A DNA stretch of 48,601 nt from an uncultured Agathobaculum sp. (GTDB lineage Bacteria > Bacillota > Clostridia > Oscillospirales > Butyricicoccaceae), in contig NZ_CALWUN010000008.1 of assembly GCF_944384735.1 (NCBI RefSeq), positions 1 through 48,601 of the forward strand, written 5' to 3'. Each line of letters opens with the position of its first letter. Position 1 is the first letter of the stretch. A model generated the notes under the pieces. The model searched no databases. It saw nothing but the letters and a program-made list of their open reading frames with translations, and was not told where the DNA came from. Positions 1 to 48,601 of the stretch are shown here, piece after piece. A program made the translations under genes and the position numbers.

Positions 1-437
1 ACCGAATGCACCAGACCACTGTCCTTATCTACGCCGATATGGGCCTTATAGCCAAAGTGCCATGCATTGCCCTTTTTAACCGAATGTGCCTCCGGATCGC
101 GTTGCTTTTCCCGGTTTTTTGTGGAAGATGGCGCGGCCATCAGGGTGGAATCCACAATCGTCCCCTTTTTCAGCAGCAGGCCGCGCTCCTGCAGCAACCC
201 TGCCACTTGCGCAAACAGTTTTTCCTGTAGATCGTGCTTGAGCAGCAGATTTCGGAATCGGCCCAGCGTGTCGCCGTCCGGCATCTGGTTGCTGGATTCC
301 ACACCGCAAAAGTCCGAGGCTGTCAGGCTGTCCATCGCTTCCGCCACTGTTCCCTCATCCGATAGGTCATACAGGTTTTGCAGCACATGCAGACACAGCA
401 TCAGCTCCAGATCATAGGGCTTGTTTCCGCGCTCTCC
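1..437 (-). pseudogene. IS5-family transposase fragment
   Basis: Reading the minus strand from about 437 to the window edge gives one open frame of IS5-type transposase. It has a segment like PYDLELMLCLHVLQNLYDLS, then the TIVDSTLMAAPSSTKN and KKGNAWHFGYKAHIGVD blocks that precede and include a conserved Asp of the DDE domain. An in-frame stop lies just upstream (438-440), so the N-terminal 50-60 residues usual for the family are missing. The C-terminal half lies outside the window. It is therefore at least 5'-truncated and probably inactive. No terminal inverted repeat was found on the right side. The family call rests on these motifs and is firm; the exact IS name is not determinable here. 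Confidence 0.8.
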
Positions 438-526
438 TTATTTTCGCTCGCTGCGCTATATTCTCTTTGTGCGGTGCTGCCTTAAACGCTTTGCCTCCCT
501 GATGCTTTATTTCCCGGCATGGCACT

Positions 527-1417
527 TTATGATGACCGGCGCATTTGCTCCAGTGCCCAATTCCCGATCAACAACTCTGCATCACGGGCCATGCGTTCCT
601 GCTCAGGCGCCCGGCTGGCCGTTATGTGGAGTTTTTCATATTCCGGGTTGTTTTCCTCGATGAAGCCGTGGATCGAACCGGCATATCGCCTTACGTCCGC
701 AGATATCCCATTCTCTTCCAAAGCTGCCTGATAGGTCAGACTTTTCTCGCTGAAGGAATCGTTATCGGCCAGCACGAACAGCGCCGGTGCGATCGTCCCC
801 TGCTGCGCCGGGGTCAGGGCGTGATACCGCTCTACGGCGTCCCCGATATAAGCATGGCACAGCACCTGCGCCGCCACGTCGATATCCTCCACCTTGAGCG
901 CAAGGACGGCCGCCGCCGCATGATAGGCGCCCGCCGAATAGCCCATGACGCACAAGCGCCCGGGGTCGGCGTGGTACTCCTCTGCGTGTGCCTTGCAGTA
1001 GCGGATGACATCGGCCACTTCCTCGGTGCCGTACGCAATGGGCGTCTCGTCGGTCATCAGCCGATAATTGATGTTGACCACGATCACATTCCAGCTCTTG
1101 GAGATGCGGTCGCTCTGCGTGTCCAACGTATCGTCGTCGCCCGCGATGAACGCGCCGCCGTGGATGTTGAACACCACCGGCAGCGCGACCGCCCCTTCCG
1201 GGATATACAAATTGACCTCTACGGGGTCTTTGCCGTCCCGCGGGACGAGCAGGCGCTCGCCCAGCCGTTCCCCGTCCGGCTTTGCCATGTTCGCCTGATC
1301 CTCCGCGCGGAGCTTGGTCATTTTCCAGTTGGCATAGCCGAAGAGCCCGGCCGCAGCTGCGGCCAGCACGACGACAAACAACAATACGATCCCCAGTATC
1401 TTTATCGCGTTTTTCAC
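527..1417 (-). CDS. membrane-anchored alpha/beta hydrolase (HSL-type esterase)
   Basis: A protein of 296 residues. Residues 5-27 form one hydrophobic N-terminal helix (signal anchor), so the catalytic domain should face outside. The hydrolase domain carries the oxyanion HGGAF motif (86-90) of the hormone-sensitive-lipase/carboxylesterase group, a nucleophile elbow GYSAG (Ser161), an acid in LADND (Asp218 or 220) and the catalytic His in SIHGF (His250). The family hydrolyses short-chain esters; the substrate is unknown. The gene is divergent from a TetR regulator, with a promoter (TTGACT, 17 bp, TACACT) between them, so substrate-inducible repression is likely. The reading frame ends only about 90 bp before the transposase remnant. 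Confidence 0.85.
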   Translation of the reverse strand: MKNAIKILGIVLLFVVVLAAAAAGLFGYANWKMTKLRAEDQANMAKPDGERLGERLLVPRDGKDPVEVNLYIPEGAVALPVVFNIHGGAFIAGDDDTLDTQSDRISKSWNVIVVNINYRLMTDETPIAYGTEEVADVIRYCKAHAEEYHADPGRLCVMGYSAGAYHAAAAVLALKVEDIDVAAQVLCHAYIGDAVERYHALTPAQQGTIAPALFVLADNDSFSEKSLTYQAALEENGISADVRRYAGSIHGFIEENNPEYEKLHITASRAPEQERMARDAELLIGNWALEQMRRSS

Positions 1418-1445
1418 AACAGCACCCCTTGCTTTTTTGCTGAAG

Positions 1446-1484
1446 CAAGTGTATCGTAAAGGCTGTGACGAGTCAAGTGTATCG
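1446..1484 (-). promoter_or_regulatory. esterase promoter with 11-bp direct repeat
   Basis: On the minus strand TTGACT (plus 1471-1476) and TACACT (plus 1448-1453) are separated by 17 bp, a good sigma-A promoter for the esterase. The plus-strand string CAAGTGTATCG occurs twice (1446-1456 and 1474-1484), 28 bp apart, overlapping both promoter boxes. This spacing is close to three helical turns and would suit binding of two regulator dimers. The TetR encoded next door is the obvious candidate; that link is inferred. Confidence 0.6.
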
Positions 1485-1520
1485 GCAATAATAAGACAGT
1501 TTCAGGGGTGCTGTATCCGC

Positions 1521-2017
1521 ATGAACAATCAGGAGAAAAACGCCTATGTGCGGGAAAACGCACACAGGCGCTATTGCAGCTTTTGCAGGGCAAAAAAATC
1601 GACGACATCTCGGTCAGCGAACTGACCCGGCAGGAGCAGGTAGGCAAGGTCTCGTTTTACCGGAATTATCAAAGCCTTTCCGATATCCTGTTCCAGTATG
1701 ACAGGCTGCTGGCGAATACCTGGGGTGCGGCTTACGACAGCAACCCGACCTCGAACCCTTCCAACCTCTTTGGCAGGCTGTTCCAGCACTATAAAGATCA
1801 CGCGGATTTCTATCTGCTGCTGTACCGCAACGGCCTGACCGATGCCATGCTGCACACCATTCAGGAGCGCTGCGGCCTGCGTCCCGAGCTGTCAAACCGG
1901 GAGGCCTACGAGAAATCCTTCCGGGCCTACGGCATCTACGGCTGGCTGCTGGAATGGATGCGGCGCGGCATGGCGGAATCCACCGAGGATATCAACGCCA
2001 TGCTGCAGGGTCAATAG
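1521..2017 (+). CDS. TetR-family regulator with apparent -1 frameshift
   Basis: The ATG at 1521 begins MNNQEKNAYVRE, a typical start for small TetR proteins, but this frame is lost at an AAAA run (1555-1558). The rest (TQALLQLLQGKKIDD, helix-turn-helix GKVSFYRNYQSLSDILFQYD, then a helical C-terminal domain) is in the next frame. One extra A would give an intact 165-residue protein (497 nt plus 1 is divisible by three). A GTG at 1508 opens the downstream frame without a shift, but its first residues do not look like the family. Divergent to the esterase and the likely local repressor. Either a real pseudogene or a homopolymer sequencing error; see findings. Confidence 0.7.
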
Positions 2018-2136
2018 CGGGGTGAGAACTGTTTTGCGCGGTATGCTGCCATTTCTGCCGTTGTGCGGCGCCCCGTTGCAGCCAAGAAATCTCTCCTCCC
2101 GCCATCCGCTACGCTTTGTTCAAGGAGGTATCTGCT

Positions 2137-3603
2137 ATGTCTGTGATGCAAATCGAGCATTTATCCTTTACCTATCCCGGCAGCTTTGACCCGGTTTTCG
2201 AGGATGTCAGCTTGCGGTTTGACACCCGCTGGAGGCTCGGCCTGATCGGTCGGAACGGTCGCGGGAAAACCACCCTGCTGCGTCTGCTGCTGGGACAATA
2301 TGCATGCGGCGGCGCTGTTCACACGTCTGTGCCCTGCGATTACTTCCCCTACCCGGTGCATGACCCGGATCAGCCGACCGGGACGGTGCTGCAGTCCGTC
2401 TGCCCGGAAGCGCAGGAATGGGCGCTGTTGCGCGAGTTATCCCTGCTCGAGGTGGACGAGGATGCGTTTTGGCGTCCGTTCTCTACATTGTCCGGCGGCG
2501 AGCAGACCAAGGCGCTGTTGGCCGCGCTCTTTCTGCGGGAGGGACGCTTCCCGCTGATCGACGAGCCGACCAATCATCTGGACGCGCATGCCCGCGCCGT
2601 GCTGTCCGGTTATTTGCGCCGCAAGCGCGGCTTTTTGCTGGTCTCGCACGACCGGCACTTTCTCGACGGCTGCGTCGACCACATCGTGTCGCTCAACCGC
2701 GCGGATATCGAGGTGCAGGCCGGCAACTTTTCTTCTTGGTGGCAGAATTACGAGCGGCAGCAGGCGTTCGAGGCCACGCAGGACGCGCGGCTGCAAAAGG
2801 AGATCGCCGGCCTGCAAAAAGCCGCCCGACGCACAGCCGGTTGGTCGGACCGCACCGAGGCAGCCAAGTATGGCGGCGGCCCGGTCGACCGCGGTTTTAT
2901 CGGGCACAAGTCCGCCAAAATGATGCAGCGCGCCAAGTCCATCGCGGCGCGGCAGGAGCGGGCCATTGCGCAGAAATCCAGCCTGCTGCACAACCGGGAA
3001 CGCGCCGAGCGCCTCAAGCTGTCCCCGCTGTGCTACCATGCCGACCGGCTGGCATCGTTTTCGCAGGCTGCCGCCGTTTACGACGGCCATCCGGCGGGGG
3101 CGCCGGTTTCCTTCGAGGTGCACCGCGGCGACCGCATTGCGCTCGACGGCCGGAACGGCTGTGGCAAAACCAGCCTGCTGCGCCTGCTGACCGGCGCACC
3201 CATCGACCATTGCGGTACGGTGACAGTCGCTTCGGGGCTTGTGATCTCCTATGTGCCGCAGGACACCGCGCATCTGCGCGGTTCGCTGTCGGATTTTATT
3301 GCCGCACACGGGCTGGATGAAACGCTGTTCAAGTCCATCCTGCGCAAGATGGACTTCGCCCGCGCGCAGTTTGAAAAGGACATGGCGGCGTATTCTGCCG
3401 GACAGAAGAAAAAGGTGCTGCTGGCCAAAAGCCTGTGCGAGCGGGCGCACCTGTATGTCTGGGACGAGCCGCTCAACTACATCGACGTATTTTCCCGCAT
3501 GCAGATCGAGCAGCTGCTGGCGGAATTTGCGCCGACGATGGTCTTTGTTGAGCATGACCGCGCCTTTCGTGACGCGGTTGCCACAAAAATAATCGGGCTG
3601 TAG
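2137..3603 (+). CDS. ABC-F ATPase, Lsa-type ribosomal protection protein
   Basis: A protein of 488 residues starting at ATG 2137, which sits 7-8 nt after an AAGGAGGT site; the in-frame extension upstream is not supported. Two ABC domains lack membrane helices. Walker A motifs are GRNGRGKTT (about 38-46) and GRNGCGKTS (about 338-346); signatures are LSGGE and YSAGQ; Walker B regions are PLIDEPTNHLD and LYVWDEPLNYID. The interdomain linker is rich in Lys/Arg/Gln. Length, FPLIDEP and the WDEPLNY variant match the Lsa/Vga-like ABC-F group, whose members displace lincosamide, streptogramin A and pleuromutilin drugs from the ribosome. Resistance in this host is inferred; a housekeeping translation role is possible. 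Confidence 0.85.
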   Translation: MSVMQIEHLSFTYPGSFDPVFEDVSLRFDTRWRLGLIGRNGRGKTTLLRLLLGQYACGGAVHTSVPCDYFPYPVHDPDQPTGTVLQSVCPEAQEWALLRELSLLEVDEDAFWRPFSTLSGGEQTKALLAALFLREGRFPLIDEPTNHLDAHARAVLSGYLRRKRGFLLVSHDRHFLDGCVDHIVSLNRADIEVQAGNFSSWWQNYERQQAFEATQDARLQKEIAGLQKAARRTAGWSDRTEAAKYGGGPVDRGFIGHKSAKMMQRAKSIAARQERAIAQKSSLLHNRERAERLKLSPLCYHADRLASFSQAAAVYDGHPAGAPVSFEVHRGDRIALDGRNGCGKTSLLRLLTGAPIDHCGTVTVASGLVISYVPQDTAHLRGSLSDFIAAHGLDETLFKSILRKMDFARAQFEKDMAAYSAGQKKKVLLAKSLCERAHLYVWDEPLNYIDVFSRMQIEQLLAEFAPTMVFVEHDRAFRDAVATKIIGL

Positions 3604-3641
3604 GCGGCGATGCCACCCACAGCCCGGGCTTACGGTATTGC

Positions 3642-4658
3642 TTACGCGGCGGCATCCTGTGCGTGCGCCGCGAGATAGGCGTCCAACCGGACGCCGACAT
3701 TGTGCTGCAAATTACGGTAGAAGAACTGATAGTCATAGATATGGTAGATGCCGGCCTCAAAGGTGTCGATCACCGGCGGGTAGTCCTCGGGGGATACGTC
3801 GGTCACCTTGAGCGCGCCGCGCGTCCCGTCAATATAGGCGCCGGTCAGCTGCGGCACTTCCAGCAGGATGTTGCCCTCGTAATCCAAAAAGCATGCGCCC
3901 TTGTTCAGCGTCTTGTCGGCGGGCGTGCTGTCGGTCTTCCAGTTGAGCGGGTTGATCGCCAGCGTGCGCACCCCGGCCGGGATCATGTTCGACTGGGTGA
4001 TGCTTTCGGCCTCGCTGTTGAAGGCGATGATAACGCCCGTGTCGTCCTCGCCGGACGCAAAGCGCAGGTGCGGGTATTCTTCCATCTCCTGCTCGGTGAT
4101 GCGCCAGCCGATGGCGTAGCAGGCGACCAGCTGGTCGTCCAGCGCCTCATCGGCAAAAAACTCCTTGAGCAGGCGCAGGCTCATGTCCGCACCCTGCGAA
4201 AAGCCCGCCAGAATGATCGGCTGGCCGTCGTTGTAGTGCTCGAGGTAGTAGGCGAACGCATCCCGCACATCCTCATACGCCGCGGACAGGCGCTCCTCCA
4301 GCTCGTCTTTGGGCAGCAGGTAGTCGGTCAGCGACGCCTGCCGGTAATAAGGCGCGAAGAAGCGGGCGTCCGCGTCGTAAATGCCCTTTTCCATGTTGAT
4401 TGCGCCAAGGAAGTTGGCCTTATCCTGTTCGTTTTCCAGCGACATGTTGAACTGTTCCTCATCCCCGCCGACATACACGGTCGGCGCGACAAAGAACACA
4501 TCGGCTTCGCCGGTTTCCCCGGTTGGCAGATACGCCCAGTTTTCCGCCTGCGCGTACATGGAACCCGTCTGTGCCTGCGCCCCGTCCGACGGCGTGCCGC
4601 CGCATGCTGTCAGCCCCAGCGCAAGCAGCAGCGACAGGGAAATGAGTTTGGTTTTCAT
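3642..4658 (-). CDS. DUF3089 alpha/beta-hydrolase-like lipoprotein
   Basis: A protein of 338 residues from ATG 4658, preceded by GAGGAGG at good spacing. It has a signal peptide with lipobox LTAC, so it should be lipid-anchored outside the membrane. The mature part matches the DUF3089 family: ADVFFVAPTVY near the start, a nucleophile-elbow-like GFSQG (Ser at about 154) and a long C-terminal region rich in Asp/Glu. Members have the alpha/beta hydrolase fold and their substrates are not established. It is convergent with the ABC-F gene (39 bp between the ends) and downstream of the tetR at 4717-5310 on the same strand, separated by 58 bp that include a short palindromic run (CAGCCCCCCGGGCTG). 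Confidence 0.8.
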   Translation of the reverse strand: MKTKLISLSLLLALGLTACGGTPSDGAQAQTGSMYAQAENWAYLPTGETGEADVFFVAPTVYVGGDEEQFNMSLENEQDKANFLGAINMEKGIYDADARFFAPYYRQASLTDYLLPKDELEERLSAAYEDVRDAFAYYLEHYNDGQPIILAGFSQGADMSLRLLKEFFADEALDDQLVACYAIGWRITEQEMEEYPHLRFASGEDDTGVIIAFNSEAESITQSNMIPAGVRTLAINPLNWKTDSTPADKTLNKGACFLDYEGNILLEVPQLTGAYIDGTRGALKVTDVSPEDYPPVIDTFEAGIYHIYDYQFFYRNLQHNVGVRLDAYLAAHAQDAAA

Positions 4659-4716
4659 CAATTGTCCTCCTCTCATGCAGCCTGACAGCCCCCCGGGCTG
4701 TCAGGCCCGCCCTCTA

Positions 4717-5310
4717 TCATACCGTATCCGGGCGGGTTTGGCAAGCAGCATCTGCCAGCAGCGGTGCGGTCACCGCGCGGAAGTACGCATCCAGCTGCCC
4801 CGGCGTTTGCCGCTGCCGCCCATCCAGCCACCAGAGCACCATCTCGACAAAGCTGCCCGCGATGTGGTTGACCAGAAAGTCCTGCGGCACGCCGCCGGGA
4901 TGGTCGGGCAGCGCCAATTCTGTCCGGATGAGCTCACGCAGCCCCTCTTTGAAGTACCGCAGGAACAGCCCGCGGCTTTCGCAGCAGAGCAGGCCGAGGA
5001 TGTTGCGGTCGTTGCGCTGCAAGTGTTGCAACAGGTGGCAGAACACCGAGTCCGGCGCCGCCCCGTCCGAGTACAGCCCGTGGCTGTGGGCGCTGTCCCG
5101 CGCGCTGTCCAGAATGTGCCCGAACAATTCGCCGCACAACGCGCGCAGCAGATCGTCCTTGGTTTGGAAATGGGCATAGAAGGTCGTGCGGCCGACATCC
5201 GCCGCCGCAATGATCTGCTGCACCGTGATCCTGCTGTAAGGTTTTTCAGCCAGCAATGCGCTGAACGCCGTGAAGATCGCCGCGCGCGTTTTCCTCTGCC
5301 GCCGGTCCAT
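4717..5310 (-). CDS. TetR/AcrR-family transcriptional regulator
   Basis: A protein of 197 residues. The start is taken as ATG 5310 (MDRRQRKTR) because GGGAGG lies 7 nt upstream; the ATG two codons earlier is too close to it. The N-terminal domain has the TetR helix-turn-helix (ITVQQIIAAADVGRTTFYAH, about 30-50) followed by FQTKDDLLRAL. The C-terminal ligand domain is helical with two clustered Cys (LCCESRG), which could matter for metal or thiol sensing. It is divergent from a P1B metal ATPase, with a perfect 13-bp dyad at the ATPase transcription start, so control of metal efflux is the simplest reading. Confidence 0.85.
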   Translation of the reverse strand: MDRRQRKTRAAIFTAFSALLAEKPYSRITVQQIIAAADVGRTTFYAHFQTKDDLLRALCGELFGHILDSARDSAHSHGLYSDGAAPDSVFCHLLQHLQRNDRNILGLLCCESRGLFLRYFKEGLRELIRTELALPDHPGGVPQDFLVNHIAGSFVEMVLWWLDGRQRQTPGQLDAYFRAVTAPLLADAACQTRPDTV

Positions 5311-5374
5311 CGCCATACCTCCCGTACAAAATGCAAAAATTGTCCGGTATCGCACAGGGGCGGCAAATCATACC

Positions 5375-5423
5375 TTGCCTTTGCCCTGCCGCCCTTCTAC
5401 AATAAAGACAGAACAATCTGTTC
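5375..5423 (+). promoter_or_regulatory. P1B-ATPase promoter and putative TetR operator
   Basis: TTGCCT (5375-5380), a 17-bp spacer and TACAAT (5398-5403) make a good promoter for the ATPase gene. A perfect dyad GAACAATCTGTTC (5411-5423) starts at the expected transcription start, where a bound TetR dimer would block initiation. The assignment to the neighbouring TetR is inferred from position. Confidence 0.6.
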
Positions 5424-5487
5424 GTTATCTCAAATTGTACGGAATGCCGCGGCGGCTGTCAAGTCCGCCGCGCGGGAGGGGAGCAAA

Positions 5488-7362
5488 ATGCTGAAAAGAG
5501 TTACCGATTGGCTGGCCGGGCTGCCGATGACGGCCGTCTCCGGCGTATGCCTGCTGCTCAGCCTGCTGCTGCGGCTGCGGGGTGGGACCGGCGCGCTGCC
5601 GCTCGATCCGGCGTGGGCGGCGGTTGTCATCAGCGGCGCGCCGCTGCTCTATCTGGCGGTCTGGCGCATGGTACACAATCCGGGCATCAGCAAAATTTCG
5701 TCCGCGCTGCTGATTTCGATTGCCATGTGCGCCGCTGTCGCCATTGGCGACCTGTTTGCCGCGGGTGAAGTGGCGTTTATCATGGCGATTGGCGCAATTT
5801 TGGAGGAACGCACGACGCAGCGCGCCCGCAAGGGGCTGACCAGCCTGATCCGGCTGACGCCTGTCCAAGGTCGTCTGCTGACCGAATCCGGGGAAACCAT
5901 GGTGCCGATTGCGCAGATCCGGCCGGGCGACCGGCTGCGCATCCTGCCCGGTGAGGCCGTGCCGGTGGACGGGGTCATCCTGTGCGGCCAGACCTCGGTC
6001 GACCAGTCCATCCTGACCGGTGAGTCGCTGCCGGTGGACAAGGGGCCGGGCGGGACGGTATATTGCGGCACGATCAACCGCTTCGGCGCGGTCGAGGTGG
6101 AGGCGGCCAAGGCGGGCGAGGACAGCTCGCTGCACCTGCTCATCCGCATGGTGCGCGAGGCGGAGGCCAAGCAGGCGCCCATGCAGCGCATTGCCGACCG
6201 TGCGGCCAGCTGGCTGGTGCCGGTCGCGCTGCTGATCGCGGCCGTCGCCTACTTTGGCACGGGGGAGCTGGTGAAGGCAGTCACGGTGCTGGTCGTGTTC
6301 TGTCCGTGCGCGCTCGTGCTCGCCACGCCGACCGCCATCATGGCCGCCATCGGGCAGGCGACCCGCCACGGCGTTATCATCAAATCGGGCGAAGCGCTCG
6401 AGCGGATGGGCAAGGCGGATGTGGTCGCGCTGGACAAGACCGGCACGCTGACCTTTGGCCGTCCGGACGTGAGCGACATAGCCGTGTGCGCGGACGGCTG
6501 GGGGCAGACCGCGCTGCTGGTGCTGTGCGCGTCTGCGGAGACGCACAGCGAGCACCCGCTCGGCAAGGCGGTCACCGCACATGCGCGGGCGCGCGGACTG
6601 GCGCTGCACCCCGCCGCAGACTTCTGCATGACGGCCGGGCGCGGCATCCGCGCGACGGTGGAGGGGCGTCAGGTCTGGTGCGGCAGCGCGGCGTGGCTGA
6701 CCGGGCAGGGCATCCCCCTGTCCGCGCTGGTGCAGCAGACGCTGCACCGCCTGCAGGACGAGGGCAAAGCGGCCATCCTAGTCGCGGACGCTGCGCAATG
6801 CCTTGGCGTGATCGCGCTTTCCGACACCCTGCGGCCGGAGACGCCGCAAGCCGTCGCACGGCTGCATGACATGGGGGTGCACACCGTACTGCTGACAGGC
6901 GATAACCGTCAGGCCGCAGCCTGTTTTGCCGCACAGGCCGGTGTGGATGACGTGCAGGCCGAGCTGCTGCCGGCGGACAAGGTCGCAAGCCTTGCGGTGA
7001 TGCAGCAGGCCGGACATACCGTCTGCATGGTCGGCGACGGGGTCAACGACGCCCCGGCGCTCAAAACGGCGGATGTCAGCGTTGCAATGGGCTGCATGGG
7101 CAGCGATATTGCGGTCGACGCGGCTGATATTGCGCTCATGCGCGATGATATTGCCATGCTGCCCTATCTCAAGCGCCTGTCCAACGCCACGGTCGCCACC
7201 ATCAAGCTGAGTATCACACTGTCCATGTGCATCAATTTTGCAGCCATCGTCCTGTCGCTGTGCGGCCTGCTCACCCCGACCACCGGTGCGCTCGTCCACA
7301 ACGCCGGTTCGTGCTTCGTCGTGCTCATCGCGGCGCTGCTGTACGACCGTAGGTTCGATTGA
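5488..7362 (+). CDS. heavy-metal-translocating P1B-type ATPase
   Basis: A protein of 624 residues from ATG 5488, which follows GGGAGGGGA; the frame is open far upstream but that part is antisense to other genes. Landmarks: TGES (about 177-180) in the actuator domain, the CPC transport motif (272-274), DKTGT with the phosphorylated Asp316, the SEHP motif (His356) typical of P1B pumps, and GDGVND (516-521). Four helices precede the actuator, as usual, but there is no N-terminal metal-binding domain and no His-rich tail. The last helices carry HNAGS rather than the copper-pump signatures, which favours Zn/Cd/Co-type over Cu substrates. It should export metal at the cytoplasmic membrane under control of the divergent TetR. 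Confidence 0.88.
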   Translation: MLKRVTDWLAGLPMTAVSGVCLLLSLLLRLRGGTGALPLDPAWAAVVISGAPLLYLAVWRMVHNPGISKISSALLISIAMCAAVAIGDLFAAGEVAFIMAIGAILEERTTQRARKGLTSLIRLTPVQGRLLTESGETMVPIAQIRPGDRLRILPGEAVPVDGVILCGQTSVDQSILTGESLPVDKGPGGTVYCGTINRFGAVEVEAAKAGEDSSLHLLIRMVREAEAKQAPMQRIADRAASWLVPVALLIAAVAYFGTGELVKAVTVLVVFCPCALVLATPTAIMAAIGQATRHGVIIKSGEALERMGKADVVALDKTGTLTFGRPDVSDIAVCADGWGQTALLVLCASAETHSEHPLGKAVTAHARARGLALHPAADFCMTAGRGIRATVEGRQVWCGSAAWLTGQGIPLSALVQQTLHRLQDEGKAAILVADAAQCLGVIALSDTLRPETPQAVARLHDMGVHTVLLTGDNRQAAACFAAQAGVDDVQAELLPADKVASLAVMQQAGHTVCMVGDGVNDAPALKTADVSVAMGCMGSDIAVDAADIALMRDDIAMLPYLKRLSNATVATIKLSITLSMCINFAAIVLSLCGLLTPTTGALVHNAGSCFVVLIAALLYDRRFD

Positions 7363-7477
7363 CGCCCGTCCGCTCGCTTTGCAGTTGTCACAGGCCGCGC
7401 GATATGCTATCATGGAAGCGGCATGAAATACGATGGCCGTCCGCGGGCTGCGGCGGCAGACTGGGAGGAGATCAATC

Positions 7478-8131
7478 GTGCTGCAAGGTGTGATTTTTGA
7501 TATGGACGGCGTGCTGGTCGATACCGAACCGATCTGGGACAGCATCTGGCCGGCGTGCTTCGAGCGGATGGGGCTGCCGCTGCCGCCGGCGTCGTTTTAT
7601 ACCGGCGGCCGGGGCATGTCGGGCGAGACCTATGCCAATTATGTGCAGGGCTTTTATCCGCAGGTGGACGCCAAAGAGCTGGTCGCCCTGTTCATGCAGC
7701 TGGGTGAGGAACGCTTTGCGCTGGGCGTGCCGGTCAAGCCGGGCGCGCGCGAGCTGCTGGATTATCTGAAGGGACAGGGTGTGCCGTGCGCCGTGGCCAG
7801 CTCGAGCCTGCGCAGCATCATCGAATGCAATCTGCGCAGCACCGGCCTGGCCGGTTATTTTGACGTGATCGTCAGCGGGCAGGACGTGACGTTTACCAAG
7901 CCCGACCCGACGATTTTCCTGCTGGCCGCCGAGCGGCTCGGCGTGGATATCCGGCGCTGTCTCGTGCTGGAGGACAGCCTGAACGGCGTGCGCGCCGGGC
8001 ACGCTGCCGGTGCGGTCACCGTCATGGTGCCCGACCTCATCCCGCCCAACGACGAGATCGCACAGATCTATGACGGCTGCTGCACCGACCTGCTGGAAGT
8101 GAAGTCGCTGCTGGCACAGGGCAGGCTGTAA
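7478..8131 (+). CDS. HAD-superfamily phosphatase (beta-PGM/Gph-like)
   Basis: A protein of 217 residues starting with GTG at 7478, 7 nt after GGGAGGAG. The first residues (VLQGVIFDMDGVLVDTE) hold the HAD motif I with Asp8 and Asp10. An alpha-helical cap follows; motif II Ser is in ASSSLRS, motif III Lys in FTKPDP, and motif IV acids in LEDSLNGVRAG. This layout matches beta-phosphoglucomutase and phosphoglycolate phosphatase relatives acting on small sugar or glycol phosphates. The substrate cannot be read from sequence. It stands alone between the metal ATPase and nrdR. Confidence 0.85.
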   Translation: MLQGVIFDMDGVLVDTEPIWDSIWPACFERMGLPLPPASFYTGGRGMSGETYANYVQGFYPQVDAKELVALFMQLGEERFALGVPVKPGARELLDYLKGQGVPCAVASSSLRSIIECNLRSTGLAGYFDVIVSGQDVTFTKPDPTIFLLAAERLGVDIRRCLVLEDSLNGVRAGHAAGAVTVMVPDLIPPNDEIAQIYDGCCTDLLEVKSLLAQGRL

Positions 8132-8186
8132 GGCGTGCCCCGCCGGTATGGCGCACATAAATCCGTGCGGAATTGTTGTGCCCGCA

Positions 8187-8216
8187 TTGACTTTGCGCCA
8201 CAAGCGATGGTATAAT
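8187..8216 (+). promoter_or_regulatory. nrdR promoter
   Basis: TTGACT (8187-8192), an 18-bp spacer and a perfect TATAAT (8211-8216) lie 44 bp before the nrdR start codon. Confidence 0.75.
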
Positions 8217-8259
8217 AAGACCAACAGGGAACCACACCGGCATGTAAGGGGGAAACGCT

Positions 8260-8715
8260 ATGAAGTGTCCGTTCTGCGGCTTTGACGACAGCAAGGTGGT
8301 CGATTCGCGACCGACCGACGAGGGTACCAGCATCCGCCGCCGCCGGGAATGCCTAAAATGCTTCAAGCGCTTCACCACCTACGAAACTGTCGAGCGCATG
8401 CCGCTCATGCTGGTCAAGCGCGACGGCACACGGCAGGCCTACGACCGCCAGAAGCTGCTGGGCGGCTTGATGAAGGCTTGCGAAAAGCGGCCGGTGTCGC
8501 TCATCCAGCTGGAACAGATCGTGGATACGGTCGAGCAGCGCGTGTTCGGTTCGGTCGATAACGAGGTGTCCAGTCAGGTCATCGGCGAACTGGTCATGGA
8601 ACAGCTGCGTAAGGTGGATGAGGTGGCCTATGTGCGCTTCGCGTCGGTCTACCGCCAGTTTAAGGATATCAATACGTTTATGGAGGAGCTGAATTCGTTG
8701 CTCAAGGATAAGTGA
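8260..8715 (+). CDS. nrdR: NrdR, repressor of ribonucleotide reductase genes
   Basis: A protein of 151 residues, the standard NrdR length. The N-terminal zinc ribbon uses Cys3, Cys6, Cys31 and Cys34, with the conserved [20 protein letters not shown] stretch. An ATP-cone domain follows ([20 protein letters not shown] and [20 protein letters not shown]). NrdR senses dATP/ATP through the cone and represses nrd operons by binding paired NrdR boxes. No nrd gene is in the window, so it acts in trans. Start ATG 8260 follows AAGGGGGA. A strong terminator lies downstream. Confidence 0.97.
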
Positions 8716-8721
8716 TTTTGA

Positions 8722-9183
8722 TCTCCTCCCAACCAAAACCGACGAAAAATCCCCCTAAAAATCGCAGGTAAAAATAGAGAGGAATAAGGACTTAAGGTAC
8801 GAAAGTGCTTTAAGTCCTTTTTTGATGCGTAAAAAGGGGAGATAAGGGGATAGAAAAGTGAGGGAAACGGAGAGGGGAGAAAACGTGCAAAAAGAAAATT
8901 GTCGATTTTTCAGAGATTTTCGGTCGATTTTGGGGGAGACGAAAAAGAAAACGGATAGATTTTCATAACGGACTGAAACGGACGAAAAACGGAAATAAAT
9001 CGAGATAATAACGGATTTGAACGGCTTAGAACGGATCAAATTCCGCCAATTTGCATTATTCTGAAATACTCATTTCGCTTCGCAAATCGCAACTATCACC
9101 ACATTTCCGGCAAATCGCTTTACATGGACACGCAAAAAATCGCTCGTTTTTCTCGGATTTTCGGTCGGTTTTAGGTGGGACGA
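8722..9183. repeat. three diverged copies of a 28-bp motif
   Basis: A motif close to GATTTTCGGTCGRTTTTGGG followed by GGAGACGA occurs at 8915-8942 and 9156-9183 on the plus strand, and in more diverged form on the minus strand at 8722-8752. The two plus copies agree at about 23 of 28 positions. Between them the plus strand is strongly purine-rich and has seven AACGG words within about 90 bp (8949-9035). Reading frames on the minus strand at 8755-9039 and 9056-9247 both encode PK(I/T)DRKS, but they lack convincing ribosome sites, so this is treated as non-coding. Confidence 0.55.
8786..8824 (+). terminator. nrdR intrinsic terminator
   Basis: AAGGACTTAA and TTAAGTCCTT form a perfect stem of about 10 bp closed by a 13-14 nt loop, followed by a run of T. 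It lies about 70 bp after the nrdR stop. Confidence 0.85.
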
Positions 9184-9355
9184 TGACAGGGAGTTTAAGG
9201 ATAATTGCAATTACCATGAGATTTTGAAGAGCAGAGTTTAACGGCACTAAGATGGATTGCAGAAATTTGTTTTGGATTCCGGCTGCTAATAAAGAATGTT
9301 GCGTTGTTTAGAGGAGTTAAATTGCAAAAATAATTTTGCTTAAATAATGTTATGC
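8825..9355. other. AT-rich gene-free stretch
   Basis: About 530 bp with no supported gene and base composition clearly more AT-rich than the genes on both sides. Apart from the repeat motif and the AACGG words no RNA gene, promoter pair or inverted repeat was recognised. It separates the plus-strand nrdR from the 3' end of a minus-strand operon. Confidence 0.5.
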
Positions 9356-9399
9356 AGACAAAGCCCGTCCGTCGGTTCCCCGGCGGACGGGCTTTGTCT
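9356..9399 (-). terminator. hairpin after the ABC permease gene
   Basis: A perfect 16-bp inverted repeat, AGACAAAGCCCGTCCG and its complement, with a 12-nt loop, begins 2 bp beyond the permease stop codon. The T-run on the minus strand is weak, but position and strength fit a transcription terminator or 3' stabiliser of the RR-HK-ABC operon. Confidence 0.75.
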
Positions 9400-9401
9400 G
9401 G

Positions 9402-11741
9402 TTATTGCGCGCTGATCGTATCGACAACAGACATCTGCCGGATGCGCCGCGCCGGGCTGCGGATGGCCAGCAGTGCTGCCAGCAGCATGACCAACAGGAT
9501 CACGCCCAGCGCGCCCCACGGCAGATACCATGCGTCGCCCCAATTGGGCGTGACCATATTCTCAAAGCTGAACCGATTGAGCGGGATACCGGCGGCGCAG
9601 CCCACGACGATGCCGCAGGCCACATAGGTCAGCGTTTCGGCCGCGACCATGCGCAGCAGCTGGCGGCTGCTCATGCCGACCGCGCGCATCGCGCCGTATT
9701 GCTTCATGCGCGCGGACACGCTCATCGAAATGCTGTTGACGATGTTGAGCACGGTGATGAGTGCGATGAGCGCGAGAAAACCGTAGAAAAACAGTGCAAA
9801 GGCATAATAGGTGCCGCGCACCTCGCTGTTGCTCAGCAGCCGGTTGGAAAAGGCGTAGCCGCTGCCCGCGAGCAGCCGAATCTGCTCGACCTGCTCATCG
9901 GTCTTGCCGCGGCGCAGCTGCACGTCGATGATCGTGTAGCCGCTTTGGCCGGTGATCGCGGTGAACAGGCTTTCCGAGCAGATGACGATGTCGGAATTGA
10001 CGTTGGTGAACGGGGTGTAGGTCAGCGTTGCCGCCACCGGGAGCGTTGTTTCGCCCTGCGGCGTGTCGAATGTGACTGTATCGCCCGGCCGATAACCGCT
10101 GCCTTCTTTGTAAAGCAGCAGCACGCCCGTGCCGTCCCGCGCGGCCTGCAAATCCCCTTCCTTGACCATATCCTCCGCCCAGTCGAACTGGTTGTCCTCA
10201 AAGGAGACCAGCATCACGTCGGTCTGCACGCCCGCCACCTGCCCCGGCAGGTCGTAGGCGAAGCTGCGGCCGAACGCCCGCTCGACGAAGGGCAGTTCGC
10301 CGATCTGCTGCGCGAGCGACTTGGGCACGGTGCAGCTGTCGTCCTTGCTCAGAACCGACGCATCCGGCGTATACGGACGCAGCGGCGTGACCGCGTTTTG
10401 CATGAAGTCGAGCGTTGGGCTGAAGCCCAGAAACAGGATGATGCTGAACGCGAACGAGCCGGTCATCAGCAGGATGTTCTTGCGGCTCGCCAGCGCATGG
10501 TGCACGCCCAGCCTGACCTCGACCGGCACGCGCCCCGCGCGCACCGCCTTGCCGCAGGCCATACCGGGCGCGGCGTTGCCGGACACCGCGGTCAGCGGCG
10601 ACACGCGCGACGCGCGGCGCGCCGGGGCGCGCGCGGCCAGCAGCACAGTCGCAAGGCCGATCACCGTGCCGCACACCAGACTGACCCAGCTGACCGCGAA
10701 CACCGGCATATCGCCGAAGTAAAAGTCGCTGGCCTGCCGCAGCACAGCGCACAAGCCCCAGATCGTCACGATGCTGAGCGCCAGCCCCGCCGGGATCGCG
10801 CCGACGCATAATTGCAGCGCTTCGCGCCGCACCAGCCGCTTGACCTGCCTCGGCGTCGCGCCGAGGCAGCGCAGCATGCCGAAAAACTCAGTCCGCTGCG
10901 CGACGTTGCTGTTCAGGCTGCCCGCGATCATCAGAATGCCCGCCGCGACGACCAGCACCGCGAGCACCGCCGCGATCAGGTACAGCCGCACCATGGCCGA
11001 GTCGTCGGTCTGCAACGTCAGCGTCAGCAGCTCGACATTCTGCCGCACCTGCGTTTCGTCCAGCCTGTACACCGTGCAGATCTCGTCGATCGCCTGCGGG
11101 ATGCGGCAGTGCGGCGAAAAGGCGACATAGAGCATGAAGTCCTCGGGCTTGGTGTCGGGCATAAAATGCGTCCGATAGCCCTCGACGTTGTAAAACAGCG
11201 CATATGCCCCGCTTTGCGACAGCAGCGGGTTGTTGCCGGTAAAGCCGGACAGCGTGACCGGCAATGTCCCGTCCGGCGTTTGCAGCGTGATCGTGTCGCC
11301 CACCGACAGCCCAAGCTCGTTTTTCATGTTCTCGGTGGCGAGCGCCTCGTCCGCCGCCTGCGGAAACGCGCCGTCCTCGATCTCGAGAGAGGGGTACATC
11401 GTCAGCATGCCCTCGTCCATGCCGCAGATACCGGTCTTAACGCCGTTCACCCGGTATTCCAGATCGAGGTTGTAGTTGGTCACAATATAGCGGCTGCTCG
11501 TCTCGACCTCGGCGCGCTGGGCGATCAGGCTCTGCTGCCGGTCGCTCAGGCCTGGAAACGCCGCATGCCACGCGCCCTGCTCAAGGATCGTCCGCTGCGT
11601 CATGCTGCGGATCTCCATATCAGCCATGCCGAAGATGCCCGCGATCAGGAACACCGACAGCACGATGCAAAGGCGTGTCAGGCGGCTTTGCCGCCGGTGT
11701 ACCCGCGCCGAAACCGGCACCAAGTCAAGATAATGCTTCAT
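9402..11741 (-). CDS. ABC transporter permease with two FtsX domains
   Basis: A protein of 779 residues. A first helix near residues 24-46 is followed by an extracellular domain of roughly 200 residues. A three-helix FtsX block (about 255-375), a further helix (about 428-447), a second extracellular domain and a C-terminal FtsX block (about 655-765, with MSVSARMKQYGAMRAVGMSS) follow. This duplicated arrangement is typical of MacB/LolE-like and antimicrobial-peptide-type exporters, which work by moving outer domains rather than by a pore. Its start overlaps the ATPase gene by 17 bp, so the two are co-translated. Next to a two-component system, a role in removing or sensing cell-envelope-active compounds is likely. 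Confidence 0.85.
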   Translation of the reverse strand: MKHYLDLVPVSARVHRRQSRLTRLCIVLSVFLIAGIFGMADMEIRSMTQRTILEQGAWHAAFPGLSDRQQSLIAQRAEVETSSRYIVTNYNLDLEYRVNGVKTGICGMDEGMLTMYPSLEIEDGAFPQAADEALATENMKNELGLSVGDTITLQTPDGTLPVTLSGFTGNNPLLSQSGAYALFYNVEGYRTHFMPDTKPEDFMLYVAFSPHCRIPQAIDEICTVYRLDETQVRQNVELLTLTLQTDDSAMVRLYLIAAVLAVLVVAAGILMIAGSLNSNVAQRTEFFGMLRCLGATPRQVKRLVRREALQLCVGAIPAGLALSIVTIWGLCAVLRQASDFYFGDMPVFAVSWVSLVCGTVIGLATVLLAARAPARRASRVSPLTAVSGNAAPGMACGKAVRAGRVPVEVRLGVHHALASRKNILLMTGSFAFSIILFLGFSPTLDFMQNAVTPLRPYTPDASVLSKDDSCTVPKSLAQQIGELPFVERAFGRSFAYDLPGQVAGVQTDVMLVSFEDNQFDWAEDMVKEGDLQAARDGTGVLLLYKEGSGYRPGDTVTFDTPQGETTLPVAATLTYTPFTNVNSDIVICSESLFTAITGQSGYTIIDVQLRRGKTDEQVEQIRLLAGSGYAFSNRLLSNSEVRGTYYAFALFFYGFLALIALITVLNIVNSISMSVSARMKQYGAMRAVGMSSRQLLRMVAAETLTYVACGIVVGCAAGIPLNRFSFENMVTPNWGDAWYLPWGALGVILLVMLLAALLAIRSPARRIRQMSVVDTISAQ

Positions 11742-12420
11742 CGGTCGTCCCTCCCAGATCGGTCAGCACGCCGTCAGACACCTGCAGCACGCGGTCGACG
11801 CCGGTCGTCAGGTGGCGGTTGTGCGTGATCATCAGGATGGTCTGCTGGTAGCGGCGGGACGCCTGCGTCAGCAGCGTCATTACGTCCTGGCTGTTGCGGC
11901 TGTCCAGATTGCCGGTCGGCTCGTCTGCCAAAATGAGTTTTGGCCGGGTGATGAGCGCGCGGCCGATGGCGACGCGCTGCTGCTGTCCGCCGGACAGCTG
12001 ACTGGGCAGGTGGTGCCGCCGGTCGGCCAGCCCGAGCAGGTCGAGGATCTCGTCGACCGCCGCCGGGTCAGGCTTGCGGTAGTCGAGCAGCAGCGGGAAC
12101 GCGATGTTCTGCTCGACGTCCAGCTCGCCGATCAGGTGAAACGACTGGAAGATAAAGCCGATGCTGCGCCGCCGGAAGATCGTGCGCGCCTCCTCGCGCA
12201 TGGCGAACAGGTCCTGCCCGTCCAGCACGATTCGGCCGGACGTCGGTGTGTCCAGCCCGCCGATGCAGTTGAGCAGCGTCGATTTGCCCGAGCCGGACTC
12301 ACCGACCACGGCGGCAAACGTGCCCTTTTCCAGTGAAAATGAAACGTGCCGGAGCGCGTCGACGCGCGTCTCCCCCTGCCCATAGGTCTTGCATAGGTTG
12401 TCTACCCTCAAAATTTCCAT
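11725..12420 (-). CDS. ABC transporter ATP-binding protein (LolD/MacB type)
   Basis: A protein of 231 residues. Walker A is GESGSGKST, the signature is LSGGQQQR, Walker B is [12 protein letters not shown] and the switch His is in MITHN; these are the hallmarks of the LolD/MacB/SalX subgroup that pairs with FtsX-type permeases. It energises the permease encoded immediately downstream. The gene lies 60 bp after the histidine kinase and probably belongs to the same transcript. A clear AGGAGG precedes the ATG. Confidence 0.9.
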
Positions 12421-12480
12421 ATCTGAAACCTCCTTGCCTACACTCTACCACCCGCGCCTTACAGCCGGGTGAATTTTACC

Positions 12481-13713
12481 TTACGATTGTGTAAGCGGGA
12501 AAGAAAGCGTGAACGCTGCGCCCTGCCCCGGCTCGCTCTGCACGGACAGCAGGCCGCCCTGCCCCTCGGTGATCGCCTTGGCCAGCGGCAGGCCGAGGCC
12601 AACGCCGGGCGTGTCCAGCGTCCGCGCGCTGCGGTAGAACCGCTTAAAGATATGGTGGATGTCCGCGGGCGCGATGCCGCAGCCGTCGTCCCGGACGGTG
12701 ATCTGCAGCAGCGCGGGCGTGCGCGACCACGAAACGCAGACGCTGCCGCCCGGTTCAGTGTGGTCGAGCGCGTTTTTGACCAGATTGCCGACGGCCTCGG
12801 CCGTCCATGCCGGGTCGCAGACAAGCTGCTGCGCCGGGTCGCCGTCCAGCCGGAGCATCTTGCCCTCGCGCTGGGCGCGCGTCGTCAGCTCCTGCACGGC
12901 GCGCTGCACCAGCTCGGCCACCGCGACCGACTGCCGCGTAAACCGGACGCTGCCTGCGTCCAGCCGCGCGATCTTGAGCAGCATCTGGATGAGCCCCTCC
13001 ATGCGGCGCAGCGACGCGCCCATTTTGCCGGCAAACTCCCGCACGATGGCGGCGTTGTCCGGCTCGTCCGCAAGGATCTCCTGATACATCATCATCGCCG
13101 CGAGCGGCGTTTTGAGCTGGTGCGAAATGTCCGATATGGTCGCCTTGAGCTGTTCCTTGGCCTGCCGCTCGGCCTGTTCCTTGGCCTGCAAAGCCGTCGC
13201 CAGCTGTTCAACCGCGGCGAACAGCTGGAACAGGCTGCCCTCGCCGTGCTGCGGCAGCCGGACGGAAAAATCGCCGTCCAGATAGCGGCGCACGGTCTGC
13301 GCCGCGCGGTCGTATTGCGCCCGGCGCGCGCGCAGGAAGCAAATCCCCCTGGCAAACAGCAGGCAGACGAGCGCGACGCACACGGCCAGCACCGCGCCGG
13401 TCATCGTCCGCTGGAAGTCCGCCAGCGCGGGCAGCAGCGCCGCGGGGGTCTGCCCGGTCACGCCGAGCAGGGTGAGCAGATGCGCGCCCTGTTCGGTCGT
13501 CTGTCCGCTTTGCAGCGCGGCCGCGACGACGGTTTCCGGCACGCCCTGTTCGAGCAGCGCGGACGCGATCCCGGCGCTGTGGTCGAGGTACAGCGTCCGC
13601 GCCGCCTGACTGTACACCGCGCCCAGCGCTAGCCCGGCTGCACCCAGCAGCACGGCGAACAGCGATAAAAAACTGATAAACCGGCGCACCTGCCGGTCCT
13701 GCAGCAGCGTCAC
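12481..13713 (-). CDS. sensor histidine kinase
   Basis: A protein of 410 residues if it starts at GTG 13713, which shares GTGA with the stop of the response-regulator gene; the longer frame would run deep into that gene. Helix 1 is near residues 10-35, an extracellular sensor of about 70 residues follows, helix 2 is near 105-125, then a HAMP-like linker. The H-box SDISHQLKTPLAA has His198; N, G1 and G2 boxes appear as LVKNALDHT, DDGCGIA and GVGLGLPLAK. The short extracellular domain resembles no family I can name. It should phosphorylate the regulator encoded just upstream. Confidence 0.9.
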   Translation of the reverse strand: MTLLQDRQVRRFISFLSLFAVLLGAAGLALGAVYSQAARTLYLDHSAGIASALLEQGVPETVVAAALQSGQTTEQGAHLLTLLGVTGQTPAALLPALADFQRTMTGAVLAVCVALVCLLFARGICFLRARRAQYDRAAQTVRRYLDGDFSVRLPQHGEGSLFQLFAAVEQLATALQAKEQAERQAKEQLKATISDISHQLKTPLAAMMMYQEILADEPDNAAIVREFAGKMGASLRRMEGLIQMLLKIARLDAGSVRFTRQSVAVAELVQRAVQELTTRAQREGKMLRLDGDPAQQLVCDPAWTAEAVGNLVKNALDHTEPGGSVCVSWSRTPALLQITVRDDGCGIAPADIHHIFKRFYRSARTLDTPGVGLGLPLAKAITEGQGGLLSVQSEPGQGAAFTLSFPLTQS

Positions 13714-14408
13714 GGTGCGTCCCCCTTCCACTGGTAGCCAAAGCCGCGGACGGTGCACACGCGGCGCGGCTGGGACGGGTCGTCCTCCACCTTTTCACGC
13801 AGCCGCCGCACATAGACCGACAGCGTATTGTCGTCCACAAAATTCCCTGCATCATCCCACAGCCCATTCAGGATAGCCTCGCGCGTCAGCACGCGCCCGG
13901 CGTTGCGCACCAGCAGGCACAGCAGGCGGTATTCCGCGCCGGTCAGCTCGAGCGGACGGCCGGACAGCGTCACGCGGCTGCCCAGCAGGTCGATCTTGAG
14001 CGCGCCGCTTTGCAGGCACTGCCCCTGCCCCGCGTCCGTCCTGCCCGCGCGGCGCAACAGCGCCCGGATGCGCGAGCACAGCTCGCCCAGCCGGAACGGC
14101 TTGGTGATATAGTCGTCGCCGCCGCTGTCCAGCCCGCGGATGACGTTGACCTCCTCGTCGGCCGCGGTCAGGAACAGGATGGGCACGGCGCTGCCCGCCG
14201 CGCGCACGGCTTCGCAGACTGCAAAGCCTGTGCCGTCCGGCAGCGTCACGTCCAAAATCAGCAGGTCGAACCGACCGATCTCGGGCAGGCGCGCCCGCGC
14301 CTCGGCCACCGTGCGCACCACCTCGACCGCAAAACCGTTCTTTTGCAGCGAATAGGTCAGGCCGTCGACCAGACTGCGGTCGTCCTCGAGCAGCAGCAGT
14401 TGCACCAT
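13710..14408 (-). CDS. OmpR/PhoB-family response regulator
   Basis: A protein of 232 residues. The receiver domain has acidic Asp9/Asp10, phospho-acceptor Asp53 (LILDVTLPDG), Thr81 and Lys103 (ITKPF). The C-terminal winged-helix domain (about 130-225) ends with the usual RRVCTVRGFGYQW. It is the first gene of the regulator-kinase-ATPase-permease operon. In comparable Firmicute loci the regulator induces its own ABC genes when the envelope is attacked; that is inferred here from gene order. The start ATG follows GAGGGATAACC. Confidence 0.93.
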   Translation of the reverse strand: MVQLLLLEDDRSLVDGLTYSLQKNGFAVEVVRTVAEARARLPEIGRFDLLILDVTLPDGTGFAVCEAVRAAGSAVPILFLTAADEEVNVIRGLDSGGDDYITKPFRLGELCSRIRALLRRAGRTDAGQGQCLQSGALKIDLLGSRVTLSGRPLELTGAEYRLLCLLVRNAGRVLTREAILNGLWDDAGNFVDDNTLSVYVRRLREKVEDDPSQPRRVCTVRGFGYQWKGDAP

Positions 14409-14440
14409 GGTTATCCCTCCGTTTTCCGGTTGCTATCGTC

Positions 14441-14449
14441 ATTATAGCA
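14441..14449 (-). promoter_or_regulatory. extended -10 promoter of the RR operon
   Basis: On the minus strand TGCTATAAT gives an extended -10 box about 30 bp before the response-regulator ATG. No good -35 box is seen, as expected for extended -10 promoters, which often need an activator. Self-activation by the response regulator is possible. Confidence 0.5.
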
Positions 14450-14528
14450 TACCCACAACCTGTTTGGTGCAGGCTTACGAAATTGTAAGACAGCCGGACG
14501 GCCGTCCGGCCTGCCGCGTATCACGCAG

Positions 14529-14570
14529 ACAGCCCCCGCACAGCTGCATTGCCTGCTGTGCGGGGGCTGT
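14529..14570 (-). terminator. 16-bp inverted repeat after the SpoIIE-type gene
   Basis: ACAGCCCCCGCACAGC and its exact complement are separated by 10 nt. The repeat lies 52 bp beyond the stop of the phosphatase gene. There is no T-run on either strand, so it may be a terminator helped by other factors or a 3' stabiliser. A second palindrome, CCGGACGGCCGTCCGG, lies at 14493-14508. Confidence 0.5.
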
Positions 14571-14621
14571 CCCGTGCGGCTGTCCGCCGCGTTCTGCTAT
14601 GATAAGCGCATCTGCCGCGCC

Positions 14622-16046
14622 TTATGGCCTGTCCGACGCAGGCGGCTGCGCCGCGTCCCCTTTGCGCTGCAACGACAGCATGGTGATGTCGTCAAACTGC
14701 GGCGCCGCGCCCACAAAGCGGTTCAAATCCGCCTTGACCTGCTGCAGCAGCTGTTCGGGCGGCAGGGCGCTGCTCTGATTGAGCGCCGCCAGCATGCGGT
14801 CGGTCCCGTACAGGGTGTTTGCCCCGTCCGTGGCCTCGGCCACGCCGTCGGTGTACAGGAACAGCGTGTCGCCCACGCCGATCTCCAGCTCGTATTCCTG
14901 ATAGCGGTTGTCCTCCATGCCCGCCAGCACAAAGCCGTGCCGGTCCTTGAACAGTTCAAACCGGCCGCCCGCCCGCCGGATGGCCGGGTACTCATGCCCC
15001 GCGTTGGCGGCGGTCAGCCTGCCGGTGGAGATTTCGTATACGCCCAGCCAGACGGTGACGAACATCTCCGACTCGTTGTTCTCGCACAACTGGTTGTTGA
15101 CCTTGTCCAGCGCCTCCTTGGGGGACAGCCCGAGCTGCACCGCGTTTTTCAGCAGGGTTTTGGCGATGACCATGAACAGCGCCGCCGGCACGCCCTTGCC
15201 GGATACATCGGCAATGACCATGGCCAGATGGTCGTCGTCCACCAGAAAAAAGTCGTAAAAGTCGCCGCCGACCTCCTTGGCGGGCGTCATGCTGGCATAG
15301 ATGTCAAATTCCGGGCGCTCGGGAAAGGCGGGGAAGATGCTCGGCAGCATGTCCGCCTGGATCTGGGCGGCGACGTTCAGCTCGGTCTCGATGCGCTGCC
15401 GGGCGGAGGAATCCGCGGCCTGCCGCTCCAGCAGGCTGCGGGTGCGCTTGGCCACGGTGATGCACACAAAGGCCATGCCGACCAGGATGGCCGAACGGGG
15501 CAGCAGGAAGAACAGCACAGCCTCCCGCACCACATCCGGGGTGATGACCGCCTCCTCCGCGTGCAGGGCGTTGGTCAGGTTGGGGTCGCCTTCGCCGATA
15601 TACAGGCCGACGATGCCCGAGACGTTCAGGCAGACCACCGAGGTGGCCAGCGCGGCCGCGGTCAGCTTGCGGGAGTAATAGTGGCAGCTGAGCAGCACCG
15701 GCGCGATCCACGCCAGCACGGTGTGCTTGGGGATGGCGACGGACAGCACGGTGATGCCCAAAATGCAGCAGCCCATGATGAGGTATTGGAACCGCCAGTC
15801 CAGCCGCGTCATGCAGGGGCGCAGCAGGGTGGGCAGCAGGAAAAAGAAAATGCACACCGGCATGCCGATATTCATCACCAGCGGCGGCACGATGAAAACG
15901 TCCAGCAGGTTGAGCACCCACGCCAGCGCGGCGATCAGCGCCATGACCTGTAAGCAGCGGCAGGAATACTGGTTTGCTTCCCGCTCGTTTTCCAGAAATA
16001 TAGGATTTACCGTTTGCCTGTCCGTGTCAACCGCCCCCTGCACCAT
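14622..16046 (-). CDS. membrane-bound SpoIIE/RsbU-type PP2C phosphatase
   Basis: A protein of 474 residues. The N-terminal part (about 30-210) has six or seven hydrophobic helices. A coiled-coil stretch (about 215-240) with QIQADMLPS leads into the SpoIIE/PPM phosphatase domain (about 250-460), with the metal-binding EVGGDFYDFF, DVSGKGVPAALFM, ANAGHEYP and QFDDITML. Such phosphatases dephosphorylate anti-sigma-factor antagonists and so set off sigma-B- or sigma-F-like partner switching; no such partner is encoded nearby. The start has a poor ribosome site, so the N-terminus is less certain. It is not SpoIIE itself, which is larger with ten helices. Confidence 0.85.
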   Translation of the reverse strand: MVQGAVDTDRQTVNPIFLENEREANQYSCRCLQVMALIAALAWVLNLLDVFIVPPLVMNIGMPVCIFFFLLPTLLRPCMTRLDWRFQYLIMGCCILGITVLSVAIPKHTVLAWIAPVLLSCHYYSRKLTAAALATSVVCLNVSGIVGLYIGEGDPNLTNALHAEEAVITPDVVREAVLFFLLPRSAILVGMAFVCITVAKRTRSLLERQAADSSARQRIETELNVAAQIQADMLPSIFPAFPERPEFDIYASMTPAKEVGGDFYDFFLVDDDHLAMVIADVSGKGVPAALFMVIAKTLLKNAVQLGLSPKEALDKVNNQLCENNESEMFVTVWLGVYEISTGRLTAANAGHEYPAIRRAGGRFELFKDRHGFVLAGMEDNRYQEYELEIGVGDTLFLYTDGVAEATDGANTLYGTDRMLAALNQSSALPPEQLLQQVKADLNRFVGAAPQFDDITMLSLQRKGDAAQPPASDRP

Positions 16047-16121
16047 GCGTTTATCTGATGCGGCCCACGCAGCCCTGTGCTTGCCTGCAGGCGGACGCAG
16101 GATGGCCTTGTGCGCCGCGTA

Positions 16122-16829
16122 TCAGGCCTGCGCCTCCAGCCATGCCACAAAATCCGCGGTGGAGCAGGTAAAGGCGATCTCCGTCCCGCCCCCGTCGGCG
16201 ATCAGGAACTCCGTCAGGCCGTACTCCGTCTCCCCGCCGTCCCAATCATAGGTGTAGCCCAGCCGGGTCCACGGATATGCGCTTTCAAAATAAGAATAGA
16301 TGATGTTGCGGTCAAACCAGTCGCGATACGCCGGGTCTGTCACCTGCCCGTACCCGTTGACCATCTGGGCGGTCACGTCGGTCACATAGGCCGGGCGGAT
16401 CACCGCCGAAGGGGCGACCCAGAAGGCCGAAAAGCGCGTGCCGCTTCCGTCCTCCGGCATGCCCAGCAGCTGGGCAAAGCGCAAGTCCCAGTCGGTGACG
16501 CCAGCCCCGTTTGCTTGATACCAGTCGGTCAGCTCCCCGACCGAGGTCGCCCAGATCTCGCTGTGCGCCAACGCCTCGCCCGGCTCACACGGCTCGGCAT
16601 AGTCGTGCCATGTGGCCAGCAGCACCCGCTCCCCCGCCGCATCCCAGATGACCTGCGGGTCGTCCGGGGTCAGGCAGACCAGCGGCTGCACCTCATCGTC
16701 CTCGCTGAATACCGCGTCGGCCATGGCGGCCGCCCACAACTCGCTGTTGGATGGCGCGGGCTGGCCTGCACATCCGGCAAGCGACAGGCTGAGCAGCAAA
16801 CCGGCAGCCGCCATCCATCTTTTATCCAT
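16122..16829 (-). CDS. lipoprotein of unknown function
   Basis: A protein of 235 residues from ATG 16829; a GTG two codons earlier (16835) lies closer to the AGGGAGGGG site and may be the true start. It has a signal peptide with lipobox LAGC, so it is anchored outside the cell. The mature part is acidic and rich in Trp and Tyr (for example DWFDRNIIYSYFESAYPW). I recognise no domain. It is transcribed towards the SpoIIE-type gene, 75 bp away, and the two may be co-transcribed. Confidence 0.7.
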   Translation of the reverse strand: MDKRWMAAAGLLLSLSLAGCAGQPAPSNSELWAAAMADAVFSEDDEVQPLVCLTPDDPQVIWDAAGERVLLATWHDYAEPCEPGEALAHSEIWATSVGELTDWYQANGAGVTDWDLRFAQLLGMPEDGSGTRFSAFWVAPSAVIRPAYVTDVTAQMVNGYGQVTDPAYRDWFDRNIIYSYFESAYPWTRLGYTYDWDGGETEYGLTEFLIADGGGTEIAFTCSTADFVAWLEAQA

Positions 16830-17018
16830 CCACACACGCAGCCCCTCCCTGTTGTCACAGCCGGGCGCGGTATTGCATACCGTTCCCGCCGCAGGCTGTG
16901 GTATGCTTTCTAGTTTAGTGGGAATTGCGCGGTTGTACATCGGATGCGGAGAATTTGCGGCTTTCTGCGCAAAATTTGCGGCATGCCGCGATGCCCCCGG
17001 CTTTACCGCATGACAAAG

Positions 17019-17041
17019 GCACCCGGTTTTGCCGGGTGTCG
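17019..17041 (-). terminator. terminator after barstar gene
   Basis: ACCCGG and CCGGGT with short flanking pairs form a hairpin with a 4-5 nt loop about 25 bp beyond the barstar stop, followed on the minus strand by CCTTTGTC. Confidence 0.5.
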
Positions 17042-17066
17042 CAGCCTGCGCGCGGGACGCGCCGCG

Positions 17067-17333
17067 TCACTCAATATTCAGGATGAAATCCTCATTTTCG
17101 GCAGCCGCACCTGCCAGCACACGCAGCACCAGCTCGCCGTAGTCTCCCAGGTTGATGACCAGGGACTCCGCGTTGACCAGCGTCAGCTGGGTGGGCGCGC
17201 AGTAATACAGCTCGTCGTACAGGGCGTCAAGCGTGCCGCCGTACCCCTCCGCAAAGTCGAATGCACGCGCTAAAGCCTCGTGCAGTTCGGCACGGGTATA
17301 CAGGGCCTCTGCGTCAACCAGCAATTCCCGCAT
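17067..17333 (-). CDS. barstar-family RNase inhibitor homologue
   Basis: A protein of 88 residues, the same size as barstar. Near the centre it has FAEGYGGTLDALYDELYY, matching the barstar YYGENLDALWD region whose Asp residues plug the barnase active site. The remaining predicted strand/helix order (LTLVNAESL, then a helix ELVLRVLAGAAAEN, then a final strand) also fits. Barstars bind and neutralise cytoplasmic copies of secreted RNases. No barnase-like or polymorphic toxin gene is in the neighbourhood, so the partner is unknown; it may serve as immunity against toxins of other cells. Confidence 0.75.
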   Translation of the reverse strand: MRELLVDAEALYTRAELHEALARAFDFAEGYGGTLDALYDELYYCAPTQLTLVNAESLVINLGDYGELVLRVLAGAAAENEDFILNIE

Positions 17334-17384
17334 AATATACCTCCCCCAAAGCCGCGCGGGCCGCGTCCGGCCCGTCAGCGGTTT

Positions 17385-17822
17385 TTATTTCGCGTTTGGA
17401 TAAAAAAGGACATACAGCTTGTGATAAAACTCCTGTCCGCGGCTGCCCTCGATGTCGCGCAGGTCGCCGTTGACAAACACATAACCGTCGGCGTTGACGC
17501 CGATCGAGCTGCCGTTTTCAAACGTCACGGTCAGCAGGTTGGCGGTCAGCTTGTCCGCGCCGGGCTTGAAGAAATGCGGGTACTGCGTGTATGTATAGCC
17601 CTTGAGCAGCGATGTGATGCTGTCGAGCAGCGCGGGGTCGGTCACGGCTTGCAGTTCGGTCTGGTTTTCGCTCAAAACCAGCGTGGTCTGCGTGGTTTTG
17701 TCGGTAATGTCGGTGTAGGACTGGTGGTAAAACTTGATATACAGCATGCGCCCGGTGATGAACAGCAGCACAACCAGCAGTGTGCCGCAGATGGCAAGGC
17801 CGAGCGTCCAGGTTTTTCGCAT
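17385..17822 (-). CDS. single-pass membrane-anchored protein of unknown function
   Basis: A protein of 145 residues from ATG 17822, about 40 nt downstream of a promoter. A single N-terminal helix (about 5-27) anchors it, with a small mixed domain outside containing YTDITDKTTQTTLVLSE and a C-terminal YHKLYVLFYP. The fold resembles small Firmicute proteins of the DUF5301 type, but the match is too weak to assign. It is divergent from blaI, and the intergenic region holds the BlaI operators, so it might be co-regulated. Confidence 0.65.
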   Translation of the reverse strand: MRKTWTLGLAICGTLLVVLLFITGRMLYIKFYHQSYTDITDKTTQTTLVLSENQTELQAVTDPALLDSITSLLKGYTYTQYPHFFKPGADKLTANLLTVTFENGSSIGVNADGYVFVNGDLRDIEGSRGQEFYHKLYVLFYPNAK

Positions 17823-17867
17823 GGGGGTTCCGGCTCCTTTGTCGGGGATGGATTTCTCTCTATTGTA

Positions 17868-17896
17868 AGCATACCGCATAGGCGGGGACTTGTCAA
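17868..17896 (-). promoter_or_regulatory. promoter of the divergent membrane protein
   Basis: On the minus strand TTGACA (plus 17891-17896) and TATGCT (plus 17868-17873) are 17 bp apart, leaving a leader of about 40 nt. Confidence 0.6.
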
Positions 17897-17922
17897 TTTG
17901 CAAAGTGTAAACAAAGTATGAC

Positions 17923-17983
17923 TTGACCTCCTCATTCTACTATTGTAGAATGTAATCACCGAAAGGGTTTTACATTTGTAGAA
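17923..17983 (+). promoter_or_regulatory. blaI promoter with two BlaI/MecI-type operators
   Basis: TTGACC (17923-17928), a 17-bp spacer and TAGAAT (17946-17951) form the promoter. A perfect dyad ATTCTACTATTGTAGAAT (17934-17951) covers the -10 box, and a second dyad TTTACATTTGTAGAAA (17968-17983) lies just downstream. Both carry the TACA/TGTA half-sites bound by BlaI/MecI repressors, so the repressor should control its own operon, and perhaps the divergent gene too. Confidence 0.8.
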
Positions 17984-17998
17984 AAAGGAGGGGACGGT

Positions 17999-18370
17999 AT
18001 GGATAAGGCAAAACGCCTGCCGGACGCCGAGCTGGAGGTCATGCAGGCGGTGTGGTCGCTCGAGCCGCCCATAACCGCGGCGCAGGTGCAGCAGAACGTG
18101 CCGAGCGACTGGAAGGCGACGAGCGTTTTAACCTTCCTGTCGCGCCTGTGTGACAGGGGCTTCCTGTCGTGCGAAAAGGAGGGGCGGCAGAACCTGTACA
18201 CGCCGCTTGTCACGCGCGAAGCCTATTTGCAGCGCGAGAGCCGCAGCTTTGTCGAGCGGCTGTGCGGCGGGTCGGTGAAAAACCTGGTGGCCAGCCTGTC
18301 GGACGCGGGCGCGCTGACCGAAAACGACCTCGACGAACTGCGCGCCTTCCTCGACGCGCAGGGACGGTAA
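17999..18370 (+). CDS. BlaI/MecI-family transcriptional repressor
   Basis: A protein of 123 residues. The N-terminal winged helix (LPDAELEVMQAVW, then ATSVLTFLSRLCDRGFL) matches BlaI/MecI, and the C-terminal helices (FVERLCGGSVKNLVASLSDA) are the dimerisation part where the cognate protease normally cuts. It represses its own operon through the two dyads upstream. It is followed 18 bp later by an M56 receptor-protease gene, the standard two-gene arrangement. The output gene is not evident here: there is no beta-lactamase or PBP2a. Confidence 0.92.
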   Translation: MDKAKRLPDAELEVMQAVWSLEPPITAAQVQQNVPSDWKATSVLTFLSRLCDRGFLSCEKEGRQNLYTPLVTREAYLQRESRSFVERLCGGSVKNLVASLSDAGALTENDLDELRAFLDAQGR

Positions 18371-18388
18371 GGACAGGAGGGGTAGGAC

Positions 18389-21300
18389 ATGAAACTGAAT
18401 GAACTTTTGCCGGCGCTCGTACAGGTGGGGCTGACGGTGTCGGCGGTGGCGGTACTGCTGTTTGCGCTGCGCAAGGCGCTCAAAAAGCGCTATCCGGCGC
18501 GCGCGATGTGCGTCGTGTGGGCGGTGCTCGCGCTGCGGCTGCTGGTGCCTGTGCAGCTGACGCTGCCGGACGCGCCGGTGCAGGTCACGCCGCGCACGAC
18601 CTATCTGTCGCGCACAGACTTCGCGCCCGACCAGCTTGAACAGGCCGGGCTGCCCGTCCTCGAGCTGGACGGCGAGATCACGACCCGCCGCTGGGTGACG
18701 GGCGAGCAGGCCGCGGCGCTCGGACAGAGCGGCGCGGTGCAGGTGCCGTCTTGGGACGTGGGCAAACTGCTGGGTATCCTGTGGGGCGCGGGCGCGCTGG
18801 TTTTCGCGCTCTGGCAGCTATACGGCTACCTGTCGTTCCACTATGTGCTGACGCACAGCAGCCACCCGGCCGAACGCGATACACTGCTGGTGGTTTTGGA
18901 CGAGCAGAAGCGCGCGCTCGGCATCCGGCGGGCGATCCCGCTGCGGGTGACGCCCGCGGCCGACTGCCCGATGCTGGCGGGGTTTGTGCGTCCTGCGCTC
19001 TACCTGCCAGACGAGGCGCTGAGCGAACAGGACGCGGCGTTCATCTTCCGGCACGAGCTGATGCACTACAAGCGCGGCGACTTATGGCTCAAGCTGGCGC
19101 TGGTCGCGGCGCGGGCGGTGCACTGGTTCAACCCGCTCGTGCACCTGCTGGCGCGGTTTGCGCAGGAGGACATCGAGCTGGCCTGCGACGATGCAGTCGT
19201 GCGCGGCATGGACGCGGCCGCGCGCCGCGCCTACGGCGAGACGATTTTACGCTCGGTCGAGGCGCAGGTCAGGCACCGTGCGCTGGTATCGTGCTTTACC
19301 GGAGATAAGGAAGGGCTTATGCGGCGGTTCGAAGGATTGTTTGACAAAAATGTCAAAAAGCGCGGCGTCGCGCTGGTCGTGGCGGCGGCCGTGCTGGTCG
19401 GCACGCTGGGCTGCGCGGTGTCGGTCGGGGAGAGTAACAGCAAGCCGGACGAGGCGACGCGCCGCGTGCTCGCCGAGCAGTGGGCGCAGCGCACGGAAAA
19501 CCTCGGCTATACGGTCAAGCTCGACGGCGAGGACACCTATGTGCTGTACGACGTGCAGTTCGACAACCTGCCGGACGCGGTCGTGCCGTACCGCACGGGC
19601 GAAAAGCTGGTCTTTGAGCAGGGCGCGGACGGCTGGCAGGTCGTAAAGGCCGAGCCGGTCGCGCCGGACGGTGTGACAACGCTCGAGGAGTTCCGTCTGC
19701 TGTATGAAAACGACCTTGGCCTGCCCGACCCGATTGCGGCTGGCGACATGGCGCTGACCGAAGAACAGCAGCAGAAATGGAGCGACCCTGTGGACGCGGC
19801 GACCGAGCTGCTGCATCTGCAAATCGGCGGCATCATCCGCAGGCCGTCCAGTGATGAGACGCTGGGCGACGATATCGTCGATTTACTGATCGAGTTCCCA
19901 GACCACAGCGAAGTAACCATCACAATGGTCAGCCAGTTCGACGCGGGCTGGCTGCCGCAGGATTACACCTATGACGGCGGCAAAAACGCGCGCACCGCCG
20001 CCGACCTCGCGGGGCAGTACGCGCGCGGCGTGACGCACAAAAGCGGGCAGTTTGTCTACCCCATCCTGACCGCGCAGAAGCAGGAGGAATTTCGCATCGA
20101 TAGGCCGCTGCCCGACGGTGGCTTTAACTGGAAGTACGGCGGTTCGTCCCCGTCCTACCGGGGCTATACGCTCGTGCCAGTCGACGATGAGGGCAGCTAT
20201 CGTGCCGTGTTCCAGATGTATGGCGGTGGTGCGACCGACATGCGCAGCGCCTTTCTGGTCAGCACGGCGCAAGCTGACGGCCGCCGGGTGATCGACCGCG
20301 TCACCGAGGTAGCAGAGAGCAATTATACAAAGAGTGATCTTTTCAAACTTTATTACGACTCCGGCTTGCCGTGGCCGACCATTCCCGAGGGCGCAAATCA
20401 CTTCAACGGCGTGTCTCTTGACACGCTGACGCGCGTGCGGGATGCGGTCGAAACCGTATTCGGCTATTTTGGCGAAAATATTGAGCACATCGAAGGCAAT
20501 ATGCACCAAATCACGCTCGAAAGCTGGTTTAAGAGCGAGGTCGTCTCCGAGGACGGGGACGAGGCCGTCGTGCGGCTGAACTTTGTCGATAATAGCCCGT
20601 CGGTCGATGTGCAAATGCGCAAAACGGACGGCTACTGGCTGCCGGTCGGTCTGGCGGAGGAGACGGAGGACCAGCCAGCCGCCAATACCGGGGATGCGGC
20701 CATCCCGGATTACACCATCACCTCGACCGCATACCACAACGGCACCTACGGCTACACGCTGACGCTGCCGGACTGCTTTGTCGGGCAGGGCTACGCCAAG
20801 GAGAATGATGATGTGGTCAAATTCGGCCTGCAAAATGCGCTGCCGGGCTACACGGACGATCCGACCGACGGCGGCACGGTGATGGGGCTGTATGTGCAGG
20901 CGACCGCGTCGCTCAAAGCACAGTTCGGTGAGGACTGGCAGGCGGGTCATCCTGTGCCATGCAAAGAACTCACCGAGCGCGACGGCCTGACCTATTATCT
21001 GGCGTTTGCGTCCGATGTGCAGTATGACCCGTCGGACGAGGAAATCACGGCGGCTTACACCGAAATGAGCGCGGCGGCGTATGCGATGGGTGCGGACGCG
21101 ATCTCGTTTGACGGACAGAACGAGGCGCAGGCGGGGCGCGCGCGGCAGCAGGTGCTGCATGATTTGGCGGTGCGGTATGCTTATGCGCAGAACGAATGGG
21201 ATGGCGCACCGTTTATTGATGAAATTACGGTCGAACCCAACCTGACCGACGGCTCGTGTGCGCTGATTGTCCGGTATCTGGGTCGCTCGCGCGCGTATTA

Positions 21301-22288
21301 TTTCACCACCACACAGCGGCTGTGGTACGAAAAGACCGACACCATCACACCCGCCCGCACGGAAGATCTGGTCAATACCTCGGATGGTGTGCGCTCACTC
21401 GGAGATTTTTGGTATGCGTTCCCGCTGGAGCAGGGCTTTCCGGTGTTTGATACGACCGGGCTGGAAAAGCTCAGCGATATGGCGGCAAAGCCCGCCTCGC
21501 TTGAAAACCCCGACCTGTCCACCCCCGAGGCCTGTGCCGAATATGTGCTGCACTTTGTGACGGGCGAGTGGGTCGGCCGGACGGGCAGCGAGGACGACGG
21601 TGAGATGCGCCTGACCTACCGCTGGGACGATGGCGACATGACCATCCGGGTGCAGCGTGTGCAGCTGTCGGACAGCAGCCCGGCGCTGTGGCTGCCCGTC
21701 GGCTATGACGGCTGGCAGCCGCAGTACCCGCCCTATCTCAGCGTGGTCGCACGCATGATGGACTATTATCCGTACCGTTCGACGGGCGAGCTGCTGCAGG
21801 CGCTCGACATGGGCTGGGTCGACGGCGCGTATGCCGAGGGCGTATTTGCCGAGCTGGACCAACGCTGGCAGCAGGATGCGGACGCGGTCGAAAGCGCGGT
21901 CGCGGGCTTCGGCACGACCGCGCGGGAGCTGTGGGCAAGCCATAAGGCGGCGAACCCGGATATTTTCGGCGCGCGGTTCTCGGATGAGGAGATCGAAGCG
22001 GCCTGTCAGGCGGTGCGCGACTATGCCGAGACACACGGCTTTTCGGTCGAAAACCTGTGGTATGATGCCGACCGCGATATCCGCACCTCGCAGGACATCA
22101 TGAAAGGCGGCGTTTTACAGGACAATGTACAAAACGACGGCCTGACGGTCGGTGACGTGATCACCGTCATAGGCGATGCGCACTTTGGCGAAGGCGCGTG
22201 GCGCGACAAGGCAGAAGGGTACTCGTTCACGCTGTACCGCGGCGCGGACGGCAAGTGGGTGCTCGAGGACGGCGCCTACGGCTATTGA
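18389..22288 (+). CDS. BlaR1-like M56 metallopeptidase with giant sensor region
   Basis: A protein of 1299 residues, about twice the length of BlaR1. N-terminal membrane helices flank a cytoplasmic M56 zinc protease with HELMH (His222, His226) and a downstream Glu263 in IELACDDAVV. A final helix (about 325-345) leads to roughly 950 extracellular residues. There is no penicillin-binding-type sensor domain with an SxxK motif in the usual place. Instead related modules occur near residues 433-527, 651-754 and 1030-1105, each with an amphipathic helix, a Gly-rich turn, strands and a closing WLP. In this family, ligand binding activates the protease, which inactivates BlaI. The ligand is unknown; the sensor is far larger than known beta-lactam receptors. 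Confidence 0.88.
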   Translation: MKLNELLPALVQVGLTVSAVAVLLFALRKALKKRYPARAMCVVWAVLALRLLVPVQLTLPDAPVQVTPRTTYLSRTDFAPDQLEQAGLPVLELDGEITTRRWVTGEQAAALGQSGAVQVPSWDVGKLLGILWGAGALVFALWQLYGYLSFHYVLTHSSHPAERDTLLVVLDEQKRALGIRRAIPLRVTPAADCPMLAGFVRPALYLPDEALSEQDAAFIFRHELMHYKRGDLWLKLALVAARAVHWFNPLVHLLARFAQEDIELACDDAVVRGMDAAARRAYGETILRSVEAQVRHRALVSCFTGDKEGLMRRFEGLFDKNVKKRGVALVVAAAVLVGTLGCAVSVGESNSKPDEATRRVLAEQWAQRTENLGYTVKLDGEDTYVLYDVQFDNLPDAVVPYRTGEKLVFEQGADGWQVVKAEPVAPDGVTTLEEFRLLYENDLGLPDPIAAGDMALTEEQQQKWSDPVDAATELLHLQIGGIIRRPSSDETLGDDIVDLLIEFPDHSEVTITMVSQFDAGWLPQDYTYDGGKNARTAADLAGQYARGVTHKSGQFVYPILTAQKQEEFRIDRPLPDGGFNWKYGGSSPSYRGYTLVPVDDEGSYRAVFQMYGGGATDMRSAFLVSTAQADGRRVIDRVTEVAESNYTKSDLFKLYYDSGLPWPTIPEGANHFNGVSLDTLTRVRDAVETVFGYFGENIEHIEGNMHQITLESWFKSEVVSEDGDEAVVRLNFVDNSPSVDVQMRKTDGYWLPVGLAEETEDQPAANTGDAAIPDYTITSTAYHNGTYGYTLTLPDCFVGQGYAKENDDVVKFGLQNALPGYTDDPTDGGTVMGLYVQATASLKAQFGEDWQAGHPVPCKELTERDGLTYYLAFASDVQYDPSDEEITAAYTEMSAAAYAMGADAISFDGQNEAQAGRARQQVLHDLAVRYAYAQNEWDGAPFIDEITVEPNLTDGSCALIVRYLGRSRAYYFTTTQRLWYEKTDTITPARTEDLVNTSDGVRSLGDFWYAFPLEQGFPVFDTTGLEKLSDMAAKPASLENPDLSTPEACAEYVLHFVTGEWVGRTGSEDDGEMRLTYRWDDGDMTIRVQRVQLSDSSPALWLPVGYDGWQPQYPPYLSVVARMMDYYPYRSTGELLQALDMGWVDGAYAEGVFAELDQRWQQDADAVESAVAGFGTTARELWASHKAANPDIFGARFSDEEIEAACQAVRDYAETHGFSVENLWYDADRDIRTSQDIMKGGVLQDNVQNDGLTVGDVITVIGDAHFGEGAWRDKAEGYSFTLYRGADGKWVLEDGAYGY

Positions 22289-22325
22289 GCGCGCAAATTG
22301 ACGAAAACTTAACGCAAAAACAGAC

Positions 22326-22354
22326 TTGACACCGCCCCCTTCCCATGATAAGAT
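22326..22354 (+). promoter_or_regulatory. promoter of the riboswitch-OadB transcript
   Basis: TTGACA (22326-22331), a 17-bp spacer and TAAGAT (22349-22354). The expected start (about 22361) coincides with the first conserved bases of the leader RNA. Confidence 0.75.
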
Positions 22355-22359
22355 GATGC

Positions 22360-22463
22360 CAAACAAAGGGGAGTAGTCGGCGCGGTCTGTCCGCGCGGCA
22401 TCGCCAACAAGCATGACGGGGCGTTCGATCCCGTTCTGGCTGTTGCCTGAAATGACCAGACCT
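22360..22463 (+). ncRNA. putative yybP-ykoY-type (Mn2+) riboswitch aptamer
   Basis: The leader begins ACAAAGGGGAGTAGTC, the hallmark 5' consensus of yybP-ykoY riboswitches. It then has a GC-rich hairpin (CGCGG/CCGCG), a second arm (GCCAACA to TGGCTGTTGCC, enclosing GACGGG/CCCGTT) and the 3' segment AGACCT. The closing helix P1 is poor in its outer pairs, so the match is not complete. A strong terminator overlaps the 3' end, as in transcription-controlling riboswitches of this class, which switch on Mn2+ exporters. Another ion-sensing class cannot be excluded. Confidence 0.55.
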
Positions 22464-22498
22464 GCGTTTTCCTTTCAGGGAAAACGTAGGTCATTTTT
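22459..22498 (+). terminator. expression-platform terminator of the leader RNA
   Basis: GACCTGCGTTTTCC pairs with GGAAAACGTAGGTC (one mismatch), followed by ATTTTT. Its 5' arm overlaps the conserved AGACCT of the aptamer, so ligand binding and termination are mutually exclusive. Confidence 0.8.
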
Positions 22499-22677
22499 CG
22501 TATAGGGGACTTCATAAGTCCCCTATATACGAAAAACGGCTTCATAGAAACCGTTTTTCGATACCCGAATGACGCGGCCCCAGGCCGCTAAGTCGTGGTA
22601 TCGCGAAATCGGGCAGAGCTCGATTTCACGATGCCGCTCAAGGTGAATTGCGGCAAAGCCGCAAGAGAAGGTCCCCT
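22499..22677. repeat. structured repeat element, copy A
   Basis: A run of hairpins starts directly after the terminator T-run. A left hairpin CGTATAGGGGACTT/AAGTCCCCTATATACG (22499-22531) is followed by a second one (CGAAAAACGG/CCGTTTTTCG, 22530-22560), a small GCGGCC/GGCCGC hairpin, then a core stem ATCGCGAAATCG/CGATTTCACGAT (22600-22632) with loop GGCAGAGCT, followed by GCCGCTCA. The right end GTCCCCT (22671-22677) is the complement of the left AGGGGAC. Copy B at 41920-42079 has the same layout. MITE-like in form; it lies between the riboswitch and oadB-like gene. Confidence 0.65.
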
Positions 22678-22752
22678 GGGGGATACAGAGCGGCGAAATC
22701 ATGCGCGCTCACGCGCGGTTCACCATTTGTAACAGGAATTGGGGGCGTTTAT

Positions 22753-23880
22753 ATGGAATTTCTATACGAAGGTTTGCTGTCGGTGACGTGGCAGCAGGCG
22801 GTGATGTACTGTGTCGGCGGGCTGCTGATCTGGCTTGCCATCCAGAAGCAGTACGAGCCCGCACTGCTTCTGCCGATGGGCTTCGGCGCGATTCTGGTCA
22901 ACCTGCCGATGTCGGGCGTGGTCGACCAACTGACGCAGGGCGTTGGCACGACGCACGGCATCATCCAATGGCTGTTCGAGGTCGGCATCGAGGCGAGCGA
23001 GGCGCTGCCGCTTTTGCTGTTCATCGGCATCGGCGCGATGATCGACTTCGGCCCGCTGCTCGTCAGCCCCAAGCTGTTTTTGTTCGGCGCGGCGGCGCAG
23101 GTCGGCATTTTCCTGACCATCATCGCGGCTGCGGCGTTCGGGTTTGACATCGTGGACGCCGCCGCCATCGGCATCATCGGCGCGGCGGACGGCCCGACCT
23201 CGCTGCTCGTTTCGCAGGTTCTGGGGTCGAAATACGTCGGCGCGATCGCGGTCGCGGCGTACAGCTACATGGCGCTCGTGCCGATCATCCAGCCGTTCGC
23301 CATCAAGCTGGTGACGACCAAGCGCGAGCGCGCGATGAAAATGCCGTATGCGGCCGGGCAGGTCAGCCGCCGCACGCGCATCCTGTTCCCGATCGTCGTG
23401 TCGATCGTGGCCGGGCTGGTCGCGCCCGCGTCGGTGTCGCTCGTCGGGTTCCTGATGTTCGGCAACCTCATCCGCGAGTGCGGCGTGCTCGAAAGCCTGT
23501 CCAAGACCGCGCAGCACGAGCTGGCCAACCTCGTGACCCTGCTGCTCGGCATCACGATCTCGTTCTCGATGCGCGCCGAGCAGTTTGTCACCCCGGAGAC
23601 GCTGCTCATCCTGTGCCTCGGGCTGGTGGCGTTCACGCTGGACACCATCGGCGGCGTGCTGTTCGCCAAGGTGCTCAACCTGTTCTGCAAGAACAAGGTA
23701 AACCCGATGGTCGGCGCGGCGGGCATTTCGGCCTTCCCGATGAGCGCGCGCGTGGTCGAAAAGCTGGGCGTCGAGGCGGATAAAACCAACCACCTGCTGA
23801 TGCACGCGGCGGGCGCGAACGTCGCCGGACAGATCGCGTCGGTCGTCGCGGGCGGCGTGATCTTAGGGTTCTTCCTGTAA
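22753..23880 (+). CDS. OadB-like sodium-pump decarboxylase beta subunit
   Basis: A protein of 375 residues from ATG 22753, seven nt after GGGGG. It is almost entirely hydrophobic, with about nine to eleven helices, and has the family landmarks GIIGAADGPTS (Asp146) and VGAAGISAFPMSARV. In oxaloacetate, methylmalonyl-CoA and glutaconyl-CoA decarboxylases this subunit couples decarboxylation of carboxybiotin to Na+ export. Only a small gamma-like gene follows; no alpha (carboxyltransferase) or biotin-carrier gene is present, so the partner must be elsewhere or the protein works as a transporter by itself. The riboswitch-like leader upstream suggests control by an ion. Confidence 0.92.
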   Translation: MEFLYEGLLSVTWQQAVMYCVGGLLIWLAIQKQYEPALLLPMGFGAILVNLPMSGVVDQLTQGVGTTHGIIQWLFEVGIEASEALPLLLFIGIGAMIDFGPLLVSPKLFLFGAAAQVGIFLTIIAAAAFGFDIVDAAAIGIIGAADGPTSLLVSQVLGSKYVGAIAVAAYSYMALVPIIQPFAIKLVTTKRERAMKMPYAAGQVSRRTRILFPIVVSIVAGLVAPASVSLVGFLMFGNLIRECGVLESLSKTAQHELANLVTLLLGITISFSMRAEQFVTPETLLILCLGLVAFTLDTIGGVLFAKVLNLFCKNKVNPMVGAAGISAFPMSARVVEKLGVEADKTNHLLMHAAGANVAGQIASVVAGGVILGFFL

Positions 23881-23898
23881 CGAAAGGGGCGTAAAACG

Positions 23899-24027
23899 AT
23901 GAACGAAGCGGTATATACGGCGGTGCAGCTGCTCGGGCAGGGCATGGCGGGCATTTTCACCGTGCTGGCGGTGATCGCGCTGATCGTCGCGCTGCTGGGC
24001 AGATTGGACAAAAAACCGCCGCAGTAA
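23899..24027 (+). CDS. OadG-like small gamma subunit
   Basis: A protein of 42 residues starting at ATG 23899, 18 bp after the beta-subunit gene. It has a single membrane helix (TVLAVIALIVALLG) followed by a short basic tail (RLDKKPPQ). Position, length and the helix-then-basic-tail design match the minimal gamma subunits that hold beta and alpha subunits of sodium-pump decarboxylases together. Larger OadG proteins have a longer cytosolic tail with a zinc site; that part is absent. Confidence 0.75.
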   Translation: MNEAVYTAVQLLGQGMAGIFTVLAVIALIVALLGRLDKKPPQ

Positions 24028-24039
24028 GTGAAAAAATAC

Positions 24040-24068
24040 TTGCCAATCCCGTTTGTTTCTGGTATAGT
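24040..24068 (+). promoter_or_regulatory. tRNA-Val promoter
   Basis: TTGCCA (24040-24045), a 17-bp spacer and TATAGT (24063-24068), about 20 bp before the tRNA. Confidence 0.7.
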
Positions 24069-24088
24069 ATTAGGGTAGCCAGACAAAC

Positions 24089-24165
24089 GGGGTTGTAGCT
24101 CAGCTGGTCAGAGCGTTCGCCTCACACGCGAGAGGTCGTGGGTTCGAGCCCCGCCAACCCCACCA
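24089..24165 (+). tRNA. tRNA-Val (anticodon CAC)
   Basis: A full cloverleaf: acceptor GGGGTTG/CAACCCC, D arm GCTC/GAGC, anticodon loop CTCACAC reading GTG codons, T arm with TTCGAGC, and an encoded CCA end. Confidence 0.97.
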
Positions 24166-24166
24166 G

Positions 24167-24197
24167 CAAAAGCCGTCACGAAAGTGACGGCTTTTTT
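24167..24197 (+). terminator. terminator after tRNA-Val
   Basis: AAAAGCCGTCAC, loop GAAA, GTGACGGCTTTTTTG: a textbook intrinsic terminator directly after the tRNA. Confidence 0.92.
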
Positions 24198-24344
24198 GTG
24201 TTTTACGTAACTTTTTAGCGATTTTCCTTTTGATGGTGTCGGAATACCCATATTTGCAAATTATCGACTATACAGATGGAGCGGACAAAAACAGCGGTGA
24301 ATGACAAAATACGTTGCAAATGTGTTGCAAGAAAATCAGGCGTT

Positions 24345-24548
24345 TTACGGTGCTTCATGCAAGCCGAGCTGGGCGACGTCGTCTATGTTGTCATGATCGC
24401 TGATATTCGCCGTGGTGGTAATGCCAGCGTGCCCCATGCGATATGGTGCGGTTTTCCGGTCGACGAACTGCCGGCGCAAGTGGGTGTAAACGGAACAGCC
24501 GCTCAGCAGCGCCAAAACGGTCAGAAGAGAAACCCATTTTCTGCCCAT
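24345..24548 (-). pseudogene. small frame with integrase-like C-terminus (possible scar)
   Basis: A 67-codon frame from ATG 24548 (GGAGGT upstream) begins like a lipoprotein (VSLLTVLALLSGC). It then reads THLRRQF and MGHAGITTTANI, which resemble the HxLRxxF and GHxxIxTTxxI motifs of tyrosine recombinases, but without the residues that normally lie between and after them. It may be the decayed 3' end of an integrase next to tRNA-Val, or an unrelated small lipoprotein. The 180 bp between it and the tRNA terminator hold nothing I can name. Confidence 0.35.
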
Positions 24549-24572
24549 GCTTCCGTTACCTCCTGACAAAAG

Positions 24573-24603
24573 CGCCGAACCCGGATTGCTCCCGGGTTCG
24601 GCG
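24573..24603 (-). terminator. terminator of the QueD-like gene
   Basis: CGCCGAACCCGG and CCGGGTTCGGCG form a perfect 12-bp stem with a 7-nt loop, followed on the minus strand by CTTTTG; it lies 54 bp after the gene end. Confidence 0.8.
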
Positions 24604-24656
24604 CATCGCAAAGCCTTGACTGTATCGGTTTCCGGAATAACGGCAGAACCGGAAGA

Positions 24657-25223
24657 TCATCCCTTCCGATAGCCGCACTTGGGGCATACGCCGTTTTCGT
24701 TCAGCGCGATGCCGCACAGGGGGCAACGGTCGATCTGGTTGTGGGTGTCGAACTCTGCCGAGGCCGCGTTGACACCGCTGGTAAAGGTGATCTTGGCGAT
24801 GTTCAGCTTATCCTTCAGCAGATCGTAGACGATCTTGATCATGCCCTCCACCGTCAGCGTCTCCTTGGTCACTACCAGACGGCATTCGGGGTAGGCCTTG
24901 GCCAGCTCCGTCTCAAAGGCGGGTCCCTTCATCTGGTTCTGGGGGGCGCCGTTCCGGATGCCCTGCTCCTCATAGACCTTCAAAACAGCGGGCAGCAGGG
25001 GGTCGTCCTGACGCAGGATCAGGGCGTGGTCGAAATTTTTCAGAACTTCCCAGGCGGTTTTCTGGATCTCGTTGCAGGGGAACACCATGTTGACGCCGGG
25101 CTCGATGGTGTCCTCCACCTCAATGGTGAGAACGCCGGTGTGGCCGTGGAGATACTGTGCCTCGCCCTTGAAACCATAAAAACGGTGGGCATACTGCAGA
25201 TCCAATGTCGTGATGCTTCTCAT
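24657..25223 (-). CDS. QueD/PTPS-like protein lacking the catalytic Cys, with zinc ribbon
   Basis: A protein of 188 residues; AAGGAGG precedes the ATG. It has the 6-pyruvoyl-tetrahydropterin synthase fold signature: zinc ligands His13, His26 and His28 (YAHRFYGF, LHGHTG), FDHALIL in the middle and TVEGMIKIVYD near the end. In QueD the catalytic Cys lies three residues before LHGH; here that position is Ala22 (GEAQYLHGH). The tail carries CPLCG and CPKCG, a zinc ribbon not found in standard QueD. No other queuosine gene is nearby. It may use a related pterin substrate or bind nucleic acid; the normal 6-carboxytetrahydropterin reaction is doubtful. Confidence 0.8.
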   Translation of the reverse strand: MRSITTLDLQYAHRFYGFKGEAQYLHGHTGVLTIEVEDTIEPGVNMVFPCNEIQKTAWEVLKNFDHALILRQDDPLLPAVLKVYEEQGIRNGAPQNQMKGPAFETELAKAYPECRLVVTKETLTVEGMIKIVYDLLKDKLNIAKITFTSGVNAASAEFDTHNQIDRCPLCGIALNENGVCPKCGYRKG

Positions 25224-25431
25224 ATCAAAAACCTCCTTGCAAGATGATGAGCCGTGCCAAGCGCCGGGCTCTATGGAAAGCCGCCGCAGCGCTGCGCCGG
25301 GTCCAATGCTTTGTACTTATGATACCGAAACAGTGGGATTTTGTCTGTGATGTGATCACTCTGTTGGGACCCGATAAAAAAATCTGCCGGACGGGTCCGG
25401 CCGGCACTTGTGGACTCCTGCTGCAACGCAG

Positions 25432-25461
25432 TTGACAACCGCCGCACTTGTCCCGTATACT
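25432..25461 (+). promoter_or_regulatory. crp/fnr-like gene promoter
   Basis: TTGACA (25432-25437), 18 bp and TATACT (25456-25461), 25 bp before the start codon. Confidence 0.75.
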
Positions 25462-25486
25462 GAGGACACTGTGAGGAGGACGCAGC

Positions 25487-26143
25487 ATGAGTTTTCAGTC
25501 TTACTTCCCCATATGGGACCAACTTCAACCCCACCAACAGCGCCGGCTTCTCAATTCCCTGACCGCTCAGGCCGTGAAGCGGGATACGTTCCTGCGGGGC
25601 GGCAGCAAGGACTGCGCCGGGCTTCTGCTGATCCGTGCCGGACAGCTGCGGGCCTTTGTCTACTCGGAGGAGGGGCGGGAGATCACCATTTTCCGCCTGT
25701 TTGAAGGCGATCTGTGCCTGTTCTGCGCCCCCTGTGTCATCCCGTCCATTCAGTTTGAGGTGACCATTCAGGCGGAAAAGGACACCGAGTTCTGGAGCAT
25801 CCCGGTAGGGGTCTACCAGCAGCTCATGGCCGAGTCTGCCGCAGTGGCCAATTACACCAACGAACTGATGGCCAGCCGTTTCTCCGAGGTCATGAGCCGG
25901 ATGGAGCAGTTCATGTGGCGGAGCATGGACAGGCGGGTGGCCGCCTTTTTGCTGCAGGAGGCTGCCATCGAAGGGACCTGCGAACTGCGGATCACCCACG
26001 AGACCATCGCCCGGCATTTGGGCTCCCACCGTGAGGTGGTGACCCGTACGCTGCGGGAATTCCAGGGTGCGGGCATGGTACAGCTGTCCCGGGGCAAGGT
26101 GACCATTCTGGACAAGGAACGGCTGACTGACCTGCGCGCATAG
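25487..26143 (+). CDS. Crp/Fnr-family transcriptional regulator
   Basis: A protein of 218 residues; GAGGAGG precedes ATG 25487. The N-terminal cyclic-nucleotide-binding-like beta barrel (about 20-120) contains CLFCAPC, a cluster of three Cys that might respond to redox or oxygen, but the four-Cys pattern of Fnr is absent. A long dimer helix follows, then a winged helix with THETIARHLGSHREVVTRTL (about 165-190). The missing cAMP contacts suggest a non-cAMP ligand. Its targets are not obvious; the divergent QueD-like gene shares the upstream region. Confidence 0.88.
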   Translation: MSFQSYFPIWDQLQPHQQRRLLNSLTAQAVKRDTFLRGGSKDCAGLLLIRAGQLRAFVYSEEGREITIFRLFEGDLCLFCAPCVIPSIQFEVTIQAEKDTEFWSIPVGVYQQLMAESAAVANYTNELMASRFSEVMSRMEQFMWRSMDRRVAAFLLQEAAIEGTCELRITHETIARHLGSHREVVTRTLREFQGAGMVQLSRGKVTILDKERLTDLRA

Positions 26144-26325
26144 CTATGCTTCGTTGCCCGCAAACAAGACCCATAAGCAGGACGGGCCCCCGCTTGTTGC
26201 CGAGATCCTGCTTCACCAAATTGTTCCATTTAACGCACCCGTATCCCCAAAGGTCTCTGTGATGTTTGGATCGAGGTTTACGGGACCCTTCCCATTTTGT
26301 CTCACCTTTCCGATCGAGGTAACAT

Positions 26326-26919
26326 ATGATTCTTGAAACAAAACGATTGCTCCTGCGTCCTTTTTTGGAGACGGACGCGGCGGATGTCTACGAATATCTG
26401 AAAGAACCGGCGGTCAACTGCTTTGCCGATAGGAAGCTGCATTCGCTGGACGAGGCCAGAGAGGCCATAAGAAAGCGCCTTGGCGGGACGGAATACGATT
26501 TCGCCATCACCCTGAAAGACAGCGGCAAGGTGATCGGGGAGATCGACGCCTATCCGGTGGCGGGTGAGCCCCACACGATGCCGAACGCCGTGCAGGATAC
26601 CTTCAGCCCCTGCTGGATGCTGAACGCGGCCTATCAGGGCAAGGGGTATGCCTTCGAGGCGGCGCATGCGTTCTTTGATTATCTGTTCGCCCAAAAGGGC
26701 GCAAGGCGCATTTTTGCCTACACCGAGGATTACAACCTTGCCAGTCAGCGCCTGTGTGAAAAGCTGGGCATGCGCCGGGAGGGCGTGTTTCTCGAATTTA
26801 TCTCCTTTGTGAAAAATCCCGACGGCACGCCCCGATATGAAAACACCGTGCAGTATGCCATCTTGAAAAAGGAATGGGGGCAGCAGCAGGCCGAACAGGC
26901 AGATGGAGGTACAATATGA
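26326..26919 (+). CDS. GNAT-family N-acetyltransferase (RimJ/RimL-like)
   Basis: A protein of 197 residues. It opens with ILETKRLLLRPFLETDAADVYEYL, the usual start of RimJ/RimL-type acetyltransferases; the acetyl-CoA site is in NAAYQGKGYAFEAAHAFFDYLF (motif A) and the C-terminal part NLASQRLCEKLGMRREG is typical. Substrates of this group are ribosomal-protein N-termini, antibiotics or small amines and cannot be chosen here. Its stop overlaps the start of the DUF1801 gene (ATGA), so the two are translationally coupled. The 180 bp upstream hold no gene. Confidence 0.88.
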   Translation: MILETKRLLLRPFLETDAADVYEYLKEPAVNCFADRKLHSLDEAREAIRKRLGGTEYDFAITLKDSGKVIGEIDAYPVAGEPHTMPNAVQDTFSPCWMLNAAYQGKGYAFEAAHAFFDYLFAQKGARRIFAYTEDYNLASQRLCEKLGMRREGVFLEFISFVKNPDGTPRYENTVQYAILKKEWGQQQAEQADGGTI

Positions 26920-27293
26920 GCGCAGCTTCTGTTTCCGAGTATGTGGAGTCGCTGAACGAAGAGCAGCGGCGGTATGTCAGCGCGTTTATTGACTTTATGC
27001 GTGTGGAATACCCGCAGTTGCTCCCGAAAATCTCCTTTTCCATGCCCATGTGGCTGGTCGGGAAAAAGATGAGGGAGGGATATGTGGCGGTTTCTGCGGC
27101 GAAAAACCACTTCTCCGTTCATTTTTCTGACGAGGCGTTTCTGCATCGCTTGGCTGAGAGCCTGCCCGCCTGCAAAAAGGGCAAGCGGTGCATCAATATC
27201 CAATACGGTGATGAATCGTCCTTCCGGGTGGTGGAAGCGGCTGTCCGCGATTTTTTGAAACGCTATCCGGTTGAAGGGAACGCATCCCGATGA
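26916..27293 (+). CDS. DUF1801-family protein
   Basis: A protein of 125 residues with GGAGG ahead of ATG 26916, which overlaps the previous stop by 4 nt. The pattern SVSEYVESLNEEQRRYVSA, then PKISFSMPMWLVGKK, AKNHFSVHF and a basic ending with INIQYGDE fits DUF1801 (YdhG-like) proteins. These small cytosolic alpha/beta proteins often sit beside acetyltransferases or regulators; one relative was proposed as an iron chaperone, but the function is not settled. Confidence 0.8.
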   Translation: MSAASVSEYVESLNEEQRRYVSAFIDFMRVEYPQLLPKISFSMPMWLVGKKMREGYVAVSAAKNHFSVHFSDEAFLHRLAESLPACKKGKRCINIQYGDESSFRVVEAAVRDFLKRYPVEGNASR

Positions 27294-27443
27294 ACGGCAT
27301 GGCAGAGCGCTGGACAGGCACCGATGGCAAATACCCCGAACTACATTGCTGAAACAGCAGTACCGCCTGCGGCACATCGCGCAGCGGGCGGTATGCTTTG
27401 TCGATTGCGCGGGAAACGAATACGCCTGCTTTCCCCAAAAGGC

Positions 27444-27473
27444 TTGTGCAATGACGCAAAAAAGAGGTACAAT
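27444..27473 (+). promoter_or_regulatory. promoter of AgrC-like kinase gene
   Basis: TTGTGC (27444-27449), 18 bp, TACAAT (27468-27473), 54 bp before the ATG. The rest of 27294-27527 has no gene I can support. Confidence 0.55.
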
Positions 27474-27527
27474 TGATACGTCTTGGAGCAGAATGACGAA
27501 AAATGACTGGCTGAAGGGGCGGAACGC

Positions 27528-28787
27528 ATGGTAGATCTGTTTATCATGGAGTATTTGACGGTGTTATATATGATTATGGCGTTTCTGTTTATGGACAGCC
27601 GGTATTCCCGGCGGCGAACGCTTTTCATCGTTTCCAGCGTCACGCTCCTGCTGATGACGGCGGTGGCCGCCCTGCACCGGGCGGCAGATAGGGATGCTGC
27701 CTTTTGGACCTTTGCTATGACCATCCACATCCCGCTGATCCTGCTGCTTTTCACGCTCAGCCGGTTCCGGGGATGGCGGCTGATCTTCCAACAGTTCTCC
27801 GTCGTTCTGTTCTGTACGCTGATCCACCACATATCAGGGCTGATCTACTACCTGTCGGGCAACCGCTTCTGGGTGCTGGTGCTGTCCTGCGCGGTTCTCA
27901 GCGCCTGGGTCATCTGGTTCTTGATCCGCTTTTTGCGGCCGCTGTTTTTCCAGATACTGTTGGAGCTGCACCGGGGCTGGTGGCTGATATGTCTGGTCAT
28001 GGCGACCTACTACATCATCGCCGTCTATCTGATCCCCGGATATGCAGGCTTCGATTTAAGAGGTACCATCATCAAACCGGCGATTGCTCTGCTGATGTTA
28101 GGGTTTTATTCCATTTTGATGTTCCTCTTTACCAGCATCAAAAAGGAGATGGAGGCGCGTCACAACGCCCAAATGTCCGCCTTGCAGTTATCGGCTTTCC
28201 AAAGCCGCATGGAAGCGGTGAAGGCAGCGGAAAATGCGATCCGCACCGAACGCCATGATCTTCGTCACCGGCTTCAGGCTGTGGCCGAGCTGGTGTCGCG
28301 GGGAGATAAAGACGCCGCCCTGAATTTTCTGGATGCGGCGCAGAAGCGGCTGGATGATCAGAAGGAGATCCGCTGGTGCCGTCCGCCGGTTCTGGACGCG
28401 GTATTTTCCTCCTACTTTGACCAAGCCCAAAATCAGGGCATTTCCGTGGAAGCAAAGATCGCCCTTTCCGACACCCTTTCCGTGCATGAGGGCGAATTGG
28501 CCATTGTATTGGCAAACGCTTTGGAAAATGCCATCCACGCCAATCTGGCCCTGCCCCCGGAACAGCGCAAGATCCGATGCAAAGTGGTGGGGATGCCCAG
28601 CGTCATGCTGGAAATCTCCAATCCCTGTGCTGCCGCTGTCACCTTTGACAGCAATGGCCTGCCGGTGGCCCAAAGGGAGGGACACGGCCTCGGGGTGCAG
28701 TCCATCTCCGCGTTTTGCCGGAAAAGCGGCGCCGTCTGCCAGTTTGAACTGACAGACGGTTGGTTTCATTTAAGATTGGTGCTGTAA
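27528..28787 (+). CDS. AgrC/VirS-type GHKL sensor kinase, orphan
   Basis: A protein of 419 residues. Six or more hydrophobic helices fill residues 1-203, followed by a coiled coil and the H-box ERHDLRHRLQ with His243. The GHKL ATPase part has ANALENAIHAN (N box) and GHGLGVQSI (G box). This is the design of AgrC-type kinases that detect peptide signals and pass phosphate to LytTR regulators. No LytTR regulator, AgrB protease or signal-peptide gene is adjacent, so the partner must be elsewhere or has been lost. Confidence 0.88.
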   Translation: MVDLFIMEYLTVLYMIMAFLFMDSRYSRRRTLFIVSSVTLLLMTAVAALHRAADRDAAFWTFAMTIHIPLILLLFTLSRFRGWRLIFQQFSVVLFCTLIHHISGLIYYLSGNRFWVLVLSCAVLSAWVIWFLIRFLRPLFFQILLELHRGWWLICLVMATYYIIAVYLIPGYAGFDLRGTIIKPAIALLMLGFYSILMFLFTSIKKEMEARHNAQMSALQLSAFQSRMEAVKAAENAIRTERHDLRHRLQAVAELVSRGDKDAALNFLDAAQKRLDDQKEIRWCRPPVLDAVFSSYFDQAQNQGISVEAKIALSDTLSVHEGELAIVLANALENAIHANLALPPEQRKIRCKVVGMPSVMLEISNPCAAAVTFDSNGLPVAQREGHGLGVQSISAFCRKSGAVCQFELTDGWFHLRLVL

Positions 28788-28933
28788 GCTGCGCCTGTCT
28801 ACATAACGTCCGGCATAATCATTGGTTCCCTCGGACGCTCCCATAGATTTTAAGCATAACAGAATATTCAATATAAGTATTTGTTATTTCTCCGGGCGGA
28901 TGCTAAAATAAACTCGATCAAACCAATATAGGA

Positions 28934-29163
28934 GAATGTTAAGGAATTAGACGCGTTTTTCCAGCATCTGAACAGGAAAAACCCGTAGAGAGCGGGAGCG
29001 AATTACACCGGTTCATGCACCGGGCCAATTAGGCGGCACTGTGCCGCATGGCAGCGATCAACGGCAGCTGCCATACGTCGGAAGAGCTGCGCGGCTTGCC
29101 CCCCAGCAGACCGGCCGGCCGGTGGATGGGCGCTGCGCGCTGTGCCCGCCAAGGTGATCGGCA
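28934..29163 (+). pseudogene. sugar O-acetyltransferase remnant (Maa/LacA type)
   Basis: Reading across frames gives LDAFFQHLNRK, then (after a one-base gap in an A5 run, 28977-28981) PVESGSELHRFMHRAN, a TAG stop, AALCRMAAINGSCHTSEEL and, after another shift, TGRPVDG. This is the N-terminal Mac domain of maltose/galactoside acetyltransferases. The left-handed hexapeptide-repeat part is absent. Multiple lesions show true decay rather than a single sequencing error. A ribosome site (AGGAGA) remains at about 28931. Confidence 0.7.
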
Positions 29164-29185
29164 AAATTTATGAGGAGGGAAATTT

Positions 29186-29725
29186 ATGAGCAAACAGATT
29201 CTGGTCATTTCCACCAGCCCCCGGAAGGGCGGCAATTCGGATACTTTAGCAGACGCCTTTATCCAAGGCGCCCGAGAGGAAGGACACCGGGTGGAGAAAA
29301 TCACCCTGTACGACAAGGACATTGGGTTCTGCAAAGGTTGCCTTACCTGCGTCAAAACCCAGCGCTGTGTGATCCACGACGATGCGGCTGCCATTGCCCA
29401 GCAGATGCTGACGGCGGACGTGCTGGTCTTTGCCACCCCGGTCTACTATTATGGGATGTGCGGCCAGATGAAAACCCTGCTGGACCGCGCCAACCCGCTC
29501 TATTCCGCGGCCTATCACTTCCGGGACGTTTATCTGCTGGCCGCTGCGGCGGAGGAGAACGAGCACACAGTGGATGGGACGGTCACCGGGCTGCAGGGAT
29601 GGGTCGACTGCTTTGGCAAGGCCCGGCTGGCCGGGACGGTCTTTGCCGGCGGCGTCACTGCCGTAGGGGAGATTCGGGGACACGCTGCCTTGGAACGGGC
29701 CCATGAGATGGGCAGGCGGGCATAA
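29186..29725 (+). CDS. flavodoxin-like NAD(P)H-dependent oxidoreductase
   Basis: A protein of 179 residues with AGGAGGG ahead of ATG 29186. It has the flavodoxin-like FMN reductase fold: STSPRKGGNSDTLADAF at the phosphate loop, FCKGCLTCVKTQRCVIHDD (the Cys-containing loop common in Clostridia iron-sulfur-flavoprotein-like reductases) and ATPVYYYGMCGQMKTLLDR at the isoalloxazine site. The Cys loop has fewer Cys than needed to be sure of an iron-sulfur cluster. It should reduce FMN-bound substrates or quinones in the cytosol. Followed by a lipoprotein gene on the same strand. Confidence 0.88.
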   Translation: MSKQILVISTSPRKGGNSDTLADAFIQGAREEGHRVEKITLYDKDIGFCKGCLTCVKTQRCVIHDDAAAIAQQMLTADVLVFATPVYYYGMCGQMKTLLDRANPLYSAAYHFRDVYLLAAAAEENEHTVDGTVTGLQGWVDCFGKARLAGTVFAGGVTAVGEIRGHAALERAHEMGRRA

Positions 29726-29773
29726 GGGGGAGCAACCTATCTGAAGTGCGTGCTTCGGGGAAGGAGAACTGCC

Positions 29774-30277
29774 ATGGACAAGATTTTTTGTACACTCCTT
29801 GTGAGCATCTGCCTCACCGCCTGCGGTGCCGGGCAAGCTGCGCCCAGCAGCGAGCTGCCACAGGATAGTCTGTTGGCGCAGGGATCAGAGTCTGCGGGGC
29901 AGAACGCCCAGACTCCGGCAGAGGAGGAACCTATGCTGCACATTACCGTAGGAGACCATGAACTCACGGCCACATTTGCGGATAACAGCTCCGCCGAGGA
30001 ATTTCGTGAACTGCTGGCACAAGGCCCGGTTACTGTGGAGATGGAGGACTACGGCGGCTTTGAAAAGGTGGGGTCTCTGGGCACGACGCTGACCCGGAAC
30101 GATACACAGATCATCACCGAGCCCGGCGATGTGATCCTTTATCAGGGTAACCAGATCACCATCTACTACGACACCAATACATGGAGCTTCACCCGGCTGG
30201 CCCGGATCAATGATCCCACCGGTTTGCGGGAAAAGCTGGGGGACGGAGCGGTTTCGGTCACATTCTCCCTGCAATAA
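29774..30277 (+). CDS. cyclophilin-like-fold lipoprotein
   Basis: A protein of 167 residues from ATG 29774, 6-7 nt after AAGGAGA. It has a signal peptide with lipobox LTAC, a low-complexity Ser/Glu/Gln linker, then a domain starting MLHITVGDHELTATFADNSS and including GPVTVEMEDYGGFEKVG and GDVILYQGNQITIYYDTN. This matches the bacterial cyclophilin-like domain (Cyclophil_like2) often found beside flavoprotein reductases, as here. The family has no proven isomerase activity; a small-molecule or redox role is possible. Confidence 0.82.
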   Translation: MDKIFCTLLVSICLTACGAGQAAPSSELPQDSLLAQGSESAGQNAQTPAEEEPMLHITVGDHELTATFADNSSAEEFRELLAQGPVTVEMEDYGGFEKVGSLGTTLTRNDTQIITEPGDVILYQGNQITIYYDTNTWSFTRLARINDPTGLREKLGDGAVSVTFSLQ

Positions 30278-30332
30278 AAAGCAGGCCAGCTTCGGCAGAA
30301 ACACAGACTGCGCTCAAATGGAAAATTGAGCC

Positions 30333-30380
30333 AAAGAAGAGCCTTCCGAAACGCACAGATTTCGGAAGGCTCTTCTTTTT
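30333..30380 (+). terminator. terminator after cyclophilin-like gene
   Basis: AAAGAAGAGCCTTCCGAAA and TTTCGGAAGGCTCTTCTTTTT: an 18-bp stem with an 8-nt loop and a T-run. The A-rich 5' side makes it usable on both strands. Confidence 0.9.
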
Positions 30381-30501
30381 GTCTGTTGCATATGAAAAAC
30401 GGATAGGTCTGATGTGCGCGTCAGGCGGAATGGGGGGCAACAGTCAGTTGCTTTGCTTTTTGCTCCCCCTGTGATACAATGCAGACAAGGTGGTGATCGA
30501 T

Positions 30502-30951
30502 ATGGAACCCAAAGAAATCCTTTTGGAACTGCGCACAAAGCGTGGACTTTCCCAAGAACAGTTAGCGGAACAAGTGCATGTGACCCGGCAGGCTGTTTCC
30601 CGCTGGGAGACGGGTGAAACGGTGCCCAATACAGAAACCTTGAAGCTGCTCTCCGGGCTGTTTGATGTCTCCATCAATACCCTGCTGGGCTCGCCGCGGC
30701 AGCTGATCTGTCAATGCTGCGGCATGCCGCTGGAGGACGCCAATATCAGCCGGGAGCCGGACGGCACCTTCAATGAGGCGTACTGTAAGTGGTGTTATGC
30801 CGACGGGAAATTTGTTTACACGAGCCTCGAGGAACTGCTGTGTTTCTTAGAGCGGCATATGTCCAATGAAAACTGGCCGCCGGAGCAGGTCCGAGCCTAC
30901 TTTGCAGCGCAGCTGCCAAAGCTGAACCACTGGAAACAGTCCGAAACATGA
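30502..30951 (+). CDS. XRE-type HTH protein with C-terminal zinc-ribbon domain
   Basis: A protein of 149 residues from ATG 30502 (GGTGGTGAT upstream). The HTH_3 domain occupies residues 1-60 (LRTKRGLSQEQLAEQVHVTR, QAVSRWETGETVPN). A second domain starts with CQCCGMPLED and CKWCYADGKFVY, a putative zinc-ribbon widespread in Clostridia regulators and stand-alone proteins; four Cys at CxxC spacings could hold zinc. The role may be regulation coupled to an unknown ligand. It has its own terminator. Confidence 0.85.
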   Translation: MEPKEILLELRTKRGLSQEQLAEQVHVTRQAVSRWETGETVPNTETLKLLSGLFDVSINTLLGSPRQLICQCCGMPLEDANISREPDGTFNEAYCKWCYADGKFVYTSLEELLCFLERHMSNENWPPEQVRAYFAAQLPKLNHWKQSET

Positions 30952-30998
30952 GAACATCCCTCTGAAATCTGCGGTTTTCAGAGGGATGTTCTTTTCTT
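30951..30998 (+). terminator. terminator after HTH-zinc-ribbon gene
   Basis: AGAACATCCCTCTGAAA and TTTCAGAGGGATGTTCT with a short loop and following TTTTC, starting at the stop codon. Confidence 0.88.
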
Positions 30999-31140
30999 GG
31001 TGTCATTTGGAGTGATACCATAAAGCCGTCCATCCGATGTGATATCATAAGCTGTACGGCGCTTCAGCGGTCAGATGCAGCGAATGCGGCGTGTGAATGT
31101 GCTCATTCACCGATAGTTTTGTTCGAAAAAATGAAACCAA

Positions 31141-31167
31141 AGGCCATCCGCTTTGTGCAGACGGCCT
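31141..31167 (-). terminator. possible terminator of the isomerase gene
   Basis: On the minus strand AGGCCGTCTGC and GCGGATGGCCT pair over 11 bp (with G-T pairs) around loop ACAAA, followed by TTGGTTT. It lies about 110 bp beyond the gene end. The remainder of 30999-31276 shows no gene. Confidence 0.45.
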
Positions 31168-31276
31168 GCGGTTTTGAAGCAGTCTGCCAGCGGCATACTG
31201 CGTATTGTAAAGTGGGATTTGTGCGCAGCGCTGGCAGGCGCGTGATAAAGAGGGACGGTTTGCCCTGTTCCCGCGC

Positions 31277-32065
31277 TCAAGCGTTCTCCATGATCGCCTT
31301 GACGGCGGTTTTTGTGTCGGTGAGCGGGAACAGCTCGTAGCCGACGCGGCCGGTGTAGCCGCAGGCCTCGAGGTGCGCGAGCACCTTCTTGTAGTTGATC
31401 TCGCCCGTGCCCGGCTCGTGGCGGCCGGGCGCGTCCGCGACGTGGATGTGGCCGAAGCAGTCAGCGTAGCTTGTGATCGTGTCGCAGATGCAGCCCTCGT
31501 TGATCTGCATGTGATAGACGTCGTACAGCAGCTTCAGCCGCGGCGAGCCGATCAGGCGCACAATCTCCGCGCCCATCTGCGTGGTGGCGAGGAAGTTGCC
31601 GACGTGGTCGGTCGTGATGTTGAGCGCTTCGAGGTTGAGGTTGACGCCCTCCTGCTCGGCAAGCTCAGCGCAGGCGAGCAGCGTGTCGTACATCGCGCAC
31701 AGCTTGACCGTGTGCGACAGGTTGTCGTAGTGGTCGACGACGATGCCGCCCTCGCCGAGCGCGTTCGAGTGGATGGTCACGCTCGACGCGCCGACCTGCT
31801 TTGCCGCCGCGATCGACTGCTTTAAGTAGTCGAGGTATTTCTCTTTGTGCGTCGGGTCGACGAGCGAATAGTCCGCGTCGCCGTTGAAGCCCGAAATTGC
31901 GATGCCCGCCTTTTCGGCGGCCCCGCGCGTCGCGTCCAGATCGCGGATGCGCCAGTCCCAGAACTCGACGGCCTCAAAGCCGTCGTCCTTGGCCGCCTGA
32001 AAGCGGTCGGGCCAGTCCAGCTCGGTGTACAGCGTGTCGATGCACGCGCATTTTCTCAGTGCCAT
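31277..32065 (-). CDS. hydroxypyruvate-isomerase-like sugar isomerase/epimerase
   Basis: A protein of 262 residues from ATG 32065 (AAAGGAG about 10 nt upstream). It is an AP-endonuclease-2-type TIM barrel: GFEAVEFWDW, then the metal-site acids in NLEALN, LLYDVYHMQ, HIHVADAPGRHEPG and YTGRVGYELFP. These match the Hyi/OtnI family, which interconverts hydroxypyruvate and tartronate semialdehyde or C4 tetrulosonates. No kinase or reductase of those pathways is adjacent, so the exact substrate is uncertain. Confidence 0.85.
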   Translation of the reverse strand: MALRKCACIDTLYTELDWPDRFQAAKDDGFEAVEFWDWRIRDLDATRGAAEKAGIAISGFNGDADYSLVDPTHKEKYLDYLKQSIAAAKQVGASSVTIHSNALGEGGIVVDHYDNLSHTVKLCAMYDTLLACAELAEQEGVNLNLEALNITTDHVGNFLATTQMGAEIVRLIGSPRLKLLYDVYHMQINEGCICDTITSYADCFGHIHVADAPGRHEPGTGEINYKKVLAHLEACGYTGRVGYELFPLTDTKTAVKAIMENA

Positions 32066-32215
32066 GTCATTTGGTCTCCTTTTCGAAAAGTGGGGACGCG
32101 GTGCGGCGTCCCGGCTACTGCCTTTATCATACCACCCCGCGGCGCAGGATACAATCGCGGAAATCCGCGCCGGACGGCCGTCTTTGATAATTTTCGAAAA
32201 AACGCGAAAAAGAAC

Positions 32216-32244
32216 TTGACAGTACGGGCAAGACAGGCTATAAT
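32216..32244 (+). promoter_or_regulatory. promoter of the tRNA operon
   Basis: Consensus TTGACA (32216-32221), 17-bp spacer and TATAAT (32239-32244), 43 bp before tRNA-Met. Confidence 0.9.
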
Positions 32245-32287
32245 ATATTTCGTCGCCAGCGAACGGGCGACGCGGGAAAGTAAGCAT

Positions 32288-32364
32288 GGCGGTATAGCTT
32301 AGTTGGCTAGAGCGTCCGGTTCATACCCGGAAGGTCATTGGTTCAAGTCCAATTACCGCTACCA
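32288..32364 (+). tRNA. tRNA-Met (anticodon CAT)
   Basis: Acceptor GGCGGTA/TACCGCT with encoded CCA, anticodon arm CCGGTTCATACCCGG, T loop TTCAAGT. The form matches Firmicute elongator tRNA-Met; a lysidine-modified tRNA-Ile cannot be ruled out from sequence. Confidence 0.93.
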
Positions 32365-32373
32365 TTTTCCCTT

Positions 32374-32448
32374 GGCCCGTTGGTCAAGCGGTTAAGACAC
32401 CGCCCTTTCACGGCGGTAACGCGGGTTCGAGTCCCGCACGGGTCACCA
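32374..32448 (+). tRNA. tRNA-Glu (anticodon TTC)
   Basis: Acceptor GGCCCGT/ACGGGTC, anticodon loop CTTTCAC, encoded CCA. It follows tRNA-Met by 9 bp. Confidence 0.95.
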
Positions 32449-32451
32449 TAT

Positions 32452-32527
32452 GGAAGTTTAGCTCAGCTGGGAGAGCATCTGCCTTACAAGCAGAGGGTCA
32501 GCGGTTCGAGCCCGTTAACTTCCACCA
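32452..32527 (+). tRNA. tRNA-Val (anticodon TAC)
   Basis: Acceptor GGAAGTT/AACTTCC, anticodon loop CTTACAA, encoded CCA. It follows tRNA-Glu by 3 bp, so the three are processed from one transcript. Confidence 0.95.
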
Positions 32528-32528
32528 C

Positions 32529-32567
32529 AAAACCTGCATTATCCTTGCGGTAATGCAGGTTTTTTTG
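32529..32567 (+). terminator. terminator of the tRNA operon
   Basis: AAAACCTGCATTA and TAATGCAGGTTTTTTT enclose a 10-nt loop: a strong intrinsic terminator. Confidence 0.93.
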
Positions 32568-32605
32568 TGTTGCGTGCAGCGGCCGCGCCCGCCGCAAAAG
32601 GGGGG

Positions 32606-32635
32606 CTGGCAAAACCGGTTTTTTTATGGTATAGT
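32606..32635 (+). promoter_or_regulatory. putative promoter of the SLH-protein gene
   Basis: TATAGT (32630-32635) with a weak CTGGCA 18 bp upstream (32606-32611), giving a leader of about 90 nt. Confidence 0.45.
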
Positions 32636-32700
32636 AATAGCAGCAAGCAATCAGCCCCGCCGCGCGGGCGGGAAAACGGAAATGAAGGATACAAGGGGGT

Positions 32701-32724
32701 ACCTCCTGCCGCCCCGAAGGAGGT
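32701..32724 (+). promoter_or_regulatory. hairpin masking the ribosome site of the SLH gene
   Basis: ACCTCCT (32701-32707) is the exact complement of AGGAGGT (32718-32724), the Shine-Dalgarno site 7 nt before ATG 32732. With a 10-nt loop the two would close a 7-bp hairpin that hides the ribosome site in the mRNA, implying translational control. Confidence 0.6.
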
Positions 32725-32731
32725 TTTCGGT

Positions 32732-35428
32732 ATGAAAAAACGACTTTTAAGCCTGTTTTGTGCGTTTGCGCTGGTGGCAGGCCTGCTGCCTGCCACGGCG
32801 CTGGCGGATGCGCCGGAGAACCAGGTGATTTATGTCGGCGGCAAAGAAGTGACAAGCGGCGGCTACTGGACGACCGACAGCGATGGAAACGTCACCGCAT
32901 CCACAGCCGGTGAAACACCGACGGACAACTATATCCATTATGACGCAGAGAACAATGTCCTGACCCTGCACGACGCCACCATTAAAAATGAATTGGAGTT
33001 TAATGAGAGTATTGAAGGTGGCACATTCATTAGTGGTTCGGCCATTGGCGTGTTCAATCAGTCTGGCAATGCAGAATTGACCATCAGCTTGGTGGGCACC
33101 AATACAATCGCAAACGTCGGCAAAGGGATTTTTGTATTGGCCAGCTCCGCTTCTACCGGCAGCTCCAACCTGACCATCCAGGGCGACGGCAGTCTGAATG
33201 CCAGCGCCAGTCAGACCGGCATCTGGGTTCAGAGCAACGGTAACAATGCTGCCCTGTGTGTCGAGAATGCCGAGGTCACTGCATCAGCTGATGGCGCTGT
33301 CAAAAATGGTGTTTTAGTGCAGGCCAAAGATGGCTCGGATGTATCGCTGACTGTGAACGGCGGCAGTCTGACCGCCAGTGTTAATGCTAATATCTGGTTT
33401 CAGTTTGGCTCCGGTGTTTCCGGCTCCGGCACACCCACAGTGACCGTCAGCAACAATGCCATTGTGCGGGCCAACGGCGGGATTGCGAATAATTCTTCTA
33501 CTTCGATTCAGTACGGAACAGGCAACGAAGAAAACGGCGGCATCGTTTTTGACGGCAGCGCCGGCACCGTGTACGGTTCCGTCACCTTACAGGACGACCT
33601 TGAAATTAAGAGCGGCGAGACCCTGACCGTCCCGGATGGTTCCAAGCTCGACTGCAATAATAACCTGACCAACAAAGGCACGATCCTCGTGGAGACTGGC
33701 GGCACCGTGTCGGGCAACCTGAGCGGCGGCACAACGGTCACGACGCCAAACATCACCGCCCAGCCCACAGGCCAGACGGTGACAGAGGGCAGCACCGCCG
33801 AGTTCTCTGTTATCGCCAGCGCAGGTGATAGTGAAACCCTGACCTACCAGTGGCAGCAGAGCACAGACAGCGGCAGCAGCTGGACAAATATCGAAAGCGC
33901 AACCAGCGCCAGCTATACCACAGGAACCACCACCAGCATGAGTGGCTACCAATACCGCTGTGTGGTGACGGGTACTATCAGCCGCGTCAGCGTGGTCAGC
34001 GCCGCCGCCACCCTGACGGTGCAGGCGAAGCCCGCCCCGGTCTCCGTCACCGGCGTTTCACTGGATAAGGCCACTCTGGAGCTGTACACCGGCGACGCCG
34101 CGACCCTGACCGCCACGGTGCAGCCGAGCAATGCCACCAACCAAAATGTGACTTGGCAAAGCGACAATGCCAATGTCGCCACCGTAGAGGGCGGCGCCGT
34201 CACCGCCGTGGCTGCGGGCGACACCACCATCACTGTCCAAACTCAGGACGGCAACTACACTGCCACCTGCAAGGTGACGGTCACCCAGCGCAGCCCGAGC
34301 GGCTCGTCCGGCAGTTCGGGCGGCTCGTCCGGCGGTTCGTCCACCCCCAGCAAGACCCCCAGCCAGCAGGCCGCGGACAAGATTGAGAGCGCCAAGGACG
34401 GCGCAACGGTCGAAATCACGCTCAAAACCGGCAAAACCACGCTGGATAAGGAGGTTTTCGAGACGCTGGCAGGCCGCGACGTGACGCTCGAGATCAGTCT
34501 GCCGGGCGGTGTTTCGTGGACGGTCAACGGGCTGGACATCCCGGCAAATGCCAACCTGTCTGACGTTGACATGGGCGTTTCCATGAACACCAGCACCATC
34601 CCGGTCGATGTGTTCAACGCCATCACCGGCGAGGTGGACACCATCCAGATTTCCCTCAAGCACAACGGCGAATTTGGCTTCACGCTGACGCTCACCGCGC
34701 CGCTCGGCAAGGAATACGCCGATTTGTGGGCGAATTTGTACCACTATGACGCGGGCGCGCTGAAATTTGAAGCCGCGGCGCGCATCGGCCGTGACGGCAC
34801 GGTCAGTTTGCCGTTCACGCACGCGAGCGAGTACGCTATTATCATCGACGACCGCGACCACACGCCCAAGGCGTTCCCGTTTGTGGACGTCAAGACAAGC
34901 GACTGGTACTACGACGCGGTGGATTTCGTCTACCAGAACGAGCTGATGAACGGCACGTCGGCCTACCTCTTTGAGCCGGACGGCACCATGACCCGCGCGA
35001 TGCTGGTCACCATCCTGCACCGGCAGGCGGGCGAGCCACAGGTCAATTATCTGATGCCGTTCACTGACGTGGCGGCAGGGGAGTGGTACACCGAGGCCGT
35101 CCGCTGGGCGGCGGCGGAGGGTATCGTCACCGGCACGGGCGCGACGACCTTTGAACCCGACGCGCCCATCACCCGCGAGCAGTTCGCGGCGATTTTGTAC
35201 CGGTATGCACAGCAGTCCGGCGCGGACGTTTCGGTAGGGGAGAGCACCAACATCCTCAGCTACGCCGACGCGCAGGAAGTCAGCGAGTACGCCGTGCCCG
35301 CGATGCAGTGGGCGTGCGGCGCGGGCGTCGTGCAGGGCAGCGGCGCGAACCTGAACCCGCAGGCCAGCGCCACCCGCGCCGAGGCTGCGGCCATGCTCAT
35401 GCGGTTCATCCAGACCGCCGCGGAATGA
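32732..35428 (+). CDS. secreted SLH-domain surface protein with Ig-like domains
   Basis: A protein of 898 residues from ATG 32732. A signal peptide ends near LADA (about 26). Residues 27-330 form a beta-rich region with repeated strands like a carbohydrate-binding beta-helix. An Ig-like domain (about 340-430, YQWQQSTDSGSSW, YRCVV) and a Big_2 domain (about 435-515, LYTGDAATLTATV) follow. A Ser/Gly linker, another beta domain, and three SLH repeats (about 715-895: FPFVDVKTSDWYYDAVDFV, FTDVAAGEWYTEAVRWAA and SYADAQEVSEYAV) complete it. SLH repeats bind pyruvylated secondary wall polymer, so it should coat the cell wall. The 5' half is less GC-rich than the SLH part, suggesting module acquisition. 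Confidence 0.88.
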   Translation: MKKRLLSLFCAFALVAGLLPATALADAPENQVIYVGGKEVTSGGYWTTDSDGNVTASTAGETPTDNYIHYDAENNVLTLHDATIKNELEFNESIEGGTFISGSAIGVFNQSGNAELTISLVGTNTIANVGKGIFVLASSASTGSSNLTIQGDGSLNASASQTGIWVQSNGNNAALCVENAEVTASADGAVKNGVLVQAKDGSDVSLTVNGGSLTASVNANIWFQFGSGVSGSGTPTVTVSNNAIVRANGGIANNSSTSIQYGTGNEENGGIVFDGSAGTVYGSVTLQDDLEIKSGETLTVPDGSKLDCNNNLTNKGTILVETGGTVSGNLSGGTTVTTPNITAQPTGQTVTEGSTAEFSVIASAGDSETLTYQWQQSTDSGSSWTNIESATSASYTTGTTTSMSGYQYRCVVTGTISRVSVVSAAATLTVQAKPAPVSVTGVSLDKATLELYTGDAATLTATVQPSNATNQNVTWQSDNANVATVEGGAVTAVAAGDTTITVQTQDGNYTATCKVTVTQRSPSGSSGSSGGSSGGSSTPSKTPSQQAADKIESAKDGATVEITLKTGKTTLDKEVFETLAGRDVTLEISLPGGVSWTVNGLDIPANANLSDVDMGVSMNTSTIPVDVFNAITGEVDTIQISLKHNGEFGFTLTLTAPLGKEYADLWANLYHYDAGALKFEAAARIGRDGTVSLPFTHASEYAIIIDDRDHTPKAFPFVDVKTSDWYYDAVDFVYQNELMNGTSAYLFEPDGTMTRAMLVTILHRQAGEPQVNYLMPFTDVAAGEWYTEAVRWAAAEGIVTGTGATTFEPDAPITREQFAAILYRYAQQSGADVSVGESTNILSYADAQEVSEYAVPAMQWACGAGVVQGSGANLNPQASATRAEAAAMLMRFIQTAAE

Positions 35429-35436
35429 CAGACAAA

Positions 35437-35466
35437 CAAAAAAGGCAGCGATATGCTGCCTTTTTT
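35437..35466 (+). terminator. terminator after SLH gene
   Basis: AAAAAAGGCAGC, loop GATAT, GCTGCCTTTTTT; symmetric and usable in both directions. Confidence 0.88.
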
Positions 35467-35547
35467 GCTGCCTGCGGCCGCCCGCTCACCAGGGCCGTCC
35501 CATCCGGCTGACGGCCAGCTCCAGTCAGCCAAATCCGGAGCGCTTTT

Positions 35548-37378
35548 TCATTGTGCTTCGCCCCCTGTCAGGATGTCCATGAACGCCTCGCCGGTGATGG
35601 TCTCCTTTTCGTAGAGGAAGGCGGCGAGCTGGTCCAGCTTGTCGCGGTTCTGCTCCAGCATCCGGCGGGCTTTTTCGTGCTGGGCCTTGATGACCTCGAC
35701 CACCTTGCGGTCGATCTGCTGCGGGGTCGCGGGCGGGCAGGCGAGCGAGGCGTCGCCGCTCAGATACTGGTTCTGCAAGGTTTCCATGGCCACCATGTCG
35801 AAGTCGTCGCACATGCCGTAGCGCGCGACCATGGCACGCTCCAGCTTGGCGGCCTGCTCGATGTCGTTGGATGCGCCGGTCGTGACCTCGCCGCACACGA
35901 CCTCCTCGGCGGCGCGGCCGCCGGTGTAGGTGGCGATCTTGTTTTCCAACTCCTGCTTGGTCAGCAGGTATTTGTCGCCGGTGTCCACCTGCATGGTGTA
36001 GCCCAGCGCGCCCGAGGTGCGCGGGATGATGGTGATTTTCTGCACCGGGGCGGATTGCGTCTGCAAGGCGGCCACCATCGCGTGGCCGATCTCGTGATAG
36101 GCAACCACCTTTTCTCGGCGTCGGACAGGACGGCGTTTTTCTTCTGGTAGCCCGCGATGACGACCTCGATGCTTTCTTCCAGACCGGCCTGCTGCACGAC
36201 CGTGCGGCCGCTGCGCACCGCCCGGAGCGCCGCCTCGTTGATGATGTTGGCCAGCTCGGCGCCCGAAGCGCCGGCGGCCATGCGAGCGATGACGCGGAAG
36301 TCGACGTCGTCCGCGGTGTGGATCTTTTTGGCGTGCACGCGCAGGATGGCCTCGCGGCCGGCAAGGTCGGGCAGCTCGACCGGCACGCGGCGGTCAAAGC
36401 GGCCGGGGCGCGTCAACGCCGGGTCGAGAGCTTCCGGACGGTTGGTGGCCGCCAGAATCATCACGCCGGTGTTGCCGGCAAAGCCGTCCATTTCGGTCAG
36501 CAGCTGGGTGAGCGTCTGCTCGCGCTCGTCGTTGCCGCCGTAGCCGCTGCCCGAGCTGCGCTTCTGGCCGATCGCGTCGATCTCGTCGATGAATACGATA
36601 CAGGGCGCCTTTTCCTTGGCCTGCCTAAACAGGTCGCGCACCTTGGAGGCGCCCATGCCCACGAACATCTCGACGAACTCCGAGCCGGAGATCGAGAAGA
36701 ACGGCACGCCCGCCTCGCCGGCCACTGCCTTGGCCAGCATGGTCTTGCCGGTGCCCGGCGGGCCGACAAGCAGGATGCCCTTGGGCATGGACGCGCCGGC
36801 CTCGGTGTATTTGCCGGGGTTATGCAGGTAGTCCACGATCTCGGACAGGCTTTCCTTGGCCTCGTCCTCGCCCGCCACATCGCTGAAATGGATGCCCTGC
36901 GTGGATTGGACATAGATTTTGGCGTTGCTTTTGCCCATGCCGAAGGTCATGGAGCCCTTGCCGCCGCCCGCCTGCTCGAGCAGCTTTTGCGCATATACTG
37001 GCCCAGCCACGCAAAGATGAGGATGGGCAGCACAAAGGTCAGCACAAAGCTCCAGAACGGCGAGATGGGCTCGTCGATGACGCGGGCAAACTCGGCTCCG
37101 GCGTCATGCAGGCGTTGTGTCAGCGTGGGGTCGTCCATGGGGGTCGTCTGGTAGACGGCCTCCCGCGCCTTGTCGGTGAACAGGATCTGGGTGTCCTCCA
37201 CCTGCACCATGCCGATGTCCTGCGCCTCGATCATGTCCATAAAGGTGCCGTAGTCCACCTCGGTCGTCTGGTGGCGCGAGAGCAGCGGCGCGACCAGCAG
37301 ATTGAACAGCAAAACGATCAGCAGAACGATGCCGTAATAGTAGAATAGCGGCTTTTTGGGTTCTTTTACTTCTTTCAT
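35548..37378 (-). CDS. ftsH: FtsH-type AAA+ membrane metalloprotease, two apparent frameshifts
   Basis: Three overlapping frames together encode one FtsH. Part 1 (from ATG 37378) has helix 1, the extracellular domain and helix 2 ([19 protein letters not shown]). Part 2 has the AAA+ module: GPPGTGKT (Walker A), [11 protein letters not shown] (Walker B) and [20 protein letters not shown] (SRH). Part 3 has the zinc protease HEIGH and the C-terminal helices. Shifts occur at AAAA runs on the minus strand (plus TTTT 36985-36988 and 36110-36113). Adding one A at each gives 610 residues (1831 nt plus 2 is divisible by three), the normal size. FtsH removes damaged membrane proteins. The start overlaps the preceding gene (ATGA). 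Likely functional if the shifts are errors. Confidence 0.85.
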
Positions 37379-37806
37379 AACGATTTTGAGTCTCCTTCCT
37401 GCCCGGCATATTGCGCGTCGATGGCCTCCATGGCCAGCAGCAGCGCGCGATCGGCCCCTTGCAGCACAAAATCGAGCGCATACTCGGCCAGAAAAATCTT
37501 TTCCTCCGCAGCGGCCTCCGGGTCGCCGCTGTCGAGCGCCTGCTGCCGCAGGGCGTCCGTTGCCGTTTGGACGCTCTGCGCGATCTCGCCATAGCAGTTG
37601 GCCAGGATGGCCGCCATGCCCGTCCGGGAGTGCCGCAGCCTGTTTTGCAGCGCCAGCGCGGTTTTGTCGTGCTCCTGACGCAGCACGCGCATGGCCTGCT
37701 GCAATTGCGGATGGCCGGCCGTTTCGCTCTGCCGGATGCGGCGGTGCAGCCGGGCAAAGCGCGCGTCCAGTTCGCAGAGCTTGACGGTGAGGATTTCATG
37801 CCCCAT
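37375..37806 (-). CDS. helical protein of unknown function, coupled to ftsH
   Basis: A protein of 143 residues, almost all predicted helix with heptad-like runs (LCELDARFARLHRRIRQSE, LQQAMRVLRQEHDKTALALQ), ending AEEKIFLAEYALDFVLQGAD and RALLLAMEAIDAQYAGQE. I recognise no Pfam-type domain. Comparable helical proteins are found before ftsH genes in other gut Clostridia, to my recollection. The stop overlaps the ftsH start by 4 nt, so it is translated with FtsH and may be an adaptor or regulator; that is inference. A promoter precedes it. Confidence 0.75.
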   Translation of the reverse strand: MGHEILTVKLCELDARFARLHRRIRQSETAGHPQLQQAMRVLRQEHDKTALALQNRLRHSRTGMAAILANCYGEIAQSVQTATDALRQQALDSGDPEAAAEEKIFLAEYALDFVLQGADRALLLAMEAIDAQYAGQEGDSKSL

Positions 37807-37830
37807 GGTCCCGCCTCCCTTCTGTATCCT

Positions 37831-37859
37831 ATTGTACGGGGCGGGGCTGCCGCCCGCAA
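37831..37859 (-). promoter_or_regulatory. promoter of the helical-protein/ftsH operon
   Basis: On the minus strand TTGCGG (plus 37854-37859), 17 bp and TACAAT (plus 37831-37836), 25 bp before the ATG. Confidence 0.6.
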
Positions 37860-37889
37860 TGTGCAGTTTTGCCGCGGTGTATAGACAAA

Positions 37890-37927
37890 AAGCGCCAAAG
37901 TGTAAAAAAACTTACACTTTGGCGCTT
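37890..37927 (-). terminator. terminator overlapping the end of tetR
   Basis: AAGCGCCAAAGTGTAA and its exact complement form a 16-bp stem with a 6-nt loop. On the minus strand it ends in TTTTTGTC. The 5' arm contains the last codons and stop of the tetR gene, so the terminator begins inside the coding region. Confidence 0.9.
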
Positions 37928-38459
37928 GCGGGCTGGCCGTCCCACGGCGGGATGTCCGCCGTCAGCATGTGGTAAACGGTGTGGACGATCTCGTCCAGCT
38001 GCCGGGTGTCCTGCTCCGTCCACGTTTTCAGCATGCTCAGGATCGCCTGACAGTGGTAGCGCTGGATGATCGCCAGCTGGGAATGGGGGCAGTTGGGGTG
38101 GAAGTCCTTCCGCTGGGTCGCTTGGGAAAAATACCACTGGAACCGCTGGCGCAGCAGCCGTTTCAGCTCCTCCCCGTAATTGCTCCGCATCCCGTGCTCG
38201 ACGTAGGGGGCGGCGTTGATGGCAAGGACGAAAAAGCAGCGCAGCCCTGCCTCGCGGTCCTGCTGGTCGAGCGCCCGCCCCATCACCTGCTCGAAATAGC
38301 TGTCGATCATCCAGCGGAGCAGTTCGGGGATGCCCTCAAAATGGTAGTAGAAGGCCTGCCGGGTGATGTGGCACTGGGCTACGATGTCCTTGACGGTCAG
38401 CTTTTTCACATGGCGCTCGATCAGCAGGTCTGCACTGCCTCGGCGATCGTCCGTTTCAT
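37912..38459 (-). CDS. TetR-family regulator with apparent -1 frameshift
   Basis: ATG 38459 starts MKRTIAEA, then the frame is lost near plus 38430-38437. One base later it continues ADLLIERHVKKLTVKDIVAQ, followed by the helix-turn-helix CHITRQAFYYHFEGIPELL and a helical C-terminal domain ending ADIPPWDG. One added base gives 182 residues (548 nt plus 1 is divisible by three). The C-terminal domain resembles TetR regulators of the DhaS/YfiR type. It lies upstream of the ftsH operon but is separated by a strong terminator, so it may act on that operon or on the divergent helicase side. Pseudogene or sequencing error. Confidence 0.7.
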
Positions 38460-38652
38460 ATCGGTGGGCACAGTGGCGCCGCCTCCTTGTTTCCGATGAT
38501 AGGGCGCGCGCCCGCTGCATGGGCGGCGGGCGTGCGCCGCGCGTTCTCCCTTGCGGCAGCAGCCCCATGGCGCCGGCCGCGCGCTGCGGTGCCGCCCTTC
38601 TATTATGGCACAGAATGCGGCGGTCGTAAAGTGGGCGCGTGTCCGCAGGGGA

Positions 38653-38682
38653 TTGACAGCGGCGGGCGCGGCGGGCTATACT
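38653..38682 (+). promoter_or_regulatory. helicase gene promoter
   Basis: TTGACA (38653-38658), 18 bp and TATACT (38677-38682), 28 bp before ATG 38711. Confidence 0.7.
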
Positions 38683-38710
38683 TCCCATAGGAATGATGGG
38701 AGGCGGGGGC

Positions 38711-40867
38711 ATGGAACTGCTGCAAGGGTTGAATGACGCACAGCGCAAAGCGGTCACCACGACCGAGGGCTTTGTGCGCGTGATCGCGGGGGCGGGCTCG
38801 GGCAAAACGCGCGCGCTGGCGCACCGCTTTGCCTATCTGGTCTGCGAGCTGGGCATCCTGCCGGGCAACATCCTGTGCGTGACGTTTACCAACAAGTCGG
38901 CCGCCGAGATGCGCCAGCGCATCCACCTGCTGACCGGCGACAACGACACCGGCTATATCAACACGTTCCACGGCTTCTGCGTGTCCATCCTGCAGGAGGA
39001 CAGCCATGCCGTGCAGTACCCCAAGAGCTTTCTGGTGCTCGACAATGCGGATATCGACGCGATGCTGCAAATGATCTATGAGGAGCGCGGGCTGACGCTG
39101 CGCGACATGACCTTTTCCAGCGCGCGCGACATGATCGAGATCCGCAAGCTGTTCAAGGAGCCGGATTATTACGAGGACATGGTCGCTCTGTCGCTCGACG
39201 CGCTGCGGGAAAAATACGACTGCGCGCAGACCGCGGCCGACATCATCTTCTACGGCTACTTATATCAGGAGAAAAAATGCTTTGGGCTGGACTATAACGA
39301 CCTGATCAAGTTTTCGCTGTACATCTTCCGCGAGCATGCGGACATCCGCCTGAAGTGGCAGCAGCGGCTGGAATACATCATGATCGACGAGTTTCAGGAC
39401 ATCGACCAGCTGCAATACGAGCTGATGGAGGTGCTGTGCGGCTACCACAAAAACCTGTTCATCGTCGGCGACCCCGACCAGACGATCTACACCTGGCGCG
39501 GCGCGAACGTCAAGTATCTGCTCGACTTCGACAAGGTCTTTCCGGGCACCCAAACCATCCTGATGATGCAGAATTACCGCTCGACGCCCGAGATCATAGC
39601 GGCGGCAAACGCGCTGATCGGCAAAAACCAGTTCCGTATGAAAAAAGACCTGCTCCCGACGCTGCCGCACGGCGCGCCCGTCGTGTGCCACTTTGCCGAA
39701 ACGCAGGATGCGGAAGCTGCGTGGATCGCGGACGAGATGCAGCGCCTGCACGGCGAGGGCACGCCCTACCGCGATATGACCGTGCTCTACCGCGCCCATT
39801 ATGTGACGCGCGCGGTCGAGCAGGCGCTGCTGCAGCATAAAATCCCTTACACAATCTACAGCGGCGTGCAGTTCTTTGCCCGCATGGAGATCAAGGACGC
39901 GCTGAGCTACCTGCGGCTGGTCGTCTACCGGGACGACCTTTCCTTCCGGCGGGTGGCCAACGTGCCCAAGCGCAACCTCGGTCGGCGGCGCATGGCGGCG
40001 CTCGAGGAATACGCCGCGGAAAAGCAGTGCACGCTCTATCAGGCGCTGTGCGACCATCTGGACGGGCCGTTCTGCAAGGGCACCAAGGCCGCGCAGCTGG
40101 TCGGGCTGGTCGAGCGCTTTGCCGCGGACAGCGCGGGCAGGCCGGTCTCCGAGGTGCTGGCCGCTCTGCTCGACGAAAGCGGCTATGAGGCCATGCTGCG
40201 CACCGAGGGCAGTCAGGAGCGGCTGGACAACCTAGCCGAGCTCAAGCAGTCGGTATATGAATACGAGACCACCTGCGGCGAGGAAAGCACGCTCGAGCAC
40301 TACCTGTCGCACGTTGCGCTGTTCACCAACAGCGACGCGGCAGGGGAGGAGGACAAGGTCAGGCTGATGACCGTACACGCGGCCAAGGGGTTGGAATTCC
40401 CCTGTCTGTTTTTGTGCGGCCTGTCCGAGGGCATCTTCCCCTCCCGCAAGGTGCGCACGCTGCCCGGCATGGAGGAGGAGCGGCGGCTGGCGTTCGTCGC
40501 GCTGACGCGCGCCGAAAAGCGGCTGTATCTGACGCAGGCCGACGGGCGCAACTTCGACGGCTCGCAGCGCTACCCGTCGCGCTTTGTGCTCGACATCGAC
40601 CCCGACCTGCTCACCTTCACCAAGCCGCCGCAGCAAAGCCTGCTGCGTCAGGCGCGGGACTATATCGACAGCAGCCTGCGCCGCCTGCCGATGGACGAGG
40701 CGGACGGCACGTTGCCGGTGGGGCAGCGGGTGCGGCATGCGATGTTCGGGCCGGGCACGGTGCTGGGCGTCGATCTGGACAAGGGCGCGCATCTGGTCAA
40801 GTTCGACGACATGGAAACGCCGCGCATGATCTCGTTCCGCGCCAAGCTGGAAGCGATCGGCGGCTGA
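38711..40867 (+). CDS. UvrD/PcrA-type DNA helicase
   Basis: A protein of 718 residues from ATG 38711 (GGGAGGCGGGGG upstream). Superfamily 1A motifs are present in order: AGAGSGKT (Walker A), CVTFTNKSAAEM (Ia), IDEFQDID (II), GDPDQTIYTWRGA (III), QNYRS (IV), MTVHAAKGLEF (V) and FVALTRAEKRLYL (VI). The C-terminal end GQRVRHAMFGPGTVLGVD is the Tudor-like domain that in PcrA/UvrD binds RNA polymerase. It unwinds DNA 3' to 5' in repair and in clearing stalled polymerase. It is somewhat shorter than main PcrA proteins, so it may be a second copy. Confidence 0.9.
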   Translation: MELLQGLNDAQRKAVTTTEGFVRVIAGAGSGKTRALAHRFAYLVCELGILPGNILCVTFTNKSAAEMRQRIHLLTGDNDTGYINTFHGFCVSILQEDSHAVQYPKSFLVLDNADIDAMLQMIYEERGLTLRDMTFSSARDMIEIRKLFKEPDYYEDMVALSLDALREKYDCAQTAADIIFYGYLYQEKKCFGLDYNDLIKFSLYIFREHADIRLKWQQRLEYIMIDEFQDIDQLQYELMEVLCGYHKNLFIVGDPDQTIYTWRGANVKYLLDFDKVFPGTQTILMMQNYRSTPEIIAAANALIGKNQFRMKKDLLPTLPHGAPVVCHFAETQDAEAAWIADEMQRLHGEGTPYRDMTVLYRAHYVTRAVEQALLQHKIPYTIYSGVQFFARMEIKDALSYLRLVVYRDDLSFRRVANVPKRNLGRRRMAALEEYAAEKQCTLYQALCDHLDGPFCKGTKAAQLVGLVERFAADSAGRPVSEVLAALLDESGYEAMLRTEGSQERLDNLAELKQSVYEYETTCGEESTLEHYLSHVALFTNSDAAGEEDKVRLMTVHAAKGLEFPCLFLCGLSEGIFPSRKVRTLPGMEEERRLAFVALTRAEKRLYLTQADGRNFDGSQRYPSRFVLDIDPDLLTFTKPPQQSLLRQARDYIDSSLRRLPMDEADGTLPVGQRVRHAMFGPGTVLGVDLDKGAHLVKFDDMETPRMISFRAKLEAIGG

Positions 40868-41028
40868 AAACGGGCGAGCCGCCGGCCGGCGCGTGCAAAA
40901 GCGCGTCCGATGCACGGCTGCCCCGCTTTGCCAGAGCACGCGCGCCGCGCGGTCAACCGCCGCCCCGCCGGATACCACGCACCCGGGTGGCCGCCCTGTC
41001 ATAGATTGGGGGGAAAGGTGGTTTTTCT

Positions 41029-41871
41029 ATGGTGATCCATGTGGTCCAGCCCGGCGACTCGCTTTACCGCATCGCCCGGGCCTATCAGACGCCGCTGCCG
41101 CTCCTCATCCAGCAGAACGAGCTGCACGAGCCTTACCGCTTGACGCCCGGGCAGACGGTCGTCGTGCCGCAGCCGACGCAGACGCACACCGTCCGGCAGG
41201 GGGAGACGCTCACCGCGATCGCGGCGCACTACGGCACGACTGTGCTCGCGCTGCTGCAAAACAACCCGCAGCTGGGCGGCAGCGACCGTATCCGCACCGG
41301 GCAGGAGCTGGTCATCTCCTACGGCCCCAAGCTGGGCAAATTGGCGGTCAACGGCTACGCCTACCCGTCGATCGACCAGCAGGTGCTGCGCAAAACGCTG
41401 CCCTATCTGACGTACTTATCGGTTTTTTCCTACGGCTTTGACAGTCTGGGCCGCATCCTGCCGCAGAATGCCGAAAACCTGACCCGGCTGGCGCGGCAGT
41501 ACGGCGCGCGTCCGCTGCTCGTGCTGACCACGCTGGGCGAGGACGGCCAGTTTTCGAGCGCACGGGCGCAGCAGCTGCTGCGCGACCCGACCGCTCGCGG
41601 TGCGCTGATCGAAAATCTGGCGCAGACGCTCGCCGCGCAGGGCTTCGGCGGCGTGGACATCGACTTCGAGTACATCCCCGCCGAGGACGCGGCGGCCTAC
41701 GCCGACTTCATCCGCGCGGTGCGCGCCCGGCTCGAGCCGTCCGGGTATACGGTCATGGTCGCGCTCGCGCCAAAAACCTCGGCCGGACAGCCGGGGCTGC
41801 TGTATGAGGCGCATGACTATGCCGCGCTGGGGGCGGCGGCGGACGCCGTGCTCCTGATGACGTATGAATAA
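41029..41871 (+). CDS. LysM-GH18 spore-cortex-type hydrolase, C-terminally truncated
   Basis: The frame encodes 280 residues. Two LysM domains (about 2-48, VVQPGDSLYRIARAY; 52-98, TVRQGETLTAIAAHYG) are followed by a glycoside hydrolase 18 barrel with the catalytic GVDIDFEY (DxDxE). This is the layout of YaaH/SleL, N-acetylglucosaminidases acting on spore cortex fragments, usually about 420-430 residues. Here the reading frame stops right after LLMTYE, where the family continues with Trp and the rest of the barrel. About 140 residues are missing. The break coincides with the start of prophage-type DNA, so the gene is interrupted rather than naturally short. Confidence 0.85.
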   Translation: MVIHVVQPGDSLYRIARAYQTPLPLLIQQNELHEPYRLTPGQTVVVPQPTQTHTVRQGETLTAIAAHYGTTVLALLQNNPQLGGSDRIRTGQELVISYGPKLGKLAVNGYAYPSIDQQVLRKTLPYLTYLSVFSYGFDSLGRILPQNAENLTRLARQYGARPLLVLTTLGEDGQFSSARAQQLLRDPTARGALIENLAQTLAAQGFGGVDIDFEYIPAEDAAAYADFIRAVRARLEPSGYTVMVALAPKTSAGQPGLLYEAHDYAALGAAADAVLLMTYE

Positions 41872-41890
41872 GGGCAGGGAGGATACAGAT

Positions 41891-41917
41891 AAAAAGCCCT
41901 GACATGAAGTCAGGGCA
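41891..41917 (-). terminator. minus-strand terminator at the prophage edge
   Basis: GCCCTGAC, loop TTCAT, GTCAGGGC followed on the minus strand by TTTTTATC. It would stop leftward transcripts before they run antisense into the GH18 gene. Confidence 0.8.
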
Positions 41918-41919
41918 CG

Positions 41920-42079
41920 AGGCTGTCGAAAAACACAGTTTTCGACAGCCTCTCGATCAGAACCACGCTTCCGATCGAATCAAATGTATCAAAAAAGCGG
42001 GCAAAGCTCGCTTTTTTGATGCCGCTCACAGAGCGGCTGAATAATGCGCGCTGCGGCGCGAGGACTTTTTCGACAGCCT
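41920..42079. repeat. structured repeat element, copy B (MITE-like)
   Basis: A 160-bp element with perfect 14-bp terminal inverted repeats AGGCTGTCGAAAAA (41920-41933) and its complement (42066-42079). A further complement copy (41939-41951) makes a left-end hairpin. The core stem ATCAAAAAAGCG/CGCTTTTTTGAT (41988-42020) has loop GGCAAAGCT and is followed by GCCGCTCA, with a GCCGCTC/GAGCGGC hairpin next. The loop and flanks match copy A at 22499-22677 while the stem bases differ. No clear target duplication was found. It contains no protein frame. Confidence 0.75.
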
Positions 42080-42080
42080 G

Positions 42081-42109
42081 AGCAGATAGCATCGTGCTAT
42101 CTGCTTTTG
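42081..42109 (+). terminator. terminator right of copy B
   Basis: AGCAGATAGCA, loop TCG, TGCTATCTGCT, then TTTTG on the plus strand. Confidence 0.75.
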
Positions 42110-42221
42110 CAATTTAGCGGTGCTAATTGTTAAAACAGATAGTTCTGAAGATCTACCAAAGCAGACATTCCAAACGGTATATTAACAATCCTGAAGTGAA
42201 ACCATCGTTGGGGACGTAGCA

Positions 42222-42256
42222 TGAATAAAGCCCCTCTAGCTTTCGCCAGAGAGGCT
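42222..42256 (-). terminator. hairpin in the AT-rich prophage flank
   Basis: On the minus strand AAGCCTCTCTGGC and GCTAGAGGGGCTTT pair (with two mismatches) around GAAA, ending in CTTTATTC; probably terminates leftward transcripts. The rest of 42110-42387 is AT-rich with no gene I can support. Confidence 0.55.
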
Positions 42257-42387
42257 TCCTATGCACAACACTACGCTTAAATAATGTATAAATATATCAC
42301 TATCACCCTGCTATTTCAAGAGCTTTTTGATTAAAACCTTTCATTAAAACAGAGAACATTTAATGAAAAATTTGGGGATAACCCTAA

Positions 42388-42416
42388 TTGCAAACCACCC
42401 CTAAGATTGTTATAAT
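42388..42416 (+). promoter_or_regulatory. promoter of the small membrane-protein cassette
   Basis: TTGCAA (42388-42393), 17 bp and TATAAT (42411-42416). The transcript would pass a GC-rich hairpin followed by TTTTGTGTTTT (42493-42530), a possible attenuator, before the coding region. Confidence 0.65.
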
Positions 42417-42531
42417 TATATCAAAGAATTGCAAGAACTCGTCCTCAAATCTGTAGATGGCATCGACTGAGGCGAAATCAAATATCCCCTCGCCCGCCAG
42501 TCGCTTTGTAGGCTGGCGGCTTTTGTGTTTT

Positions 42532-42861
42532 GTCGAGTGCGCGCGCGCTACAAAACAAAAGGAGGATACTATGGTTTACATTATCTCGCTCGCAATCGTC
42601 TATGTCATCACTCACTGGCCAGTATGGTTACAATTCATCTTTAGTCTGATCTTCATCATCGCTATCTCGCTTTTCTATTCCTGTTGTAAAGAAAAGCACC
42701 ATCAGAAAAAAGTATTGCGGAAGTTGGTCAAACGCTTATGTGAAGAAAAGACCAACAAGAAAAAACACTAAGTAAAGTGGTCAAAGAAGAACCGCCATTC
42801 TTTCTTTGACAACCCGTATTGGCATTTGAGAATCTAATAAATGGGCGCGCGCGCACTCGAC
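42532..42861. repeat. 17-bp GC-rich inverted repeat enclosing a small gene
   Basis: GTCGAGTGCGCGCGCGC (42532-42548) and its exact complement (42845-42861) flank 296 bp. The enclosed segment holds the small membrane-protein gene and a further hairpin (GTCAAAGAA/TTCTTTGAC, about 42780-42812). Confidence 0.85.
42571..42771 (+). CDS. small two-helix membrane protein, toxin-like
   Basis: A protein of 66 residues from ATG 42571, 7 nt after AAAGGAGG; an in-frame ATG at 42457 is possible but its leader contains the attenuator-like hairpin. Two hydrophobic helices (about 2-13 and 18-38) are followed by a strongly basic tail (KEKHHQKKVLRKLVKRL and ending TNKKKH). I recognise no family. Size, hydrophobic-then-basic layout, prophage location and an opposing promoter recall type I toxins, but it might also be a small holin-like or host-interaction protein. 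Confidence 0.6.
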   Translation: MVYIISLAIVYVITHWPVWLQFIFSLIFIIAISLFYSCCKEKHHQKKVLRKLVKRLCEEKTNKKKH

Positions 42862-42896
42862 GCAGCACTCCTGAGACGCCTCTTTGTGGCTCTTGT

Positions 42897-42905
42897 ATTA
42901 TACCA
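42897..42905 (-). promoter_or_regulatory. opposing promoter next to the small-protein cassette
   Basis: On the minus strand TGGTATAAT forms an extended -10 box. Its transcript would run leftward through the right 17-bp repeat and antisense to the 3' part of the small gene. No good -35 box was seen. Confidence 0.45.
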
Positions 42906-42998
42906 TCTTTGCAGTGCAATCTCCACACGCAATTTAGCCAAGTTCTCTGGTAACACATTGTGCAATTTTGCGAAGCAGAACACAATATATGCGCATGG

Positions 42999-43042
42999 CA
43001 CACGGGAAAGCCCCGGCCGAAAGTCCGGGGCTTTCCCGTGTC
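42999..43042 (-). terminator. terminator of the endolysin gene
   Basis: CACACGGGAAAGCCCCGG pairs with CCGGGGCTTTCCCGTGT (17 bp) around an 8-nt loop, 15 bp beyond the endolysin stop codon. No long T-run follows on the minus strand. Confidence 0.7.
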
Positions 43043-43056
43043 CAAATTGAACACCG

Positions 43057-43788
43057 TTATTTCATGGCGTTTGCGAGCTTCACTACCAGCTCCGCGCCGT
43101 ACTCATACGCCAGCAGGTACTGCATGGTTTCCGCGGCGAGGCCAGCCGTGCGCTGCACCTTGGTGATCGCGGACTGCACCTCTGCGTCGGTCTCGAACGC
43201 ATCGTCCGGTGCGTCCGCCGCCGGTTTGTTCTCCGGCGCGTCATACGGGATACCGAGGGTATCCAGGATACCCTTGGCGTAGGCGACGCCAAACGCCTGC
43301 TGCTTAGCCAGCGTGTCGGCCTGGGCGGCGTCGGCCTTGGTGTCGACAAACACGCCCTCGACGATGACCGCCGGCGCGACCGTCTCGCGGATGAACGCAT
43401 AATAATCGCCATTGTTGCCCTGACGGGTTTTCACGCCGCGGCTGTTCTGGCCGATGGCCTTGACGTGGCGCTCGATATTCTGCGCAAGCGTCTTGCCCGT
43501 ACCGCCGTGGATGGTGTGGAACACCTCAAAGCCGTCGCCGCCACCCGAGTTGTTATGCACGTCAACCGCGAGATCGGGGTCGTAGGCGTTGCACTCGCGC
43601 ACCTCGTCATTCACCGTGTCGTTCTCGTCCTTGGTGCGGGACATTTTGACGTCCACGCCGCAGGCCGTCAGGAAATCGCGGCACGCCAACGCCATCGTGA
43701 GGTTTATGTCCTTCTCGACCAGATAGCCAACCGCGCCGGGATCGCTGCCGCCGTGGCCGACGCCCAGAAATACCTTCTTCTTGCCCAT
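43057..43788 (-). CDS. internal-start amidase product
   Basis: In-frame ATG 43788 (MGKKKVFLGVGHGG) is preceded by AAGGAGGGCAATCTC, a better ribosome site than most in this window. It would yield only the Amidase_3 domain and C-terminal tail (243 residues). There is no stop codon between the two halves, so both products share one frame. Confidence 0.5.
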   Translation of the reverse strand: MGKKKVFLGVGHGGSDPGAVGYLVEKDINLTMALACRDFLTACGVDVKMSRTKDENDTVNDEVRECNAYDPDLAVDVHNNSGGGDGFEVFHTIHGGTGKTLAQNIERHVKAIGQNSRGVKTRQGNNGDYYAFIRETVAPAVIVEGVFVDTKADAAQADTLAKQQAFGVAYAKGILDTLGIPYDAPENKPAADAPDDAFETDAEVQSAITKVQRTAGLAAETMQYLLAYEYGAELVVKLANAMK

Positions 43789-44403
43789 GAGATTGCCCTC
43801 CTTAGTCTTTTTCTTCATACATACTACGCTGCACACCGGCCTGCCGTCCGCGCCTTCGCGCTCCGGCGCGAACAGGTAGCCGTCGCTGGCGCGGTACATG
43901 CCGGTCGAGCCGCCCGCGTCCTGCACCAGCAGCAGGTCGATCGTGTACTGCTTTGCGGCATACCGCGCGACCTGCTCCTCGGTGCAGCCGTCCGAGGACT
44001 GCACGACGATAATCCTGCCGTCCGCCAGCGCGCCGATCATGTTGCGGCTGCGGAAGCTGCCCTTGTCCAGCCCCGCGAGCACGACGCCGTCGCGTACCGC
44101 GACCTTGACGCCCGCAACCACGTTGCCGGGGCTGACGGTCAGGCGCTCGGCCGTGCCGCCGTAGCCGCAGTCGACGCCCTTCGCGCGCAGGTACTGCAGC
44201 GTGCGCCCGCGGATAACGCCGTACTGGTCGCTGCCGCTGCCCGTCATGTTGAACAGGCAGAGGTTGTACATCACGTCGGCCTGCTCCTCCGCCGCCCATG
44301 TTTTCAGCGTCTTGGCGGGCTTGCTGGCCGCGCCGTAGGGCGCCGCCGCAAACCAGATGTCCCACTCGTTGGGGTCGTATACATCACATCGGATACTGCT
44401 CAT
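43057..44403 (-). CDS. prophage endolysin: phosphodiester-glycosidase-like plus Amidase_3
   Basis: A protein of 448 residues from ATG 44403 (AAAGGAG upstream). Residues 1-195 resemble the phosphodiester glycosidase (NAGPA/DUF2233) domain seen in Clostridia phages (YNLCLFNMTGSGSDQYGVIRG, DGCTEEQVARYA, LVQDAGGSTGMY). Residues 208-385 are an N-acetylmuramoyl-L-alanine amidase with zinc ligands in GVGHGGSDPGAVG, DVHNNSGGG and the catalytic Glu in VIVEGVFVDT. The C-terminal 60 residues may bind the wall. A strong internal ribosome site (AAGGAGGG) lies 7 nt before Met at 43788, so a separate 243-residue amidase is probably also made. It cuts peptidoglycan for release of phage. Confidence 0.88.
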   Translation of the reverse strand: MSSIRCDVYDPNEWDIWFAAAPYGAASKPAKTLKTWAAEEQADVMYNLCLFNMTGSGSDQYGVIRGRTLQYLRAKGVDCGYGGTAERLTVSPGNVVAGVKVAVRDGVVLAGLDKGSFRSRNMIGALADGRIIVVQSSDGCTEEQVARYAAKQYTIDLLLVQDAGGSTGMYRASDGYLFAPEREGADGRPVCSVVCMKKKTKEGNLMGKKKVFLGVGHGGSDPGAVGYLVEKDINLTMALACRDFLTACGVDVKMSRTKDENDTVNDEVRECNAYDPDLAVDVHNNSGGGDGFEVFHTIHGGTGKTLAQNIERHVKAIGQNSRGVKTRQGNNGDYYAFIRETVAPAVIVEGVFVDTKADAAQADTLAKQQAFGVAYAKGILDTLGIPYDAPENKPAADAPDDAFETDAEVQSAITKVQRTAGLAAETMQYLLAYEYGAELVVKLANAMK

Positions 44404-44428
44404 CGGTTCTCCTTTCCGGGGCAAATAA

Positions 44429-44456
44429 AGCGCCCCGCCTTGACTTTGGCGGGGCG
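44429..44456 (-). terminator. hairpin before the endolysin gene
   Basis: CGCCCCGCC and GGCGGGGCG with a 7-8 nt loop; on the minus strand it is followed by CTTTATTTG. The loop includes the -35 box of the antisense promoter. Confidence 0.5.
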
Positions 44457-44467
44457 TGTGGTATAAT
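44440..44467 (+). promoter_or_regulatory. antisense (antitoxin) RNA promoter
   Basis: TTGACT (44440-44445), a 16-bp spacer and perfect TATAAT (44462-44467), pointing against all surrounding phage genes. Confidence 0.8.
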
Positions 44468-44473
44468 ATCTAA

Positions 44474-44564
44474 CAGAGGGGCGCTGTCGGCAGACGGCTG
44501 ACCTAGAATTAACTGTTACAAAGTAACCGCTAACTCTTGGTCGGAGGGGCGGTTACTTTGCATT
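44474..44564 (+). ncRNA. putative antitoxin RNA of a type I toxin-antitoxin locus
   Basis: A transcript from about 44474 would be roughly 90 nt and end at the hairpin CAAAGTAACCGC/GCGGTTACTTTG (44519-44560), followed by CATTT. It has no coding frame and is complementary to the 3' end of the 24-residue peptide gene on the other strand, including its stop codon. This is the geometry of TxpA/RatA and BsrG/SR4-like systems. Confidence 0.65.
44519..44560. terminator. shared terminator of toxin and antitoxin RNAs
   Basis: A perfect 12-bp inverted repeat (CAAAGTAACCGC and complement) with an 18-nt loop, placed at the convergence point and overlapping the toxin stop codon (44553-44555). Confidence 0.75.
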
Positions 44565-44627
44565 TATGGTGAATATGTAAAGCAAAGCTGCTATACATAC
44601 GAAGAAACGAAACAGTTTCATCCCCAT
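44553..44627 (-). CDS. 24-residue hydrophobic peptide, holin-like type I toxin candidate
   Basis: From ATG 44627 (or the ATG two codons later) the frame reads MGMKLFRFFVCIAALLYIFT followed by INAK. AAAGGAGGTGG lies 6-8 nt upstream, one of the strongest ribosome sites in the window, and a consensus promoter precedes it. The peptide is a single membrane helix with basic start and end. It resembles the short holin-like toxins (Hol_Tox type) of Firmicute prophages, which depolarise the membrane unless an antisense RNA blocks their mRNA. The sequence itself matches no named peptide I can recall. Confidence 0.65.
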   Translation of the reverse strand: MGMKLFRFFVCIAALLYIFTINAK

Positions 44628-44692
44628 ATGCACCACCTCCTTTGCAGGAGAGTGGTCAACCGCCCGCCGCTGGGAACGACAGCGCCCGACTT

Positions 44693-44722
44693 ATTATACC
44701 ATCACGCGCCGCCCTGTGTCAA
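44693..44722 (-). promoter_or_regulatory. toxin promoter
   Basis: On the minus strand consensus TTGACA (plus 44717-44722), 18 bp and TATAAT (plus 44693-44698), about 60 nt before the peptide start. Confidence 0.8.
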
Positions 44723-44724
44723 TT

Positions 44725-44750
44725 TGCCGCCTTTTGGGGCGGCTTTTGTT
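44725..44750. terminator. terminator between holin and toxin genes
   Basis: GCCGCC, TTTTGG, GGCGGC with TTTTG on the plus strand; it abuts the holin stop codon. Confidence 0.55.
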
Positions 44751-45018
44751 ATTTCTGCAGGGGTTCGGTGTAGCTTTTTGCGCGGTCGGAGTCGGTCAGG
44801 CCGCTGGTCGTCGGGTCGTTGAACGCCGACCAGACGTTGGACGCGATCAGAAACAGGCAGTACGGGTTGCCCGCCGTGCCCTTGATGACCTGCCACACGC
44901 TCGCCCATGTCGTCAGGTCGGCGGCGGTCAACCCCGCATAGGCCACCGCAGTCAAAAACGCACCGAGGGCGACCTGCGCCCAGAATACCGGGTTTTTCAA
45001 TCGAATTTTCCAGTTCAT
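44749..45018 (-). CDS. phage holin, phi LC3 family
   Basis: A protein of 89 residues. NWKIRLKNPVFWAQ at the start, two hydrophobic stretches (about 13-30 and 52-65) and the end NVWSAFNDPTTSGLTDSDRA are characteristic of the phi LC3 (Phage_holin_1) family. Holins pierce the membrane at a set time to let the endolysin reach the wall. The endolysin is encoded downstream on the same strand, so the lysis module is complete; the toxin-like locus lies between the two. Confidence 0.93.
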   Translation of the reverse strand: MNWKIRLKNPVFWAQVALGAFLTAVAYAGLTAADLTTWASVWQVIKGTAGNPYCLFLIASNVWSAFNDPTTSGLTDSDRAKSYTEPLQK

Positions 45019-45037
45019 GTGACTTTTCCCCTTTCCG

Positions 45038-45253
45038 TCACTGGGTTTTCATATCACGGATGTCGTGCTGCACCTCGAGCATCTGCCCTTCGAGCTTGTA
45101 GGTGCGCTCAACGACCTTGTTGTGTTCGTTTACCTTTTTCTCCAGCTGCTCGATGCGGTAGCTGGTCAGCCGCGAGGACACCAGGATGCCGCCCAGCGAC
45201 CCCACGAGCGTGCCAAACAGGCTGATGCAGGACAGGATGATTTCCACATTCAT
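45038..45253 (-). CDS. phage lysis-module small protein, XhlA-like
   Basis: A protein of 71 residues. An N-terminal helix (IILSCISLFGTLVGSLGGILV) is followed by SRLTSYRIEQLEKKVNEHNK and VVERTYKLEGQM, a coiled coil. This layout is common beside holins in Clostridia prophages, as in XhlA-type proteins, though with the membrane helix at the other end. It probably works with the holin. It is 19 bp upstream of the holin gene. Confidence 0.75.
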   Translation of the reverse strand: MNVEIILSCISLFGTLVGSLGGILVSSRLTSYRIEQLEKKVNEHNKVVERTYKLEGQMLEVQHDIRDMKTQ

Positions 45254-45299
45254 CGCAAGGTGGGGCGGGCTGCCGCCCGCCCCGTCACCTCCCCTCGGC

Positions 45300-45530
45300 T
45301 CACGTGTCCGCGGCGATGAAGCCCTTGTCGATCAGCAGCTGCTTGTCCGGCGCGCTCAGCAGCTCGGGCACGCCGGTCTGCACGCTGCGCCAGTGACAGT
45401 ACTGCGCGCGGGCGAGGTCGTCGTGCTGGAGACCGTGCTTGTGGTCGTACTTATCGAGGCACACGCCGATGTCGCCGCCCATGGCCTTGACTTCCTCATG
45501 GTTCTGGATGTAGATGTTGTTCGGATACAT
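45300..45530 (-). CDS. phage protein of unknown function
   Basis: A protein of 76 residues from ATG 45530 (AAAGGAAG upstream). It reads MYPNNIYIQNHEEVKAMGG then DIGVCLDKYDHKHG, soluble and His-rich. I recognise no domain. Position between tail-fibre-associated genes and the lysis module suggests a small tail or lysis accessory protein. Confidence 0.6.
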   Translation of the reverse strand: MYPNNIYIQNHEEVKAMGGDIGVCLDKYDHKHGLQHDDLARAQYCHWRSVQTGVPELLSAPDKQLLIDKGFIAADT

Positions 45531-45634
45531 AATAAACTTCCTTTCCGGCCGTTTCGGCCAACGTATTTCATAAATGGGGCGCTTTGCCCCGGTTTTTGCC
45601 GTCAATCAGTCAAACACGCATAGGCATCACCCCC

Positions 45635-46051
45635 TCAAAGATTCAGCCGTGCGGCCAGCCGGTGCAGCGCGTTCTCGAGCCACACCGCAGCCGCCGACAG
45701 GAAAAACCACGCCGCCGCGAACGGCAGGCACACCTGCCCCCACAAATTCAGCGGCATATCGGAATAGTCCCAGACACCCCAGCCGAGCCACCGGTTGACG
45801 ATCAGCCCGGTGATGAGCTCGAGCGCGGTGACGAGCGCCGCGCCCTCGAGCATCTGCAGAACAAGCGGCGGGTGATCCTGGATTTCGTCCAGCAGGCCGA
45901 TGAGCACAAAGCAGACGCCGCCCAAAATCCCCATCGACCAGTGCGTATAGCCGCGCCAGAGGGTTTCAATGCCCATGTAGGTCACGCCGCCGATCACGGC
46001 CAGCACGCTATGCAGCAGCGCCGACGCTGCCGTAGTCGATTTCGATTGCAT
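45635..46051 (-). CDS. CmpB/DUF1113-type membrane protein
   Basis: A protein of 138 residues from ATG 46051 (AGGA 8 nt upstream; ATG 46060 is possible). Four hydrophobic helices with ETLWRGYTHWSMGILGG, a region LELITGLIVNRWLGWGVWDY and NLWGQVCLPFAAAWFFLS match the family annotated as putative ABC transporter type IV/CmpB (DUF1113), which is frequent in Clostridia prophages. There is no ATPase partner, so the name is historical and the function unknown. The start overlaps the DUF4376 gene by 44 bp. Confidence 0.75.
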   Translation of the reverse strand: MQSKSTTAASALLHSVLAVIGGVTYMGIETLWRGYTHWSMGILGGVCFVLIGLLDEIQDHPPLVLQMLEGAALVTALELITGLIVNRWLGWGVWDYSDMPLNLWGQVCLPFAAAWFFLSAAAVWLENALHRLAARLNL

Positions 46052-46607
46052 CCAACTCATCCTTGCTTTCCGCCGCATAAATAGCCTCCTTGACCGTCTC
46101 CTGATATCGCCTATACGGATAAACATACGCGGCGATAGCCAGCGACAATGCCGTATATTCCTCGATCGTGAAGCTATGGCACTGCTGCTTTTGCGCGTGC
46201 CACTCGAGCACCGCGGGCTGCTCTGCGGCAACGGCCAGCTGGTACTGCGCCAGATTGAGTGACATCTCGTTTTGATCTTCCTCGGTCACGCCGTAGACGT
46301 TGCCGTCCGTCCACGTCAGCGGGTGCGCCGCCAGCCAGTCCGCAAGGGCTTGTTTGTTCTGCGCCTGCTTGGCCGCTTTTTCAGCATCCAGTTGGGACGG
46401 CTGCACGGCCTGCCATGCCCGCCATGCCGTTTCATCCGGCATGAGGATGGTTTCCCCCTCGTCTCCCTGCGAAAGGCGGACAAAGCCGCCATACTGCAAC
46501 ACCATATCCCGCTGCGCATCTGTGATCGGCAGCAGACCGGCCGCCGGGGTGCTCTGCGGCGCAGGGTACGCCCCGGACGGATTCTGTTTTGGATTCAAAT
46601 AGTACAT
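46008..46607 (-). CDS. phage DUF4376-containing protein
   Basis: A protein of 199 residues from ATG 46607, which overlaps the previous stop as TAATG. After a Pro-rich start (MYYLNPKQNPSGAYPAPQ) it has a central Ala/Gln-rich helix and a C-terminal segment (LTWTDGNVYGVTEEDQNEMS, then EEYTALSLAIAAYVYPYR) that matches DUF4376, found at the ends of phage tail-fibre operons. A role in tail-fibre assembly or as a small adhesin partner is likely. Confidence 0.75.
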   Translation of the reverse strand: MYYLNPKQNPSGAYPAPQSTPAAGLLPITDAQRDMVLQYGGFVRLSQGDEGETILMPDETAWRAWQAVQPSQLDAEKAAKQAQNKQALADWLAAHPLTWTDGNVYGVTEEDQNEMSLNLAQYQLAVAAEQPAVLEWHAQKQQCHSFTIEEYTALSLAIAAYVYPYRRYQETVKEAIYAAESKDELDAIEIDYGSVGAAA

Positions 46608-48160
46608 TACGCGCCCGCCTTTCCGATTGCCGCATAGGTATAGGTCACACCAGGTTGGTTCATCTGGCTCTCCGCGCTGTCGCTGTGCCAGGTGACGGCA
46701 TTCCCTTCGATGCAATCGCCGGACAGCGTCAGGCTCTGCCCGCCGCCGGAAACGATCACCATCTGCGGCGCAAATGCAAACGTCAGGCTGTTCGGGCTTT
46801 CTTCTCCAAACGTCCCCGTGCCCTCGTAGCTGCCTACCGCCATGGCCGCCATGCCAAGCAGCGGCAGCAGCATTTCCAGCGCCTTGCCCAGGTCGCCGCC
46901 GAACACCGCCGGTACGCGCACGCATTCGGCCAGCGTGGGCGGGAACACGTTGCTGCCGTCCTGCGTCAGCTGCGCTACGCCGCCCGCCACCGGGAACGCC
47001 ACCGCAGGCTTGCGGTACGTCCATGTGCGGGTTGCGGTGACCAGTCCACTGTCCGAATCGACACTCGCCTGCAAAACGATTTTTCCCGCGCCGCTCGGCA
47101 GGTCGAGAACCGGGATGGTGCCGGTAAAACCATTTTCCACCGCAACCGATGCAATTGCCTGCCCGTTCACTACGCAGGACAGCGCAATGCTTTTGCCGGT
47201 GTCCGACAGCACGGTGTAGCGCAGGTCAGCCGTCAGTGTGCCGAGGTCTGCATCCTCGCCGGAAATCGCCAGTGCGGATGTGGACAGGACTTGCACGGTA
47301 CCGCTGACCGTGTAATCCCCAAAATCCGTTCCATCCCCGGCTTTGACGCGGTACTGAACGGTCGTCCATTCCCCCGCTGTATCCTCATAGCTGGTTTCCG
47401 CACCGCTGTAAACCTGCGTCCACGCCTCTTCGGTGTCCGCCTTGCGCTCCAAAACGTAGGCCGTGGCGGTTTCCGCAATCGACCATGAAAGCGGGATGTG
47501 TTGTCCCTGCATGATTATATCCGGGGCGGTAACGCTTAAAATATTGAATGTCAAAAGCTCATTGCCATCAGACACCATGGCACCTTTTGTCAGAATAAAA
47601 ACCGGTTGTACATATCGTTGCTGAGATATTCGATCATGCGTTGTTTCTTTTCCTAAATACCTGTCTAACTCCACATGGTAAATGCCATCGGTTATATTGG
47701 TCCATCTTCTTGCACTTCTACAAAAGCACCAGTTATCTGTTGTAAACGGCAGTTCTTCTAATCCGAAATAATCCAAAAGATGCTTACTTACCTCTGCTTC
47801 GCTCAGCAAGAAGCAAATCGAATCAAATTGGGTCACCGTTCTGTCATAATATGTTGGTATTTTGACTTCCAGCATCAGCGCTTTCGTTTGCTCATCAAAG
47901 CTATCTTCATAATATTTTTCCATGTAAGATGGCATATTGGACTTTGTATAATCAAATGATCCATAGCTTACGGGATTTGGAAGCTCCTTGGTTCGCAGTA
48001 TCCATACCCCGTCACAGGATGCATCATAATAAATCCTCTTTTCATTGTATACGAAAGATAAAGGTTTTCCGATATGTGCGACCACAAAATCAGTTAGTAC
48101 ACCATTCTCCCGGATTTTAAGGATATCGCCGACTGCCAGACTGGTGATACTTTTTGCCAT
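46607..48160 (-). CDS. phage tail-fibre-like protein with DUF6273-like and FN3-like domains
   Basis: A protein of 517 residues from ATG 48160, two nt after the preceding stop. The N-terminal 190 residues (SLAVGDILKIRENG, then DRTVTQFDSICFLLSEAEV and WCFCRSARRW) resemble DUF6273, the C-type-lectin-like cap seen on Clostridia surface and phage proteins. An FN3-like domain follows (PLSWSIAETATAYVLERK), then beta-rich repeats. It probably contacts the host surface. The N-terminal part (47,560-48,160) is much more AT-rich than the rest, showing a mosaic gene. Confidence 0.75.
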   Translation of the reverse strand: MAKSITSLAVGDILKIRENGVLTDFVVAHIGKPLSFVYNEKRIYYDASCDGVWILRTKELPNPVSYGSFDYTKSNMPSYMEKYYEDSFDEQTKALMLEVKIPTYYDRTVTQFDSICFLLSEAEVSKHLLDYFGLEELPFTTDNWCFCRSARRWTNITDGIYHVELDRYLGKETTHDRISQQRYVQPVFILTKGAMVSDGNELLTFNILSVTAPDIIMQGQHIPLSWSIAETATAYVLERKADTEEAWTQVYSGAETSYEDTAGEWTTVQYRVKAGDGTDFGDYTVSGTVQVLSTSALAISGEDADLGTLTADLRYTVLSDTGKSIALSCVVNGQAIASVAVENGFTGTIPVLDLPSGAGKIVLQASVDSDSGLVTATRTWTYRKPAVAFPVAGGVAQLTQDGSNVFPPTLAECVRVPAVFGGDLGKALEMLLPLLGMAAMAVGSYEGTGTFGEESPNSLTFAFAPQMVIVSGGGQSLTLSGDCIEGNAVTWHSDSAESQMNQPGVTYTYAAIGKAGA

Positions 48161-48162
48161 AT

Positions 48163-48601
48163 TCACCGTCCCCCTTCGTTATAGTACGCCTGAAACGCCG
48201 CGGCGGTCAGCCCGCCCGCCGGCAGGTTCTCCCGCGGCACCTTGCCGTCCCCGTCCAGCGGCGCGACGCCGCCCGGCGCGCCGACCATGCCCCAGCTGAC
48301 CAGCCCGGCCGGGTCGAGCGTCACGGTGACCTCGCTGGCGTTGCCGAACTGGAACACGAACGCCCATTCAATCGTAAAGCCGGGCGACTGCGCCGCCGAC
48401 GGGATGGGGTCGCCGGTCTCGTCGGTTACCGTGGCATACAGGATTTCCTCGCCCGTGGGCGCGCCGTCCGTCACCCGCCGGACGTAAAACCGCAGCTCGG
48501 TCATGGTGAACGACTCGGCCACGCCGGTGTTGCTCAGCAGCACCGGCACGCGGCACTTGGGGCCGGTCACCACGCGGGAGGCCTGCAATGCCAAATCCAG
48601 C
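48163..48601 (-). CDS. phage tail/baseplate-adjacent protein, partial
   Basis: The frame is open to the window edge, so the 5' end is missing; a TTG at 48594 could start it but the sequence before it reads on. At least 145 residues: LQASRVVTGPKCRVPVLLSN, then TELRFYVRRVTDGAPTGEEI and LYATVTDETGDPIPS, ending with DGKVPRENLPAGG, a phrase common at the end of phage tail-fibre proteins. Most likely a tail-collar or fibre protein. Confidence 0.65.
   Translation of the reverse strand, partial: LDLALQASRVVTGPKCRVPVLLSNTGVAESFTMTELRFYVRRVTDGAPTGEEILYATVTDETGDPIPSAAQSPGFTIEWAFVFQFGNASEVTVTLDPAGLVSWGMVGAPGGVAPLDGDGKVPRENLPAGGLTAAAFQAYYNEGGR

Follow-up and report, generated by a model that had tools for sequence, protein, structure and literature searches.

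A modular family of hairpin-rich repeats in Agathobaculum, a proposed structured spacer at gene ends, with its 3' module as probable cargo of a MITE

The window, a 48,601-nucleotide stretch of DNA from an uncultured Agathobaculum sp. (contig NZ_CALWUN010000008.1), carries two hairpin-rich elements, each preceded by a terminator-like hairpin (Table 1). The hairpin next to element 1 (22459-22498 with its T run) matched no credible Rfam family, and a leader at about 22370-22450, considered as a manganese riboswitch for its resemblance to one, was not accepted as such since Rfam gave it no support. Both elements folded far better than their shuffled sequences (z -9.3 for element 1 and -7.5 for element 2), confirming the view of the first-pass annotation that two structured elements exist. 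The core loop, the outer ATC/GAT pairs and GCCGCTCA were indeed found in both, and the stem arms, described as different and yet paired, do pair in both, albeit with one mismatch in the fold of element 1.

Table 1. Positions of the two elements, their parts and the neighbouring features in the window.
Feature	Position	Strand	Basis
Terminator-like hairpin and T run, directly 5' of element 1	hairpin 22459-22492, T run 22494-22498	+	inverted repeat
Element 1, full type A element with nested 45-nt insert	22501-22721	+	
P1, type A hairpin, arms TATAGGGGACTT / AAGTCCCCTATA	22501-22527	+	R2 match, fold
P2, type A hairpin, stem variable	22530-22560	+	fold; helix covaries
P3, type A domain, ATACCCGAATGAC-hairpin-AAGTCGTGGTATC	22561-22602	+	inner hairpin folds and covaries
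P4, core stem, loop GGCAGAGCT	22600-22632	+	inverted repeat, fold
P5, helix, GCCGCTC 22633-22639 / GAGCGGC 22688-22694, opened by nested insert	22633-22694	+	inverted repeat, R1 match
Nested insert, AGGTGAATTG-hairpin-CAAGAGAAG-hairpin	22641-22685	+	comparison of copies
P6, terminal hairpin, GCGCGC..GCGCG	22703-22717	+	sequence comparison
Sodium-pumping oxaloacetate decarboxylase beta subunit gene, 3' of element 1	22753-23880	+	PF03977 (E 4e-148); TIGR01109
LysM/GH18 protein gene, 5' of element 2 on the same strand	41029-41871	+	
Terminator-like hairpin, left of element 2	41896-41916	+	inverted repeat
Element 2, predicted IS1182-type MITE, 164 nt, without transposase gene	41918-42081	+	comparison with sister copies
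Left terminal inverted repeat, closed as hairpin	41919-41952	+	inverted repeat; resembles IS1182 left end in L248
hpA, hairpin with AACCACGCTT loop	41953-41978	+	inverted repeat, fold; common to type C elements
P4, core stem, loop GGCAAAGCT	41988-42020	+	inverted repeat, fold
P5, helix GCCGCTCACAGAGCGGC	42021-42037	+	inverted repeat
Right terminal inverted repeat ACTTTTTCGACAGCCTGA	42064-42081	+	resembles IS1182 right ends in L247, L249, L250

The ends required more correction. Matching complementary ends had been proposed for both elements; element 2 has true terminal inverted repeats, but element 1 lacks those that a MITE would be expected to carry. Its supposed left end, AGGGGAC, is part of the closed hairpin P1, and the supposed right end, GTCCCCT (22671-22677), lies within the nested insert, where it stands opposite GGGGGAT. 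The element does not stop at 22677 either, as covariance model matches continue to 22721. The two left-end hairpins are not equivalent, that of element 1 being the first hairpin of type A and that of element 2 a MITE terminal inverted repeat.

Two alternative 5' modules were distinguished in the family, P1-P2-P3 in type A and hpA-hpB-hpC in type C. Common to both is a 3' module consisting of a GGCARAGCY-capped stem (P4), followed by GCCGCTC..GAGCGGC (P5) and a GCGCGC hairpin (P6). The covariance model of the 3' module (R1) matched element 1 at 22593-22721 (68.6 bits) and element 2 at 41981-42064 (106 bits), while that of the type A 5' half (R2) matched element 1 at 22501-22602 (108 bits). The minimum-energy fold of element 1 gives the P5 bases other partners. 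Most other type A copies compared lack the nested insert, and the same module recurs in reverse orientation within the P4 loop of loci L095-L103.

Matches to the models R1 and R2 were found in all 25 Agathobaculum genomes, that of the window included, with up to 81 R1 matches in a single genome, and the core pattern occurred 20 times in the own genome against none for a reversed control. Agathobaculum butyriciproducens DSM 100391 and A. desmolans ATCC 43058 are among the carriers of type A copies. Beyond the genus the R1 matches were weak (best E 7e-7), with the stem alone covered in 17 of the 39 matches listed. A match in Desulfovibrio (L143), which has no accompanying R2 match, looks like chance and was not accepted as a family member. 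In a class-wide sample one of 391 genomes matched, namely the own genome, under stricter filters that lose weak matches. The Rfam comparison that had been suggested yielded no family for either element: gathering cut-offs were reached by tRNA alone in the window and six loci, and at a loose threshold TD-1 (E 2.4 and 0.06) and others stayed far under their cut-offs. Two of the element loci contain an Rfam-supported SRP RNA. A genus-directed search of the open-access literature found no description of the family in Agathobaculum, and a description elsewhere is possible.

The many further copies recovered by the covariance model were found to covary, as the first-pass annotation had anticipated. 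Alignment A1 comprised 33 of 40 loci, two with an insert (L002, L032) and five near copies (L008, L011, L014, L017, L020) being left out. In these 33 cores, 7 of the 15 pairs of the P4 stem (R1 helix 1) change on both sides and none on one side only, although 11 of the 33 lack pairing at one position. Changes on both sides were seen in 16 of 38 pairs for R2, including 8 of 12 in the P2 helix and 4 of 6 in the inner hairpin of P3; the outer P3 pairing showed none. Alignments A2 and A3 held 55 of 57 copies, the two with nested inserts being omitted. The covariation score was reached by none of 500 shuffles, and slid versions of the alignment scored at most 0.064 against 0.178 for R1 and 0.054 against 0.248 for R2. 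The 'further pair types' measure was reached by 60 of 500 shuffles for R1 and 22 of 500 for R2. That the elements are chance hairpins or plain terminators has practically no likelihood left: each hairpin is unremarkable singly, but copy number and covariation together refute this explanation.

The loops are kept while the stems change. Among 85 of the 88 R2 matches (three reverse matches were excluded), the P4 loop had the expected orientation in 65, neither pattern in 20 and the inverted one in none, and the P1 loop was as expected in 66 of 88 with no inversion. Inverted loops among copies fitting a pattern were limited to 1 of 64 for P2 (L173) and 2 of 65 for P3 (L155, L104); the P5 loops of L156 and L179 look mutually inverted. 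Kept loops with changing stems fit a loop-based recognition as judged from the sequences. This part of the earlier proposal has stood, but not the view of the two elements as copies of a single mobile element whose ends vary.

Paired changes would also result from template switching in DNA, for which loop inversion is named as a footprint in one report (PMC8794818). Departures from pairing to G-T and to A-C were about equally rare (9 and 10 in P1, 3 and 17 in P2, 36 and 45 in P3), and 6 of the 33 pair-to-pair changes at orthologous sites were to or from G-T compared with 10 to or from A-C. Folding showed no strand preference among 80 of the 88 R2 matches (lower in sense for 32 and in antisense for 42; p 0.12). 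Since neither a G-U excess over A-C nor a strand preference in folding was found, covariation alone is no proof of an RNA function, and template switching in DNA may therefore contribute. The covariation is strong, as the first-pass annotation held, but it counts for less as evidence that structure is under selection.

From comparison with its sister copies, element 2 is best described as an IS1182-family MITE which carries the 3' module as cargo and inserts in terminators. Its ends resemble those found beside IS1182 transposase ends in the same genus, where the left end reads TCAGTCTGTCGAAAAA in L248 and the right end TTCTCGACAGRCTGA in L247 and L250 and TCTTTGACAGTCTGA in L249; NCBIfam names the IS1182 family for L247, L249 and L250, below its cut-off and with partial gene pieces. 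An exact repeat of 20-28 bp abuts the ends or lies one base off in 10 of 29 element 2-type rows, others having a shorter or imperfect repeat and a few left ends being misplaced by the search pattern. In these 10 sister copies the entire terminator hairpin appears to be duplicated, while the window copy has two different flanking hairpins and no duplication. Similar inverted ends and insertion at terminator hairpins are shared with the IS1182 family, but IS1272 of that family is reported to delete part of its target hairpin without duplication (PMC4923244), whereas the element 2-type copies have a structured module as cargo and, in the 10 rows mentioned, an apparent duplication of the whole hairpin.

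It is improbable, however, that elements 1 and 2 both belong to a single family of ordinary MITEs whose ends have drifted. In favour of it, element 2 is a MITE, as are its sister copies, and two type A copies from another genus (L291, L297) are flanked by IS1182-like ends. Element 1 and the other Agathobaculum type A copies compared lack ends of this kind and are situated where genes end, and a single MITE family was rejected given that the ends of the two elements differ in origin.

Of the 88 unique R2 matches, 66 lie in sense between two genes of the same strand, and in 51 of these 66 type A copies the element starts no more than 15 nt past the stop codon of the preceding gene, which in 10 gene calls is drawn from the element's own TATAG. 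The other 15, with long stop distances, were read as five SRP RNA sites, four rpmJ sites, two decarboxylase leaders, three nested inserts and L200, which is unexplained; RNA genes, and ORFs shorter than about 40 aa, are overlooked by the gene caller. In other genera R2 matches were found 3' of genes read as efp, rplI, atpG, purH and serS. A rough count for type C (n=23) gave 10 sense, 8 antisense and 5 convergent positions, and inverted type C copies occur close to the examined sites in L317, L331 and L350.

The genes downstream are functionally mixed and were read as housekeeping genes; they have up to 45 distinct starts among the 66, a number that differing start calls may have inflated. A riboswitch for one pathway was rejected because of this mixture. 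A metabolite-sensing leader 5' of its target genes might be suggested by the strongly conserved unpaired linkers TATATACG and CGATACCCGAA and by the location of element 1, which has a terminator-like hairpin on one side and a gene on the other. It is nevertheless very improbable, as no common pathway is visible, the elements are mostly 3' of a stop codon, by-eye inspection revealed neither a T run nor a ribosome site held in a stem 3' of them, and Rfam cut-offs were reached by tRNA and SRP RNA alone.

Two sites were compared across the genus. The pheS-pheT gap contains an element in 20 of 25 genomes (12 type A and 8 type C) and none in four, and the gap from SRP RNA to terminator upstream of dnaX contains one in 18 of 24 (8 type A and 10 type C) and none in three. 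Such occupancy in most species, with stems intact, speaks against the proposal that the elements are selfish hairpin repeats, that is, non-autonomous mobile DNA without host function which survives at the least harmful sites and orientation. Gaps between stop codon and ribosome site would be those sites, and the stems would owe their perfection to template switching and the spread of whole modules. This explanation is a serious one, though we hold it to be false rather than true. It would account for the high number of R1 matches per genome, for the nested insertion of other small hairpin modules, including one seen in both orientations, for the lack of G-U bias and for the inverted-looking P5, P2 and P3 loops; the IS1182-type MITE form (type B) also bears what appear to be clear signs of mobility. 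Loop inversion is rare, however, in the copies counted, and target duplications or terminal repeats were not seen by eye in types A and C. No transposase family throughout the genus was found: a Y1-type transposase is present in 5 of 25 genomes, which led us to reject Y1/RAYT mobilisation (as of a REP-type element) as a general source, and the IS1182 model matched in 15 of 25 with the curated cut-off passed in one.

The reading favoured here, with a probability of roughly 45%, is that of a modular hairpin-rich Agathobaculum family in which types A and C are a putative structured spacer in the transcript at gene ends, and element 2 is a MITE with the 3' module as cargo. Types A and C would set the trimming point or the lifetime of the upstream RNA relative to the downstream cistron. 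The loops would be the recognised part and the stems would need pairing only, their perfection presumably reflecting in part selection on pairing and in part template switching during DNA replication. More tentatively, and with odds somewhat against it, the family may represent a genus-wide class of portable gene-end RNA modules, with a conserved 3' domain, exchangeable 5' domains and recognised loops, placed in sense behind housekeeping genes and SRP RNA and carried as MITE cargo in at least two genera.

If the family is active in RNA, one genus of gut bacteria would possess up to tens of gene-end modules per genome, often by housekeeping genes, and RNA end formation and cistron-by-cistron stability could be tested at many natural sites together. 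If it is selfish, such heavy covariation without a G-U excess is a warning for covariation-based RNA discovery. Under any reading it is unusual that one site can hold either of two 5' halves and that a MITE which targets terminators has acquired an RNA-like module.

Intercistronic palindromes such as REP/BIME and ERIC are known to alter mRNA decay or attenuation. The Agathobaculum elements exceed these in length and contain 5-6 hairpins together with conserved linkers; they also differ in the limited occurrence of Y1 transposases noted above. The BOX, RUP and SPRITE repeats of pneumococcus are described as structured, co-transcribed and over-represented between convergent genes, with BOX being modular and having IS-like ends (PMC3049150), and as clustering and inserting into one another (PMC10969869). 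The Agathobaculum elements resemble BOX in being structured and modular with nested inserts; type A, in contrast, is mostly found between same-strand genes and its ends are not IS-like as far as seen. For the Bacillus cereus group, PMC3446304 describes group-specific short intergenic repeats, bcr1-bcr18, with 40-51% of copies in transcripts, including operon gaps; structure is conserved in bcr10 and bcr18, and mRNA decay rates correlate with whether bcr3 is present. The Agathobaculum family is likewise group-specific and interspersed with a covarying structure. Compared by description, it differs from bcr in its sense position at gene ends, in having two alternative 5' halves per site and in the occurrence of its 3' half in IS1182 MITEs.

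Both of the structured repeats named in the first-pass annotation are present, and each folds far better than its shuffled versions do. They have in common a stem with the loop GGCAGAGCT or GGCAAAGCT, followed by GCCGCTC facing a later GAGCGGC and then by a GCGCGC hairpin. They had been taken as one kind, but two kinds were told apart once further copies were read. Type A, which includes element 1, consists of helices P1, P2 and P3 and then the common 3' module (P4-P6). Type B, represented by element 2, holds the common module and an extra hairpin (hpA) within IS1182-type inverted ends. In type C, hpA-hpB-hpC replaces P1-P3.

Elements, parts and neighbouring features, with window coordinates or extracted loci (L numbers)
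Feature	Sequence or description	Location
Element 1	type A	22501-22721
Element 2	type B, IS1182-type MITE	41918-42081
Type A P1	TATAGGGGACTT..AAGTCCCCTATA	
Type A P2	stem variable, inner GGTTCCG..GAAACC	
Type A P3	CGATACCCGAATGAC-hairpin-GGGTCGGGGTATC	
First nested module	AAGGTGAATTG-hairpin-CAAGAGAAG-hairpin	22641-22685; L095-L103, L104, L138, L157, L183
Second nested module	CAGCCCGTAGGCC..CTATC..hairpin..AATGAGTGAAAG, or parts	L104, L161, L167, L180, L188, L196
Enlarged P6 in type B	further inverted module GCATTTTATCGCCGCACAGCGGCG..CGGGCTACGGCCTG	L001, L012, L037, L100-L103, L112
Leader	promoter-like boxes (by eye) and terminator-like hairpin	22340-22498
Terminator-like hairpin	before element 1	22459-22498
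Transposase fragments	IS1182-like, minus strand, left window end	9-437

The exact core pattern has 20 copies in the element's own genome (reversed control, 0) and occurs in 11 of 40 genomes scanned, own included, all 11 being among the 25 of Agathobaculum. R1, a covariance model of the core built from 33 sequences, matched in all 25 genus genomes (E up to 0.01); its 659 matches, 81 of them in the own genome, are summed from a table with 150 candidates scored per genome, and the weak ones may be plain hairpins. A second model, R2, covering P1-P3 and built from 55 sequences, also matched in all 25 (328 in sum, E up to 0.001). Of 295 genomes sampled from the order, 14 had R2 matches, and seven of those 14 belong to three genera other than Agathobaculum. 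In a sample of 391 from the class, R2 matched only the own genome.

Sixty-six of the 88 unique R2 matches have a gene of their own strand on either side. Of these 66, 51 begin no more than 15 nt from the stop codon, the called stop being the element's own TATAG in 10 cases. Six rows are antisense to both neighbours: three represent one site shared by three species (L178, L190, L193), and the other three (L170, L222, L229) are weak matches in reverse that overlie sense copies. The remaining 16 have mixed strands or lack a called neighbour. Copies in the other genera stand, likewise in sense, behind genes read as efp, rplI, atpG, purH and serS. Sense-only placement of type C was not borne out in a rough count of 23 (10 sense, 8 antisense, 5 convergent).

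Particular sites are occupied across the genus. Read by eye in 25 genomes, pheS-pheT holds type A in 12, type C in eight and no element in four (one with a gap of just 18 nt), with one unresolved. One of the 12 type A copies is truncated and two are followed by an inverted type C (L317, L331), an arrangement also seen in L350 beyond the SRP RNA terminator. At the SRP RNA-terminator-dnaX site, 24 genomes read by eye gave type A in eight, type C in 10 (one divergent), a decayed copy, a remnant, no element in three and one cut by a contig end. The 3' module is common to types A and C at both sites. A structured element separates the SRP RNA from its terminator in 18 of the 24 (L334-L357), the RNA being identified by Rfam in L337 and L357 and by likeness elsewhere.

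This sense placement behind gene ends, including that of a non-coding RNA, and the recurrence of elements at shared sites throughout the genus suggest that type A and C elements may act within the transcript, at the 3' edge of the gene that precedes them. The stems would then need only pairing, and the near-fixed loops would be as in protein or RNA recognition.

The first-pass annotation had attributed conserved loops and changing stems to selection on structure. The further copies do covary. In R1, 97.2% of cells are paired and seven pairs are changed on both sides, with a covariation score of 0.178 against 0.059 when shuffled and at most 0.064 when slid; R2 gave 95.4%, 16 pairs and 0.248 against 0.083 and at most 0.054. 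None of 500 shuffles reached either score; 60 of the 500 (R1) and 22 of the 500 (R2) did reach the observed number of further pair types. No changes on both sides were found in the P5 helix (R1) or the outer P3 pairs (R2). The P1 loop is CTTCANAAG-like in 66 of 88 copies and the P4 loop is oriented as expected in 65 of 85, neither being inverted in any; among copies fitting a pattern, P2 is inverted in 1/64 and P3 in 2/65. In P5, the loops of L156 and L179 look mutually inverted.

Other counts tell against explaining this pattern by RNA selection alone. G-T/A-C departures over the 88 unique rows number 9/10 in P1, 3/17 in P2 and 36/45 in P3, and folding energy showed no sense-strand preference (n = 80; 32 favour sense, 42 antisense; p = 0.12). 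Orthologous sites gave 33 pair-to-pair changes from 19 nearest-neighbour pairs (P1 and P2 only), six with G-T, 10 with A-C and 12 other. Template switching is reported to give rise to hairpins in rRNA genes and to maintain them (PMC8794818), and it would give the strand and G-T/A-C symmetry seen. Close in weight to action in the transcript is the explanation that these are selfish elements, with insertions tolerated behind stop codons and stems kept up at the DNA level. The nearest known kinds are bcr repeats of Bacillus cereus and pneumococcal BOX; no Rfam family fits, and genus-directed searches of openly available papers found nothing on such repeats.

A terminator-like hairpin precedes element 1, which starts two bases past the hairpin's T run. 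The model match to the element stops about 30 bases short of the gene for a sodium-pumping decarboxylase beta subunit. Elements stand at the matching position before the same gene in L032/L155, L121 and L165. The leader before this gene has no credible Rfam match. GTCCCCT, previously claimed as the right end of element 1, belongs instead to a nested 45-nt insert inside its P5 loop. Further copies in the own genome (L095-L103) carry this insert reversed, within their P4 loop. This first nested module has varying stems of its own and is inserted, in one orientation or the other, into the loops of hairpins in other elements; the second nested module is inserted in P1 or P4 loops.

The ends of element 2 resemble IS1182 ends that adjoin terminators elsewhere in Agathobaculum (L247, L248, L249, L250). 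An exact repeat of 20-28 bp, amounting to a complete terminator hairpin, stands at both ends in 10 of 29 type B rows (L005, L006, L011, L013, L014, L020, L037, L095, L097, L105), and in other rows the repeat is shorter or imperfect. Element 2 itself is flanked by two different hairpins, with no duplication. IS1272, of the IS1182 family, also targets terminator hairpins but is reported to delete part of the hairpin (PMC4923244), whereas in those 10 rows the whole hairpin is repeated. Type B showed no clear orientation over 28 sites, the upstream gene being on the same strand in 19 and the site convergent in 14. Some type B copies have an enlarged P6 hairpin. In one genome of another genus, two type A elements (L291, L297) are flanked by ends like those of IS1182-type MITEs, and the terminator hairpin flanking L291 is present twice, the copies differing by one mismatch.
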